Assembly (NCBI RefSeq): GCF_000455205.1 | Contig: NZ_AUWQ01000106.1 | Location: 1-55,863 of the forward strand | Direction of reading: 5' to 3' | DNA length: 55,863 nt | Origin: Mycobacterium sp. UM_CSW | GTDB taxonomy: Bacteria; Actinomycetota; Actinomycetes; Mycobacteriales; Mycobacteriaceae | In this document: positions 1-55,863 of the stretch, piece after piece | Layout of the letters: each line of letters opens with the position of its first letter | Position numbering within the stretch: position 1 is the stretch's first letter | Translations under genes and position numbers: made by a program | Notes under the pieces: generated by a model | The model's database searches: none | The model's input: only the letters and a program-made list of their open reading frames with translations | Told to the model about the DNA's origin: nothing

Positions 1-882
1 CGCCTCGCCGATGCTGCCGACGGTGGTGGTCACCGGCGCCAGGCCGTGCGCCACGGCCTCCAGCAGCGCCATCGGCAGGCCCTCGTCGCGGCTGGGGAGC
101 AGGAAAATGTTTGCGGCGCAGAGCAGTTCGTCGCGGGCCGGGGGTTCCAGCCAGCCGGCCACGCGAACCGTGTCGCCCACCCCCGCCGCCGCCACCGCGG
201 CGCGGACCCCGTCGACGTCGCCGTCGCCGGCCAGCGTGACCCGCAGCCGCTCGCGGACCGGCCCGTCGAGCGCGGCCACGGCCGCGACGATGTCGTAGCT
301 GCCCTTGCGCATCCCCATCCGGCCCAGCGCCACGGCGTGTATCCGGCCAACGCCCGTTTGGGCCACGGGTGTCTCCGGGATGCGAACGGCATTGTGCAGC
401 ACGCTGATTCGATCGCCGGACAGCCCCAACCGGTCCGCGTACTCGTCGACGTGACGTCGCCCCAGCACCACCCAGTGGTCGGCGACCAGGGCGCGGCGCA
501 CCGCCGCCCGCGCCGGTGCCGGCAGCCGGTCGAACCAGCCGCCGAAGTCGAAGCTGTGACCGTGTACCACCGCCGGCACGCCCGCCAGCCGCGCCGCCCA
601 CAACGGCACCACCTTGCGGACGACGCTGCCGCCGTGGGCCATGTTCACGTGCAGCACGTCGGCGCGGCGGCGAATGAGCAACCAACTGGCCCAGAGCATT
701 CCGCGCACGCCCACCAGCGGTCGCACCCATCGCGACCGGTCCACGTAGGTGGGCACGACGCTGACGCGGATCCGCTCGTCGGGATGCGCGGCCATCAGGG
801 CGGCGACCGTCGCCATGCCGCCGCGGCTACTCGCGTCCGCGGGCGCCGGCCCCACCACCAGCACCCGCACCGGCCCGCTCAC
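1..882 (-). CDS. GT4-family glycosyltransferase, 3' end cut by window edge
   Basis: Two-domain GT-B glycosyltransferase that probably adds a sugar to the lipid-linked repeat unit of the exopolysaccharide on the cytoplasmic face. The N-terminal part begins VRVLVVGPAPAD and has the Gly-rich loop SSRGGMATV near residues 18-26. The C-terminal part has the family donor-site signature: LPSRDEGLPMALLEA, with the E-x7-E spacing, then a VTTTVGSIGEA segment where the window ends. The GTG start at 882 overlaps the upstream gene's TGA by four bases (GTGA), as elsewhere in this run. 294 codons are visible; about 70-90 C-terminal residues are probably missing. Fold class is certain, donor and acceptor unknown. 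Confidence 0.88.
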   Translation of the reverse strand, partial: MSGPVRVLVVGPAPADASSRGGMATVAALMAAHPDERIRVSVVPTYVDRSRWVRPLVGVRGMLWASWLLIRRRADVLHVNMAHGGSVVRKVVPLWAARLAGVPAVVHGHSFDFGGWFDRLPAPARAAVRRALVADHWVVLGRRHVDEYADRLGLSGDRISVLHNAVRIPETPVAQTGVGRIHAVALGRMGMRKGSYDIVAAVAALDGPVRERLRVTLAGDGDVDGVRAAVAAAGVGDTVRVAGWLEPPARDELLCAANIFLLPSRDEGLPMALLEAVAHGLAPVTTTVGSIGEA

Positions 883-2357
883 CGCGTCGCCCCGGCCGGA
901 GTCAGCGGCTCGGCAGTGGTTTCGACGTCCTCGCCGGACACCCGGGACCGCTGCCACAGGCGGGCGAACGCCAGCGCCGCGCCCAGCGCCATGCCCAGCG
1001 TCATGGCGTTGGCCGGGTCCTCGGGCAGCGGGTCGACGACGCTCATCACCAGCAGGCCGGCACTGACGGCGGCGCTGGCCTTCGCGGGCGCCGATGCACT
1101 GCGCAGCGCCCGGATCAGCGGCGTGAGCGCGAACACCGCGAAGGCGGCCATGCCCACCGCGCCGGATTTCGCCAGCCACCACAGGTAGAAGTTGTGCGAA
1201 TAGGTGGTGCCCAACGTGTTGGTGAATTCGTCCGGGTCGTTGCCGAACGGCTCCTGATAGGCGTAGCCGAGGCCGTGGCCGAACACCGGCGCCTTGGCGA
1301 TGGCGCGGTTGAGGTTGGCGTCTTCGGCCAGCCTGGCCAGCGTCGAGGAGTCCACCGCCAGCGCATTGCTCGACACCCCGTCCAACACGCGGTGGCTGAA
1401 CCCGGTGATCTGATCGCCTAGCCAGTCCCCGGCGCTCGAGTGCTGCAGCAGGAACAGCGCGCCGGGCACCGCCACGGCCAGGATCCCCGCGCCGGCGATG
1501 GCCAGCCTGGCCGCCCGGCGCAGTGACGACCAGCCCAGTGTGGCGAAGAACGCCACCACCGCCGCCACCCCGAGAGCGATCAGCGTGTTGCGGGAGAAGG
1601 CCAGCACCGAGATGATCAGCGCCGGCAGGCCCAGCGCGAGATACCAGATGGGCTTGAGGCGGCCGACGATCTGGGCGGCCACCAGCGCGGCCAGCACGGC
1701 GATCGCCGGTGTCAGGGTGGCGGTGATGACGCGGTTGGCCGTGTCGCCGGTGTCGGTTTGCAGGCTTTCCAACCGCCCCGCCAGCCGCAGCCCGCCCGAG
1801 GAGCTGGCGACGGCCATGCCGGCGGAAAACCAGAGGGTGAGAACCATCGCGTGCACCGACAGCTTGACGTAGTCGCCGTACACGATCACCAGCGCCAGGA
1901 CGAAACCACCGACCACCTCGAGCAGAAAGGTGGCCTCCCGCACCACGATTGGGGCGGGGTGGCCCATTGCGAAGCCGACCGCGGCGAAGTAGGCCACCGT
2001 CAGCACGAACATCCCGGGCAGCAGGTATTCGGAGAGGCGCAGCCGCACGGCCGGCAGCACGAAGCAGATGGCCAACACCAGCGCCAGGTGATAGGCGTTG
2101 ATCGACACGGGCCCAATCACTTTGGCGACGTGCAGGCCCTGGGGCAGCGCCGCGAACGCCAGGAACAGGGCGACGCCGATCATCGTCGCGGGCCTCGTCC
2201 AGTAGATCACCAGGCAGAACGACAGGCCGATCAGCATCACGCCCTGGGTGGTGTTGCGCACGGAAAGCACGCCAAACACGAAGCACCCCAGCGCGAATGC
2301 CGTCAGCACGGCCCCGGACATCGCCAACCGGTGCCGATTGCGCAGATACAGGATCAC
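879..2357 (-). CDS. O-antigen ligase / Wzy polymerase-like membrane protein
   Basis: 492-residue polytopic protein with about 12 hydrophobic segments spread over the chain and a larger polar stretch around residues 310-385, the layout of the Wzy/O-antigen ligase (WaaL) superfamily. The polar loop contains FGHGLGYAYQEPFG and YSHNFYLWWLAKSG, which resemble the conserved 'GxG...HN.fl..l...G' region of this superfamily. Expected role: polymerising flipped repeat units on the outer face of the membrane. The start is GTG with a GTGA overlap to the co-polymerase gene upstream, and the stop overlaps the downstream glycosyltransferase. Its position among a flippase, an initiating transferase and a co-polymerase favours polymerase over ligase, but sequence alone cannot separate the two. 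Confidence 0.8.
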   Translation of the reverse strand: MILYLRNRHRLAMSGAVLTAFALGCFVFGVLSVRNTTQGVMLIGLSFCLVIYWTRPATMIGVALFLAFAALPQGLHVAKVIGPVSINAYHLALVLAICFVLPAVRLRLSEYLLPGMFVLTVAYFAAVGFAMGHPAPIVVREATFLLEVVGGFVLALVIVYGDYVKLSVHAMVLTLWFSAGMAVASSSGGLRLAGRLESLQTDTGDTANRVITATLTPAIAVLAALVAAQIVGRLKPIWYLALGLPALIISVLAFSRNTLIALGVAAVVAFFATLGWSSLRRAARLAIAGAGILAVAVPGALFLLQHSSAGDWLGDQITGFSHRVLDGVSSNALAVDSSTLARLAEDANLNRAIAKAPVFGHGLGYAYQEPFGNDPDEFTNTLGTTYSHNFYLWWLAKSGAVGMAAFAVFALTPLIRALRSASAPAKASAAVSAGLLVMSVVDPLPEDPANAMTLGMALGAALAFARLWQRSRVSGEDVETTAEPLTPAGATR

Positions 2358-3901
2358 CCCGGGCGGCCCACCTTGGTCCGGTAGGTCCGGGCCGCCGCCC
2401 GGGCGTGCCGGGGTATCCGCGCGTCGGTCAGCACGGTGCCGACGACGTCGGCGCCGGCGGCGCGCAACGCGGTGAGCGCGTCGGTGAGTTCGTCCTCGGT
2501 GGTGCGACCCGCGCGGACGACCAGGACCGTGGCCTGCGCCGCGCCGGCCAGCAGGCCGGAGTCGGCCGTCGCCAGCACCGGTGGGCCGTCGATCACCGTT
2601 CGGTCGAAGGTGGCCGACACGTCGGCCAGCACCTTGTCGAGCACCTCCGGCAGGTACGCGCTGCTGGGCAGCGTGTCCCGGCGGACGGCCCGCGCCGCCA
2701 GGATGAAAAGCCGCGGAATCGACGTCGGCTTAACGGCTTCGGCCGCGATGTCGGGGTCGGACAGCGCGTTGCCCAGGCCCTCCCCGGAGTCGACCTTCAG
2801 CAGGCCGGCGATCACCGGTCGGCGGGTGTCGCCCTCGACGAGCAGTGCCTCTTCGCCGGATTCGGCGAATGCCCGGGCCAGGTTCACCGCCGTCGTCGTG
2901 GTTCCCTCGCCGCCGAACGGCGCCGTCAGCAGCACGCGGCGCGCTCCCGGTTCGAGCGCGCGCAGCAGGCGCGCCCGCAGGCCGCGGACCGCGTCGTCGA
3001 AGGAGATGTCGGTTCCGAACCGCGGTGCGCTGCCGCGCTTTCCGGGTAGTTCGGCCAGGGTCGGCAAATTGGAGAGGCGTTCCAGTTTGGCTCGGTCACG
3101 CACCGAGCGGTCGGCGGCCTCGCGGGTCAGCGCCGCCCCGGTGCCCAGCAGCAAGCCGGCGGCCAGGCCCATGGCCATGTTGCGCACCGGCACCGGTTTG
3201 ATGGGGCTGTCCGGCACGCCGGGCTGCTCGACGATTGTGGCCCGGGCGATCGGCATGTTCGGGGCGAGGGGCTGGGGCGGCGTCGCCGCGGGCTGCGCAG
3301 GCTGCGGCACGACCGAGGGTTCGGCCGACGGGGTGGCCTCGGCGCCCGTTTGCGTCGCCGGCTGGCCGTCGGTGTCCTGCGCGGCGGGCGCCGACGGCGC
3401 GGGCGTCTGCGCCGGCGGCGCCTGCGGCGGTGAGCTGTTCACCAGCGCCACCGGGTCCTTCGGGTTCACACCGAGGGTGCCGACGAGCCCGGTGAACGTG
3501 TCCGCCATCGCCTTCGCCAGTGTCGCGGCACGATTCGGGTCGGTGTCGGTGACCGAGATGGTGAACAGAGTCGACTTCGGCGTGTACTCCACGTGGGTCG
3601 CGCTCGCCAGGGCGTCCGCGCCGATGGGCAGGTGAAACTGCTTGACCGCGCGCTCCGCGACCGCGTGGCCGCCGGCGATCGCGGCGTACGACGACAACCG
3701 CTCCTGCGCGGCCTGCGTGCCCTGATACACCTGGGCCAGGTCGGTCTCGCCCGAGAACGAGATGAGGACGGTGGCCGACGACTGATAACTCTTCGTCTGG
3801 AACGCGGTGACGGCCGCGGCCCCGGCGAGGCAGGCCAGCAGCGCCCCGGCGAACAGCTTCCAGTGGGCCGTCAAGGTTCGGACAAACGTGCGAAAATCCA
3901 T
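2354..3901 (-). CDS. Wzz-type polysaccharide co-polymerase fused to an altered BY-kinase-like domain
   Basis: 515-residue chain-length regulator. TM1 lies at about residues 16-34 and TM2 at about 242-258, with an extracytoplasmic Wzz region between. The motif before TM2 (EQPGVPDSPIKP) matches the usual Pro-rich signature. Residues about 156-216 form a long Pro/Ala/Gln-rich linker. The cytoplasmic part (about 265-515) is a MinD-like P-loop domain of the bacterial tyrosine (BY) kinase type. Its Walker A reads APFGGEGTTTTA, with Thr334 (codon at 2902-2900) where BY-kinases have the catalytic Lys of GK[ST]. Walker A' reads VEGDTRRP (Glu for the first Asp), and Walker B is VIDGPP (Asp438). There is no C-terminal tyrosine cluster, only one Tyr near the end. 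Probably a co-polymerase with little or no kinase activity. It starts three bases after the previous gene. Confidence 0.85.
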   Translation of the reverse strand: MDFRTFVRTLTAHWKLFAGALLACLAGAAAVTAFQTKSYQSSATVLISFSGETDLAQVYQGTQAAQERLSSYAAIAGGHAVAERAVKQFHLPIGADALASATHVEYTPKSTLFTISVTDTDPNRAATLAKAMADTFTGLVGTLGVNPKDPVALVNSSPPQAPPAQTPAPSAPAAQDTDGQPATQTGAEATPSAEPSVVPQPAQPAATPPQPLAPNMPIARATIVEQPGVPDSPIKPVPVRNMAMGLAAGLLLGTGAALTREAADRSVRDRAKLERLSNLPTLAELPGKRGSAPRFGTDISFDDAVRGLRARLLRALEPGARRVLLTAPFGGEGTTTTAVNLARAFAESGEEALLVEGDTRRPVIAGLLKVDSGEGLGNALSDPDIAAEAVKPTSIPRLFILAARAVRRDTLPSSAYLPEVLDKVLADVSATFDRTVIDGPPVLATADSGLLAGAAQATVLVVRAGRTTEDELTDALTALRAAGADVVGTVLTDARIPRHARAAARTYRTKVGRPG

Positions 3902-3904
3902 CGG

Positions 3905-5020
3905 CTAAAACCTTTCCCGGCGCCTGCCGGCGCTCTCGAGCTCACGCGCGCCGTGCGGCGGGTGCGTGACCAAGACCTCTGTGAGGATATCCAGCATGCG
4001 GTCGGCGACCCGGTCGACGCTGAAGCGCTCCGCGTAGTGGTGCGCCGCCTCGGCGCCGAGGCGCGCGGCGGTGGCCGGGTCCGCCAGCCTGTCGAACGCT
4101 GCGGCCAGCCCCGCGACGTCGTCGACGTCGACCGTCGGACCGCCCGGCGGCTGGTATTCCGGCAGCCCGCCGATGGTGGAGACGATCGGCATCACGCCCA
4201 GCTGCATCGACAGCACCTGCACCCCGCTCTGCGAGGCGCGCCGGTAGTGGGCGACCGAACCCTTTGCGGCCGAGAGCGTCTCGACGACATCGGCGTAGCG
4301 GTACGTGCCGGAGCACCACCGCGCGTGTTGCGGCAGCGACGCGGTTCGCAGGGCAATCGGTCCGTCGCCGATCAGCACCAGGTCGTCGCCGCGCCAGCCG
4401 TCGCCGGTCACGTGCCGTTGCCAGGCCCGCAGCACCACGTCGATGTTCTTGTACGGGTTGAGCCGGCCCACCATCACGAAATCGCGGCGCCCCTCGGCGT
4501 GGACCGGCGCCGGCACCAGGTCGACGTCGAGGTCGCTGGTGAGCGGCAACGTGTGCACGGGCGTCCGGGCGACGTCTCGCCGGGTGCTGATGGCTTCCGC
4601 GACGTAGTCGCTGTAGGTGACCGTGGCCGCCGAGCGGGCGCCCCAGCGGTCGAACACCGCACGCTCGTAGCCCGGCCGCGCTTCGCCGGCGTCGTGCGGG
4701 CTATCGTCGTGGACCAGCTGCACCCGGGGCACACCGCCGGCCAATGCCATCCAGCGTGGATCGCGGACCAGCTCGGTGATCACCACCTGCGGCCGGTAGT
4801 CGCGGATGCGCCGCCAGGCGGCGAAACTCGACGGCCAGCTCGCGGCCGCCCGGAACCGCGGGTCGAGCACCAGCTCGTAGTCGCGGGCGGCGTCCGACTC
4901 AGGGTGCTGGTCGGACGTCACCAGCAGCACGTCGGCTCCGCGCCGCCGCAGCGCCTCGACCTGGACGCGCGCGAGCGGCCGCATCCACGGCGAAAGCCAA
5001 AGCACCCGAATGGGATTCAT
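3905..5020 (-). CDS. GT4-like glycosyltransferase
   Basis: 371-residue GT-B glycosyltransferase. The N-terminal domain begins IRVLWLSPWMRPLARVQVEAL. The C-terminal domain starts at the hinge with FVMVGRLNPYKNIDVVLRAW, continues through DLVLIGDGPI, and has the donor region GVQVLSMQLGVMPIVSTIGG, where the usual E-x7-E is weak (SGVQVLSMQLGV). It probably transfers one sugar of the repeat unit. The ATG at 5020 overlaps the upstream stop codon by four bases. An open frame continues upstream in the same phase, but that part is antisense-like, Arg-rich sequence overlapping the methyltransferase gene, so the internal ATG is used. Confidence 0.82.
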   Translation of the reverse strand: MNPIRVLWLSPWMRPLARVQVEALRRRGADVLLVTSDQHPESDAARDYELVLDPRFRAAASWPSSFAAWRRIRDYRPQVVITELVRDPRWMALAGGVPRVQLVHDDSPHDAGEARPGYERAVFDRWGARSAATVTYSDYVAEAISTRRDVARTPVHTLPLTSDLDVDLVPAPVHAEGRRDFVMVGRLNPYKNIDVVLRAWQRHVTGDGWRGDDLVLIGDGPIALRTASLPQHARWCSGTYRYADVVETLSAAKGSVAHYRRASQSGVQVLSMQLGVMPIVSTIGGLPEYQPPGGPTVDVDDVAGLAAAFDRLADPATAARLGAEAAHHYAERFSVDRVADRMLDILTEVLVTHPPHGARELESAGRRRERF

Positions 5021-6114
5021 AGCAACACCCGGTCCCTGACCGCGCCGGGGTCGATCGACCAGCGCCCCTCCAGTTGCGGGTAGGCCCGCCGCACCTCGTC
5101 GTACAGGTCCGGCAACGTCAGCATGACGCGATCGGGGTCGGCCGCGATGAGCTGTTCGGGCGAGATGATGCCGACGTCGGTGCCGGGAATCCGGCGTCCC
5201 TGCTTCGCCGGTGACGCGTCGGCGACGGCCCGCAACAGTTGCCGGTCGACGCCGGCGATGTTGAACAAGGCGGAGACGCGCGAGCCGGCGCCGTAGCCGT
5301 ACACCGTGCGCCGGTCGTTCGCCTGCTCCCGCAGCCAGTCGCGCAACTGGGTGGCGTGGCGCTCGGCGTCGCGCTGCAGACCGCCGACGACAGCGGCGTC
5401 GGTGGTGCCGGCGCTTTGCTCGCGCCGCAGGATTTCCCCGGTGCGTTCGTCGGGGTCGACAAGGCCGTGCACGGCGGCAACCAGTACGGTGCCGCCGTAG
5501 AGATCGAACTCCCACGCCGAGGCCACGCTCATGCCGACCGCGGCGAGCAGACCGGTCAATGCCGTCAGCGAATAATAGGCGTAGTGGCTGTGGCGCAACG
5601 CATCCCATTGCCCCTGGGTCACGATCGTCAACAGCGAGTGGAATTGCAGCAGCAGCACGCCGTCGGGCGAGGTGGCCTCCGCGCGGAGTCGGAAGGCCCG
5701 CCGTTGGTCCGGCTCGTGCATGATGCCGAACGAGTCGAGCACGACGTCGGCCCGTTCCGCCTCGGCGAAACCGCGCTCCGCCAGCAGCGGCAACCAGGTT
5801 CCGCCGTGCGGGCTGCCGAATTCCCGTGCGGTGGCGCCGCGCAGCCAGCCCGCGTCGGCGACGCGCCGAACGGCCTCGGCCGCCTGGTCGCGCAGGGCCT
5901 GCGGCTCGATGCCGCGCGGCTCGGCGGCGGCGGTGTCGTCGTCGGCGAGTTGGGCCAGTCCGCAGCGGCCGCAGAGTTCCATCGCGAGCGGATGCGACGA
6001 TTCCTCGGGGCGCACGGGTTCGGCGACCGGCGGGAAGTCGTCGCCGGCCGGCACGGTCCCCAGGTCGAGGACCCGTCGCAGATCGGTGCCGCCGCACCCC
6101 CGGCAGGTCCTCAT
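5017..6114 (-). CDS. C-methyltransferase-family protein with degenerate SAM site
   Basis: 365-residue protein with the three-part layout of sugar C-methyltransferases (TylC3/NovU type): N-terminal zinc-finger-like domain with C4, C7, C48 and C51, central methyltransferase region, and C-terminal domain (YGYGAGSRVSALFNIAG, then a P-V-x-S-like region). Compared with its neighbour at 6111-7352, the central domain is damaged. The motif I position reads REFGSPHGGTW instead of VVEVASNDGYL, about 25 residues carrying the SAM-ribose acidic residue are missing, and the catalytic HEH is HSH (residues 175-177). The frame is intact with normal codon use, so it is a maintained protein, perhaps a non-catalytic partner or an enzyme with changed chemistry. 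ATG start with ATGA overlap. Confidence 0.72.
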   Translation of the reverse strand: MRTCRGCGGTDLRRVLDLGTVPAGDDFPPVAEPVRPEESSHPLAMELCGRCGLAQLADDDTAAAEPRGIEPQALRDQAAEAVRRVADAGWLRGATAREFGSPHGGTWLPLLAERGFAEAERADVVLDSFGIMHEPDQRRAFRLRAEATSPDGVLLLQFHSLLTIVTQGQWDALRHSHYAYYSLTALTGLLAAVGMSVASAWEFDLYGGTVLVAAVHGLVDPDERTGEILRREQSAGTTDAAVVGGLQRDAERHATQLRDWLREQANDRRTVYGYGAGSRVSALFNIAGVDRQLLRAVADASPAKQGRRIPGTDVGIISPEQLIAADPDRVMLTLPDLYDEVRRAYPQLEGRWSIDPGAVRDRVLL

Positions 6115-7352
6115 CGGCGCACGCTACCAATTTCCGCGGTGTGCAGGGTCGGAAGCGGAAAGACGAGCCGGCCGCCCCACTCGGCGACGTAGTGAAGCTG
6201 CTCGGTCAGCTCCGCCTCGAGGTTCCACGGCAACACCAGCACCACATCCGGGCGGTCCTCGGCGATGCGTTCGGGTTCGTAGATCGGGATCCGGGTCCCC
6301 GGGGTGAAGCGCCCGTGCTTGTACGGGTTGCGGTCGACGGTGTATTCGAGGAGGTCGGTTCGGATCCCGCAATAGTTGAGCAGGGTGTTGCCCTTGCCCG
6401 GCGCGCCGTAGCCGACGACGCGCTTGCCGTCGGCGCGGCAATCCAGCAGGAAGCGCAGCAGGTCGTGCCGGATCGCCTCGGCGCGGGGACGCAGCTGCAG
6501 GTAGCCGTCGGCACGGTGCAGACCCGCGGCTTCTTCGGCGCGCATCACCCTCTCTACCCGTTCGGTCGGCCGCGAGGCGATATCCGCCGAGCGGGCCCAG
6601 ATGCGCATCGACCCGCCGTGGGTGGGCAGCAGCTCGACGTCGACCACGGCGAGCCCGGAGGTGGCCAGCGCGCAGATCGCCGAGAACAGGGTGTAGTACT
6701 GGAAGTGCTCGTGGTAAATCGTGTCAAACTGCCCCAGCCGCACCAGGTTCAGCGCGTGGTGTACTTCGATGCTCAGCCAGCCGTCGTCGTCCATCAGCTT
6801 GCGCAGCGAGCGGGTGAAGCCGCGCAGATCGGGGATGTGCGCGTAGACGTTGTTGGCGACGACGAGGTCGGCGGGCCCGTGCTCCTCACGAACCTGGGTC
6901 GCCGTGTTCTCGTCCAGAAACGCTGTCAGCGTGGGGATGTTGCGCGCGCGGGCGGCGGCGCCGACGTTCTCGGACGGCTCGATTCCCAGGCATGGCACGC
7001 CCGCCGCGACGACGTGCTGCAGCAGGTAGCCGTCATTGCTGGCGACCTCGACCACCCGCGAATCCGGGCCAAGGTCGAGGCGCTGGACGGCTTCGTCGAC
7101 GAAGCGCTTGGCGTGCTGCACCCAGCTGTCCGAATACGAAGCGAAGTAGGCGTATTCGGTGAAGGTGTCCTCGGGCGTGATCAGCGCCGGTATCTGCAGC
7201 AGCAGACAGTCCTCGCACAACCGCAGGTGCAGCGGGAAGGTCTGCTCCGCAAAGTCGAGTTCCTCGGCGGTGAGGAATTTCTCGCACGGCGGAGTGGCGC
7301 CCAGGTCCACGACGCTGAGCAGGCGCTCCGAGTCACACAACCGGCAAAGCAT
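6111..7352 (-). CDS. SAM-dependent sugar C-methyltransferase (TylC3/NovU/EryBIII-like)
   Basis: 413 residues, the usual length for this family, which methylates a ring carbon of 4-keto sugar nucleotides. The N-terminal zinc-binding domain shows C3, C6, C46 and C49. SAM motif I is VVEVASNDGYL (residues 100-110), followed by the acidic end of the next strand in GIEPS. The catalytic segment is YHEHFQYYTL (HEH at 214-216), and the C-terminal Rossmann-like domain has VVGYGAPGKGNTLLNYCG. All signature parts are present, so activity is expected. The substrate is probably a nucleotide-linked deoxy sugar made by the cassette at 14.7-17.8 kb. It overlaps the flavoprotein gene upstream by 20 bases. Confidence 0.88.
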   Translation of the reverse strand: MLCRLCDSERLLSVVDLGATPPCEKFLTAEELDFAEQTFPLHLRLCEDCLLLQIPALITPEDTFTEYAYFASYSDSWVQHAKRFVDEAVQRLDLGPDSRVVEVASNDGYLLQHVVAAGVPCLGIEPSENVGAAARARNIPTLTAFLDENTATQVREEHGPADLVVANNVYAHIPDLRGFTRSLRKLMDDDGWLSIEVHHALNLVRLGQFDTIYHEHFQYYTLFSAICALATSGLAVVDVELLPTHGGSMRIWARSADIASRPTERVERVMRAEEAAGLHRADGYLQLRPRAEAIRHDLLRFLLDCRADGKRVVGYGAPGKGNTLLNYCGIRTDLLEYTVDRNPYKHGRFTPGTRIPIYEPERIAEDRPDVVLVLPWNLEAELTEQLHYVAEWGGRLVFPLPTLHTAEIGSVRR

Positions 7353-8784
7353 ATGGCTCCCAATTCTCTGTGCGGCTGGATGTTTGGGCGGGTTCGATGT
7401 TCAAGGCCAGGCGTTGCGCCCGCCGGCGGGTGCTGTCGTGAATGAGCTTGCCCAGGCCGTTCTGGTAAAGCCAGAGGCTGTTCTGCTGGCCGGAGAAGGA
7501 CTCTTCGCCGGCCATCGCGCCCCAGGGCAAAAACCCGCTGCCCAGCCCCACCCCGAAGACCCCCGCGATCGGCGTGCCGTACCGGTCCAACAGCCGCGCG
7601 TGCGTGTCGACCGCGGGGCCGTTGTGCGCCAACGAGACTCGCGTCCCGCGCGCGTTGTAAATGGGCGGTGCCGCAAGGCGGTAGCCCAGGGCCGGAATGA
7701 TCAGATCGCAGTCGGTCAGCAGGCCGAGCAGGTCCGCGCGGGACAGGCCGCCGATCGGCATGGCCACCGCGCGGTCGTCCGGCTCGGCCCCAGGCTTGCG
7801 ATGCATACGCCGCCACACTTCGCGGCCGTCGCCCTGCAACCCACCCAGCCGATGCACGCGCCCGGTGGCCGCGCACACGTCGGACTCGGAGAATTCGTAG
7901 AAGTCGACGTGGGCCGCGGCACGCGACGCATAAGTGGGCCGGGGTTCGCTGCGATGCAGGATTTGGACGCCGCGGGGACCGAAGCTCAGCCCCGGAATCT
8001 GTTCCAGCAGCATCCATGCCGCCGAAAATGCGCTGTGCGCCCCGCCCAGGATGACCACGCGCGGGCTGCCGTGCACGCGGGCCAGCCGTCGCGCCACCTC
8101 CTGCGCGCCGCCTCGGCTGAGGAGCCGGTGGCTGGACACGATCTTCTCGCGCCAGTCCCCGAGGTGGACGCCGGGCGTGACCTCGATCTCGGACCAGGAC
8201 GCGTTCGGCCGCCCGCCGATCGCGACGACCGCGCTGGCGGCGCGGACCAGCGTGCGCCGCCCGTCGGCGTCGGCGGTGAACACCGCGACCGAGCCGTCAT
8301 CCTGCAGCCGGATCGCCTCGGCGCGTGTGCCGGTGAAGGCGCGGCTGTTCGGATGCCGGTCGAACTCGGCCAGAATGGCGCTACCCAGGCGCCGCTCGAA
8401 GCGATCGACCAGCTCCAGCGTGGGATGCGTGGCCCGGAAGCGTTCCAGTTCTTGCGCAACGGGATCGGCCCCGACGCCGGCCAGCAACGGGGAGCAATCC
8501 GGGCCGTCCAGGCACTCCAGGAAGGAGGTGCCGCGCGAGTCGGCGTTGAGGGCGTATCGGCCGAGCGTCCCGCCCAGCTCGTCGGTCTGCTCCACCAACG
8601 CGACGCCGCCGTCCAGCCACGCGCCCAACCGACCGTGACGTGCCGCCCAGACCAGCGCTCCAGTCCCGGCCGGCCCACCGCCCAGGATCGCCGTTTCGTA
8701 CCACGGAGTCGGTTCGATGACGTCCGTCCGTTCGCGACGCCTGGTGCGGCGGGCCGATTTCCAGTTCCGCCCCAACGCGCTCAC
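7333..8784 (-). CDS. FAD/NAD(P)-dependent oxidoreductase of unassigned role
   Basis: 483-residue two-dinucleotide-fold flavoprotein. The FAD site AILGGGPAGTGALVWAARHG lies near the N-terminus. A second nucleotide fold, RVVILGGAHSAFSAAWML, lies mid-protein. A C-terminal FAD-contact segment contains GIAGVFGVGLGSGFLPWG. The layout resembles N-hydroxylating or Baeyer-Villiger class B monooxygenases and pyridine-nucleotide oxidoreductases, but I cannot place it in a family. GTG at 8784 is chosen because it makes a GTGA overlap with the upstream glycosyltransferase; codons further upstream are Arg-rich antisense to that gene. Its place inside a glycan operon suggests oxidation of a sugar or sugar amine, which is inference only. 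Confidence 0.75.
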   Translation of the reverse strand: MSALGRNWKSARRTRRRERTDVIEPTPWYETAILGGGPAGTGALVWAARHGRLGAWLDGGVALVEQTDELGGTLGRYALNADSRGTSFLECLDGPDCSPLLAGVGADPVAQELERFRATHPTLELVDRFERRLGSAILAEFDRHPNSRAFTGTRAEAIRLQDDGSVAVFTADADGRRTLVRAASAVVAIGGRPNASWSEIEVTPGVHLGDWREKIVSSHRLLSRGGAQEVARRLARVHGSPRVVILGGAHSAFSAAWMLLEQIPGLSFGPRGVQILHRSEPRPTYASRAAAHVDFYEFSESDVCAATGRVHRLGGLQGDGREVWRRMHRKPGAEPDDRAVAMPIGGLSRADLLGLLTDCDLIIPALGYRLAAPPIYNARGTRVSLAHNGPAVDTHARLLDRYGTPIAGVFGVGLGSGFLPWGAMAGEESFSGQQNSLWLYQNGLGKLIHDSTRRRAQRLALNIEPAQTSSRTENWEPYALPVV

Positions 8785-10799
8785 AGCACGGCCTCGATGG
8801 CTTCGAGGTACTCGTCGGCCATCGCCTCCACCGTGTAATGCAGGCGCATGCGCTCGTGGCCGCGCCATCCCACCGACGGCAGCGCGGCGGGGTCGGCCAA
8901 GATCTGCGCGAGGCACTCACGCCACGCCGCCACCGTGACGGGCTCGACGACGAAACCGGCCTTGCCGAAGTCCAGCATCTCCGGAACGGCGCAAATCGCC
9001 GACGCGGCAACGGGAACCGCGCGCGCCATCGCCTCCAGGATCGCCAGCGGGAACGCCTCGGAGCGACTGGGCACGCACAACAGGTCGGCCTCGGCCAGCG
9101 CGGGACCCGGCCCGGCCGACCAGCCGCGCCAGTGCACCCGGTCGCGCAGCTCGGCGGGGGTGCGAGCCTGCAACCGATCCCGGTCGGGTCCATCGCCGAA
9201 TATGGAGAGCTCCCAAGGCATGTCGGTCAGGCCACCGAGCGCATCGATCAGCAGATGCGGGTTCTTGTGCTCGACGATGCGCGAGAGCATCACCAACTGC
9301 ACCGGGTCACCGGCGGCCCGCACGCGGGGCTGCGGCTCACCCGTCACCGCCACCCCGTTGGGCGCGACGAACCGGCGCCCACCGAGCCGGTGCTGCGCGG
9401 CCAGCATGTCCCAATGGCGTTGGGCGAGGACGACGAAGCCGTCGGCGCGACGCATGGCCGCCGCCAGTGGCCGCGAGTAGATGGGGCGGTCCGGTTCCGG
9501 GGGTACGTGCGGCGCGACCAGCCAGCGCCGGTCGCGGCCGCCCGCGCGCCACAGCGTGGCGAACCCGGTCTCGGTGTTGGTGTCGCCGCTGATCAGCACC
9601 GCCGGGCCGGGTGGAACGTCGACGGCCGGTGCCCACCAGGGTTGGCGCACCACCCGCACGCTGTGCGGGACCTCCTTGATCAGCGGGCCGAACCGCTGCA
9701 TGCAGACGATGGTGACCGGGTAGCCGCGCCGATCCAATTCGGCTGCCAGCAAAGCTTTTTGGCGCTCAGCCCCGCCGTAGACCAGGCGGTTGGTGGTGAT
9801 CACGATCGCCGGCTTGCCGGTGCGCCCGGTTGCCATGTGGTTCAAGGCGCGCCGCCGTGCGTCGCGCTTCGAGCGCTGCAGCCGCTCCAACAGGGTGGTG
9901 CCGGCCAGGTACATGTCCGCGTGATGAACGCCGTCCTGGTGTTCGAGCAACAGTGCGATGTTCGCGCGCAACAGGTCGCGATTGCGGCGACGTTCCGGCG
10001 TCGAGACCTCCGCGCCGTGCGCGGCATCGGGCTCCTCCAATCGGCCCGCGGTCGCCGGATTGCCGTGGTCGACGTCGATTTCGTTGGCCAGCAGAATTCG
10101 CCAGCCCGCCGCGCTGGCGCGGGCCTGCCAATCGGTCTCTTCTCCGTAGAGGAAGAACTCCTCGTCGAAGCCGCCGACTTCGTTCCAGGCCGCACGGTTG
10201 ATGGCCAGGCAGGCGCCGCCCACATAGCCGTCGATGCTTTCCGACTCGCCGGGCTGGCGGGCGTACAGGTGCGAAATCGGCGTGCCGCGCAGCAGATCCG
10301 AATAGCCGGCGGCCGCGACCAGCGCCCGGCTCAGGGTCCGACGCCGCGTCGCGATGTCCCACCGCTCCGGGCCGGGGGCGCCGTCGTCGTGCACCATGGG
10401 CGCCACGGCGGCGACCTTCTCCTGGCGAAGCAGCTCCCGGGTCCGCGCGAGCGGCCCCTGCAAGCGGGCGTCGGCGTTCAGCAGCAGCAGGTCGGCGTCC
10501 GGCGGCGTGTGCTCGACCAGGGCGTTAAACGCCGCGGCGAAGCCGAGATTCACCGGACCCAACACCCAGTGCACCTCCGGGTGTCGGGCCGCCAGCTCCT
10601 CGCGGCCGGGATAGGTGTCGCCGCTGTTCTCGTAGACGTACACCGGCAGCTCGGGAAGGTGTTCGGCGACGCCGGCCAGGCACTGCTCCACCAGGTCGTG
10701 GCTCTTGTAGGTCACGATCATGACCACCATCGGCCGGCCGGACCTGGTGAGCGTGCCGACCGGGGGCTTGAGGTACGCACGGTCCAGTTCGCGGCTCAT
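8781..10799 (-). CDS. Two-domain GT2-GT4 fusion glycosyltransferase
   Basis: 672 residues. The first about 300 residues are a GT-A, GT2-type domain like rhamnosyltransferases (WbbL-like): VVMIVTYKSHDLVEQCL, the metal-binding acidic motif in LLLLNADARL, and the acceptor/product region FDEEFFLYGEETDWQAR. From about residue 345 a second enzyme begins: a GT-B, GT4-type domain with ITTNRLVYGGAERQKALL, LVMLSRIVEHKNPHLLIDAL, IFGDGPDRDRL and the donor signature PSRSEAFPLAILEAMA with E-x7-E. It probably adds two consecutive sugars to the repeat unit. The ATG at 10799 overlaps the flippase stop (ATGA). Upstream in-phase codons belong to the antisense of the flippase gene and are excluded. Confidence 0.88.
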   Translation of the reverse strand: MSRELDRAYLKPPVGTLTRSGRPMVVMIVTYKSHDLVEQCLAGVAEHLPELPVYVYENSGDTYPGREELAARHPEVHWVLGPVNLGFAAAFNALVEHTPPDADLLLLNADARLQGPLARTRELLRQEKVAAVAPMVHDDGAPGPERWDIATRRRTLSRALVAAAGYSDLLRGTPISHLYARQPGESESIDGYVGGACLAINRAAWNEVGGFDEEFFLYGEETDWQARASAAGWRILLANEIDVDHGNPATAGRLEEPDAAHGAEVSTPERRRNRDLLRANIALLLEHQDGVHHADMYLAGTTLLERLQRSKRDARRRALNHMATGRTGKPAIVITTNRLVYGGAERQKALLAAELDRRGYPVTIVCMQRFGPLIKEVPHSVRVVRQPWWAPAVDVPPGPAVLISGDTNTETGFATLWRAGGRDRRWLVAPHVPPEPDRPIYSRPLAAAMRRADGFVVLAQRHWDMLAAQHRLGGRRFVAPNGVAVTGEPQPRVRAAGDPVQLVMLSRIVEHKNPHLLIDALGGLTDMPWELSIFGDGPDRDRLQARTPAELRDRVHWRGWSAGPGPALAEADLLCVPSRSEAFPLAILEAMARAVPVAASAICAVPEMLDFGKAGFVVEPVTVAAWRECLAQILADPAALPSVGWRGHERMRLHYTVEAMADEYLEAIEAVL

Positions 10800-12274
10800 G
10801 CGACCACCGACCTGTGGCGCAGCGCGGCCAGTGACGACCAGCCGAACGGCCCGACCGCCGCGCTGGTGGCCAGGTACGCGGCGGCCGCGGCGGCCACCGT
10901 CAGGGCGACGTGGTGGCCCGAAAGCAGCAGTGCCACCGCGACACTGGCCGCCGTGGGGACCAGCAGCCGGAGCAGGAAAACCACCGGCGTGCGGTAGTCG
11001 CACTCGCGGCGCAGCCACCAGGTGGCCAGCACCATGCCGAACAGCTCGGTGCCCACCAACGCCAGGCCGGCGCCCACCGCGCCGAACGGCGCGTCCAGGA
11101 TTACGTTCAGCACGACATTGAACGCCAGCGTCGCGATCGACAACCGGAACAGGAACTTCTGCTGATGGCAGGCGAACAGCCCCTGGCCCAGGGTGCCGGT
11201 GACGAAACGCAAGGCCACCGCGACGAATAGCGTCGCCAGCGTCGGCGCGCCGCGTTCGACGAACTCGCGGTCGCCGAACAACTCGATCAGGGGCCGGGCC
11301 AGCAACGTGCCGATGACGGCGACCGGGACCCCCACGAAGTACATCAGCTCGACGCAGCGGCGCAGGAACTTGGCGAACGCGGCGACGTCGCGGGAAAACA
11401 GTTCGGTGGCCGTCGACAGCGTCGCCTTGAGGAAGAACATCGACACGATCAGCGTGTTGAACGCCACGGTGTAGGCCAACCCGTAGACGCCGACCTCCGA
11501 ATGCGTGCTCACCTTCGACAGGATGACGCCGTCGGTGCGCCAGTACAGGACGCCGACGACGGCCACACCGATCGGAAATGCGCTCTCCCGCAACAGGTCC
11601 GCGATCTCGCGTGGCGCGAAGATCGGCCGCAAGGAGATGTGCCGGGCCGCCGCGGTGCCCTGGATCAGCAGCTGCAGCGCCGGCGGTATCAGCTGCGCGA
11701 CCGCGAACCAGACGACGTCGGCCCGTTCGGCCACCAGGTAGCTGACCATCGCCAGCGTGCCCAGCCGGCCCAGCACGTCGGACATCGCCACGGCCGAGAA
11801 GCGGACGGTGGACAGGAACACCGGCTCGAACCGCGTCGTCATCGTCAGCATCAGCAGCTGGCCCGACAACACCACGAGCATCACCCGCACGTCGGCGTCA
11901 CGGTAGAGCAGCAGACCCGAACCCGCCGCCAGTGCCGCGAGCGGCAGGCAGTACATCAGCGAAAGTCCGCTGTTGATGCGGACGAGCCGCTCCAGGTCGC
12001 CCGTCCCGGAGGTCACCCGGCGCACGATGACGGTGCCGATGCCGAGATCGGCCAGGCTGGCCCACATTCCGACGAAGGCGACCGCGATCGTGAGCTGGCC
12101 GTAGCGCCCGGGCCCGAGGTAGTGGGCCGTCATCGCCACCGAGACGACCGAGGCCAGCATCCCCAGCGCCCGGCAGACGAGCTGGACGGAGAACGCGTGC
12201 GCGATCCGCGACCGCGGCACCGACCCTGCCGCCGGCGCCACCGGGGCCGGCTCGATCGTGGTGTCGTGCGCCAT
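10796..12274 (-). CDS. Polysaccharide flippase (Wzx/MOP superfamily)
   Basis: 492-residue polytopic protein with about 12-14 membrane segments and the sequence character of the MOP/Wzx family: an N-terminal helix with GMLASVVSVAMTAHYLGPGRYGQL and a DLGIGTVIVRR motif after TM2. Expected role: flipping the undecaprenyl/decaprenyl-linked repeat unit from the cytoplasmic to the outer face. The start ATG (12274) overlaps the initiating transferase stop and the stop overlaps the GT2-GT4 start, so it is translationally coupled on both sides. Assignment to the superfamily is firm; the transported glycan is unknown. Confidence 0.88.
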   Translation of the reverse strand: MAHDTTIEPAPVAPAAGSVPRSRIAHAFSVQLVCRALGMLASVVSVAMTAHYLGPGRYGQLTIAVAFVGMWASLADLGIGTVIVRRVTSGTGDLERLVRINSGLSLMYCLPLAALAAGSGLLLYRDADVRVMLVVLSGQLLMLTMTTRFEPVFLSTVRFSAVAMSDVLGRLGTLAMVSYLVAERADVVWFAVAQLIPPALQLLIQGTAAARHISLRPIFAPREIADLLRESAFPIGVAVVGVLYWRTDGVILSKVSTHSEVGVYGLAYTVAFNTLIVSMFFLKATLSTATELFSRDVAAFAKFLRRCVELMYFVGVPVAVIGTLLARPLIELFGDREFVERGAPTLATLFVAVALRFVTGTLGQGLFACHQQKFLFRLSIATLAFNVVLNVILDAPFGAVGAGLALVGTELFGMVLATWWLRRECDYRTPVVFLLRLLVPTAASVAVALLLSGHHVALTVAAAAAAYLATSAAVGPFGWSSLAALRHRSVVA

Positions 12275-13779
12275 CAGTACGCCCCGTCGCTACTCAGCAC
12301 GGCCTTGAGCGTCCGCGCGATGATCAGCAGGTCGCCCGTCATCGACCAGTTGTCGACATACGACAGGTCGAGCCGCACCGAGTCCTCCCACGAGAGGTCC
12401 GACCGGCCGCTGACTTGCCACAGCCCGGTCACGCCCGGCTTCACCAGCAGGCGGCGCTTGACCTCGCCGTCGTAGTTCTCGACCTCGCGCCGCAGCGGCG
12501 GCCGCGGTCCGACGACGCTCATGTCCTGCTTGAGCACGTTGATGAACTGTGGCAACTCGTCGATGCTGAACCGGCGCAGTACCTTTCCGATGGGCGTCAC
12601 CCGCGGGTCCTGGCGGATCTTGAAGAGCATGCCGCCGGCGCCCTCGTTGAGCGGCATCAGCCGTTCGACCTGGGTGTCGGCGCCATCCACCATGGTGCGG
12701 AACTTGAACATCGTGAAGGGCTTGCCGTCCAGGCCGATGCGCTCCGCCCGGTAGAAGACCGGCCCCCTGCTCGTCGCCTTGATGCCGATGGCGGCGGCGA
12801 CGAGCAGCGGCGACGTCGCGACGAGCGCGGCCAGGGCGAAGCAGAAGTCGAAGGCGCGCTTCTGAAACCGTTGGGTCCCTTCGTATTGCGGCTTGTCGAC
12901 ATGCAGCAGGGGGAATCCCGCGATCGGCTTGAGGGTCAGGCGCGCCCCGGCGACGTCCACCACCCCGGGCGCCACCACCAGGTCGACGTCCATCGTCTCC
13001 AACCGCCACATCAGGTCCCGGATCCCGTGCACGCCGAAGTGCTCGGTGCGCGTCACCGCCACCGTGTCGGCGCCACAGCCGGCGATGGCGGATACCGCGG
13101 TGGTTTCGTCCCCGAGGATCGCGATCTTGCGGCCCTGGACCGTCAGCACCTCGCCGCGCGGCGGGCCGTAGCCCGCGATGCAGACGCCGACCACCAGATA
13201 GCCGTCGTTCGGGTTGCGGATCAGCTCGTGGGCGAGGTGCGAAACGCCCGGGCGATCCCCGATCGCCAATACCAGCGATTGGTATTGCCCTTGCGCCCGT
13301 TTGCGCCAGACGTGCTTGCGCCACAGGTTGCGGCTCGCCAGCAACCCGAGGGTGCCCACGGGGAGCGCGACCGCCAGATAGCCGCGGGCCAGTTCGATCT
13401 TGGCCAGCAGCGTGACGATGGCGATGAACCCGAACGTCCAGAACGAGGCGCTGGCGATGCGCCGGTATTCGTCGATTCCTGCGCCGATGATCCGGGTGGA
13501 CCGGGTTTGGAACATCGACATCGACGAAAGCCATAGCGCGGCAAAGAGAACCGAGAACAGCGTCATGACGGGCCCTGGGTACCCGGACGTGTTCGGCGAG
13601 TCCCCGAACCGGACAAACTGGGCGAGCGCGACGGCGGCGCAGACGATCATCGAGTCGGTGACGCGCAGGCGAGCCGAGTACCGCTGCTGCCAACGGGCAA
13701 CGGCCTTGGCGCCGACCCGCGGCGCGGGCAGCACCGCAAGCGGTGCCGGGCCGGTGTCGGCTGGAAGCGTGGTCGTCAT
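12274..13779 (-). CDS. Exopolysaccharide initiating polyprenyl-phosphate sugar-phosphotransferase (WbaP/WcaJ type)
   Basis: 501 residues. The N-terminal half has four predicted membrane helices followed by a Rossmann-like cytosolic domain (GVCIAGYGPPRGEVL region), as in PglC/WbaP long forms. The C-terminal catalytic domain starts KRAFDFCFALAALVATSPLL and carries FKFRTM, the DPRVTPIGKVLRRFSIDELPQ block, MSVVGPRPP, and the VKPGVTGLWQVSGRSDLSW block, all hallmarks of bacterial sugar transferases. It moves a sugar-1-phosphate from a nucleotide sugar to polyprenyl phosphate, the first committed step of the repeat unit. ATG 13779 is used because upstream in-phase sequence is antisense to the WecG-type gene. 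Confidence 0.92.
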   Translation of the reverse strand: MTTTLPADTGPAPLAVLPAPRVGAKAVARWQQRYSARLRVTDSMIVCAAVALAQFVRFGDSPNTSGYPGPVMTLFSVLFAALWLSSMSMFQTRSTRIIGAGIDEYRRIASASFWTFGFIAIVTLLAKIELARGYLAVALPVGTLGLLASRNLWRKHVWRKRAQGQYQSLVLAIGDRPGVSHLAHELIRNPNDGYLVVGVCIAGYGPPRGEVLTVQGRKIAILGDETTAVSAIAGCGADTVAVTRTEHFGVHGIRDLMWRLETMDVDLVVAPGVVDVAGARLTLKPIAGFPLLHVDKPQYEGTQRFQKRAFDFCFALAALVATSPLLVAAAIGIKATSRGPVFYRAERIGLDGKPFTMFKFRTMVDGADTQVERLMPLNEGAGGMLFKIRQDPRVTPIGKVLRRFSIDELPQFINVLKQDMSVVGPRPPLRREVENYDGEVKRRLLVKPGVTGLWQVSGRSDLSWEDSVRLDLSYVDNWSMTGDLLIIARTLKAVLSSDGAY

Positions 13780-13796
13780 GATGGCCGTTCTCTCGG

Positions 13797-14642
13797 TTAC
13801 GCCGTCACCGATTGCGCCGCGGCGACGAGGGTTTCGGTGTTTTCGGTGGTTGGCATCCCCGCGTAGTACACGCCGGGATAACAGATCAGCTGGGCCCGCG
13901 ATGCGCGCAGCAAGGCCAGCGGCCCCTGCAACAGATACCGGCGGGCCAGGCGCTGGGGCTCGCGGGTCAACCGGTAGAACCATTCCAGGCCCGCTCGCTG
14001 CATCCAGTCCGGCGCCCGGCTGGTCATGCCGGACAGGAAGTCGATGGCGCCACCGCACGGCAGGAAAACCTTTGCGCCCGTGGCGAATCCGTGCCGGTCC
14101 ACCCACTGCTCCTGGCGTGGCTTGCCGAGGCTGACCACCAGGATGTCGGTACTCGCCGCGCGGATATCGGCGGCCAGGGCGTCGGAGTCCGATTCGATGT
14201 CGGCCGGGTCGGGCGCCCACATGCCCGATACCACCAGCGCGGGATAGTGCGCCCGCAGGCGCTGCGCCAACAGCCGATGGGTCTGGGCGCTGCCGCCGAA
14301 GAAGCCGACCCGCTGACCCGTCGACTCGGCCAACGCCAACACGGCGGGCAGCAAGTCGGCCCCGGTCACGCGCGGCCACGGCTTTGCGGTCAGCAGTTGC
14401 CCCCGCCACGCGATGGGCATGCCGTCGGCCAGCAGCAGCCATTCCAGCCGGCTCGCGGGCGTCGCGCCAAGCGAGCGAAAGTGGTGGAGGTGATCCAGGT
14501 TCACCGAGCCCACCGCCAGCCCGCCCGCCCGCGAGCGCAGGCGGGCCGAGATGATGGACAGCACCTGGTCGGTGTCGCAGCGTTCGACGACGCTCCCGCT
14601 GACGACCATGCGCACCGGGGCTGCTGAGGATTCGTGGCCCAT
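13797..14642 (-). CDS. WecG/TagA/CpsF-family glycosyltransferase (GT26)
   Basis: 281-residue cytosolic enzyme, typical length for GT26. Recognisable blocks: a VNLDHLHHFRS segment matching the family's 'tpN...v..a...' region, LLLADGMPIAW, RVTGADLLPAVL, GFFGGSAQTHRLLAQRL, and the C-terminal ILVVSLGKPRQEQWV and LPCGGAIDFLSG blocks. Family members (ManNAc or GlcA transferases) usually attach the second sugar to the lipid-linked primer, which fits its place 17 bases upstream of the initiating transferase. A 42-base gap separates it from the epimerase gene. Confidence 0.9.
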   Translation of the reverse strand: MGHESSAAPVRMVVSGSVVERCDTDQVLSIISARLRSRAGGLAVGSVNLDHLHHFRSLGATPASRLEWLLLADGMPIAWRGQLLTAKPWPRVTGADLLPAVLALAESTGQRVGFFGGSAQTHRLLAQRLRAHYPALVVSGMWAPDPADIESDSDALAADIRAASTDILVVSLGKPRQEQWVDRHGFATGAKVFLPCGGAIDFLSGMTSRAPDWMQRAGLEWFYRLTREPQRLARRYLLQGPLALLRASRAQLICYPGVYYAGMPTTENTETLVAAAQSVTA

Positions 14643-14684
14643 GGCAAACCTATCCCAGGCGCTTTCGGACCGGGCGGTACGAGG

Positions 14685-15242
14685 TCATGACGCCTCGCTC
14701 TCGGCCGCCGCCGGCTCATCCATAAAGGGCCAGCTGGCGTCCTTCTCCGACATGACGGTCACCGGCAGCGGCCATTTGATGGCGAATTCGGTTTCGTCCC
14801 AGCGGAATCCCTCTTCGCTTTCGGGCACATAGGGTCCGCTGACCTGGTACATGACCTCGGTGTCGTCGGTCAGCGTCTGGAAGCCGTGCAAGACGTAGGG
14901 CGGCAGGAACAGCGCGCGGCGGTTCTCCGCGGTCAACTCGACCATCACGTGCTTGCCGTAGGTCTGCGATTCCGGCCTGATGTCGACGGCGACGTCGGCG
15001 ATCGCCCCGCGCACGCAACGCACCAGTTTCGCCTCGGCGTGCGGGGGCGCCTGCCGGTGCAGGCCGCGCACCGTCCCCCGGGTGTAGTTGAAGCAGAGGT
15101 TGGTTTGTGCCACTTCGGAAATGAGCCCGTAGGTGAGGAATTCGTCGGCGCAGAAGGATCGAGAGAAGAAGCCGCGATGGTCGCGATGGGGTTCGATGTC
15201 GATGATCGTCACCCCGGCAACAGCCGTGGGCGTGTACTTCAC
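14685..15242 (-). CDS. dTDP-4-dehydrorhamnose 3,5-epimerase-like cupin (RmlC/NovW/StrM type)
   Basis: 185-residue cupin, the normal length of RmlC. Visible motifs: HRDHRGFFSRSF at the N-terminus, RGTVRGLHRQ with the conserved catalytic-region His, KLVRCVRGAIADVAVDIR, and FLPPYVLHGFQTL. It epimerises C3 and/or C5 of a 4-keto-6-deoxy sugar nucleotide. The core actinobacterial rml genes are not nearby, so this is an accessory paralogue serving the exopolysaccharide. GTG at 15242 gives a GTGA overlap with the SDR gene. Whether it is a 3,5-, 3- or 5-epimerase cannot be read from the sequence. Confidence 0.86.
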   Translation of the reverse strand: MKYTPTAVAGVTIIDIEPHRDHRGFFSRSFCADEFLTYGLISEVAQTNLCFNYTRGTVRGLHRQAPPHAEAKLVRCVRGAIADVAVDIRPESQTYGKHVMVELTAENRRALFLPPYVLHGFQTLTDDTEVMYQVSGPYVPESEEGFRWDETEFAIKWPLPVTVMSEKDASWPFMDEPAAAESEAS

Positions 15243-16285
15243 TGCGTCTCCTTCCAGAACAGTCGCTGGTCGACCTGCCCGGTCTTGAGCAGGTATTCGA
15301 TCTGCTTCAGGCGGGTGTGCCCGCGGCCGTGGAATGTCTCGGGATCCATTGCGATGGTTTGGAAGACGCGATGCAGTTGCGCCGCCCCGGCCGCGACGTC
15401 CCACTCGGCGCGGAAGTCGGGGAAGACCGCACGGATCTTGCCGAACGCCACCCGGTAGCTGCGGTTGTCCGCGTTGGGCGGGCCGAAAGTGAGTTCGCAG
15501 CCGGGGAACTCGGCGCTGACGGTCTCCGCGATTTCGCGCACCGTGCGGTTGTTTTCGTCGCTGCCGACGTTGACCACGAGTTTGTGCACGGTCTGCCGGT
15601 CGGCGCGCAGCGCGCACCGGATGGCCTGAGCGATGTCGAGGGCATGCACCAGCGGCCGCCACGGGGTGCCGTCGCTGGTCATCGCGATGCGATGTTCGGT
15701 CCAGGCGTAACCCGCCAGGTTGTTCAGCACGATGTCGAAGCGCATGCGGGGCGAGGCGCCGAATGCCGTTGCGTTGCGCAGGAATGCCGGCGAGAAGTCG
15801 TCGTCGGCCATCGCGGTGAGGTCCCGTTCGACCAGGGCCTTGCACTTGGCGTACGGGGTCAGCGGGTTGATGGGGCTGGTCTCATCGACCGTCCCGTCGG
15901 CGATCCCGTACACACTGCACGACGACATGTAGACGAACCGGCCGACGCCGGCGCGCTTGGCGCACTCTGCCAAATGCACGCTGCCGCGGTGGTTTACCTC
16001 GTACGTGACGTCCCCGATCAGGTCGCCGATCGGATCGTTGCTCAGCTCCGCCATGTGCACGATCGCGTCGAACCCGCGCAGGTCCGCGACGGTCACGTCG
16101 CGAATGTCCTTGATGAGGGTCAGCGCCGCCACCGGGTGGGCACTGCCGGCGAGCGGGCCCGGGCACAGCCAACCGGCCCGGTAGTAGCCGGTGTCCAAAC
16201 CGACGACGTCGTGACCGTCCTCGAGGAGCAGCGGCGCCAGGAGGCAACCGAGATAGCCCTCCGTGCCGGTGATCAGCACTCGCAT
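15239..16285 (-). CDS. NAD-dependent epimerase/dehydratase (extended SDR) for a sugar nucleotide
   Basis: 348-residue extended SDR. The Rossmann motif is LITGTEGYLG, with the acidic ribose contact in VVGLDTGYYRAG. The catalytic triad elements are MSSCSVYG and TPYAKCK (Tyr-x3-Lys). The C-terminal half has an RPLVHALDIAQAI block typical of nucleotide-sugar epimerases and reductases. It acts on the sugar nucleotide made by the gene at 16,969-17,763, as 4-epimerase, 4-ketoreductase or dehydratase; which one cannot be decided. ATG start, 24 bases after the deacetylase gene; its stop overlaps the RmlC-like GTG. Confidence 0.84.
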   Translation of the reverse strand: MRVLITGTEGYLGCLLAPLLLEDGHDVVGLDTGYYRAGWLCPGPLAGSAHPVAALTLIKDIRDVTVADLRGFDAIVHMAELSNDPIGDLIGDVTYEVNHRGSVHLAECAKRAGVGRFVYMSSCSVYGIADGTVDETSPINPLTPYAKCKALVERDLTAMADDDFSPAFLRNATAFGASPRMRFDIVLNNLAGYAWTEHRIAMTSDGTPWRPLVHALDIAQAIRCALRADRQTVHKLVVNVGSDENNRTVREIAETVSAEFPGCELTFGPPNADNRSYRVAFGKIRAVFPDFRAEWDVAAGAAQLHRVFQTIAMDPETFHGRGHTRLKQIEYLLKTGQVDQRLFWKETQ

Positions 16286-16309
16286 GGTGTCATCCCTCCC
16301 GTCGAAAGA

Positions 16310-16972
16310 TCAGTTGTCGAAATGAGCGTCGAAGGGGCTGATGACCGCCTTCTCGCCCACAAAGGCTTCGGCGTAGCGCGCCCGGCACTGGACGCCCCGG
16401 ACCCGCATCAGGCCGAGGAACGCCTCGTCGTCGAACCAGTCGCGGCCCGATTGCGACGGGTACGACTGCGCGAGCAGCTGCGCCTTCTGGTGGGCGATCT
16501 CCGTCGGGATGCCCACGTAGAGAGTGGGATTCGGCAAGTCGGACTCCCATTTGAGAATCTCGTAGCCCAGCACCAACTGCGCACGGAACTCGGTCGGGAT
16601 GAGCTCGGCGACCAAGCGATGGTCCTGGTGGTAGTCGTGGCGGTGCGGACCGATCACCAGATCGGGCTGGCATTCGCGGCGGAACTGGGCAAGCTCGCGC
16701 TTCACCGCTCCCCAGTGGCCCGGCAGCTGACCGTCGGGCAGGTCGGCCACGGTCAACCGGACCTCCGAGCGCGGGAACAGCGCCGCGAAGGCGTTCTTTT
16801 CCTCTATCTCGCGTTCGGTGCCGGCGCCGGTGAGCACCAGGGCGTGCACGACGACACCCGGGTTGTGGCGGGCGATCTGCAACAGCGTCGCACCCGCACC
16901 GATGACGATGTCGTCACAGTGCGCGCCGATGACGGCAATCGAGTCGATTGCGCCGGTGTTCAGCTGGATCAT
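16310..16972 (-). CDS. PIG-L/LmbE-family deacetylase
   Basis: 220-residue zinc-dependent N-deacetylase. Metal and catalytic residues sit in the N-terminal GAHCDDIVIGAG (a variant of AHPDDE) and in GPHRHDYHQDHR, which supplies the His/Asp pair. In mycobacteria the family includes MshB and Mca; here the operon context points to removal of an acetyl group from an N-acetylated sugar intermediate. I use ATG 16972 because it overlaps the upstream stop (ATGA) like its neighbours; a GTG at 17002 would add ten residues. Confidence 0.85.
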   Translation of the reverse strand: MIQLNTGAIDSIAVIGAHCDDIVIGAGATLLQIARHNPGVVVHALVLTGAGTEREIEEKNAFAALFPRSEVRLTVADLPDGQLPGHWGAVKRELAQFRRECQPDLVIGPHRHDYHQDHRLVAELIPTEFRAQLVLGYEILKWESDLPNPTLYVGIPTEIAHQKAQLLAQSYPSQSGRDWFDDEAFLGLMRVRGVQCRARYAEAFVGEKAVISPFDAHFDN

Positions 16973-17763
16973 GCCGAACGTCTCGCAGGAGCCTGCTCCC
17001 ACACCATCCAGGGGCGGTTTCCGGTGTTGTAGTCGGCGTCGAGTTCGGCGCGTTCCTTGAACGTGTCGGCCGGTTTCCAGAAGCCGTCGTGCTGGTAGCC
17101 GAGGAGCCGGCCGGTCCCGGCGAGCGCCATGCAGGCATCGCCGACGAGGTCGCCGTTCTCCGGAATGAGGTCGAAGACCTCCTGGGTCAATACGAAGTAG
17201 CCCCCGTTCACCCAGATCGGGAATTTGGCGATCGGAGCGATCTCCTTGATGTCACCGCCGGCGGTGACGTCGACGCAGTGGAAGGACGACTGGGGTGGCA
17301 CGATCAGCATTGATGCGGCGGCGCCGCTCGTCTTGAGCCGGTCGATCATGGTGTCGAGCGGCGCGTCGGTCAGCACGTCGGCGTAGTTGGCCAGGAAGTA
17401 TTCGTCGTTCCCGAGGTACTTGCGCACCCGCCGCAGCCGCTCGCCGATCGGCGACTCCAGCCCGGTGTCGACGAAGGTGATGCTCCAGTCGGACATGTCG
17501 GAATCGAGCAGCTCGATGTGACCGGCGCGCATGACGAAGTCGTTGGACTCCATCTCGCGGTAGTTAAGGAAGAAGTCCTTGACCATGGCCTGCCCGTAGC
17601 CCAGGCACAGGATGAACTCCTTGTGCCCGAAGTGGGCGTAGTAGCGCATGACATGCCACAGCAGCGGTCGGGGTCCGACCATCTGCAGCGGCTTGGGAAC
17701 CTGGTCGCCCTCGGCGGTCCGCATTCGCATGCCGTAACCGCCACAGAAGAGCACGACTTTCAT
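16969..17763 (-). CDS. Sugar-1-phosphate nucleotidyltransferase, closest in look to glucose-1-phosphate cytidylyltransferase (RfbF)
   Basis: 264 residues. The N-terminal signature VVLFCGGYGMRMR is a variant of the L-x-GG-x-G-T-R-L loop (Met for Thr), followed by VPKPLQMVG. The stretch LLWHVMRYYAHFGHKEF and the following CLGYGQAMVKDFF are very like RfbF-type CDP-glucose synthases and less like RmlA. It activates a hexose-1-phosphate as a nucleotide sugar, the entry step for the modification cassette. It is the first gene of the run. ATG 17763 is preferred over ATG 17772 because the Shine-Dalgarno-like AAGGG lies 9 bases before 17763 but touches 17772. No matching CDP-glucose 4,6-dehydratase is in the window. 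Confidence 0.8.
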   Translation of the reverse strand: MKVVLFCGGYGMRMRTAEGDQVPKPLQMVGPRPLLWHVMRYYAHFGHKEFILCLGYGQAMVKDFFLNYREMESNDFVMRAGHIELLDSDMSDWSITFVDTGLESPIGERLRRVRKYLGNDEYFLANYADVLTDAPLDTMIDRLKTSGAAASMLIVPPQSSFHCVDVTAGGDIKEIAPIAKFPIWVNGGYFVLTQEVFDLIPENGDLVGDACMALAGTGRLLGYQHDGFWKPADTFKERAELDADYNTGNRPWMVWEQAPARRSA

Positions 17764-17815
17764 GACGCCCATCCCTTCGATAAACCGAGACCGAGTTCCC
17801 GCCTAGTGGCCAAAA

Positions 17816-17850
17816 ACGATACTTTTGGTATTTCGCGAATTGGGCCGGTC
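17816..17850 (-). promoter_or_regulatory. Putative promoter/operator of the exopolysaccharide run
   Basis: In the 85-base gap between the PPE stop and the first exopolysaccharide gene, the minus strand has a -10-like TATCGT (17821-17816), about 50 bases before the ATG. Overlapping it is an inverted repeat ATAC-TTTTG-GTAT (17819-17831). Its first 11 bases match, with one change, a motif beside the PPE -10 box (19297-19307). The shared motif and position suggest a repressor site; this is inference. Confidence 0.35.
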
Positions 17851-19078
17851 ATACGATCGCCGCCCCGTAGCCGCCGGACGGCGGCTGTGCCATGACCGTC
17901 GGTATCTGCCCGTACCGCGGACCGGGCGCCTGGCGCCCTGCGGCGCCGCCCGGCAGGCCGCCCAGCATGCTCGGCGGCACGGCGCCGATGCCGTTGGGAA
18001 CGCCGGCGTTGGGCAATATCGCGCCCGCGCTGGTCAGCTGCGCGGTCGGGATGACGCTGGTCCAGCTGGCGGGCACCGAGAGCGGGCCGAGCGCGGCGGC
18101 CTGGCCCAGGCCTCCCACCACGCCCGCACCTGCGGCTTCCGCCGCGCCCGCGGCCTCGGCCGCCGCCTGCCCGGCGACGTCGGCCGCGCTCGCGGCCGCC
18201 GTCGACGCAGTGGCCGCCATCCCCTGCAAAGTCTGGGCCATGCCCAGCACGCTGGACAGGCCGTACAGCGGGGTCGCGGCCACCATCAGGTAGCCCGGCA
18301 GCAGGGCCGGCAGGTTGCTTTCGAGGTTGCTCATGAAGCTCGACATCGACAGGCCGCCGGTCCCGGAGGTGAGCCCGCCCACCAGCGTCCCCCAGGGCGT
18401 TTCCGCGCCAGCGCTCGCCGCGGCGGGTGTCGCCAGGGTCTGCAACATCGAGGACACCGTGGACATCAGGCCGGCCAGCGAGACCTGCTGGGTGCCCGCC
18501 CCGGCCGCGGCCTGGGAGACCGCGGTGGCCTGGCCCGCCGCGACGGCGGGGTCGGCGACCTCCGGCGCAGGCGTGAACGTTGTGAGCTCCGCGGCCAGCG
18601 CCGAATTAGCGGCGTATTCGTACATCGCCACGGCGTCTTGAGCCCACATCTCGGCGTATTGCGCCTCGTTTGCCGCGATCGCCGGCAAGTTCTGACCGAA
18701 GAAGTTGGTGGCGATCAACGACGCGAGTTGAACCCGGTTGGCGATGACCGCCTGCGGCGGCACGGTCGCGGCCCAGGCCGCGTCATATATTTCCGCTGCA
18801 AGCCTGGCCTGGCCGGCGGCCTCCGCTGACCGTGCGGCGGCCCCGGCCGTCCACGCGACGTACGGTCCGAACGCGGATGCCATGCTCAGCGACGCGGGGC
18901 CCAGCCACCGCCCGACCGTCAAGCCCGAGATGATCGACCGATACGCGGCCGCGGCGGAATGCAGTTCGGTGGCCAGGTTGTCCCAGGCCACCGCGGCCGC
19001 CGTCAGCGACCCCGCGCCGGGGCCGGCGTACATCCTCGCCGAGTTGATCTCCGGCGGAAGAGCGCCAAAGTCGATCAT
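17849..19078 (-). CDS. PPE family protein, SVP subgroup
   Basis: 409 residues. The N-terminal PPE domain starts MIDFGALPPEINSARMY, carries the Pro-Pro-Glu signature at residues 8-10 and the helix motif with AWDNLATELHSAAAAY, and runs to about residue 180. The C-terminal half is Ala/Gly/Ser-rich and contains GPLSVPASW, the G-x2-SVP-x2-W signature of the SVP subgroup. PPE proteins are exported by type VII (ESX) systems, usually with a PE partner; no PE gene or ESX component is present here. ATG 19078 has AGGGA about 10 bases upstream. It lies convergent-free, head-to-tail with the exopolysaccharide run and divergent from the first TetR gene. Confidence 0.93.
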   Translation of the reverse strand: MIDFGALPPEINSARMYAGPGAGSLTAAAVAWDNLATELHSAAAAYRSIISGLTVGRWLGPASLSMASAFGPYVAWTAGAAARSAEAAGQARLAAEIYDAAWAATVPPQAVIANRVQLASLIATNFFGQNLPAIAANEAQYAEMWAQDAVAMYEYAANSALAAELTTFTPAPEVADPAVAAGQATAVSQAAAGAGTQQVSLAGLMSTVSSMLQTLATPAAASAGAETPWGTLVGGLTSGTGGLSMSSFMSNLESNLPALLPGYLMVAATPLYGLSSVLGMAQTLQGMAATASTAAASAADVAGQAAAEAAGAAEAAGAGVVGGLGQAAALGPLSVPASWTSVIPTAQLTSAGAILPNAGVPNGIGAVPPSMLGGLPGGAAGRQAPGPRYGQIPTVMAQPPSGGYGAAIV

Positions 19079-19602
19079 TTCGAGTGATCCCTGCCCGTCG
19101 ACGCGCCGCCGGCCGCGTTGGCGCCGGCAGAGACGGACGCCCCTGACGTGACGAACGACACACGTCGTCCGAGGTCGGCGCGGGTCGCCCCGCGCAGTGG
19201 TCGGCGCGGCGATCGAACAGCACCGCACGCCCGCGGTCCGCAAAAGGGGCGCTGACCAGGCGAAGAAACTGAGAGCCACATAGAGAGCGATTATACATAC
19301 TTTTAGTTCGGCATACACCATGTTGTCTTACCAACAGTATTTGTAAGTTTGTTAACGCGACCCGCTGCGTTGAATGCCGTGGAACGACCCCTGACTGCTA
19401 ACCTCAAAGACGGCCCATATGCCGCCCGAGGCACACCGCCGAGTGCTGGCCCTGAGAACGAGGTGTGTGCCCTGCTCGAGGAAGGCATCGAGAACGTGGA
19501 AGCGATCGATTCGGGCCATGGCTCCGGCCCCGGAATGATCACCCGCCTTGCTTATGCACCGGCGTGGTCGACCCGAACCGGACAGTTGAGTTCTCGGTTC
19601 CG
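19079..19602. promoter_or_regulatory. Divergent intergenic region (PPE / TetR), AT-rich with candidate operators
   Basis: 524 bases without a convincing gene. The part from about 19,265 to 19,365 is strikingly AT-rich for this genome. On the minus strand it holds a perfect -10 TATAAT (19295-19290), about 210 bases from the PPE start. Next to this is ATACTTTTAGT (19297-19307), shared with the exopolysaccharide promoter, and two CATAC copies (19296-19300, 19312-19316). Further right are inverted repeats TGTTG-N6-CAACA (19321-19336) and CTTAC-N10/11-GTAAG (about 19327-19346). These resemble the operator architecture of gamma-butyrolactone-receptor regulators. The sequence from 19,370 to 19,602 shows nothing clear. 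Confidence 0.4.
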
Positions 19603-20280
19603 ATGACCGCCCATTCGACCGACGGACGCGCGGACGCGACGCGGCGACAGATTTTGCGGGCCGCTTCGCATCAGTTCGCTCGCCGGGCCTATCACGACGT
19701 CGGCCTGGACGACATCCTCGCGGAAGCGGAGCTGACCAAGGGGGCGATGTATTTCCACTTCCGTTCCAAGCACGCGCTGGCCGTGGCGATCATCGAGAAG
19801 CAGACGGCCGCCGGAGCCGTCGCGGTGGAGGAGCTCCTCACTCGTGGGCTTTCCGGCCTGGAGACCCTGATCGACTTTTCGTATCTGATCGCTTCCGGCG
19901 ACATCCGAACCGACGGGGTCAGGGCGGGGCTGAACCTGCTCGAGTCGGTCGGCCGGTCGGAAGGCCTGCAGAAGAAGCTGTTGGAGGAGTGGGCCAAGGC
20001 GCTCGCGGGGGTCGTCGAGCAGGCCATCGCGGAGGGCGACATCGGCCAGCATTGTGACCCGCAAGACGTGGGACGCCTCGTGGTGTCCCTGCACATGGGG
20101 CTGCGCCAAACCAGCAACCTGGAGGAACCGGAGCGGTTCTTGCACGACCTGGAGAAGTGCTGGCTCCTGATGTTGACCGGAATCCTGCAACCGGAGCGCA
20201 TCGATTACTTCCGCCAATTCCTCAGGCGCCGCGCGGCACTGGCGATCAACTCCACCTCGGCGGGCACGGATTCTGGATAG
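19603..20280 (+). CDS. TetR-family regulator, gamma-butyrolactone-receptor (ScbR/ArpA) type
   Basis: 225 residues. The N-terminal helix-turn-helix region reads RRQILRAASHQFARRAYHDVG, then ILAEAELTKGAMYFHFRSKHALAVAII, which is the TKGA-[ML]-Y-x-HF-x-SK-x-AL-A pattern of the ScbR-like subgroup rather than of general TetR proteins. The C-terminal ligand domain is helical, with conserved-looking GLRQTSNLEEPERFL. ATG 19603 places the start about 15 residues before the HTH. Likely a repressor of its own divergent region and possibly of the PPE and exopolysaccharide promoters. Ligand unknown; no AfsA-type butenolide synthase is visible. Confidence 0.82.
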   Translation: MTAHSTDGRADATRRQILRAASHQFARRAYHDVGLDDILAEAELTKGAMYFHFRSKHALAVAIIEKQTAAGAVAVEELLTRGLSGLETLIDFSYLIASGDIRTDGVRAGLNLLESVGRSEGLQKKLLEEWAKALAGVVEQAIAEGDIGQHCDPQDVGRLVVSLHMGLRQTSNLEEPERFLHDLEKCWLLMLTGILQPERIDYFRQFLRRRAALAINSTSAGTDSG

Positions 20281-20412
20281 CGCCATGGGCAGGTCGCGCG
20301 ATCCGGCCCGCGTGTGGGCGGCTGTTACGCTTACCGCTCCGGCCGCAAGGTTGGTGAAGTTGTCGAGATCCGCGTCTGGGGACATCGACGGAACTCCGGA
20401 GGTGTAGACGCG

Positions 20413-21141
20413 ATGGCGCGCCAGGTTCGATCGGAAGCCACTCGGCGGAAGATCCTCGACGCCGCGATAGACGTTTTCGGCGAGGTCGGGTACGCCGCGG
20501 CCGGCTGGAACACGATCATCGAGCGGACCGGCATGACCAAAGGGGCCCTCTACCACCACTTCGACTCGAAGGAATCGCTGGCTTCCGCGATCATCGAAGA
20601 AGGTTCCGAGACGATACTCGTCGCATTCCGCAACGTGTGCGGGTCGTCGTCGCCCGCGCTCGAGAACATGATCCACGGCACCTTCACCATCGCCAACGTG
20701 CTCAGCTCCGACAAGACCGCCCGCGCCGCCGAGCAACTGACGGCCGCTCTGACCGGATTCAACGAAGCCGCCATGCGGTTCTGCGCCAACATGGTTGAGC
20801 TGATGGCGGCCCAGGCCCAGCGGGCGGCCGCCGAAGGTGACGTCCGAGAGGATCTCGACCCGGTGGTGATCAGCGAGTCGATTGTCGGCGCCATGTTCGG
20901 AACGCGTTTGCTGTACAACGCGATGGCGGCCAAGGGCGTGGCGGGGCGCGATGCGGGTCCGGCGGTCGACGCGGGTCTGGCTCCCCACACGAATCAATTC
21001 TGGGAACTCATGCTCGCGGGCATCGTCACCGAGGCGTCGCTACCTTACTTCCGCGAATTCCTTTCGCGGGAGGCGCTGCGCCACGGACCGCCGGCCGGAC
21101 CGGCACAGGGCCAGGGTGCCGCGGTCCCCGACGCCGGCTAG
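20413..21141 (+). CDS. TetR-family regulator, gamma-butyrolactone-receptor type, second copy
   Basis: 242 residues; the HTH region has RRKILDAAIDVFGEVGYAAAG, then ERTGMTKGALYHHFDSKESLASAII, again ScbR-like. It shares the layout and C-terminal ending (FREFLSREALR versus FRQFLRRRAAL) with the gene just upstream, so the two look like an old tandem duplication. ATG 20413 follows GGAGG with about 10 bases of spacing; the longer in-phase frame lacks a ribosome site. 132 bases separate it from the first copy, so it may have its own promoter. Confidence 0.85.
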   Translation: MARQVRSEATRRKILDAAIDVFGEVGYAAAGWNTIIERTGMTKGALYHHFDSKESLASAIIEEGSETILVAFRNVCGSSSPALENMIHGTFTIANVLSSDKTARAAEQLTAALTGFNEAAMRFCANMVELMAAQAQRAAAEGDVREDLDPVVISESIVGAMFGTRLLYNAMAAKGVAGRDAGPAVDAGLAPHTNQFWELMLAGIVTEASLPYFREFLSREALRHGPPAGPAQGQGAAVPDAG

Positions 21142-21229
21142 GCGATTACGACCGCCTGCCCAGCGCACGTTTCGTACTACGGGTATCTCATTGCGCCGTG
21201 CGGATTCCTAAAGGTTTAAAGATCGGCGC

Positions 21230-21592
21230 CTAGCGTTCCTCGACCCACAATTGCTCGGTGAGGTCCTGGAACGCCGCGAGCGCGAACTGGTCGTCCGCGC
21301 GCAGGAGCGCCGACTTGCTCATCAGAGCCCGAACCACCGAACCGTCCTTATGGCCCAATTCGACGACCATGTTCGCGAGTGCGTGCACGACCGAAAGTAG
21401 GGAGTCCGACTCCGGAGCCTCGTGGAAGATCTCGTGAAACCGCAGGGAGAGAACCTCTTCGGGATCGAAGCCCACCATCTCCGCGAAGGCGGTGTTGGTG
21501 AACAAGATGCTGCCGTCGTTCCCGATGGCGAGCACCGGAATCGGAATTCTTTCCAGGACGACCAACGCGGGCAACTCCTTCAAGGTAGTCAT
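21230..21592 (-). CDS. Single-PAS-domain protein
   Basis: 120 residues consisting of little more than one PAS fold: a start with VLERIPIPVLAIGNDGSILFTNTAFAEMVGF, then DPEEVLSLRFHEIF and a C-terminal strand FALAAFQDLTEQ. There is no kinase, cyclase or DNA-binding part. Stand-alone PAS proteins act as sensors or partner adaptors; target unknown. ATG 21592 is chosen by fit to the domain start; no strong Shine-Dalgarno sequence is seen and a short N-terminal extension is possible. Confidence 0.7.
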   Translation of the reverse strand: MTTLKELPALVVLERIPIPVLAIGNDGSILFTNTAFAEMVGFDPEEVLSLRFHEIFHEAPESDSLLSVVHALANMVVELGHKDGSVVRALMSKSALLRADDQFALAAFQDLTEQLWVEER

Positions 21593-21818
21593 CGGCGATT
21601 GGTTTTGTTGCCGGCTTCGTCGTCGCTCCACATGCCGATTATGGACTATCGCAAGGCGCAGTTCCGACGCTTTTCCCCATGGCGCGCAAGATTCCTGCGA
21701 ATGGGTTTGTACGGCCCCGAAAAACGAAACTTTCCCGGGTGTGTCGCGCCGACGCGACCGCGCCGGGAGCCAGCCCGGTTGCGTCGCCGGACGCTGCGTA
21801 CCGTTGGTCTGCTTCGGC

Positions 21819-23360
21819 TCACTCCGCCTGATAACGCGGGAACACGCCCGTCGGCGGCGGCAGGGCGGTGCCGGGGGCCAGCCGCGCGCCGACCGCGTCG
21901 AAAGCCCGCCGGTCCGCGCCCTGGCCGAGCAGGTCCAGCAGCTTGCCGGCCGACTCGGGCATGACGGGCTGGACGAGCAGCGCCGCGATTCGGACGGCCT
22001 CGCACGTGACATAGAGGACGGTGCGAAACCTGGCCTGATCCGCCTCGGACTCGCTTTTGCGCAGGACCCACGGCTCCTGGGCCGAAAAGTATTTGTTGGC
22101 CTCCCCGAGCATCAGCCAGATCGCCTCGAGGGCCAAGTGCATTGCCTGCCCGTCGAAATTGGCCCGCGCCCGCTCCAGCAGGCCGTCCGCCGTCGCCAGC
22201 AGCTCGGTGTCCGCCGCGGTGAACTCGCCCGGCTCGGGCACCACCCCGTCCAGGTTCTTGGCCACCATCGACAGCGAGCGTTGGGCGAGGTTGCCTAGCT
22301 CGTTGGCCAGGTCGGCGTTGATCCTGGTGACGATGGCCTCTTCGCTGAAGCTGCCGTCCTGGCCGAACGGCACCTCCCGCAGCAGGAAATAGCGCACCTG
22401 ATCGAGGCCGAAGGTGTCGACCAGCGAAACCGGGTCGACGATGTTGCCCACGGACTTGCTCATCTTCTCGCCGCGGTTGAGCAGAAATCCGTGCGCGAAA
22501 ACCCTGCGGGGCAACTCGATTCCGGCCGACATCAAGAACGCCGGCCAGTAGACGGTGTGGAACCTGATGATGTCCTTGCCGATCATGTGCAGATCGGCGG
22601 GCCAATAGTGCCGGAACAACTCCGAGCCGGTGTCGGGGAAGCCGACGCCGGTCAGGTAGTTGGTCAGGGCGTCGACCCAGACGTACATGACGTGGTCGGG
22701 GTGATCCGGGACCTTCACCCCCCAGTCGAACGACGTCCGCGAGATGGACAGGTCGCGCAGGCCGCCGGAGACGAAGCTGACCACCTCGTTGCGCCGCACC
22801 TCGGGCGCGATGAAGTCGGGGTTCGCCTCGTAGTGCGCCAGCAGCTTGTCGGCATACGCCGACAGCCGGAAGAAGTAGGTGCGCTCCTCCGTCCAGGTCA
22901 CCGGGGTGCCGGTCTCGACCGCGATCCTGGTCCCGTCCACGACTTCGGTCTCCGACTCGACGAAGAATCGCTCGTCGCGCACCGAATACCAGCCCGAGTA
23001 GGTGTCCAGGTAGATGTCGCCCGCCGCGGCCATCCGCCGCCAGATCTCCTTCGACGCCTCGTGGTGGTCGGCGTCGGTGGTGCGGATGAACCGGTCGAAG
23101 GAGATGTTCAGCCGCTCCTGCAGGCGCTGGAAGACATCCGAGTTGCGCCGGGCCAGCTCGGCCGTGGGCAGGCCCTCGGCCGCGGCGGCCTGGGCGACCT
23201 TGAGCCCGTGCTCGTCGGTTCCGGTCAGGAATCGCACGTCGTAACCGTCCAGCCGCCTGAACCGCGCGATGGCGTCGGTGGCGATGTACTCGTACGCGTG
23301 CCCCAAATGCGGCGCGGCGTTGGGGTACGTGATCGCGGTGGTGATGTAGTAGGGCCTCAT
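21819..23360 (-). CDS. metG: Methionyl-tRNA synthetase
   Basis: 513 residues; charges tRNA-Met. Class I signatures: [13 protein letters not shown] (HIGH-type) near residue 15 and [10 protein letters not shown] (KMSKS) near residue 300, with an anticodon-binding helical domain after it and no C-terminal tRNA-binding (OB) extension, as in the short mycobacterial enzyme (metS, Rv1007c in M. tuberculosis). It is divergent from tatD with only about 20 bases between starts, so the two promoters must overlap the coding ends. Confidence 0.97.
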
Positions 23361-23384
23361 CGAGACTCACCCTATTGTGTGGCG

Positions 23385-24242
23385 GTGAGTTCCAACCGCT
23401 CTGGTGAACGACAAGCGCCGCCCGCACCCGAGCCGCTGGCGCCTTTGATCGACGCGCACACCCACCTCGACGCGTGCGGCGCCGGACCGGATATGGGGGC
23501 CGAGGAGGTGCGGGCCATCGTCGACCGCGCCGCCGCAGTCGGTGTGCAGGCGGTGGTCACCGTCGCCGACGATCTCGATTCGGCGCGCTGGGTGACGCGC
23601 GCCGCCGACTGGGATCCGCGCGTCTACGCCGCCGTGGCGCTGCACCCGACCCGCGCGAACGCCTTGGACGACGCGGCCCGCGCCGAGATCGAGCGGCTTG
23701 CCGCCCGCCCCCGGGTGGTGGCGGTCGGGGAGACCGGGATGGACATGTATTGGCCGGGCCGGCTGGAGGGCTGCGCGGAGCCGTCCGCGCAGCGGGAGGC
23801 CTTTGCCTGGCATATCGACCTGGCCAAGCGCCTCGGGAAGCCGCTGATGATCCACAACCGGGAGGCCGACACCGAGGTGCTCGACGTGCTGGCCGCCGAG
23901 GGCGCCCCTGACGCGGTGATCTTTCATTGCTTTTCATCGGACAGCGCGATGGCCCGCCGCTGCGTGGATAGTGGGTGGTTGCTGAGCCTGTCCGGGACGG
24001 TCAGTTTCCGCAATGCGCGCGCCCTGCGGGAGGCCGTCGCGCTGATCCCACCCGAGCAGCTATTGGTGGAAACCGATGCGCCTTTTTTGACCCCGCACCC
24101 CTATCGGGGCGCAGCGAATGAGCCCTATTGCCTTCCTTATACTGTGCGGGCGATCGCTGAACTGCTGGATCGCCGTCCCGAAGACTTGGCGCAGGTCACG
24201 ACCAGCAATGCCCGCCGGGTCTACGGGCCGGCCGCCGGGTAG
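23385..24242 (+). CDS. tatD: TatD-family metal-dependent hydrolase
   Basis: 285-residue TIM-barrel hydrolase (3'-5' DNase family). Metal ligands are in LIDAHTHLDACG, VGETGMDMYW, PLMIHNREADTEV, FHCFSSD and LVETDAPFLTPHP, in the family order. Equivalent to Rv1008, just upstream of rpfB. The start is one of two nearby GTG codons (23379 or 23385); I use 23385. The open frame extends far upstream only as antisense to metG. Confidence 0.95.
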   Translation: MSSNRSGERQAPPAPEPLAPLIDAHTHLDACGAGPDMGAEEVRAIVDRAAAVGVQAVVTVADDLDSARWVTRAADWDPRVYAAVALHPTRANALDDAARAEIERLAARPRVVAVGETGMDMYWPGRLEGCAEPSAQREAFAWHIDLAKRLGKPLMIHNREADTEVLDVLAAEGAPDAVIFHCFSSDSAMARRCVDSGWLLSLSGTVSFRNARALREAVALIPPEQLLVETDAPFLTPHPYRGAANEPYCLPYTVRAIAELLDRRPEDLAQVTTSNARRVYGPAAG

Positions 24243-24306
24243 CCGCGCGGGCCGGTGATTTTCCCAACAGTGACGCGTCGGAGTTGCTGAACATTGGCCG
24301 GTTCGT

Positions 24307-26450
<2,144 letters not shown>

Positions 26451-26510
26451 CCGGAGCGCCGTGGCGTGTGGTTCGCCCGGCGCGGCGTTAGTCTGCTGCG
26501 GTGGTCAACA

Positions 26511-27461
26511 ATGTCTGACGGCAACACCGCCGCGCAGTGGGTGCCCACCGGGTCGGTCACCGTACGGGTGCCCGGAAAAGTCAACCTGTACCTGGCGGTG
26601 GGGGACCGCCGCAAGGACGGTTATCACGAGCTGACGACGGTCTTTCAGGCCGTCTCGCTGCTGGACGAGGTGACGGTCCGCAACGCCGACGTGCTGTCGC
26701 TCGAGCTGGTCGGCGAGGGCGCCGACAAGCTGCCCACCGACGAGCGCAACCTGGCGTGGCAGGCGGCCGAGCTGATGGCCGAACACGTCGGCCGGGCGCC
26801 CGACGTCTCGATCATGATCGACAAGTCCATTCCGGTGGCCGGCGGTATGGCGGGCGGCAGCGCCGACGCGGCGGCGGTGCTGGTCGCGATCAACTCGCTG
26901 TGGGAACTCAACGTGCCGCGCCGCGACCTGCGCATCCTCGCCGCGAAGCTCGGCAGCGACGTGCCGTTCGCGCTGCACGGCGGGACGGCGCTGGGAACCG
27001 GTCGCGGCGAAGAGCTGGCCACCGTGCTGTCCCGCAACAGCTTCCACTGGGTGCTGGCCTTCGCCGACGGCGAGCTGCTCACCCCGGCGGTGTTCAAGGA
27101 GCTGGACCGGCTCAGGAAGGCCGGAAAACCGCCGCGGCTCGCCGAACCCGGGCCGGTGCTGGCGGCCCTGGCCGCGGGCGACCCGGAGCAACTGGCGCCG
27201 CTGCTCGGCAACGAGATGCAAGCAGCCGCGGTGAGCATGAACCCCGGCCTGCGAAAGGCGCTGCGCGCCGGCGTCGAGGCCGGCGCCCTGGCCGGCATCG
27301 TGTCCGGCTCCGGCCCGACGTGTGCCTTCCTGTGCACGTCGGCGGCGTCGGCGGTGGACGTCGGGACCCAGCTGTCCGGGGCGGGCGTGTGTCGCACCGT
27401 TCGGGTCGCCACCGGCCCGGTGCCCGGCGCCCGCGTGGTGCCCGCCCCCACTGAAGTGTGA
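26511..27461 (+). CDS. ispE: 4-diphosphocytidyl-2-C-methyl-D-erythritol kinase
   Basis: 316 residues; GHMP kinase of the MEP isoprenoid pathway. It has the N-terminal [14 protein letters not shown], the ATP loop [17 protein letters not shown], and the C-terminal [10 protein letters not shown]. The ATG at 26511 gives a start about ten residues before the M. tuberculosis one as I recall it; a frame continuing further upstream has no site. It lies 60 bases after rsmA in the same operon. Confidence 0.95.
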
Positions 27462-27470
27462 ATTCGCACT
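27455..27470. repeat. Near-palindrome at the ispE stop codon
   Basis: AGTGTGAATTCGCACT straddles the ispE TGA and is self-complementary except for one position in each arm. It is followed by CAAGGCGC, so the right half (CACTCAAGGC) resembles the right ends of the two repeats at 34.4-34.7 kb (CACTCAACGC). Possibly a degenerate end of the same element family. Confidence 0.4.
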
Positions 27471-27562
27471 CAAGGCGCGCCACAGTTTGGCAGTTACTTA
27501 AGAGGAGTTTAAGATAACTGGCGGTGACGAGCAGCGGTAAGCAAGACCACTCGATTCCTTCG

Positions 27563-27583
27563 CCCACCGGAATTACCGGTGGG
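27563..27583 (+). terminator. Hairpin downstream of ispE
   Basis: A perfect 8-base-pair stem, CCCACCGG-AATTA-CCGGTGGG, lies about 100 bases after ispE and 135 bases before the acyl-AMP ligase gene, with a weak T-containing tail (CTCGTTGG). It could end the rpfB operon or be a leader structure of the next gene. No coding frame fits the gap (27,462-27,717). Confidence 0.45.
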
Positions 27584-27717
27584 CTCGTTGGCTCATCACG
27601 TGTCCGAGACCTAACCGCTGCGCAATCGTGCTCGCGTGGCTGCTACAAACTGGCACCCAGCAGGCGGAACATGAGATTCCGGGCCTTGGGGCAACTGCCG
27701 GAACCGAGGAGGTTTTT

Positions 27718-29352
27718 GTGAGCAGGTTTACCGACAAGATGTTCCGCAACGCCCGCACCGCGACGACGGGCATGGTCACCGGTGAACCCCACGAACCCGT
27801 CCGGCACACCTGGGGCGAGGTCCACGAGCGCGCCCGTCGCATCGCGGGCGGCCTGGCCGCCGCGGGCATCGGCCTCGGCGACGCCGTCGGCGTCCTCGCC
27901 GGCTTCCCGGTGGAGATCGCGCCCACGGCGCAGGGCCTGTGGATGCGCGGCGCCAGCCTGACCATGCTGCACCAGCCGACACCGCGCACCGACCTCGTCG
28001 TGTGGGCCGAGGACACCATGACCGTCATCGGCATGATCGAGGCCAAGGCCGTCATCGTGTCCGAGCCCTTCCTGGTGGCCATCCCCGTGCTGGAGGAGAA
28101 GGGCGTCAAGGTCCTCACCGTCGCCGACCTGCTCGCATCGGAGCCGATCGACCCCGTCGAGGTGGGCGAGGACGACCTGGCGCTCATGCAATTAACGAGC
28201 GGTTCCACTGGATCTCCCAAAGCCGTCCAGATCACCCACCGCAACATCTACTCGAACGCCGAGGCCATGTTCATCGGCGCCCAGTACGACGTCGAGAAGG
28301 ACGTCATGGTCAGCTGGCTGCCCTGCTTCCATGACATGGGCATGGTCGGCTTCCTGACCATCCCGATGTACTTCGGCGCGGAGCTGGTGAAGGTCACGCC
28401 GATGGACTTCCTGCGCGACACGCTGCTGTGGGCCAAGCTCATCGACAAGTACAAGGGCACCATGACCGCGGCGCCCAACTTCGCCTACGCGCTGCTGGCC
28501 AAGCGGCTGCGCCGCAACGCCAAGCCTGGCGACTTCGACCTGTCGACCCTGCGCTTCGCGCTGTCCGGCGCCGAGCCAGTCGAGCCCGCCGACGTCGAGG
28601 ACCTGCTCGACGCGGGCAAGCCGTTCGGGTTGCGGCCCTCGGCGATCCTGCCGGCCTACGGCATGGCCGAGACGACGCTGGCGGTGTCGTTCTCCGAGTG
28701 CAACGCCGGGCTCGTCGTCGACGAGGTCGACGCCGACCTGCTGGCCGCGTTGCGCCGCGCCGTCCCGGCCACCAAGGGCAACACCCGCAGGCTGGCCACG
28801 CTGGGTCCCCTGCTGAAGGACCTCGAGGCCCGCATCATCGACGAAAGCGGCAACGTGATGCCCGCGCGCGGCGTGGGGGTCATCGAGCTGCGCGGCGAGT
28901 CCCTGACGCCCGGCTACCTCACGATGGGCGGCTTCATCCCGGCGCAGGACGAGCACGGCTGGTACGACACCGGCGACCTCGGCTACCTGACCGAGGAGGG
29001 CCACGTCGTGGTGTGCGGCCGCGTCAAGGACGTCATCATCATGGCGGGCCGCAACATCTACCCGACCGACATCGAGCGGGCCGCCTGCCGCGTCGAGGGG
29101 GTCCGGCCCGGCTGCGCCGTCGCGGTGCGCCTCGACGCCGGCCACTCCCGCGAGACGTTCGCCGTCGCGGTCGAGTCAAACGCCTGGCAGGACCCGGCCG
29201 AGGTGCGCCGCATCGAGCACCAGGTCGCCCACGAAGTGGTGGCCGAGGTCGACGTGCGTCCGCGCAACGTCGTGGTGCTGGGCCCCGGCACCATCCCGAA
29301 GACGCCTTCGGGCAAGCTGCGCCGGTCCAATTCGGTCACGCTGGTCAGCTAG
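27718..29352 (+). CDS. pks16: Fatty acyl-AMP ligase-like protein (Pks16)
   Basis: 544 residues, the length I recall for Rv1013. ANL-superfamily adenylating enzyme: [18 protein letters not shown] (P-loop), [40 protein letters not shown] and the C-terminal [10 protein letters not shown] with the catalytic Lys. The context and the [13 protein letters not shown] segment are those of long-chain fatty acyl-AMP ligases, which feed acyl chains to polyketide synthases. Despite its name it has no PKS domains, and no PKS lies nearby. GTG start with GAGGAGG six bases upstream. Confidence 0.93.
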
Positions 29353-29365
29353 CTTTCGGTTGGCG

Positions 29366-29384
29366 TCCCCCCGAGTGTGGGGGA
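29366..29384. terminator. Hairpin between convergent genes
   Basis: TCCCCC-CGAGTGT-GGGGGA forms a six-pair stem in the gap between pks16 and the convergent TetR gene. It has no clear T tract on either strand. Its position fits a two-way terminator. Confidence 0.4.
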
Positions 29385-29438
29385 TAAGTACGCCGGCGCA
29401 ACGAAATTCGTCCGTAAGGCCCACACTCGCCGGGCCCA

Positions 29439-30047
29439 TCAGGTCAGCGGGGAAAGCCCCGACCTGACCAGGTCTAGGCAGGTGGCCGAGATGACGGCCA
29501 AGTCCTCGACGCAGCCGTTGCGCCCCCACGTCTCCACGCCGATCACCATGGCCGCGGCCAGCGTGGCGCCCGCGACGTTGGCGACCAGCTCGATGTTCTC
29601 CACGTCCGGATAGCGCTGCTTGACGAAGTCGGTGATGACCGCGGCGAACGACGATTGCACCACCCGCAGGTGGCTGGCGATCTGCTCGCCGGTGATCAGC
29701 TCGGCGCGGGCGAGCGCCGCCTGCCGAACCAGCTCTATGTCGTGCGGGTAGCTGGCCATGCTGGCCAGCACGGCGTCGAACACCGACTCGGATTGCGGGC
29801 GTTGGGTAAGCGCCTCGGCCAGCCACTCCACGTGCGTGTCGTAGTCCTGGAACAGCACGGCTTCCTTGGTGGGGAAGTGCCGGAAGAACGTGCGCTCGGT
29901 GACGCCGGCTTCCTGTGCCAGCTGCTGCACCGTCACGTTGCCGAAGCCCTCGCTCGCGAACCTCTTTAACGCCACCTGCCGCAGCGCCTCATGGGTCCTG
30001 CTGCGGCGCAGCTTGTGCAGATTGGTCGGCTCGCCCATGCCTGGCAT
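29439..30047 (-). CDS. TetR-family regulator of the divergent flavoprotein operon
   Basis: 202 residues. The HTH is RHEALRQVALKRF-like: residues around 12-60 include EALRQVALKRFASEGFGNVTVQQLAQEAGV and TERTFFRHFPTKEAVLF, typical of TetR proteins. The C-terminal helical domain is of the MftR/AcrR-like kind. ATG 30047 is used; ATG 30038 is equally possible. It is transcribed away from the operon at 30,180 across a 132-base gap holding a 12-base palindrome, so it probably represses both directions. Confidence 0.87.
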   Translation of the reverse strand: MPGMGEPTNLHKLRRSRTHEALRQVALKRFASEGFGNVTVQQLAQEAGVTERTFFRHFPTKEAVLFQDYDTHVEWLAEALTQRPQSESVFDAVLASMASYPHDIELVRQAALARAELITGEQIASHLRVVQSSFAAVITDFVKQRYPDVENIELVANVAGATLAAAMVIGVETWGRNGCVEDLAVISATCLDLVRSGLSPLT

Positions 30048-30092
30048 CACATCACATCCCGATCCTGGTCGGCGCCGACGTCTTCCAATTAA

Positions 30093-30111
30093 GTCAGTAC
30101 TGACATATATT
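30093..30111. promoter_or_regulatory. Palindromic TetR operator overlapping a promoter
   Basis: GTCAGTACTGAC (30093-30104) is a perfect 12-base palindrome, the usual size and form of a TetR half-site pair. It is joined to a plus-strand -10 TATATT (30106-30111). It sits between the divergent TetR and flavoprotein genes, about 70 bases before the flavoprotein ATG. Confidence 0.65.
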
Positions 30112-30179
30112 GGGTCCCGCCCGCCATGGGTGTGTCGCCAGGTGGCCTCGAAGACCATTTCGAAGAAGGAGCATCAGCG

Positions 30180-31745
30180 ATGACGGATTATGACGCGATC
30201 GTGGTCGGCGCCGGCCATAACGGGCTGACCGCGGCGGCGGTCCTGCAGCGCGCCGGCCTGCGCACCCTGTGCCTGGAGGCCAACACCTACAGCGGCGGAA
30301 TGGCGGCCACGGTCGAGTTGATCGACGGATTCCGTTACGAGATAGCGGGTTCGGTGCAGTTTCCCACCGCCCCCGCAATCACCAAGGAGCTCGGGCTGGA
30401 CACGCTGCCCACCGTCGATGCCGAAGTCCAGTCGGTCAACCTCGGCGACAACGGCGAAGAACCCATGATCTTCTACCGCGATCCGATGCAGCTGATGACC
30501 CACCTCGCCGAAAAGCTCGGGACCGAGGCCGTTACGGGGATGGCCGAGATGATCGGCTGGAGCCAGGGACCGGCGAAGGCGCTCGGCCGCTTCGAGGTGC
30601 GTACGCCGCCCAAGACGATCGACGAGATGTACGCCTGCGCCGCAAACGAATCCGAGCGCAGGGCCATCCACGAAGTGCTGTTTGGTTCGGCGATGGATGC
30701 CATCGACCGCTTCCTGCCCGACAAGGACAAGCACGCGGTGTTGCGCGGAATGCTCGCCTTCCTCGCCATCAACTCCACCTACCGCGGTCCTTACACCCCG
30801 GGCAGCGCAACGTGTTTGGCGTTCGCGCTCGCCGTTCCCAACGAGGGTGCGGCGATGATGACGAAGCTCGAGGGCGGGATCGGCTCGCTCGGCCAGCACC
30901 TGCATGATCTGTTCGTCTCGCACGGGGGCGAGATCAGATACCGCGCCAAGGTGGAAAAGATTCTCGTCGAGAATGATCGGGTGACGGGGGTGCGCCTGAA
31001 GGACGGTTCTGAGATCAGCGCGCCGGTCGTCGTGTCCAACCTGTCGCCCGACCTGACCCTGATCGACATGGTCGGGGCCGAGCACCTGCCGGCCGACCTC
31101 GTCGCCCGGCTCAGCGGTCGCGACCACCGGGCGCCCTTCGTCCAGATCCACTTCGCGCTTGACGGCCTGCCGGAATTCGCTCCGCCGTACGACTTCCTCA
31201 ACGAACCCGGCATGCAGTCATCCATCGGCATATTCGGCTCGCCAGAAGAGCAACAACGCCAGTGGGAGGAGTGCAAGCGGGGCATCATTCCTGACAACCC
31301 GTCGATGGGCATGCAGATACCGTCGGTGCACGATCCCAGCATGGCGCCACCGGGGAAGCACGCGGCGAGTGCGTTCGCCTATGCGTTCCCCGTCGAAACG
31401 CCCCGCGAAATGCACGGCCACCTCAAGAACGTGATGGCGGAGAAGGTCATCGACAAGATCACCCGCTTCGCACCCAACTTCCGCGACATCCAGATCCGGC
31501 ATATCACGTTCGCCCCCTACCACATGCAGACGATGTTCGCGGCTCCCGCCGGCGACTTCTGCCACGGCATGCTGCATCCGGACCTGATGGGGCCCAACCG
31601 GCCCGGGCCCAAGGGCTTCATCGACATGCCGATTCCGATCGAGGGGCTGTACCTGGGTGGCGCGGGATGCCATGGGGGCCCGGGCATTACGTTCACCCCC
31701 GGCTACAACGCCGCGCACCAGGCGCTCGAGGACATCTCGCGATGA
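30180..31745 (+). CDS. FAD-dependent oxidoreductase, phytoene-desaturase/PYROXD2-like
   Basis: 521 residues. The N-terminal FAD motif is YDAIVVGAGHNGLTAAAVLQRAGL, followed by LEANTYSGGMAA. Mid-protein LEGGIGSLGQHLHDLF is the substrate-domain block of CrtI-like amine-oxidase-fold enzymes. The C-terminal FAD segment is GLYLGGAGCHGGPGITFTPGYNAA. ATG 30180 follows AAGAAGGAG. Reaction unknown: family members desaturate or isomerise lipophilic substrates. Its stop overlaps the ferredoxin start, so the two proteins are probably made together and may pass electrons. Confidence 0.88.
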   Translation: MTDYDAIVVGAGHNGLTAAAVLQRAGLRTLCLEANTYSGGMAATVELIDGFRYEIAGSVQFPTAPAITKELGLDTLPTVDAEVQSVNLGDNGEEPMIFYRDPMQLMTHLAEKLGTEAVTGMAEMIGWSQGPAKALGRFEVRTPPKTIDEMYACAANESERRAIHEVLFGSAMDAIDRFLPDKDKHAVLRGMLAFLAINSTYRGPYTPGSATCLAFALAVPNEGAAMMTKLEGGIGSLGQHLHDLFVSHGGEIRYRAKVEKILVENDRVTGVRLKDGSEISAPVVVSNLSPDLTLIDMVGAEHLPADLVARLSGRDHRAPFVQIHFALDGLPEFAPPYDFLNEPGMQSSIGIFGSPEEQQRQWEECKRGIIPDNPSMGMQIPSVHDPSMAPPGKHAASAFAYAFPVETPREMHGHLKNVMAEKVIDKITRFAPNFRDIQIRHITFAPYHMQTMFAAPAGDFCHGMLHPDLMGPNRPGPKGFIDMPIPIEGLYLGGAGCHGGPGITFTPGYNAAHQALEDISR

Positions 31746-32071
31746 CCTACGTGATCGCCGAGCCCTGCGTCGACCTCAAGGACAAGGCCTGCATCGAGGA
31801 ATGTCCCGTCGACTGCATCTACGAAGGCATCCGGATGCTCTACATCCAGCCCGACGAATGCGTCGATTGCGGTGCCTGTGAGCCGGTCTGCCCGGTCGAG
31901 GCCATCTACTACGAGGACGACGTGCCCGACGAGTGGAGGGGCTACACGCAGATCAACGCCGACTTCTTCGAGCGGCTGGGCTCGCCGGGCGGCGCGGCCA
32001 AAGTCGGTGTGTGCGAACATGATCCGCAGGCGATCAAGGGGCTCGAGCCGACTGGAGGGCAGTGTCAGTGA
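31742..32071 (+). CDS. Seven-iron (3Fe-4S/4Fe-4S) ferredoxin
   Basis: 109-residue FdxA/FdxC-type ferredoxin. Eight cysteines are seen at about positions 9, 17, 21, 25, 40, 43, 46 and 50, the last four in the classic CxxCxxCxxxCP pattern (CVDCGACEPVCP). The acidic C-terminal tail is typical. ATG 31742 overlaps the flavoprotein TGA. It probably serves as electron carrier for the flavoprotein; no P450 or Rieske oxygenase is adjacent. Confidence 0.93.
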   Translation: MTYVIAEPCVDLKDKACIEECPVDCIYEGIRMLYIQPDECVDCGACEPVCPVEAIYYEDDVPDEWRGYTQINADFFERLGSPGGAAKVGVCEHDPQAIKGLEPTGGQCQ

Positions 32072-32979
32072 CACGACCCCTCGACGGCACGGTGGCCCTC
32101 GTCACCGGCGCGAGCCAGGGAATCGGCCAGGGCATCGCGATCGAGCTCGGCAACCAGGGCGCCACCGTCTGGCTCACCGCCCGCAACGGTGCCGGCCTTG
32201 AGCAGACCGCCGATCAGATCCGGGCGCTCGGCGGCGCCGCGGTGGCCCGGCCCTGCGATCACGCCGACGATGCCGCGGTGGAGGCCGTGTTCGACGAATT
32301 GCGGCGCGGCCCGGGGCGGCTGGACATGGTGGTCAACGTCGCGTCGCCGGACTTCACATCGATGGTGGCCCAGCCATTTTGGACGCTGCCCTTCCAGGCG
32401 ATCACCGACAGCCTCGTCGTCGGGCCGCGCGCGAACTTCGTGACCTCGGCGCTCGCCGCGCCGATGATGATCGGACAGGGCGGCGGGCTGATCGTCAACA
32501 TCTCGTCCCACGGCTGCGAGGACTACCTCCTTTCCACGCCCTACGGGGCGGCGAAGGCAGCCATCGAGAAGATCACCCACGACACCGCGCTCGAACTGCG
32601 CGAGCACAATGTCGCCGTGATCGGACTGTGGCCGGGACTGGTGCTCACCGAACGCATCCTCGCCTTCGCGACCGAGGGCCCGTCGGGTTCGCGCCAGCTG
32701 TTCGGGCTCGACCTCGACATCTGCGAGTCCCCGCGGTTCCCGGGGCGCGCGGTCGTCGCGCTGTTCACCGATCCCGACCGGATGGCCCGCACCGGCCGAT
32801 CGTTCTTCGCGTCCCGCCTTGCCCGCGAGTACGGCTTCACCGACGTCGACGGACGTCTGCCGCCCGAGGTGCGGCTGCTGGTCGACTACCTGGGCGACGG
32901 CAACGTGCCGGAGTACTGGCAGATGGTGGAGCGGTTCGGCCGCGGCTTCGCCAAACCTTCACCGGCAGAACCGGTCTGA
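32068..32979 (+). CDS. Short-chain dehydrogenase/reductase
   Basis: 303 residues. The cofactor loop is ALVTGASQGIGQGIAIEL, with Tyr-x3-Lys in YGAAKAAIEK and the Ser in NISSHG. The usual NNAG is NVAS here. Third gene of the TetR-controlled operon. GTG 32068 is preferred to GTG 32062: it is eight bases from GGAGGG and makes a GTGA overlap with the ferredoxin stop. Substrate unknown. Confidence 0.88.
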   Translation: MTRPLDGTVALVTGASQGIGQGIAIELGNQGATVWLTARNGAGLEQTADQIRALGGAAVARPCDHADDAAVEAVFDELRRGPGRLDMVVNVASPDFTSMVAQPFWTLPFQAITDSLVVGPRANFVTSALAAPMMIGQGGGLIVNISSHGCEDYLLSTPYGAAKAAIEKITHDTALELREHNVAVIGLWPGLVLTERILAFATEGPSGSRQLFGLDLDICESPRFPGRAVVALFTDPDRMARTGRSFFASRLAREYGFTDVDGRLPPEVRLLVDYLGDGNVPEYWQMVERFGRGFAKPSPAEPV

Positions 32980-32998
32980 CGACTCAGCACGCGTCCGC

Positions 32999-33574
32999 CT
33001 ACCAGGCGTGCACGCGGTTCTGCGCGGGCTCGAGCCCGAGCTCGATGAGCGCCTCGGTGGCGTCGGCGGCCTGCTCGCAAATGGTGGGCACCTCGGCGCG
33101 CTCGGCCGCGGTGAAGTTCTCCAGCACGAACGCCGCCGGATCCTTGCGTCCGGGCGGGCGCCCGATCCCGATGCGCACCCGCTGAAAGTCCTTGGTGCCC
33201 AGCGCCGCAACGACCGAGCGCAGGCCGTTGTGACCACCTTCGCCGCCGCCGATTTTGAGCCGGATGCGACCGAACTCCAGGTCGAGGTCGTCGTGGATGA
33301 CGATCATGTCGGCCGGGGCCACCGAGTAAAACTTCGCCAGCGGCCCGACCTGGCGGCCCGACTCGTTCATGAAGCAGCGCGGCTTGGCCACCAGCACCGA
33401 GTGCCCGGCCAACCGACCGCTGACAACTTCGGCGCCGGAACGCTTGTGCGCCTTGAACTTCGAACCCAGCCGCGCGGCGAGCAGGTCGGCGACCATGAAC
33501 CCGAGGTTGTGCCGGGTGCGCGCGTAGTTGTCTCCGGGGTTGCCCAGGCCGACCACCAATAGCGGTTCGGCCAC
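32999..33574 (-). CDS. pth: Peptidyl-tRNA hydrolase
   Basis: 191 residues; cleaves peptidyl-tRNAs released from stalled ribosomes. Family motifs: [23 protein letters not shown] with the catalytic His, CFMNESGR, and [11 protein letters not shown] with the catalytic Asp, then [11 protein letters not shown] start. It lies 12 bases after rplY, the pair seen across mycobacteria. Confidence 0.97.
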
Positions 33575-33586
33575 GTCGCGAGCCGC

Positions 33587-34246
33587 CTACTCGGACTCGT
33601 CGGCAGAGGCCTCGGCCTCGCCGCCCTCTTCGGCCGCGGGAGCCGCCTCGCCCTCGGCCGCCTCGCCGGCGCCCTCTTCCGCGAGGTCGGCGGCCGTCGG
33701 GGCGTTCACCACGTTGACCACCAGCATGTCGGGGTCGGACACCAGGCTGACGCCGCTGGGCAGCGTGATCTGTCCGGCGGTGAACTGGGTGCCCGCAGGC
33801 GCGTCCTCGACGGACACGGTCAACTGCTCGGGAATCGACATGGCCTCGGCCTCGATCTCGATCGTGTTGGTCTCCTGGGTGACCAGGGTGTCGGGGCCGG
33901 CCTCGCCCTCGATGACGACGTTGACCTCCACGTGGACCTTCTCGCCGCGGCGCACGACCACCAGGTCGGCATGCTGAATGGTGCGGCGGATGGGGTGGAT
34001 GTCGAGCGCCTTGGTCAGCGCCAGCTGCTCCTTGCCGGCGATGTCGAGGGTCAGCACCGCGTTGGTGCCGGAGTGCCGCAGCACCGCGGCGTAGTCGTGC
34101 CCGGGCAGTTCGAGGTGCTGCGGGGCGGCCCCGTGACCGTAGAGGACGGCGGGAATCTTGCCCTCGCGGCGGGCGCGGCGGGACGCGCCCTTGCCGGTCT
34201 CAGCTCGCACCGCCACCTTGAGTTGGTTGACTGCGGACTTGGCCAT
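33587..34246 (-). CDS. rplY: Large-subunit ribosomal protein bL25 (CTC/TL5 form)
   Basis: 219 residues, the long two-domain form: the 5S rRNA-binding N-terminal domain ([21 protein letters not shown]) and the C-terminal beta domain, then an Ala/Glu-rich acidic tail (about residues 185-219). ATG start. A short unpaired leader precedes it. Confidence 0.97.
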
Positions 34247-34416
34247 CGTGTCGCTCCTATGTGCTCAATACCTGGGTCGGGAGCACGGCAAAGGTCGCGA
34301 CATTGAAGTCGGTCTCCGTCGATAACGGTGCTGGCTTGCCAGCCACCCTCGCCGTGGCGCCCGGTCAGGTTAGCGCATCTGCGCCTCGGAGCGGAAATTG
34401 CGCGGAAATTGGCGAG

Positions 34417-34512
34417 TGTGTATTGACGGCTTTGCGTGTTGCGCCAGGGTTGAAAATCGTCGGAAATCGCGCCCTCAGCACACACTGAAAGCCGTCAGCT
34501 CACACTCAACGC
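34417..34512. repeat. 96-base structured repeat, copy A
   Basis: First of two near-identical units (about 8 differences in 96 by eye). Its ends are complementary: AGTGTG-TAT-TGACGGCTTT at the left (34415-34433) pairs with AAAGCCGTCA-GCT-CACACT at the right (34488-34506), giving a 19-position stem with three mismatches. The form is that of a small non-coding palindromic element (REP/MITE-like). Confidence 0.65.
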
Positions 34513-34513
34513 G

Positions 34514-34533
34514 CCCGCCGCTCGTTCGGCGGG
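34514..34533. terminator. Hairpin between the repeats
   Basis: CCCGCCG-CTCGTT-CGGCGGG forms a perfect seven-pair stem, downstream of the minus-strand SDR gene and upstream of rplY. It may end SDR transcription; no strong T tract is seen. Confidence 0.4.
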
Positions 34534-34559
34534 TCGCTTGTTCCGGGGCGGCCGTTGAC

Positions 34560-34655
34560 TGTGCATTGACGGCTTTGCGTGGTGCTCCAGGGTTGCAAAT
34601 CGTCGAAAGTTGCGCCCTCAGCACACACTGAAAGCCCTCAGCTCACACTCAACGC
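34560..34655. repeat. 96-base structured repeat, copy B
   Basis: Same length and orientation as copy A, 143 bases further on. The right arm has one change (AAAGCCCTCA), so its stem is slightly weaker. It ends one base before the SDR stop codon complement at 34657. Confidence 0.65.
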
Positions 34656-34656
34656 C

Positions 34657-35538
34657 CTACAGCGGGAATTTGGTGGCCGTGAGCTGCTCGGACAGCTCCC
34701 ACAGCCGGGCGGCGGCGGTCGCGTCCTGCGCGCGCCGGCTGCGGGCGACCGGCTGCGTTCGGCCGACCCAGCCGAATCGCGGGCCGATGAACGTGTCGCC
34801 CGGCAGGTCCTCCGATGCGGCGTACAGCGTTTGCCGGGCGCCGAAATCGGCGTCGGTGGCCACCACCCGGGTGGCGGCCGACATCAGCGCGTCGCCCACC
34901 CTGCGGCCGGACGCGCCCTGCAGGTTGGTGTGCGAGTAGCCGGGATGGACCGCCAGCGCGCGCAGCGGCGAACCGGCCGAGTCGAGGCGTCGCTGCAGCT
35001 CGCTGGTGAACAGCAGGTTGGCGAGCTTCGACTGGCTGTAGGCCAGCCAGGGCGAGTAGCGGCGGTTCTTCCAGTTCAGATCGTCGAAGTCGATGCGCCC
35101 CGGCCAGTGCGCCATCGACGACACCGTGACGACGCGGTCGGTCAGCTTGGGGAGCAGCAGGTTGGTCAGCGCGAAATGACCGAGGTGGTTGGTGCCGATC
35201 TGGCTCTCGAACCCGTCGGCGGTCAGCGCGTAGGGGGCGGCCATGATGCCGGCGTTGTTGATCAGCACGTCGGCCCCCTCCACCCCGTCGGCGAACCGGC
35301 GCACCGACGACAGGTCCTGCAGGTCGAGGGGGCGCACCTCGACGTGGCCGGTTTCGGGGCCGGTGATCTGCTTCGCGGCGGCCTCGCCCTTGCCCGTGTT
35401 GCGCACGGCCATGACGATCTTGGCGCCCTTGCCGGCCAGCTCGCGGGCCGTCACCGCGCCCAGCCCGCTATTGGCGCCGGTGATGATCACGGTGCGCCCG
35501 GCGAACGACGGCAGGTCTGCGGCGGTCCAGTTCGTCAT
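34657..35538 (-). CDS. Short-chain dehydrogenase (retinol-dehydrogenase-like)
   Basis: 293 residues. The cofactor loop is VIITGANSGLGAVTA, with LINNAGIM, VSSMAHW and the catalytic YSQSK. The active-site set is complete. The layout matches the SDR group annotated as retinol or light-dependent-protochlorophyllide-like reductases; real substrate unknown. It stands between lpqT and rplY, where I recall no such gene in M. tuberculosis. Confidence 0.9.
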   Translation of the reverse strand: MTNWTAADLPSFAGRTVIITGANSGLGAVTARELAGKGAKIVMAVRNTGKGEAAAKQITGPETGHVEVRPLDLQDLSSVRRFADGVEGADVLINNAGIMAAPYALTADGFESQIGTNHLGHFALTNLLLPKLTDRVVTVSSMAHWPGRIDFDDLNWKNRRYSPWLAYSQSKLANLLFTSELQRRLDSAGSPLRALAVHPGYSHTNLQGASGRRVGDALMSAATRVVATDADFGARQTLYAASEDLPGDTFIGPRFGWVGRTQPVARSRRAQDATAAARLWELSEQLTATKFPL

Positions 35539-35570
35539 GGCTGATGAGCTTAGTGAAAGGCCGCCGCCGA

Positions 35571-36284
35571 TTACTTGGCGGCGACGACGAACCCGTGGAT
35601 GATCCCCTCGATGTCGGTCGCCTCGGCGGCCGCCTGGTTGGCCAGGGTGGTGATGGTCAACTGGACCAGGTACCGCTGGTTCGCGGGCGGCGACCCGGTG
35701 GCGATGACGATCCGATTCCAGCTGTGCAGCCGCTGGCCGTCGACGTCGTAGCTACCCTGGATCATCGACGAGGGAAAGCCGTTGTAGTTGTCCGTGGAGG
35801 CGTCCAGCTGCTTGAAGTTCTCGAACAGCCGGGCGTCGTCGTTGCCGTGCTTGACGACCTGCGCCGGGTCGAAGTCCCCGTGCAATTTGAAGACCACCAG
35901 CCGCGCGGTCGGATACTTGCCGCCGTGCGAGATCATCAGGGTCTCCTTGGCGATGTTCGGGTTGTTCGCCTGCGACCAGCCCGTCGGCGTAGGTATCGAA
36001 ACGTTCAGATCGGGCAACGATCCCGGCGCCACCTGTTGGCCGCTGACGCCGATGTCCTGCAGGTACTGCGACAGCGGAACGGGCTTGTCCGTCATCGTCG
36101 CGGCGGCGCTGGTCGTCGAACTCCGCGTCAGGATCGACTGGTAGTCAGGGGCTTTCGGTGGCGAACATGCCGCCACGGGCATGCTCAGCGCGACCGCCAC
36201 AACACCGGCGGTGATCGCCGCAGGCCTAATTGCCCGCCTCCTTCTCACGCCGTTCCGGCGCGCATCGTCGCCGGGCAGCCTCAC
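35571..36284 (-). CDS. lpqT: LpqT-like lipoprotein
   Basis: 237 residues. A 20-residue basic leader is followed by a hydrophobic segment ending in the lipobox PVAAC (Cys40), so the mature protein is a surface lipoprotein with a Ser/Thr-rich tether. The domain beyond it has VSIPTPTGW and GFPSSMIQGSYD, the pattern I recall for LpqT and its LpqN relatives. GTG start with GTGA overlap to arsC. Function unknown. Confidence 0.88.
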   Translation of the reverse strand: MRLPGDDARRNGVRRRRAIRPAAITAGVVAVALSMPVAACSPPKAPDYQSILTRSSTTSAAATMTDKPVPLSQYLQDIGVSGQQVAPGSLPDLNVSIPTPTGWSQANNPNIAKETLMISHGGKYPTARLVVFKLHGDFDPAQVVKHGNDDARLFENFKQLDASTDNYNGFPSSMIQGSYDVDGQRLHSWNRIVIATGSPPANQRYLVQLTITTLANQAAAEATDIEGIIHGFVVAAK

Positions 36285-36625
36285 AGGATCTCGCGCACGG
36301 CGTCGATCGGCCGCGCCAGCCGGGTGCCCTTCGGGGTGATCACGAACGGCCGTTCGATCAGGATCGGGTGTTCGGCCATGGCGTCGAGCAACTCGTCGTC
36401 GGACGCGTCGGCGAGACCGAGTTCGGCATAGAGCGGTTCGCGCTTGCGCACCGCGGCGCGCACGTCGATGCCGGCATCGCGGATCATGCGCGCCAGCTCG
36501 GCGCGCGACGGCGGGGTTTTCAGGTACTGGACGATCGTGGGGTCAATCCCGTTGTCGCGCAACAGATCCAGCGTCTTGCGGGAGGTGCTGCACTTGGGGT
36601 TGTGGTAGATGACGGTGTCGGCCAT
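36281..36625 (-). CDS. arsC: ArsC-family arsenate reductase (glutaredoxin-dependent type)
   Basis: 114 residues, thioredoxin-like fold. The active site is YHNPKCSTSRKTL with Cys12, and the C-terminal block is ERPFVITPKGTRLARP with the conserved Arg residues. ATG starts right after the prs stop codon and the stop overlaps lpqT, so it is in the glmU-prs-arsC-lpqT transcription unit. No arsR, arsB or arsenic regulon is near, so arsenate is not assured as substrate. Confidence 0.92.
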   Translation of the reverse strand: MADTVIYHNPKCSTSRKTLDLLRDNGIDPTIVQYLKTPPSRAELARMIRDAGIDVRAAVRKREPLYAELGLADASDDELLDAMAEHPILIERPFVITPKGTRLARPIDAVREIL

Positions 36626-37606
36626 CTAGGCGTCACCGTCGAAAAGGCCTGTGACGGAGCCGTTTTCGAAGACCGCGCGGATGGTGCTGGCCAACAGCGG
36701 CGCGATGGACAACACCGTGAGCTGCGGGAAACGCTTCTCCTCGCCGATCGGCAGCGTGTTGGTGACGATGACCTCCCGCGCGCCGCACGCCGCCAGCCGC
36801 TCGGCGGCCGGGTCGGAGAGCACGCCGTGGGTCGCCGCGATCACCACGTCGCTGGCGCCGTCTTCGCGCAGCAGGTTCACCGCGCCGGCGATGGTGCCGC
36901 CGGTGTCGATCATGTCGTCGATCAGAACGCAGGTGCGGCCTTCGACTTCGCCGACGACGCGGTTGGAGACCACCTGGTTGGGCACCCGCGGGTCGCGGGT
37001 CTTGTGGATGAAGGACAGCGGAACCCCGCCCAGCGCGTCGGCCCATTTCTCGGCGATGCGGACCCGGCCGGAGTCGGGGGAGACCACCACCATGTTGCCG
37101 TCCGGGTAGTTGTCCTTGATGTAACCGGTCAGCAGGTTCTGCGCGCGCATGTGGTCGACGGGACCGTCGAAGAAACCCTGGATCTGGTCGGTGTGCAGGT
37201 CCACGGTCACGATCCGGTCGGCGCCGGCGGTCTTGAGCAGGTCGGCGACCAGCCGCGCGGAGATGGGTTCGCGCCCGCGGTGCTTCTTGTCCTGCCGCGC
37301 GTAGGGGTAGAAGGGCATGACCGCGGTGATCCGCTTGGCGCTGCCCCGCTTGAGCGCGTCGATCATGATCAGCTGTTCCATCAGCCAGTTGTTGACCGGC
37401 GCGGGGTTGGATTGCAGGACGAAGGCGTCGCAGCCGCGCACCGACTCGTGGAACCGAACGAAGATCTCGCCGTTGGCGAATTCCCGCGCCGTCTGCGCGG
37501 TGACGTGGACGTCGAGTTCCTTGGCGACCTGTTCGGCCAGCTCGGGATGCGCGCGGCCCGAGAAAAGCATCAAATTTTTGCGATTATCGGTCCAGTCGTG
37601 GCTCAA
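36626..37606 (-). CDS. prs: Ribose-phosphate pyrophosphokinase
   Basis: 326 residues, the mycobacterial length. It makes PRPP, needed for nucleotides, His, Trp and decaprenylphosphoryl-arabinose. Motifs: FANGEIFVRFHESVRG, MPFYPYARQDKKHRGREPIS, VDLHTDQIQGFF, VVVSPDSGRVRIAEKWA and the PRPP loop VLIDDMIDTGGTIAGA. The start is TTG 37606, which gives the known length; the frame upstream is Arg/Pro-rich non-coding. It lies 97 bases after glmU. Confidence 0.96.
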   Translation of the reverse strand: MSHDWTDNRKNLMLFSGRAHPELAEQVAKELDVHVTAQTAREFANGEIFVRFHESVRGCDAFVLQSNPAPVNNWLMEQLIMIDALKRGSAKRITAVMPFYPYARQDKKHRGREPISARLVADLLKTAGADRIVTVDLHTDQIQGFFDGPVDHMRAQNLLTGYIKDNYPDGNMVVVSPDSGRVRIAEKWADALGGVPLSFIHKTRDPRVPNQVVSNRVVGEVEGRTCVLIDDMIDTGGTIAGAVNLLREDGASDVVIAATHGVLSDPAAERLAACGAREVIVTNTLPIGEEKRFPQLTVLSIAPLLASTIRAVFENGSVTGLFDGDA

Positions 37607-37703
37607 CGCACTGCCCTGCCTCGGGATCGAAATGGAAGCCCCATCGTACGTAGCGAATGGTACGGAAATGTGGCCGGGTTGCCAGGGACCAAACTCACGG
37701 TGT

Positions 37704-39182
37704 CTATTCGGGCCCTGAATTCTCGGGATTTTCTTCGGCGGACTTCGCGGCCGCCTTGTCCGCCGCCTCGGCCGCCGCGCTGCCCGGCCGCTTGCGCTGC
37801 ACCCAGCCCTCGATGTTGCGTTGCGGTCCCGCGGACACCGCCAGCGCCCCGGGCGGGACGTCGTCGCGCACCACGGTCCCGGCACCGGTGTAGGCCCCGT
37901 CGCCGACGGTCACCGGGGCCACGAACATGGTGTCCGACCCGGTGCGCACATGCGATCCGATGGTGGTGCGCCGCTTGGTTTCGCCGTCGTAGTTGACGAA
38001 CACGCTGGACGCGCCGATGTTGCTGTGCTCGCCGATGTCGGCGTCGCCGACGTAGGTCAGGTGCGGGACCTTGGTGCCCGTGCCGATGATCGAGTTCTTG
38101 ACCTCGACGAACGCGCCGAGCTTGCCGTCGGCCCCCAGCACGGTCCCCGGTCGCAGGTAGGTGAACGGGCCGACGGTGGCGCCGTCCCCGATCGACGAGG
38201 ACGAGCCGTGCGTGCGCACCACCGACGCGCCGTCGCCGACGCTGACGTCGGTCAGGGTGGTGTCGGGGCCGACGACGCAGTGGCCGCCCACCCGGGTGCG
38301 GCCCAGCAGCTGGGTGCCGGGGTGGATGACGGTGTCGCGACCGATCGTCACGTCGACGTCGATCCAGGTGGTGCCCGGATCGACGACGGTCACGCCGGAC
38401 ATCTGGTGGGCGGCGACGATCCGGCGGTTCAGCTCGGCGCCGAGTTCGGCCAGCTGGACGCGGTTGTTGACTCCGGCCACCAGCGCGCTGTCGGCGACGT
38501 GCTGAGCGCGCACAGCGCGGCCGTCGCCGCGCAGGATCGCGACGACGTCGGTCAGATACAGCTCCCGCTGGGCGTTATTCGAGCTCAGCCGGCTCAGCGC
38601 CGACCGCAGCGCCGCGACGTCGAAGGCGTAGACGCCGGCGTTGACCTCGCGGATCTGGCGCTGCGAGGGCGTCGCGTCGGTGTGCTCGACGATCGCCATC
38701 ACCTCGTTGTCCTGCGTACGCAGGATGCGGCCGTAGCCGACCGGGTCGTCGAGCGTCGTGGTGAGCACCGTGACCGCGGCCGACTCGGCGGTGTGGGCGG
38801 CGATCAGGCCGGCCACGGTGTCGGAGTCGAGCAGCGGGGTGTCCCCCGAGGTGACGAGGACGATGCCGGCGTAGTCGTCGGGCAGGGCGGACAGCCCGCA
38901 CAGGACGGCGTGGCCGGTGCCCAGCGGCCGTTCCTGCAACGCCACGTCGATCGAGCGGCCCAGCGTCTCGGCAAGCTCACCGACCAGCGGCGCGACGCGC
39001 TCGTGATCGTGGCCCAGGACCACGACCAGGTGCTGGGGCGCGACCTTGGCGATCGCGTGCAGGGAATGCGACAGCATGCTGCGGCCGGCGATCGTGTGCA
39101 GCACCTTCGGGGTGTCGGACCGCATCCGGGTGCCCGGTCCGGCCGCGAGGACCAGGACCGCAGTGTCACCACGAAACGACAT
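37704..39182 (-). CDS. glmU: Bifunctional GlcNAc-1-P uridyltransferase / GlcN-1-P acetyltransferase
   Basis: 492 residues; makes UDP-GlcNAc for peptidoglycan and the arabinogalactan linker. The N-terminal pyrophosphorylase has [21 protein letters not shown] and GTGHAVL; the C-terminal half is a left-handed beta helix with hexapeptide repeats and acetyltransferase residues in [13 protein letters not shown]. It ends with an Ala/Glu-rich tail. ATG 39182 with GGAG upstream. Confidence 0.97.
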
Positions 39183-39283
39183 GAACTCTCCTATTGGACC
39201 CTTCGCGCGGGCGTGCGTGTTGGTACGCCGACACGCCCTCAAGCGTTGCATTTCCTGCACGCTCGCCGCAAAGAGCCACGCTG

Positions 39284-39355
39284 CTCCGTCGCCAGGACTC
39301 GAACCTGAACTCTCAGAACCAAAATCTGATGTGCTGCCGATTACACCACGACGGA
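39284..39355 (-). tRNA. tRNA-Gln (anticodon TTG)
   Basis: The minus strand folds as a cloverleaf. The acceptor stem is TCCGTCG/CGACGGA, the D arm has GTGT...AGCAC, and the anticodon stem TCAGA/TCTGA holds the loop TTTTGGT (anticodon TTG, reads CAA). The T arm has CAGGT-TCGAGTC-CTGG. The discriminator is G and CCA is not fully encoded. It lies upstream of glmU, as I recall in M. tuberculosis. Confidence 0.95.
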
Positions 39356-39431
39356 CTGCAAGCCCCTAGGCCCGCGCCACCAAGAGACTTTAGACGGTGC
39401 GCGGGCCGGCGGTGCGGTTGTGCCGACCCGA

Positions 39432-39445
39432 TACGCTGATTGACG
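39432..39445 (+). promoter_or_regulatory. -10 box for a probable leaderless transcript
   Basis: TACGCT (39432-39437) fits the TANNNT -10 pattern and ends seven bases before the GTG of the TetR gene, which itself lacks a Shine-Dalgarno sequence. This spacing would place the transcription start on the GTG. Confidence 0.5.
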
Positions 39446-40092
39446 TGGCCGTTCTCGATAAAGAGCCCGACAAGGAAGCCCGGCCGGCGCGCGCCCGCAT
39501 GACGGGCAGCGATCGCCGCCAGCAGCTCATCGGCATCGCCCGCTCCCTGTTCGCCGAGCGCGGTTACGAGGGCACCTCGATCGAGGAGATCGCGCTGCGT
39601 GCCAACGTGTCCAAGCCCGTCGTCTACGAGCACTTCGGCGGCAAGGAGGGGCTGTACGCCGTCGTCGTCGACCGCGAGATGTCGGCGCTGCTGGACATGA
39701 TCACCTCGTCGCTGACCAACAACCGGTCCCGGGTGCGGGTGGAGCGGGTCGCCCTGGCGCTGCTCACCTACGTCGAGGAGCGCACCGACGGCTTCCGGAT
39801 CATGATCCGCGACTCGCCGGCCGCGATCAGCTCGGGCACCTACTCCAGCCTGCTCAACGACGCGGTCAGCCAGGTCAGCTCGATCCTGGCCGGCGACTTC
39901 GCACGCCGGGGGCTGGACGCGGACCTGGCGCCGCTGTACGCCCAGGCGCTGGTGGGCTCGGTGTCGATGACGGCGCAATGGTGGCTCGACACCCGCGAGC
40001 CGAAAAAAGAAGTGGTCGCCGCGCACCTGGTCAACCTGATGTGGAACGGCCTGACCCACCTGGAAGCGGACCCCAAGCTTCAGGACGAGTAA
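39445..40092 (+). CDS. TetR-family regulator (Rv1019-like)
   Basis: 215 residues from GTG 39445, or 197 from ATG 39499; I prefer 39445 because of the leaderless promoter geometry. The HTH has RRQQLIGIARSLFAERGYEGTSIEEIA and KPVVYEHFGGKEGLYAVVV. The ligand domain holds ERTDGFRIMIRDSP and TAQWWLDTREPKKEVV, a widely conserved actinobacterial TetR type. Divergent from tRNA-Gln/glmU, convergent with the SDR gene six bases beyond its stop. Targets unknown. Confidence 0.9.
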   Translation: MAVLDKEPDKEARPARARMTGSDRRQQLIGIARSLFAERGYEGTSIEEIALRANVSKPVVYEHFGGKEGLYAVVVDREMSALLDMITSSLTNNRSRVRVERVALALLTYVEERTDGFRIMIRDSPAAISSGTYSSLLNDAVSQVSSILAGDFARRGLDADLAPLYAQALVGSVSMTAQWWLDTREPKKEVVAAHLVNLMWNGLTHLEADPKLQDE

Positions 40093-40098
40093 CGCCTC

Positions 40099-40992
40099 CT
40101 AGGGCCGCACCCCGTCGAGGAAGTTGTTCAAGGCGTGCTTGCCGATCTCGCGGATGCCCAGAGGGCGCGGAAGCAGGCGGGTGACGACGAACATCATGCG
40201 CCGGTTCGGCGCCCCCACCTGCATGCTGGGCCGCTTGCCGAGATACAGCACGGCCTCCTCGACGTTCTCTTCGGGAGTGTTGATGAGGCTGCCCCTGGCC
40301 CGCGCGACCTCGAGCGCCTCAGCGGCCCCCGGCGAACTGGTGAGTCCGGCCATGCAGGCCAGCACGTGCACGTTGTCGGGTTTCAGTTCGTACCAGAGCC
40401 CTTCGGCGAGAATGATGTTGTACGCCCTCGTCGCGCCGTAGTGCGTGTAGTACGGACTGCCGATCAGGCCCGTGCCGCTACTCATCAGGACGATGCCGCC
40501 GCGACGGCGCGCCTTCATCAGCGCGCCGTAGTGATACGTCAGCCCAAAGGGGCTGCAGCAGTTGATGTTTATCCGTCGCCGCTCGAATTCGAGGTCGTCG
40601 GCCCAGAATCCGCCCACGGTGGCCAGGGCGGCGTTGGACACCAGCAGCCCGATTTCGCGGTCGCCGACGGCCGCGACGATGTTCTCCACGGCATCGGTCG
40701 CCCCCAGGTCCTGGGAGACGACCAGCACCTCGACACCGAACCTGGACACCAGTTCCTGGCGCTTCTTCTCCAGCTTGTCGGGGTCGCGCGCGACGATCAC
40801 GACCGACAAGCCCTGGGAGGCAGCGTAATCCGCCCAGGCGCCGCCGATGCCCTCGCTGGCGCCGGACACCAGTGCCCACGATCCGTACTGGCCCGCGAAG
40901 TTATTCGGTGGGCGCCGGGCCAGTGGGCTGTGCGATCGCCATTGCTGGGCCACAACGGATTTCAGCGCCAGGGCCGATTGTGTTGCGTTCAT
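40099..40992 (-). CDS. SDR protein with Arg in place of the catalytic Lys
   Basis: 297 residues. The cofactor loop ALVSGASEGIGGAWADY and LLVSNAALATVGG show an SDR of the 17-beta-hydroxysteroid-dehydrogenase-12/ketoreductase kind, with Ser in LMSSGTG. The expected Tyr-x3-Lys reads YGATR (codon AGG), so the Lys that binds NAD(P) ribose and lowers the Tyr pKa is Arg. It may be slow, altered, or use another Lys. ATG 40992 lies two bases after the LLM gene stop, suggesting one transcript TetR-LLM-SDR. Confidence 0.85.
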   Translation of the reverse strand: MNATQSALALKSVVAQQWRSHSPLARRPPNNFAGQYGSWALVSGASEGIGGAWADYAASQGLSVVIVARDPDKLEKKRQELVSRFGVEVLVVSQDLGATDAVENIVAAVGDREIGLLVSNAALATVGGFWADDLEFERRRININCCSPFGLTYHYGALMKARRRGGIVLMSSGTGLIGSPYYTHYGATRAYNIILAEGLWYELKPDNVHVLACMAGLTSSPGAAEALEVARARGSLINTPEENVEEAVLYLGKRPSMQVGAPNRRMMFVVTRLLPRPLGIREIGKHALNNFLDGVRP

Positions 40993-40994
40993 CG

Positions 40995-42059
40995 CTACCT
41001 TCCCGGTGTCGGTTCGCTCAGGGTGGGGATGGCCTTGAGGCGATCGATCAGGGTCGCAAGGACGTCGTCGGGTACGTCGTCGACCGGCAGGCTCAGGCCG
41101 CTGCACACGCCGGAGTACCAGCGCTCGAGCATGTCGGGGATTTCGTCGTAGGTGCCTTGCGGCACAACCCGATCCATCACCTCGTCCGTCAGGTGCTTCG
41201 GCAGGTCGGTCCATTCGTTCCGGCGCGCCATGCCGCTGAGCGCCTCGCCGATGTCCTCGAAGCCGAAGTGTTCGAGCTGTCGCCGGTAGGCGGGGGTGCT
41301 GTAGAGAAAGGCCAGCTCCGATCGGCGGTGTTCCCGCAACCGGGCCAGCTCGTCGTTGGTGGCGGCCATCAGCGGTTGCGGGTTGGCGACCACCGCGAGC
41401 GGCGTCCGGGGGCGCCGGCCCTTGGCGGCGCCCCCGGCGAGGTACGGCAGCGTCTGCGTCGCGAGGATCGACGGGTGTGAGTTGGTGGGGTGGCAGACGA
41501 AGCCGTCGGACATTTCACCGGCCAGCAGGCACATCTTCTTGTTGACCCCACCGGTCCAGATCTGCGGGGCCGGGCAGCCGATCGGGCCGGGGTTGAAATA
41601 TGGCTGGAGGCGGTCGAATCGGTAGAACCGCCCGCCGTAGTCGAGGGGCTCGCCGGTCTGGAAGGAGTGGAATATGGCGAGCACCGATTCGATGTACTCC
41701 CGCATCCGCAGCGATGGCTGCGACCACGGGACCGAGAACCGTCCGACGATGTTCCCGCGGACCTGGGAGGCCAGGCCGAGCTGGAAGCGGCCGTCGGAGT
41801 ACCCGGCGAGGTCCCACGCGGCGTATGCGGTGATCATGGGGCTGCGCGGCAACGCGAGGGCCATGCTGGTCCGCACGGTCAGCCGCTCCGTATGGGCCAA
41901 TGCCATTGCCGCGACGGCGAATACGTCGTGGATCGTCTCGGACACGTGGACGACCCCGAAGCCGATGCGCTCCATGCGCGCGGCCCACGGACCGATTTCG
42001 CCCAGGCCCAGCTGGGCCGGTGCGGAGGCGACGACCTCCATTGGCCGCCCGGCGGTCAT
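40995..42059 (-). CDS. Luciferase-like monooxygenase, probably F420-dependent
   Basis: 354 residues with the LLM TIM-barrel layout: a VVHVSETIHDVFAVAAMALAHTERL block near the N-terminus, RFQLGLASQVRGNIVGRF, and the IWTGGVNKKMCLLAGEMSDGF segment. It is of the subfamily common in mycobacteria (MSMEG-type F420 oxidoreductases). ATG start with ATGA overlap to the TetR stop. Substrate unknown. Confidence 0.87.
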   Translation of the reverse strand: MTAGRPMEVVASAPAQLGLGEIGPWAARMERIGFGVVHVSETIHDVFAVAAMALAHTERLTVRTSMALALPRSPMITAYAAWDLAGYSDGRFQLGLASQVRGNIVGRFSVPWSQPSLRMREYIESVLAIFHSFQTGEPLDYGGRFYRFDRLQPYFNPGPIGCPAPQIWTGGVNKKMCLLAGEMSDGFVCHPTNSHPSILATQTLPYLAGGAAKGRRPRTPLAVVANPQPLMAATNDELARLREHRRSELAFLYSTPAYRRQLEHFGFEDIGEALSGMARRNEWTDLPKHLTDEVMDRVVPQGTYDEIPDMLERWYSGVCSGLSLPVDDVPDDVLATLIDRLKAIPTLSEPTPGR

Positions 42060-42661
42060 CGGCTCAGCCCCCGGACGATCAACGTGGTGTTGTGCTCGAG
42101 CCAGGCATCGTCGAGGGTGCGTTCGGTGGCCATCGACATCATGACCGTGCCGCCGATCATGTCCATCAGCAGGCGCGCGTCGATGCCGTCGGCCGCCGCC
42201 CCCTTGGCGGCGGCGTGGTCGAGGTAGCGCTGCAGGCGTTCGTAGGTGCCGCCCTGCAGCCGGTCCAGCAGCCGCGCCGACAACCCCGGTTCGGAGGGCA
42301 GTTCGGCCGTCAGGCCCGACACCGCGCTGTGCACCGCCGGCCGGCTGAACAGGTGGATCGATCCTTCGAGCAGGCTGCGCACGACCGTCCGCAGATCACC
42401 CGTCAGCGGCAACTCCGCGCGCGGCGTCGGGGGAAACACCGCGGCGAAGACGAGCTCGATCTTGGTCGGGAAACGCCGGTATACCGCCGGTGGCGTGGCG
42501 CCGGCGCGCGCCGCCACCAACGGAATGCTCAGCCGGGCATAGCCGATCTCTTCGAGCAGCTCGTTGGTGGCCTGCAGCACGGCATCGTCGATGCGCGCGT
42601 CGCGCGGCCGCCCCTGCGACTTGGAGTCGCGATCATTGCGCTCCAACGGTGTTGATTTCAT
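42056..42661 (-). CDS. TetR-family regulator
   Basis: 201 residues from ATG 42661. The HTH is GRPRDARIDDAVLQATNELLEEIG, then AARAGATPPAVYRRFPTKIELVFAAVF, and a C-terminal ligand domain follows (TetR_C of the AcrR type). Its ATG lies inside a 21-base inverted repeat, which argues for autorepression. It heads the TetR-LLM-SDR unit and is divergent from the sulfotransferase operon. Confidence 0.88.
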   Translation of the reverse strand: MKSTPLERNDRDSKSQGRPRDARIDDAVLQATNELLEEIGYARLSIPLVAARAGATPPAVYRRFPTKIELVFAAVFPPTPRAELPLTGDLRTVVRSLLEGSIHLFSRPAVHSAVSGLTAELPSEPGLSARLLDRLQGGTYERLQRYLDHAAAKGAAADGIDARLLMDMIGGTVMMSMATERTLDDAWLEHNTTLIVRGLSR

Positions 42662-42679
42662 TACGTTCAGATCGTAATG
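42659..42679. promoter_or_regulatory. Inverted-repeat operator
   Basis: CATTACG-TTCAGAT-CGTAATG: seven-base arms match perfectly around a seven-base centre. The left arm includes the start codon of the TetR gene and the site is about 100 bases before the sulfotransferase ATG, so one bound regulator could control both directions. Confidence 0.65.
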
Positions 42680-42781
42680 TTTTGCAGGATCGAGCACAAC
42701 GGTCCGCCTGACCACCCGGAAGCGACCACGAAGGCCGCCAAGACATTTCAGCTGCGCGCTCAACGGTGAGGAACGCTAGCA

Positions 42782-44044
42782 ATGGCCATCGAAACGCCAC
42801 CCAGACCGCTGCCGTTTCGCATCCTCAACGGCGCCTACCGCGCCGCCCGCCGCGTCGGCGCCCATCCCGTGCCGCTGCGCAAGTACGCGCTCATGGACCG
42901 GGCCAGCCGGCGCGCGGGCGGCCTGACCGACTTCGGTGATCCCCGCTTCGAAGCGGGCCTGGACCGGCTCATCGACTCGATCAATTCCGAAGACAAGCTC
43001 AACGGCTTCGGCCGGATCCTGGCCGCGACCCACATCACCAACCTGCTGCGCCAGCGCTTGCTGGTCGTGGAGCACATCCGCCGGAATCCGTCGATCCGCG
43101 ACGAGGTCATCGCCAAACCGGTCTTCCTCGTCGGCGCACCCCGCACGGGCACCACGATCACCCATCACCTGCTCAGTCAGGACGACCGGTTCCGCTTCCC
43201 GCTCACCTGGGAGTGCGACGAGCTGCACCCGCCGCTAGATCCGGCCACCATGCGCACCGACCCGCGAATCGCGCGCAGCGAGAAGCAGATCCGCCGAACC
43301 CTGTCGCTGGCCCCCGATCTCGACGCCGCGCACCCGCTCGGCGCGTGGGAGGCCCAGGAATGCGCGCTGCTGCACGCCTACGCCTTTCACAGCGAGACGT
43401 TCCTGGTCATGTTCAACTGCCAGGGCTACGACCGGTGGTTGGCCGATCAGGACCGCGCCTGGGTCTACCAGGAGGAGAAGCTGCTCCTGCAGTACATGCA
43501 AAGCGGGGGACTGCGCCCGCGGGAGAGCTGGCTGCTGAAGACCCCGCCGCACATGGCCAACATCGACAAGATCCTCGACGTCTTCCCCGACGCGCGCTTC
43601 GTCACCACCTACCGCGAGCCCACCGAGGTCATCGCCTCCAGCTGTAAGTTGTCCGGCACCGTCTTCGCGATGGTGCAGGACGGGTTGGATTGGCAGGCCT
43701 GGCACGATCACGGCCGCTACATGCGCTGGCGCACCGGGGGGATGCTCGCCCGCAACGTCGAATTGCGGCGTCAATTCGCCGACCGCTCAGAGCAATTCAT
43801 CGACTTTCCGATGGAGCGCATGGATCGCGACCCGATGGCCTGCGTCAAGGCGATCTACGACCACTTCGGCATCGAGCTCACCCCCGAGGTGCACCGCAAG
43901 ATGGGCCAGTTCATGGACAAGCGGGGCGCGTCCACCCGCAAGCCCAACATCTACCGCGCCGAGGATTACGGGCTCGACATCGCGGCGCTCTGGCCGGAAC
44001 TGCAGTACTACCGCGACTTCTACGGAATCGAGGACAAGCGATGA
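42782..44044 (+). CDS. PAPS-dependent sulfotransferase family protein
   Basis: 420 residues. The 5'-phosphosulfate loop is VFLVGAPRTGTTITHHLL and the 3'-phosphate region is in FPDARFVTTYREPTEVIAS. The length and the DWQAWHDHGRYMRW region are those of the large mycobacterial Stf-like family, which sulfates lipids and glycans. ATG 42782 with GTGAGGA upstream. Its stop overlaps the next gene (ATGA). Acceptor unknown. Confidence 0.9.
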   Translation: MAIETPPRPLPFRILNGAYRAARRVGAHPVPLRKYALMDRASRRAGGLTDFGDPRFEAGLDRLIDSINSEDKLNGFGRILAATHITNLLRQRLLVVEHIRRNPSIRDEVIAKPVFLVGAPRTGTTITHHLLSQDDRFRFPLTWECDELHPPLDPATMRTDPRIARSEKQIRRTLSLAPDLDAAHPLGAWEAQECALLHAYAFHSETFLVMFNCQGYDRWLADQDRAWVYQEEKLLLQYMQSGGLRPRESWLLKTPPHMANIDKILDVFPDARFVTTYREPTEVIASSCKLSGTVFAMVQDGLDWQAWHDHGRYMRWRTGGMLARNVELRRQFADRSEQFIDFPMERMDRDPMACVKAIYDHFGIELTPEVHRKMGQFMDKRGASTRKPNIYRAEDYGLDIAALWPELQYYRDFYGIEDKR

Positions 44045-45201
44045 CCGATCAGTCAAGTGATGCGCTGCGCGCGGCGTGGCGACGGTTCGGCGAGCTGCAC
44101 GACGAGCTGCTCGGCGTCGCGCTGGCGCAGGGCGACCTCGACGAAGCTTCTGCCAGTACACTTCTCGGCCGTTTGATCGGCCACATTCAGTACATGGGCC
44201 TGCAATTGCGCAGCGACCCGGCCCGCCCCGCGCTGATCAACGCCCAGTACGCGCCGTGGAACTGGGGCCACTCCAACCCCGACACCCTGTACCTGTCGGC
44301 GCGCATCGACGACGCGCACGACTACCGCGTTTACGGAACGCTGGGCTCGGTCGCACAGACCACTTTTGGCGTCTACGCCGGCAAGGACGACCAAGCCCAA
44401 GCGGTCAAGACCCAGTCCGAAGACCTGGAAATCGCGGCGGACGGCTCCTTCGAGGTCTACTTCACCCGGCAAAAAACGGGCGATGCCAACTGGTTTCAGC
44501 TTCCGCCGGGGGCCGAGTCGTTCTGCTGCTACCAGACCTACGGCGACTGGCAGCGCCAGTCCAAGGGCACCATCCGCATCGAATGCCTCAATCCGGACGG
44601 ACCGGCGGGGCCCGCGTCGGTGGCGCAGGCCGTCGCCGCGTTCGACGAGCACCTCGCCGCGTCGCGGGACCTGTTCACCATGTGGGTCAACGACATTCCC
44701 GCGCGGGTCTTCGGTGCCCTGCCGAAGAATTTCGCCATCCCGCCGATGCAGCCTCCGTCGGCGATGGCCGGCGCGTGGTTCGTCCCCATCTCGTGGGAAC
44801 TGAACGAGGGCCAGGCCTTGGTGATCGACTACCAAATCCCCAGCGGCAGCCCGTATGTCGGCATCTGCCTGACGAATCGGTGGAGCGAGATGATCGACAT
44901 CGCCACCCGTCAGACGAGTCTGAATCTCGGCCAGTCGCACGCCGACGGCGACCGGGTGCGGGTGTTGCTGGCCACCGAGGATGTCGGCGTGGACAACTGG
45001 CTCGACGCGCGCGGGTATCGAGGCGGGGTCGTCACCTGGCGCGCCACCGCGGCCGAGCAACCCGCCGCGCCCACCGTGACCGTGATCGACGTCGACCGCG
45101 TGGACGACTACTTCGAACCGTCGCGCCGCGTCACCGCCGAGCAGCGGGCGGCGGCGCTGTTGGCGCGGCAACGCCATTTCGCCGAGCGGGACACGCCGTG
45201 A
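44041..45201 (+). CDS. DUF1214-like protein
   Basis: 386 residues, no signal peptide. The features I can see are the APWNWGHSNPDTLYLSARID segment and an ending block with IPSGSPYVGICLTNRW, similar to DUF1214/DUF1254 proteins. I cannot assign a reaction. The ATGA overlap with the sulfotransferase suggests they act together; the pairing recurs in mycobacteria as I recall. The upstream frame is antisense-like and excluded. Confidence 0.75.
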   Translation: MTDQSSDALRAAWRRFGELHDELLGVALAQGDLDEASASTLLGRLIGHIQYMGLQLRSDPARPALINAQYAPWNWGHSNPDTLYLSARIDDAHDYRVYGTLGSVAQTTFGVYAGKDDQAQAVKTQSEDLEIAADGSFEVYFTRQKTGDANWFQLPPGAESFCCYQTYGDWQRQSKGTIRIECLNPDGPAGPASVAQAVAAFDEHLAASRDLFTMWVNDIPARVFGALPKNFAIPPMQPPSAMAGAWFVPISWELNEGQALVIDYQIPSGSPYVGICLTNRWSEMIDIATRQTSLNLGQSHADGDRVRVLLATEDVGVDNWLDARGYRGGVVTWRATAAEQPAAPTVTVIDVDRVDDYFEPSRRVTAEQRAAALLARQRHFAERDTP

Positions 45202-45207
45202 ATACAG

Positions 45208-46548
45208 CTAGCCACAATCGCGAGCCAGCAGATCGGCGACCGTCTCGCGGCGGACCAGGGCGCGGGCCCGGCCCTCGTTGACCGCCACCAGCGGCGGGCG
45301 GCCGACCAGGTTGTAGTTCGACGCCATGCTGTGGTGGTAAGCGCCGGTGCAGGCCACCGCCAGCAGGTCGCCGGGGTGCACGTCGGCCGGCAGCTCAATG
45401 TCCCGGGCGATCTCGTCGCCCGCCTCGCAGTGCCGCCCGGCGACCGTGACGCGCAGCCTGGCGCCCAGGGGGTGCCGGTTGGCCAGCGTGACGGTGTATT
45501 GCGCGCCGTACAGCGACACCCGCGGGTTGTCGCTCATCCCGCCGTCGACGGCGACGAAGGTGCGCCCGCCCGGTTGCGTCTTCACCGAGCACACCCGGTA
45601 GAGCGTCACCCCGGCCCGGCCGCTGATGGCGCGACCGGGCTCCACCACGATCCTCGGCCGCGGGAAGTGCTCGGCCGCGCAGGCCTCGTCCAGCGCATCC
45701 TCGATGACCCGGGAAAGCTCGTCGAGGTCGAGCTCCCGATCGCCCGGGATGTAGGGGATCGCGTGGCCGCCGCCGATGTTCAGCTCGGTGAGCACGACCC
45801 CGTGCTGCGCGCGGATGTCGGCCATCGCCGCGATCATCCGGCGGATCGCCTCGCCGTAGAGGGCGGGGTCGGTGACCTGCGATCCGATGTGGCAGTGCAG
45901 GCCGACCAGGTCGAGGATGGGATGTGCCAGCACCCGTTTCGCGGCGTCCGAGGCCTGGTCACCGGCGAGGGTGAACCCGAACTTCTGGTCGCTGATGCCG
46001 GTGGTGACGGCGCGGTGGCCGTGGATGTCGATGTCGGGGGTCACCCGGATGAGCACCGGCTGCCGCCGCCGCGCCAGGCCGGCGAGGTAGGCGATCTCGA
46101 TGCACGAATCGACCACGATGCGCCCGACGCCGACGCGCACGGCCTCGCGCAGTTCGGCCGGTGATTTCGCGTTGCCGTGCATGACGATCCGTGCCGGGTC
46201 CACGCCGCCGGCCAGGGCGGTGGCCAGCTCGCCGGCCGAGCAGACGTCGACACCGAGCCCCTCCTCGCGCGCCCACCGCGCCACCGCGGTGGTCAGCAGC
46301 GATTTGCCCGCGTACACCACCCGGATGTCGCGCAGCGCCTTGCGGTAGCGGCGGGCGCGCACGCGGAAGTCCGCCTCGTCGATCACGTAGGCCGGGGTGC
46401 CGAACTCGTCGGCGATGTCGACGAGCGGCACGCCGCCGACGCACAGGCGGCCCTCCTCGTCGGAGTGTGTGTTGACGGGCCAGATCGTCGAATCGAACCG
46501 TCGGGGGGCGGCCTTTCCAAGGGACGGCAGGATGTCGAGCAATGTCAT
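45208..46548 (-). CDS. Diaminopimelate-decarboxylase-like PLP enzyme (LysA paralogue)
   Basis: 446 residues, fold III PLP decarboxylase. The PLP Lys is in VVYAGKSLL, HCHIGSQV and IGGGHAIPY bind phosphate and PLP, EPGRAI is conserved, and the C-terminal barrel has DGGMSDNPR and CTGAYHHSMASNYN with the second-subunit catalytic residues. The core lysA is elsewhere next to argS and thrABC in mycobacteria, so this looks like a second copy. It may act on another D,L-amino acid. Ends six bases from the convergent DUF1214-like gene. Confidence 0.9.
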   Translation of the reverse strand: MTLLDILPSLGKAAPRRFDSTIWPVNTHSDEEGRLCVGGVPLVDIADEFGTPAYVIDEADFRVRARRYRKALRDIRVVYAGKSLLTTAVARWAREEGLGVDVCSAGELATALAGGVDPARIVMHGNAKSPAELREAVRVGVGRIVVDSCIEIAYLAGLARRRQPVLIRVTPDIDIHGHRAVTTGISDQKFGFTLAGDQASDAAKRVLAHPILDLVGLHCHIGSQVTDPALYGEAIRRMIAAMADIRAQHGVVLTELNIGGGHAIPYIPGDRELDLDELSRVIEDALDEACAAEHFPRPRIVVEPGRAISGRAGVTLYRVCSVKTQPGGRTFVAVDGGMSDNPRVSLYGAQYTVTLANRHPLGARLRVTVAGRHCEAGDEIARDIELPADVHPGDLLAVACTGAYHHSMASNYNLVGRPPLVAVNEGRARALVRRETVADLLARDCG

Positions 46549-46655
46549 GACTTCAACGTGCGCCCGGCCGGTGGCCGGTGCCGCTTTTCTTACGATCCCT
46601 TGACGCCGCCGGGGCCAATATTGACGTCTTTAAGCGCCCCTAGAATGGATTCATC

Positions 46656-50314
<3,659 letters not shown>

Positions 50315-50318
<4 letters not shown>

Positions 50319-50371
50319 TCCGCGCCGCCGACGATGCAGAGCGAAGCGATGAGGAGGAGGGGCGCACTTGA
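50315..50371 (+). CDS. Short coupled ORF between mfd and mazG
   Basis: An 18-codon frame, [18 protein letters not shown], begins with an ATG overlapping the mfd TGA and ends with a TGA overlapping the mazG TTG. It could carry ribosomes from mfd to mazG. The purine-rich DNA (GATGAGGAGGAGG) also acts as the mazG ribosome site. I cannot say if the peptide matters. Confidence 0.35.
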
Positions 50372-51414
50372 TCGTCGTCTTGTTCGACCCCCGCCGCCCG
50401 TCGCTGGTGCCGGTCGAGGCCATCGAGCACCTCGCCGGCGAGGTGCAGTACACCGAGGAGATGCCGGTCGCGGTGCCTTGGTCGCTGCCCGCCGCGCGGC
50501 CCGTGCACTCCGGGGATGACGCGCCGGTGCTGCTGTCATCCGATCCCGACCACCCCGCCGTCGTCGCCCGGTTGGCCGCCGGGGCCCGCCTGATCTCGGC
50601 GCCGGACACGCCGCGCGGCGAGCGACTGGTCGACGCCGTCGCGATGATGGACAAGCTGCGCACCGCGGGGCCCTGGGAGAGTGAGCAAACTCACGACTCG
50701 CTGCGCAGGTTCCTGCTCGAGGAGACCTATGAGCTGCTCGACGCGGTGGGGAGCGGCAACGCCGACCTGCTGCGCGAGGAACTCGGCGACGTGTTGCTGC
50801 AGGTGCTCTTTCACGCTCGCATCGCCGAGGACGCGCCGCAGCTTCCGTTCACGATCGACGACGTCGCCGTCACGCTGATGCGCAAGCTTGGCAATCGGGT
50901 GCCGGGAGTGCTTGCGGGACAGTCGATTTCGCTTGAAGAGCAGTTGGCGCAGTGGGAGGAGCGCAAGGCCGCCGAGAAGTCGCGGAATTCGGTGATGGAC
51001 GATGTTCACACCGGTCAACCGGCGTTGGCGTTGGCGCAGAAGGTGATTCAACGCGCCGAGAAGGCGGGGCTGCCCGCCGACCTGATCCCGGCCGAGATCA
51101 CCTCGGTCTCCGTGTCGGCCGATGTGGATGCGGAAAGCGCGCTTCGCACGGCGGTTTTGGAGTTCGTCGACACCGTCCGCGGTGTGGAGAGGTCGATCGT
51201 CGCCAGCCGCCGGGGCGACAACGTGCCGGTCGAGCTGGATGTGGTGCCGCTGGGCGAAGTGACCGAGGAGGAGTGGCGTGCGCACTGGCCGTCCGCTTCG
51301 CTGGCCGTCGACGGCGAGCCGTTGGGCGAGGGGGTCGCCGAGCCGGAGGTGGACGACGGTGCCCGGCCGAAGGCGTCGGAGGGTGGTTCCAAGAAGCGTC
51401 GGGGCCGGAAGTAG
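50368..51414 (+). CDS. mazG: Nucleoside triphosphate pyrophosphohydrolase MazG
   Basis: 348 residues; removes damaged or non-canonical NTPs. The catalytic helices EETYELLDAV and EELGDVLLQV (EExxE...ExxD) lie near residues 115-150. The N-terminal about 80 residues and the acidic/basic C-terminal tail are as in mycobacterial MazG. TTG 50368 has a strong GAGGAGGAGG site. Confidence 0.95.
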   Translation: MIVVLFDPRRPSLVPVEAIEHLAGEVQYTEEMPVAVPWSLPAARPVHSGDDAPVLLSSDPDHPAVVARLAAGARLISAPDTPRGERLVDAVAMMDKLRTAGPWESEQTHDSLRRFLLEETYELLDAVGSGNADLLREELGDVLLQVLFHARIAEDAPQLPFTIDDVAVTLMRKLGNRVPGVLAGQSISLEEQLAQWEERKAAEKSRNSVMDDVHTGQPALALAQKVIQRAEKAGLPADLIPAEITSVSVSADVDAESALRTAVLEFVDTVRGVERSIVASRRGDNVPVELDVVPLGEVTEEEWRAHWPSASLAVDGEPLGEGVAEPEVDDGARPKASEGGSKKRRGRK

Positions 51415-51595
51415 GTCGGTCCCGTGTGTCGCCGTCACGCGGCCGTAGTTGCTGGTAGCAAACGCCAAATTGGCTGACGATCGACGCCGCATCGGGGGGC
51501 GCGGGGCCGTAATCGACCGGGGACGGCCGAATCGCGTGGGACGATGGTCGTGGTCGAGTTTGTGTAGGGAAAGTCCAGGGGAGTTTCAGAGGGGC

Positions 51596-53661
<2,066 letters not shown>

Positions 53662-53672
53662 GTTGAAATAGC

Positions 53673-54293
53673 TTGACGCCCAAGCCCGATCCGAAACGCC
53701 GCTCCCCGGCATCGCGCCCGGGGAAGGCCGGCGATTCGGTTCGGCGCCGTCGAGCCGCCAAGCCATCAGCGCCGCCGCAGAGGACGGTGCAGGAGCGTGT
53801 CGTCGAGCCCATCAAGCGCCAGGTCGCCGAGTCCGTCGAACAGCGCTCCGAGCAGCGGCTCGGGTTCACCGCTCGACGGGCGGCGGTGCTGGCCGCGGTG
53901 ATCTGCGTGCTGACGCTGACCATCGCCGGCCCGGTGCGCACCTACTTCGCGCAGCGCACCGAGATGAATCAGCTGGCCGCGAGCGAAGCCGCGCTGCGCC
54001 GCCAGATCGCGGACCTCGAGCAGAAGAAGGTCAAGCTCGGCGACCCGGCATACATTGCGGCGCAGGCGCGCGAGCGCCTCGGTTTCGTGATGCCCGGCGA
54101 CATTCCGTTCCAGGTTCAGCTTCCGCCGACGGCGGCGGCGTCCCCGCAGCCCGGCGCCGACGCGGCGAAACCGGCGAACAACAACCCGTGGTACACCTCG
54201 CTGTGGCACACCATCGCCGACGCGCCCCACCTGCCGCCGGCCGCCCCGCCGCCACCGGAGGCCCCGCCGAACCCCATGGCTCCCGGTGGTTGA
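53673..54293 (+). CDS. DivIC/FtsB-family septum protein (Rv1024-like)
   Basis: 206 residues. A basic Pro-rich cytoplasmic tail covers about residues 1-65, then comes one membrane helix (about 68-90), then a coiled coil with MNQLAASEAALRRQIADLEQKKVKL, then an extracytoplasmic Pro-rich tail. RERLGFVMPGD is the conserved FtsB/DivIC end. It likely joins the FtsQLB-type divisome complex. TTG start 11 bases after eno. Confidence 0.88.
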   Translation: MTPKPDPKRRSPASRPGKAGDSVRRRRAAKPSAPPQRTVQERVVEPIKRQVAESVEQRSEQRLGFTARRAAVLAAVICVLTLTIAGPVRTYFAQRTEMNQLAASEAALRRQIADLEQKKVKLGDPAYIAAQARERLGFVMPGDIPFQVQLPPTAAASPQPGADAAKPANNNPWYTSLWHTIADAPHLPPAAPPPPEAPPNPMAPGG

Positions 54294-54774
54294 TCGTGGC
54301 GATCTGGAAGCGGTGGCGCGCCAGCTCGGCCGCGAGCCGCGCGGGGTGCTTGAGATCGCCTACCGTTGTCCCAACGGCGAACCCGGCGTGGTGAAGACCG
54401 CACCGAAACTGCCTGACGGCACGCCCTTTCCGACGCTGTACTACCTGACCCACCCGGTGCTGACCGCGGCGGCGAGCCGACTCGAGACGACGGGATTGAT
54501 GCGCGAGATGACCGAGCGGTTGCGGACCGATGCTGAGCTGGCGGCCGCCTATCGGCGGGCCCACGAATCGTATCTGGCCGAACGTGATGCGATCGAACCG
54601 CTGGGCACGACGTTCTCGGGCGGCGGGATGCCGGATCGGGTCAAGTGCCTGCACGTGCTGATCGCGCACTCGCTGGCCAAGGGTCCCGGTGTGAATCCGC
54701 TTGGGGACGAGGCGTTGTCGGTGCTGGCCGACGACCCGGCGATGGCCGGCGTTTTGGTTGCGGGGCAGTGGTGA
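54286..54774 (+). CDS. DUF501 protein (Rv1025-like)
   Basis: 162 residues. DUF501 pattern: YRCPNGEPGVVKTAPKL, PFPTLYYLTHP and CLHVLIAHSLAKGPGVNPLGD, with Cys and His residues that may bind metal. Function unknown; always beside ppx in actinobacteria. GTG overlaps the previous gene by eight bases. Confidence 0.9.
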   Translation: MVDRGDLEAVARQLGREPRGVLEIAYRCPNGEPGVVKTAPKLPDGTPFPTLYYLTHPVLTAAASRLETTGLMREMTERLRTDAELAAAYRRAHESYLAERDAIEPLGTTFSGGGMPDRVKCLHVLIAHSLAKGPGVNPLGDEALSVLADDPAMAGVLVAGQW

Positions 54775-55712
54775 GCCGGCTCGCCGCGATCGATTGCGGT
54801 ACCAACTCGATCCGGTTGCTGATCGCCGACGCGGATGGCGGCCGGCTGCGCGACGTGCACCGCGAGACGCGGATCGTGCGGCTGGGGCAGGGCGTCGACG
54901 CGACGGGCGAGTTCGCCCCCGACGCGATCGCGCGCACCCGCGCCGCCCTGACCGACTATGCGTCGCTGCTGAAGGCGCACGGGGTTGAGCGAGTGCGGAT
55001 GGTGGCGACGTCGGCGGCGCGTGATGTCGCCAATCGCGATGTGTTCTTTGCGATGACGGCCGAGGTGCTGGGTGCGGTGTTGCCCGGTGCGGTGGCCGAG
55101 GTGATCAGCGGCGCGGAGGAGGCGTCGCTTTCTTTTCACGGTGCTGTCGGCGAATTGGACAGCGCTGCCGCACCTTTCGTCGTCGTCGACCTGGGCGGCG
55201 GCTCCACCGAGATCGTGCTCGGCAGCGAGCGGGTGGTGGCCGCCTACTCGGCCGACATCGGATGCGTCCGGCTGACCGAGCGCTGCCTGCACTCCGACCC
55301 GCCCACGCCCGACGAGGTGGCGGCCGCCCGAGAGGTGGTGCGCGAGCGGCTGGAGGTCGCGCTGGGCGTGGTGGACGTCGAAGGGGCGCGCACCTGGGTC
55401 GGGCTCGCCGGCACGATGACGACGCTGTCCGCGTTGGCGCACAACATGACGGCGTATGACTCTGCGGCCATTCATCTTTCGCGCGTGCCAGGCAGTGGTT
55501 TGCTGGCGGTGTGCGAGCGGTTGATCGGGATGACGCGATCTCAGCGCGCCGCGTTGCCGCCGATGCACGAGGGTAGGGCCGATGTGATCGGCGGCGGCGC
55601 GATCGTGGTGGAGGAGTTGGCGCGCGAGCTGCGCGCCCGCGCGGGCATCGACGAGTTGATCGTCAGCGAACACGACATCCTGGACGGCATCGTGCTGTCG
55701 ATCGCCGGCTGA
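54771..55712 (+). CDS. ppx: Exopolyphosphatase / pppGpp phosphohydrolase
   Basis: 313 residues; Ppx/GppA family, short two-domain actinobacterial form (ppx2, Rv1026). ASKHA fold: AIDCGTNSIRLLIAD and VVDLGGGSTEIVLG bind phosphate; the C-terminal block IGGGAIVVEELA is family-typical. GTG 54771 makes a GTGA overlap. The last codons lie in the first copy of a tandem duplication. Confidence 0.95.
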   Translation: MSRLAAIDCGTNSIRLLIADADGGRLRDVHRETRIVRLGQGVDATGEFAPDAIARTRAALTDYASLLKAHGVERVRMVATSAARDVANRDVFFAMTAEVLGAVLPGAVAEVISGAEEASLSFHGAVGELDSAAAPFVVVDLGGGSTEIVLGSERVVAAYSADIGCVRLTERCLHSDPPTPDEVAAAREVVRERLEVALGVVDVEGARTWVGLAGTMTTLSALAHNMTAYDSAAIHLSRVPGSGLLAVCERLIGMTRSQRAALPPMHEGRADVIGGGAIVVEELARELRARAGIDELIVSEHDILDGIVLSIAG

Positions 55713-55846
55713 GTCACATGGGCCCCATTAGTACCCGCGCGGAGGCGGCACCCTTTGTGCCCGCCTCATAGCGACAAAATTCCGCCGTCGCGGTCGATCG
55801 CCGGCTGAGTCACATCCGCCCCATCAGTACCCGCGCGGAGGCGGCC
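55698..55846. repeat. Tandem duplication over the ppx 3' end (period 96)
   Basis: A 53-base stretch at 55698-55750 recurs at 55794-55846 with a few changes. It begins with the last codons and stop of ppx (TCGATCGCCGGCTGA) and includes TACCCGCGCGGAGGCGG. The second copy is non-coding here. No gene is seen from 55,713 to the window end. Confidence 0.8.
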
Positions 55847-55863
55847 GCGTTGACTCACTAAAA

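What the first reader, a model, noticed from the sequence alone, without database searches (positions are those of the whole stretch)
1..17763. A complete-looking Wzx/Wzy exopolysaccharide locus in a mycobacterium
Seen: initiating transferase, WecG-type enzyme, flippase, polymerase/ligase, co-polymerase, several glycosyltransferases and a sugar-nucleotide cassette in one minus-strand run. Known: mycobacterial capsule glucan and arabinomannan are not made by a Wzx/Wzy route. Inference: this strain makes a further repeat-unit heteropolysaccharide. Export through the mycomembrane would need an unknown partner, since no Wza-like gene is present.
Basis: partly seen in the sequence, partly recalled or inferred. 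Interest (0 to 1): 0.8.

Follow-up and report, generated by a model that had tools for sequence, protein, structure and literature searches.

The report
Mycobacterial capsule locus with PPE partner
This stretch of a mycobacterial genome holds a gene set for building and flipping a sugar polymer, and its first gene encodes a mycobacterial surface-type protein (PPE) that accompanies this gene set in most of its carriers, which makes it a testable candidate for the missing outer-membrane partner.

Summary
In detail: window 1-17772 (minus strand) encodes an initiating transferase, WecG, Wzx, Wzy, Wzz, glycosyltransferases and a sugar cassette, most over curated cut-offs. The left end is a contig break; by synteny contig C118 carries the rest. 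This Wzy occurs in 64 of 248 genus members (four weak hits dropped) and in none of 75 other genera sampled. No Wza gene was found. Its orthologues stand directly before whichever gene opens the locus, also away from metS, and form one clade (100/98). Used as probe in genomes outside that set, the PPE led to the locus in 27 of 27 testable cases (15 of 15 not already met), and to a divergent locus in a supposed non-carrier. Four carriers nearly devoid of PPE genes and one PPE-rich MAG lack it. A lipoprotein at the far end models as a glycosidase and matches an M. tuberculosis Rv1006 peptide. Best reading: a Wzx/Wzy surface polysaccharide whose PPE works at the mycomembrane; a channel role is untested.

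The parts
1..882 (-). GT4 glycosyltransferase, 3' end cut by the contig end
   Evidence: PF13692/PF00534; window starts at contig end
879..2357 (-). Wzy-type polymerase (O-antigen ligase/polymerase family)
   Evidence: PF04932 44.9 bits
2354..3901 (-). Wzz co-polymerase fused to a kinase-like domain whose P-loop lacks the lysine
   Evidence: PF02706 31.0 bits, TIGR01007 97.5 bits, below its cut-off of 108; GEGTTT loop
3905..5020 (-). GT4 glycosyltransferase
   Evidence: PF13439/PF13692
5017..6114 (-). C-methyltransferase-like protein
   Evidence: PF08484 84.9, PF08421 43.6 bits
6111..7352 (-). C-methyltransferase
   Evidence: PF08484 211.5 bits
7333..8718 (-). FAD/NAD(P)-dependent oxidoreductase (weak match)
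   Evidence: PF12831 23.5 bits, below cut-off
8781..10799 (-). GT2-GT4 fused glycosyltransferase (start approximate)
   Evidence: PF00534 93.4 and PF13641 37.6 bits
10796..12274 (-). Wzx-type flippase
   Evidence: PF13440 55.2, PF01943 50.8 bits
12274..13779 (-). initiating polyprenyl glycosylphosphotransferase
   Evidence: PF02397 222.5; TIGR03025 412 bits
13797..14642 (-). WecG/TagA/CpsF glycosyltransferase
   Evidence: PF03808 170.6 bits
14685..15242 (-). RmlC-type 3,5-epimerase
   Evidence: TIGR01221 163.6 bits, over cut-off
15239..16285 (-). NAD-dependent epimerase/dehydratase
   Evidence: PF01370 135.4 bits
16310..16966 (-). PIG-L/LmbE-type deacetylase (start approximate)
   Evidence: PF02585 55.5 bits
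16969..17772 (-). RfbF-like sugar-1-phosphate nucleotidylyltransferase
   Evidence: TIGR02623 2.5e-56, below cut-off
17849..19078 (-). PPE-SVP protein heading the run; candidate mycomembrane partner
   Evidence: PF00823 208, PF12484 48.1 bits; dedicated clade; linkage
19603..20280 (+). TetR regulator 1, divergent from the PPE (start approximate)
   Evidence: PF00440 46.1 bits; order kept in relatives
20314..21141 (+). TetR regulator 2
   Evidence: PF00440 57.4 bits; a relative stands beside the locus in G079 and G202, which have one PPE match each
21230..21700 (-). PAS-domain protein (start approximate)
   Evidence: PF13426/PF08448; a relative stands beside the locus in G079 and G202

Best explanation
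The locus builds a repeat-unit heteropolysaccharide by the Wzx/Wzy route: the initiating transferase loads the first sugar on a polyprenyl carrier, the GTs extend it (one sugar probably C-methylated), Wzx flips the unit, and Wzy with a Wzz that lacks the kinase P-loop lysine polymerises it outside the plasma membrane. In mycobacteria rich in PPE genes a dedicated PE/PPE pair (here the PPE alone) stands at the head of the run; it is made together with the polymer enzymes, goes to the mycomembrane by type VII secretion (probably ESX-5) and serves the polymer there, as export channel or as surface anchor. The lipoprotein at the other end is a surface glycosidase that trims or releases the polymer; the GGDEF-EAL protein beside it is a possible c-di-GMP input. 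Shown: gene content, order, linkage, clade, glycosidase-like fold of the model. Inferred: co-transcription, polymer, secretion route, site of action, channel or anchor role, enzyme activity, c-di-GMP control.
Against: Carriers G079, G081, G162 and G202 have one PPE match each at E 1e-20 and none in the stretches taken at the locus (in G081 the head of the locus was not identified), so the polymer, if made there, gets out without it. G030, a MAG with 39 PPE matches, carries the locus without this PPE; an acyltransferase and a WXG100 gene lie there instead. G089 is decayed. At least 12 of the 28 probe genomes are records whose Wzy I had already met (contig lengths; G463 and G479), so the test was new for at most 16, of which 15 are testable and 15 hit. 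PPE and pgpt distances correlate (r 0.84), but PPE against the TetR genes gives the same (0.83-0.85), so that test is not specific. By raw identity G244's PPE is closest to G058's (55%), which is not beside such a locus; only the tree puts it in the clade. ESX-5 itself was not searched for. The PPE channels in the abstracts I saw take up small molecules; none that I know of passes a polysaccharide (recalled). G202, G162 and the loci L113, L114 lack the lipoprotein. One paper lists Rv1006 as a horizontally acquired 'Glycosyl transferase' (PMC3087520, passage), unlike my hydrolase reading. The structure model of the PPE is too poor to use (pLDDT 41).
Confidence: 0.6

Rival explanations
1. The PPE is a surface anchor or organiser that holds the finished polymer (as reported for PPE10 and the capsule), not the way out; export uses a general envelope route shared with other capsular glycans.
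For: PPE10 precedent (PMC4900558, abstract); four carriers with one PPE match each have the locus without it.
Against: None specific; linkage with the EPS genes fits both this and the channel reading.
Confidence: 0.35
2. The PPE is a hitch-hiker: it sits at the head of the run by an old insertion and has another role (nutrient uptake, immune contact); linkage is kept because the locus is inherited or moves as one block.
For: Strong co-inheritance of PPE, EPS and TetR genes alike; PPE genes lie beside many unrelated genes in mycobacteria (recalled).
Against: Kept first and on the same strand before four different genes and away from metS; not beside metS in 23 genomes without the Wzy, nine of which keep tetR2; found in front of a divergent locus in G244.
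Confidence: 0.2
3. The locus makes a lipid-linked oligosaccharide or glycoconjugate: the PF04932 protein is a ligase that moves a short glycan to lipid or protein.
For: PF04932 is named O-antigen ligase and covers ligases and polymerases; the polymerase model TIGR04370 matches far below its cut-off (18.3 against 40).
Against: A Wzz (PF02706) directly beside it in the window and in relatives, and a glycosidase-like lipoprotein, fit a long polymer better.
Confidence: 0.15

Closest known systems
Wzx/Wzy-dependent capsule and EPS pathways
   Same: Initiating transferase, Wzx, Wzy, Wzz, GTs and sugar cassette in one run
   Different: No Wza/OPX gene found; Wzz kinase-like domain without the P-loop lysine; a PPE at the head in 58 of 64 carriers
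PE/PPE proteins (PPE10, PPE15, PPE51, PPE64)
   Same: PPE domain with SVP C-terminus; best match among solved structures PPE15 (5xfs); PE gene upstream in 15 loci
   Different: A separate orthologous clade tied to polysaccharide genes; lone PPE in the window
M. tuberculosis Rv1006 and its pseudogene in M. leprae
   Same: Neighbour of Rv1007 (passage of PMC1660551); a 36-residue Rv1006 peptide printed in PMC8006519 is 64% identical to the locus lipoprotein
   Different: Stands without the locus there; here it is part of it.
EPS-operon glycosidases (PslG, PelA, BcsZ; recalled)
   Same: A glycosidase-like envelope protein in an EPS locus
   Different: DUF4832-like barrel, below the Pfam cut-off; other family

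Membership tests
Wzx/Wzy-dependent polysaccharide pathway | Initiating polyprenyl-phosphate glycosylphosphotransferase | tested here: met
   TIGR03025 412 bits, cut-off 295.55
Wzx/Wzy-dependent polysaccharide pathway | Wzx flippase | tested here: met
   PF13440 55.2, PF01943 50.8 bits, both over cut-off
Wzx/Wzy-dependent polysaccharide pathway | Wzy polymerase (not ligase) | tested here: inconclusive
   PF04932 met but covers both; polymerase model TIGR04370 below cut-off
Wzx/Wzy-dependent polysaccharide pathway | Wzz co-polymerase | tested here: met
   PF02706 31.0 bits, cut-off 25.5
Wzx/Wzy-dependent polysaccharide pathway | Polymer product | not testable with these tools
   Needs glycan analysis
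Wzx/Wzy pathway, Wzc/Wza branch | OPX/Wza outer-membrane exporter | tested here: not met
   No PF02563 match in the genome; 4 of 14 controls positive
Wzx/Wzy pathway, Wzc/Wza branch | BY-kinase P-loop with lysine (motif recalled) | tested here: not met
   GEGTTT in the window; no lysine in the 70 of 72 loci where the motif could be read
PE/PPE proteins | PPE domain and PPE-SVP C-terminus | tested here: met
   PF00823 208, PF12484 48.1 bits, both over cut-off
PE/PPE proteins | PE partner gene upstream | tested here: not met
   None in the window; present in 15 other loci
PE/PPE proteins | Secretion by ESX-5, place in the mycomembrane | not testable with these tools
   Precedents only (PMC10597459, abstract); ESX-5 genes were not searched for
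Glycoside hydrolase with (beta/alpha)8 barrel (lipoprotein on C118 and relatives) | (beta/alpha)8 barrel | tested here: met
Glycoside hydrolase with (beta/alpha)8 barrel (lipoprotein on C118 and relatives) | Pair of catalytic acidic residues after strands 4 and 7 (recalled for this fold) | tested here: inconclusive
   E214 in 39 of 39, E352 in 37 of 39, each at or near a strand end in the model; strand numbering is my reading, geometry not measured
DUF4832 (PF16116) | Score over the gathering cut-off | tested here: not met
   18.8 and 23.4 bits against 29.2 in two relatives; 26.3 in the window's genome

The most novel reading that the evidence does not exclude
Mycobacteria replaced the Wza exporter of Wzx/Wzy systems by a type-VII-secreted PE/PPE protein: this PPE clade forms, or opens, the route by which a polysaccharide crosses the mycomembrane, giving a genetic handle on glycan export in mycobacteria, while Rv1006 in M. 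tuberculosis is what is left of a lost copy of the locus.
Probability: 0.35. Interest if true: 0.92.

Novelty: new variant of a known kind. Interest (0 to 1): 0.75.

Why it matters
How polysaccharides cross the mycobacterial outer membrane is, as far as I recall, unknown, and so are the tasks of most PPE proteins. One PPE orthologue group tied to a polysaccharide locus gives both questions one gene to delete. The locus is also a serotype-like source of surface variation in many mycobacterial species, and it gives an orphan of M. tuberculosis (Rv1006; its BCG counterpart BCG_1063 is reported as needed for persistence in bovine lymph nodes, PMC6540422, abstract and passages seen) a probable origin as an EPS glycosidase.

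Tried and rejected
Rejected: chance neighbour (linkage holds in genomes outside the first set). Rejected: a plasmid-borne locus; of 72,556 plasmid records one matched the Wzy, from Tsukamurella, at 37%. Not usable: structure of the PPE from one sequence (pLDDT 41); mirror-tree test, because the TetR controls correlate as well; sequence search of solved structures for the lipoprotein (three weak hits, best E 0.006); the PF16116 control search rang in none of 14 genomes, so Rv1006 could not be tested that way. G058's best PPE looked like a counter-example (53%), but it lies right behind a PE-like ORF, no initiating-transferase match is in those 20 kb (two rfbF-like genes, 36%, lie about 9 and 16 kb away), and it falls outside the clade. 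The sigma-70 and terminator scan at 17600-19700 was uninformative.

Rows dropped before counting: four weak Wzy hits (G157, G172, G181, G196: 30-38% identity, G181 a fragment at E 6e-4) out of the 68. First PPE tree: locus PPEs shorter than 365 or from 460 residues on, or cut by an end, and paralogues under 280 residues were left out. Second tree: 25 of the 54 locus PPEs and 21 of the 28 paralogues were used. One search scored four candidates per genome and missed G076 and G097, whose PPE one search had found. Foldseek against the PDB did not run; the VIA-align 2 second look was used.
Full report
What is there. The window is contig C106 (55,863 bp) of a Mycobacterium genome. Its nearest relative met here is G051 (Wzy 98%), which has a contig of the same length as the named record of Mycobacterium sp. 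E796 (L053); M. paraense and M. interjectum follow (90-92%). From 17772 down to 1, all on the minus strand, lie an RfbF-like nucleotidylyltransferase, a PIG-L deacetylase, an epimerase, RmlC, WecG, the initiating transferase, Wzx, a GT2-GT4 fusion, a FAD oxidoreductase, two C-methyltransferases, a GT4, Wzz, Wzy and a GT4 cut by the contig end. By synteny the rest lies at the start of contig C118: lipoprotein (cut; 562 aa in M. paraense), GAF-GGDEF-EAL protein, FkbM methyltransferase, pyridine-nucleotide oxidoreductase, sigma factor, pabB. In complete relatives of this type, such as M. paraense, the whole lies between metS and pabB (L122, L123).

Spread. The window's Wzy matches 68 of 248 genus members at E 0.001; I dropped four weak hits, leaving 64. 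WecG matches 90 of 248, many only distantly. In the order, a Wzy profile matched 11 of 298 genomes at E 1e-10, all in this genus, out of 76 genera. A scan of named genomes gave 76 loci, among them M. gordonae, M. asiaticum, M. scrofulaceum, M. colombiense, M. gastri, M. triplex and M. genavense. The first genes differ between groups (rfbF-pigL-epimerase-rmlC-wecG, rfbF-pigL-wecG, rmlC, wecG, or none of these before the initiating transferase), while Wzx, GTs, Wzz and Wzy recur: a serotype-like locus.

The PPE. Upstream of rfbF, 76 bp away on the same strand, is a PPE-SVP gene. tabulates 64 genomes (63 carriers other than the window, and G244): 56 have the PPE directly upstream and on the strand of the first EPS gene (rmlC 28, rfbF 18, wecG 9, pgpt 1; distance between alignment ends 40-769 bp, median 108). 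Adding the window, G048 (PPE on a contig of its own) and G051 (PPE 3.2 kb before wecG, same contig and strand), 58 of 64 carriers have it; it is broken in G076. The six without: G079, G081, G162 and G202, which have only one PPE match each in the whole genome at E 1e-20 (three of them match contigs of M. barrassiae, M. deserti and Mycobacterium sp. MYCO198283 by length; in G081 the head of the locus was not identified); the decayed G089; and G030, a MAG with 39 PPE matches, where an acyltransferase and a WXG100 gene stand at that place. In ten carriers with no tetR1 in the piece (G057, G074, G091, G097, G158, G165, G219, G222, G230, G237) the module is not beside metS and the PPE is still first. 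Beside metS of 23 of the 184 genomes without this Wzy, chosen near the top of the metS ranking or for their lipoprotein copy, there is no PPE (G139's stretch is only 1.4 kb), although nine keep tetR2.

Clade and prediction. Fifty-four locus PPEs form one clade against 28 paralogues of the window's genome (98/86). In a second tree, 25 of them plus that of G244 form one clade (100/98) against 21 paralogues and the best PPE of 18 genomes (17 without the Wzy, and G030). Among 30 chosen genomes the best PPE scored 341-616 bits in the four carriers with the linkage and at most 257 in the others, except 305 in G244. G244 had counted as a non-carrier; its PPE stands before rmlC and an initiating transferase (70%), and further on lie an NRPS-like protein, a GH71 glycosidase, GDP-mannose dehydratase, a GT4 and a Wzz-like protein just under the cut-off. 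At E 1e-80, with four candidates scored per genome, the PPE matched 85 of 396 genomes: 57 of the earlier set (56 Wzy carriers and G244) and 28 others. Of these 28, 27 have rfbF, rmlC, wecG or pgpt at once downstream on the same strand; in the 28th the contig ends after 130 bp. In 15 loci a PE-like gene (65-75% identical to the PE used as query) stands just before the PPE, the usual layout of PE/PPE pairs (recalled); none was found in the window.

Prior knowledge. Searches of the held library (lists capped at 30 of 36, 25 of 47, 13 of 13, 15 of 65 and 20 of 84 papers) showed no paper on a Wzx/Wzy locus in a mycobacterium, nor on a PPE in one; I judged by titles and abstract starts. PMC1660551 records a PPE (MAP0966c) between Rv1006 and Rv1007 in M. 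avium subsp. paratuberculosis that M. tuberculosis lacks (passage), probably this PPE; its neighbours were not seen. PPE10 and ESX-5 affect capsule integrity (PMC4900558, abstract), PPE64 is described as a mycomembrane channel (PMC12802285, abstract), and PPEs were found in the outer membrane (PMC10597459, abstract).

Verdict. The added finding is a dedicated PE/PPE partner, with positional, phylogenetic and predictive support; its role as channel, anchor or otherwise is open.

Noticed in passing
G000:C118 (L193) 1512-3419 and G000:C11:32515-34344: A GAF-GGDEF-EAL protein sits beside the locus lipoprotein; a second one elsewhere in the genome is 58% identical to the M. paraense copy used as query. 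A c-di-GMP link to the polymer is possible.
   Followed up: partly
window 2354-3901 and relatives: The Wzz kinase-like domain has no P-loop lysine in the 70 of 72 loci where the motif could be read, so chain length may not be set by tyrosine autophosphorylation.
   Followed up: partly
L210:12193-13856 (G030): The PPE-rich carrier without this PPE has an acyltransferase and a WXG100 (ESX substrate type) gene at the head of the locus.
   Followed up: no
L336, L337 (G244:C1:1620000-1659999): A divergent polysaccharide locus headed by the same PPE, with an NRPS-like protein, GH71 glycosidase, GDP-mannose dehydratase, GT4 and a Wzz-like protein.
   Followed up: partly
L194, L196 (G079, G202): Carriers with one PPE match each have PAS-TetR2 before rfbF, far from metS; in G079 a DRL-type oxidoreductase stands between rmlC and wecG and no initiating-transferase match was seen in the stretch.
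   Followed up: no
L195:3211-7119 (G079): A 1302-aa ORF with two GGDEF stretches and an EAL domain lies beside the lipoprotein-wzz-wzy run.
   Followed up: no
NZ_LR134456.1 (Tsukamurella plasmid) 53364-54566: The only plasmid record with a relative of the Wzy (37%, O-antigen ligase family protein).
   Followed up: no
window 23.4-55.8 kb: The stretch right of metS, with a tRNA-Gln at 39283-39355, was not analysed.
   Followed up: no
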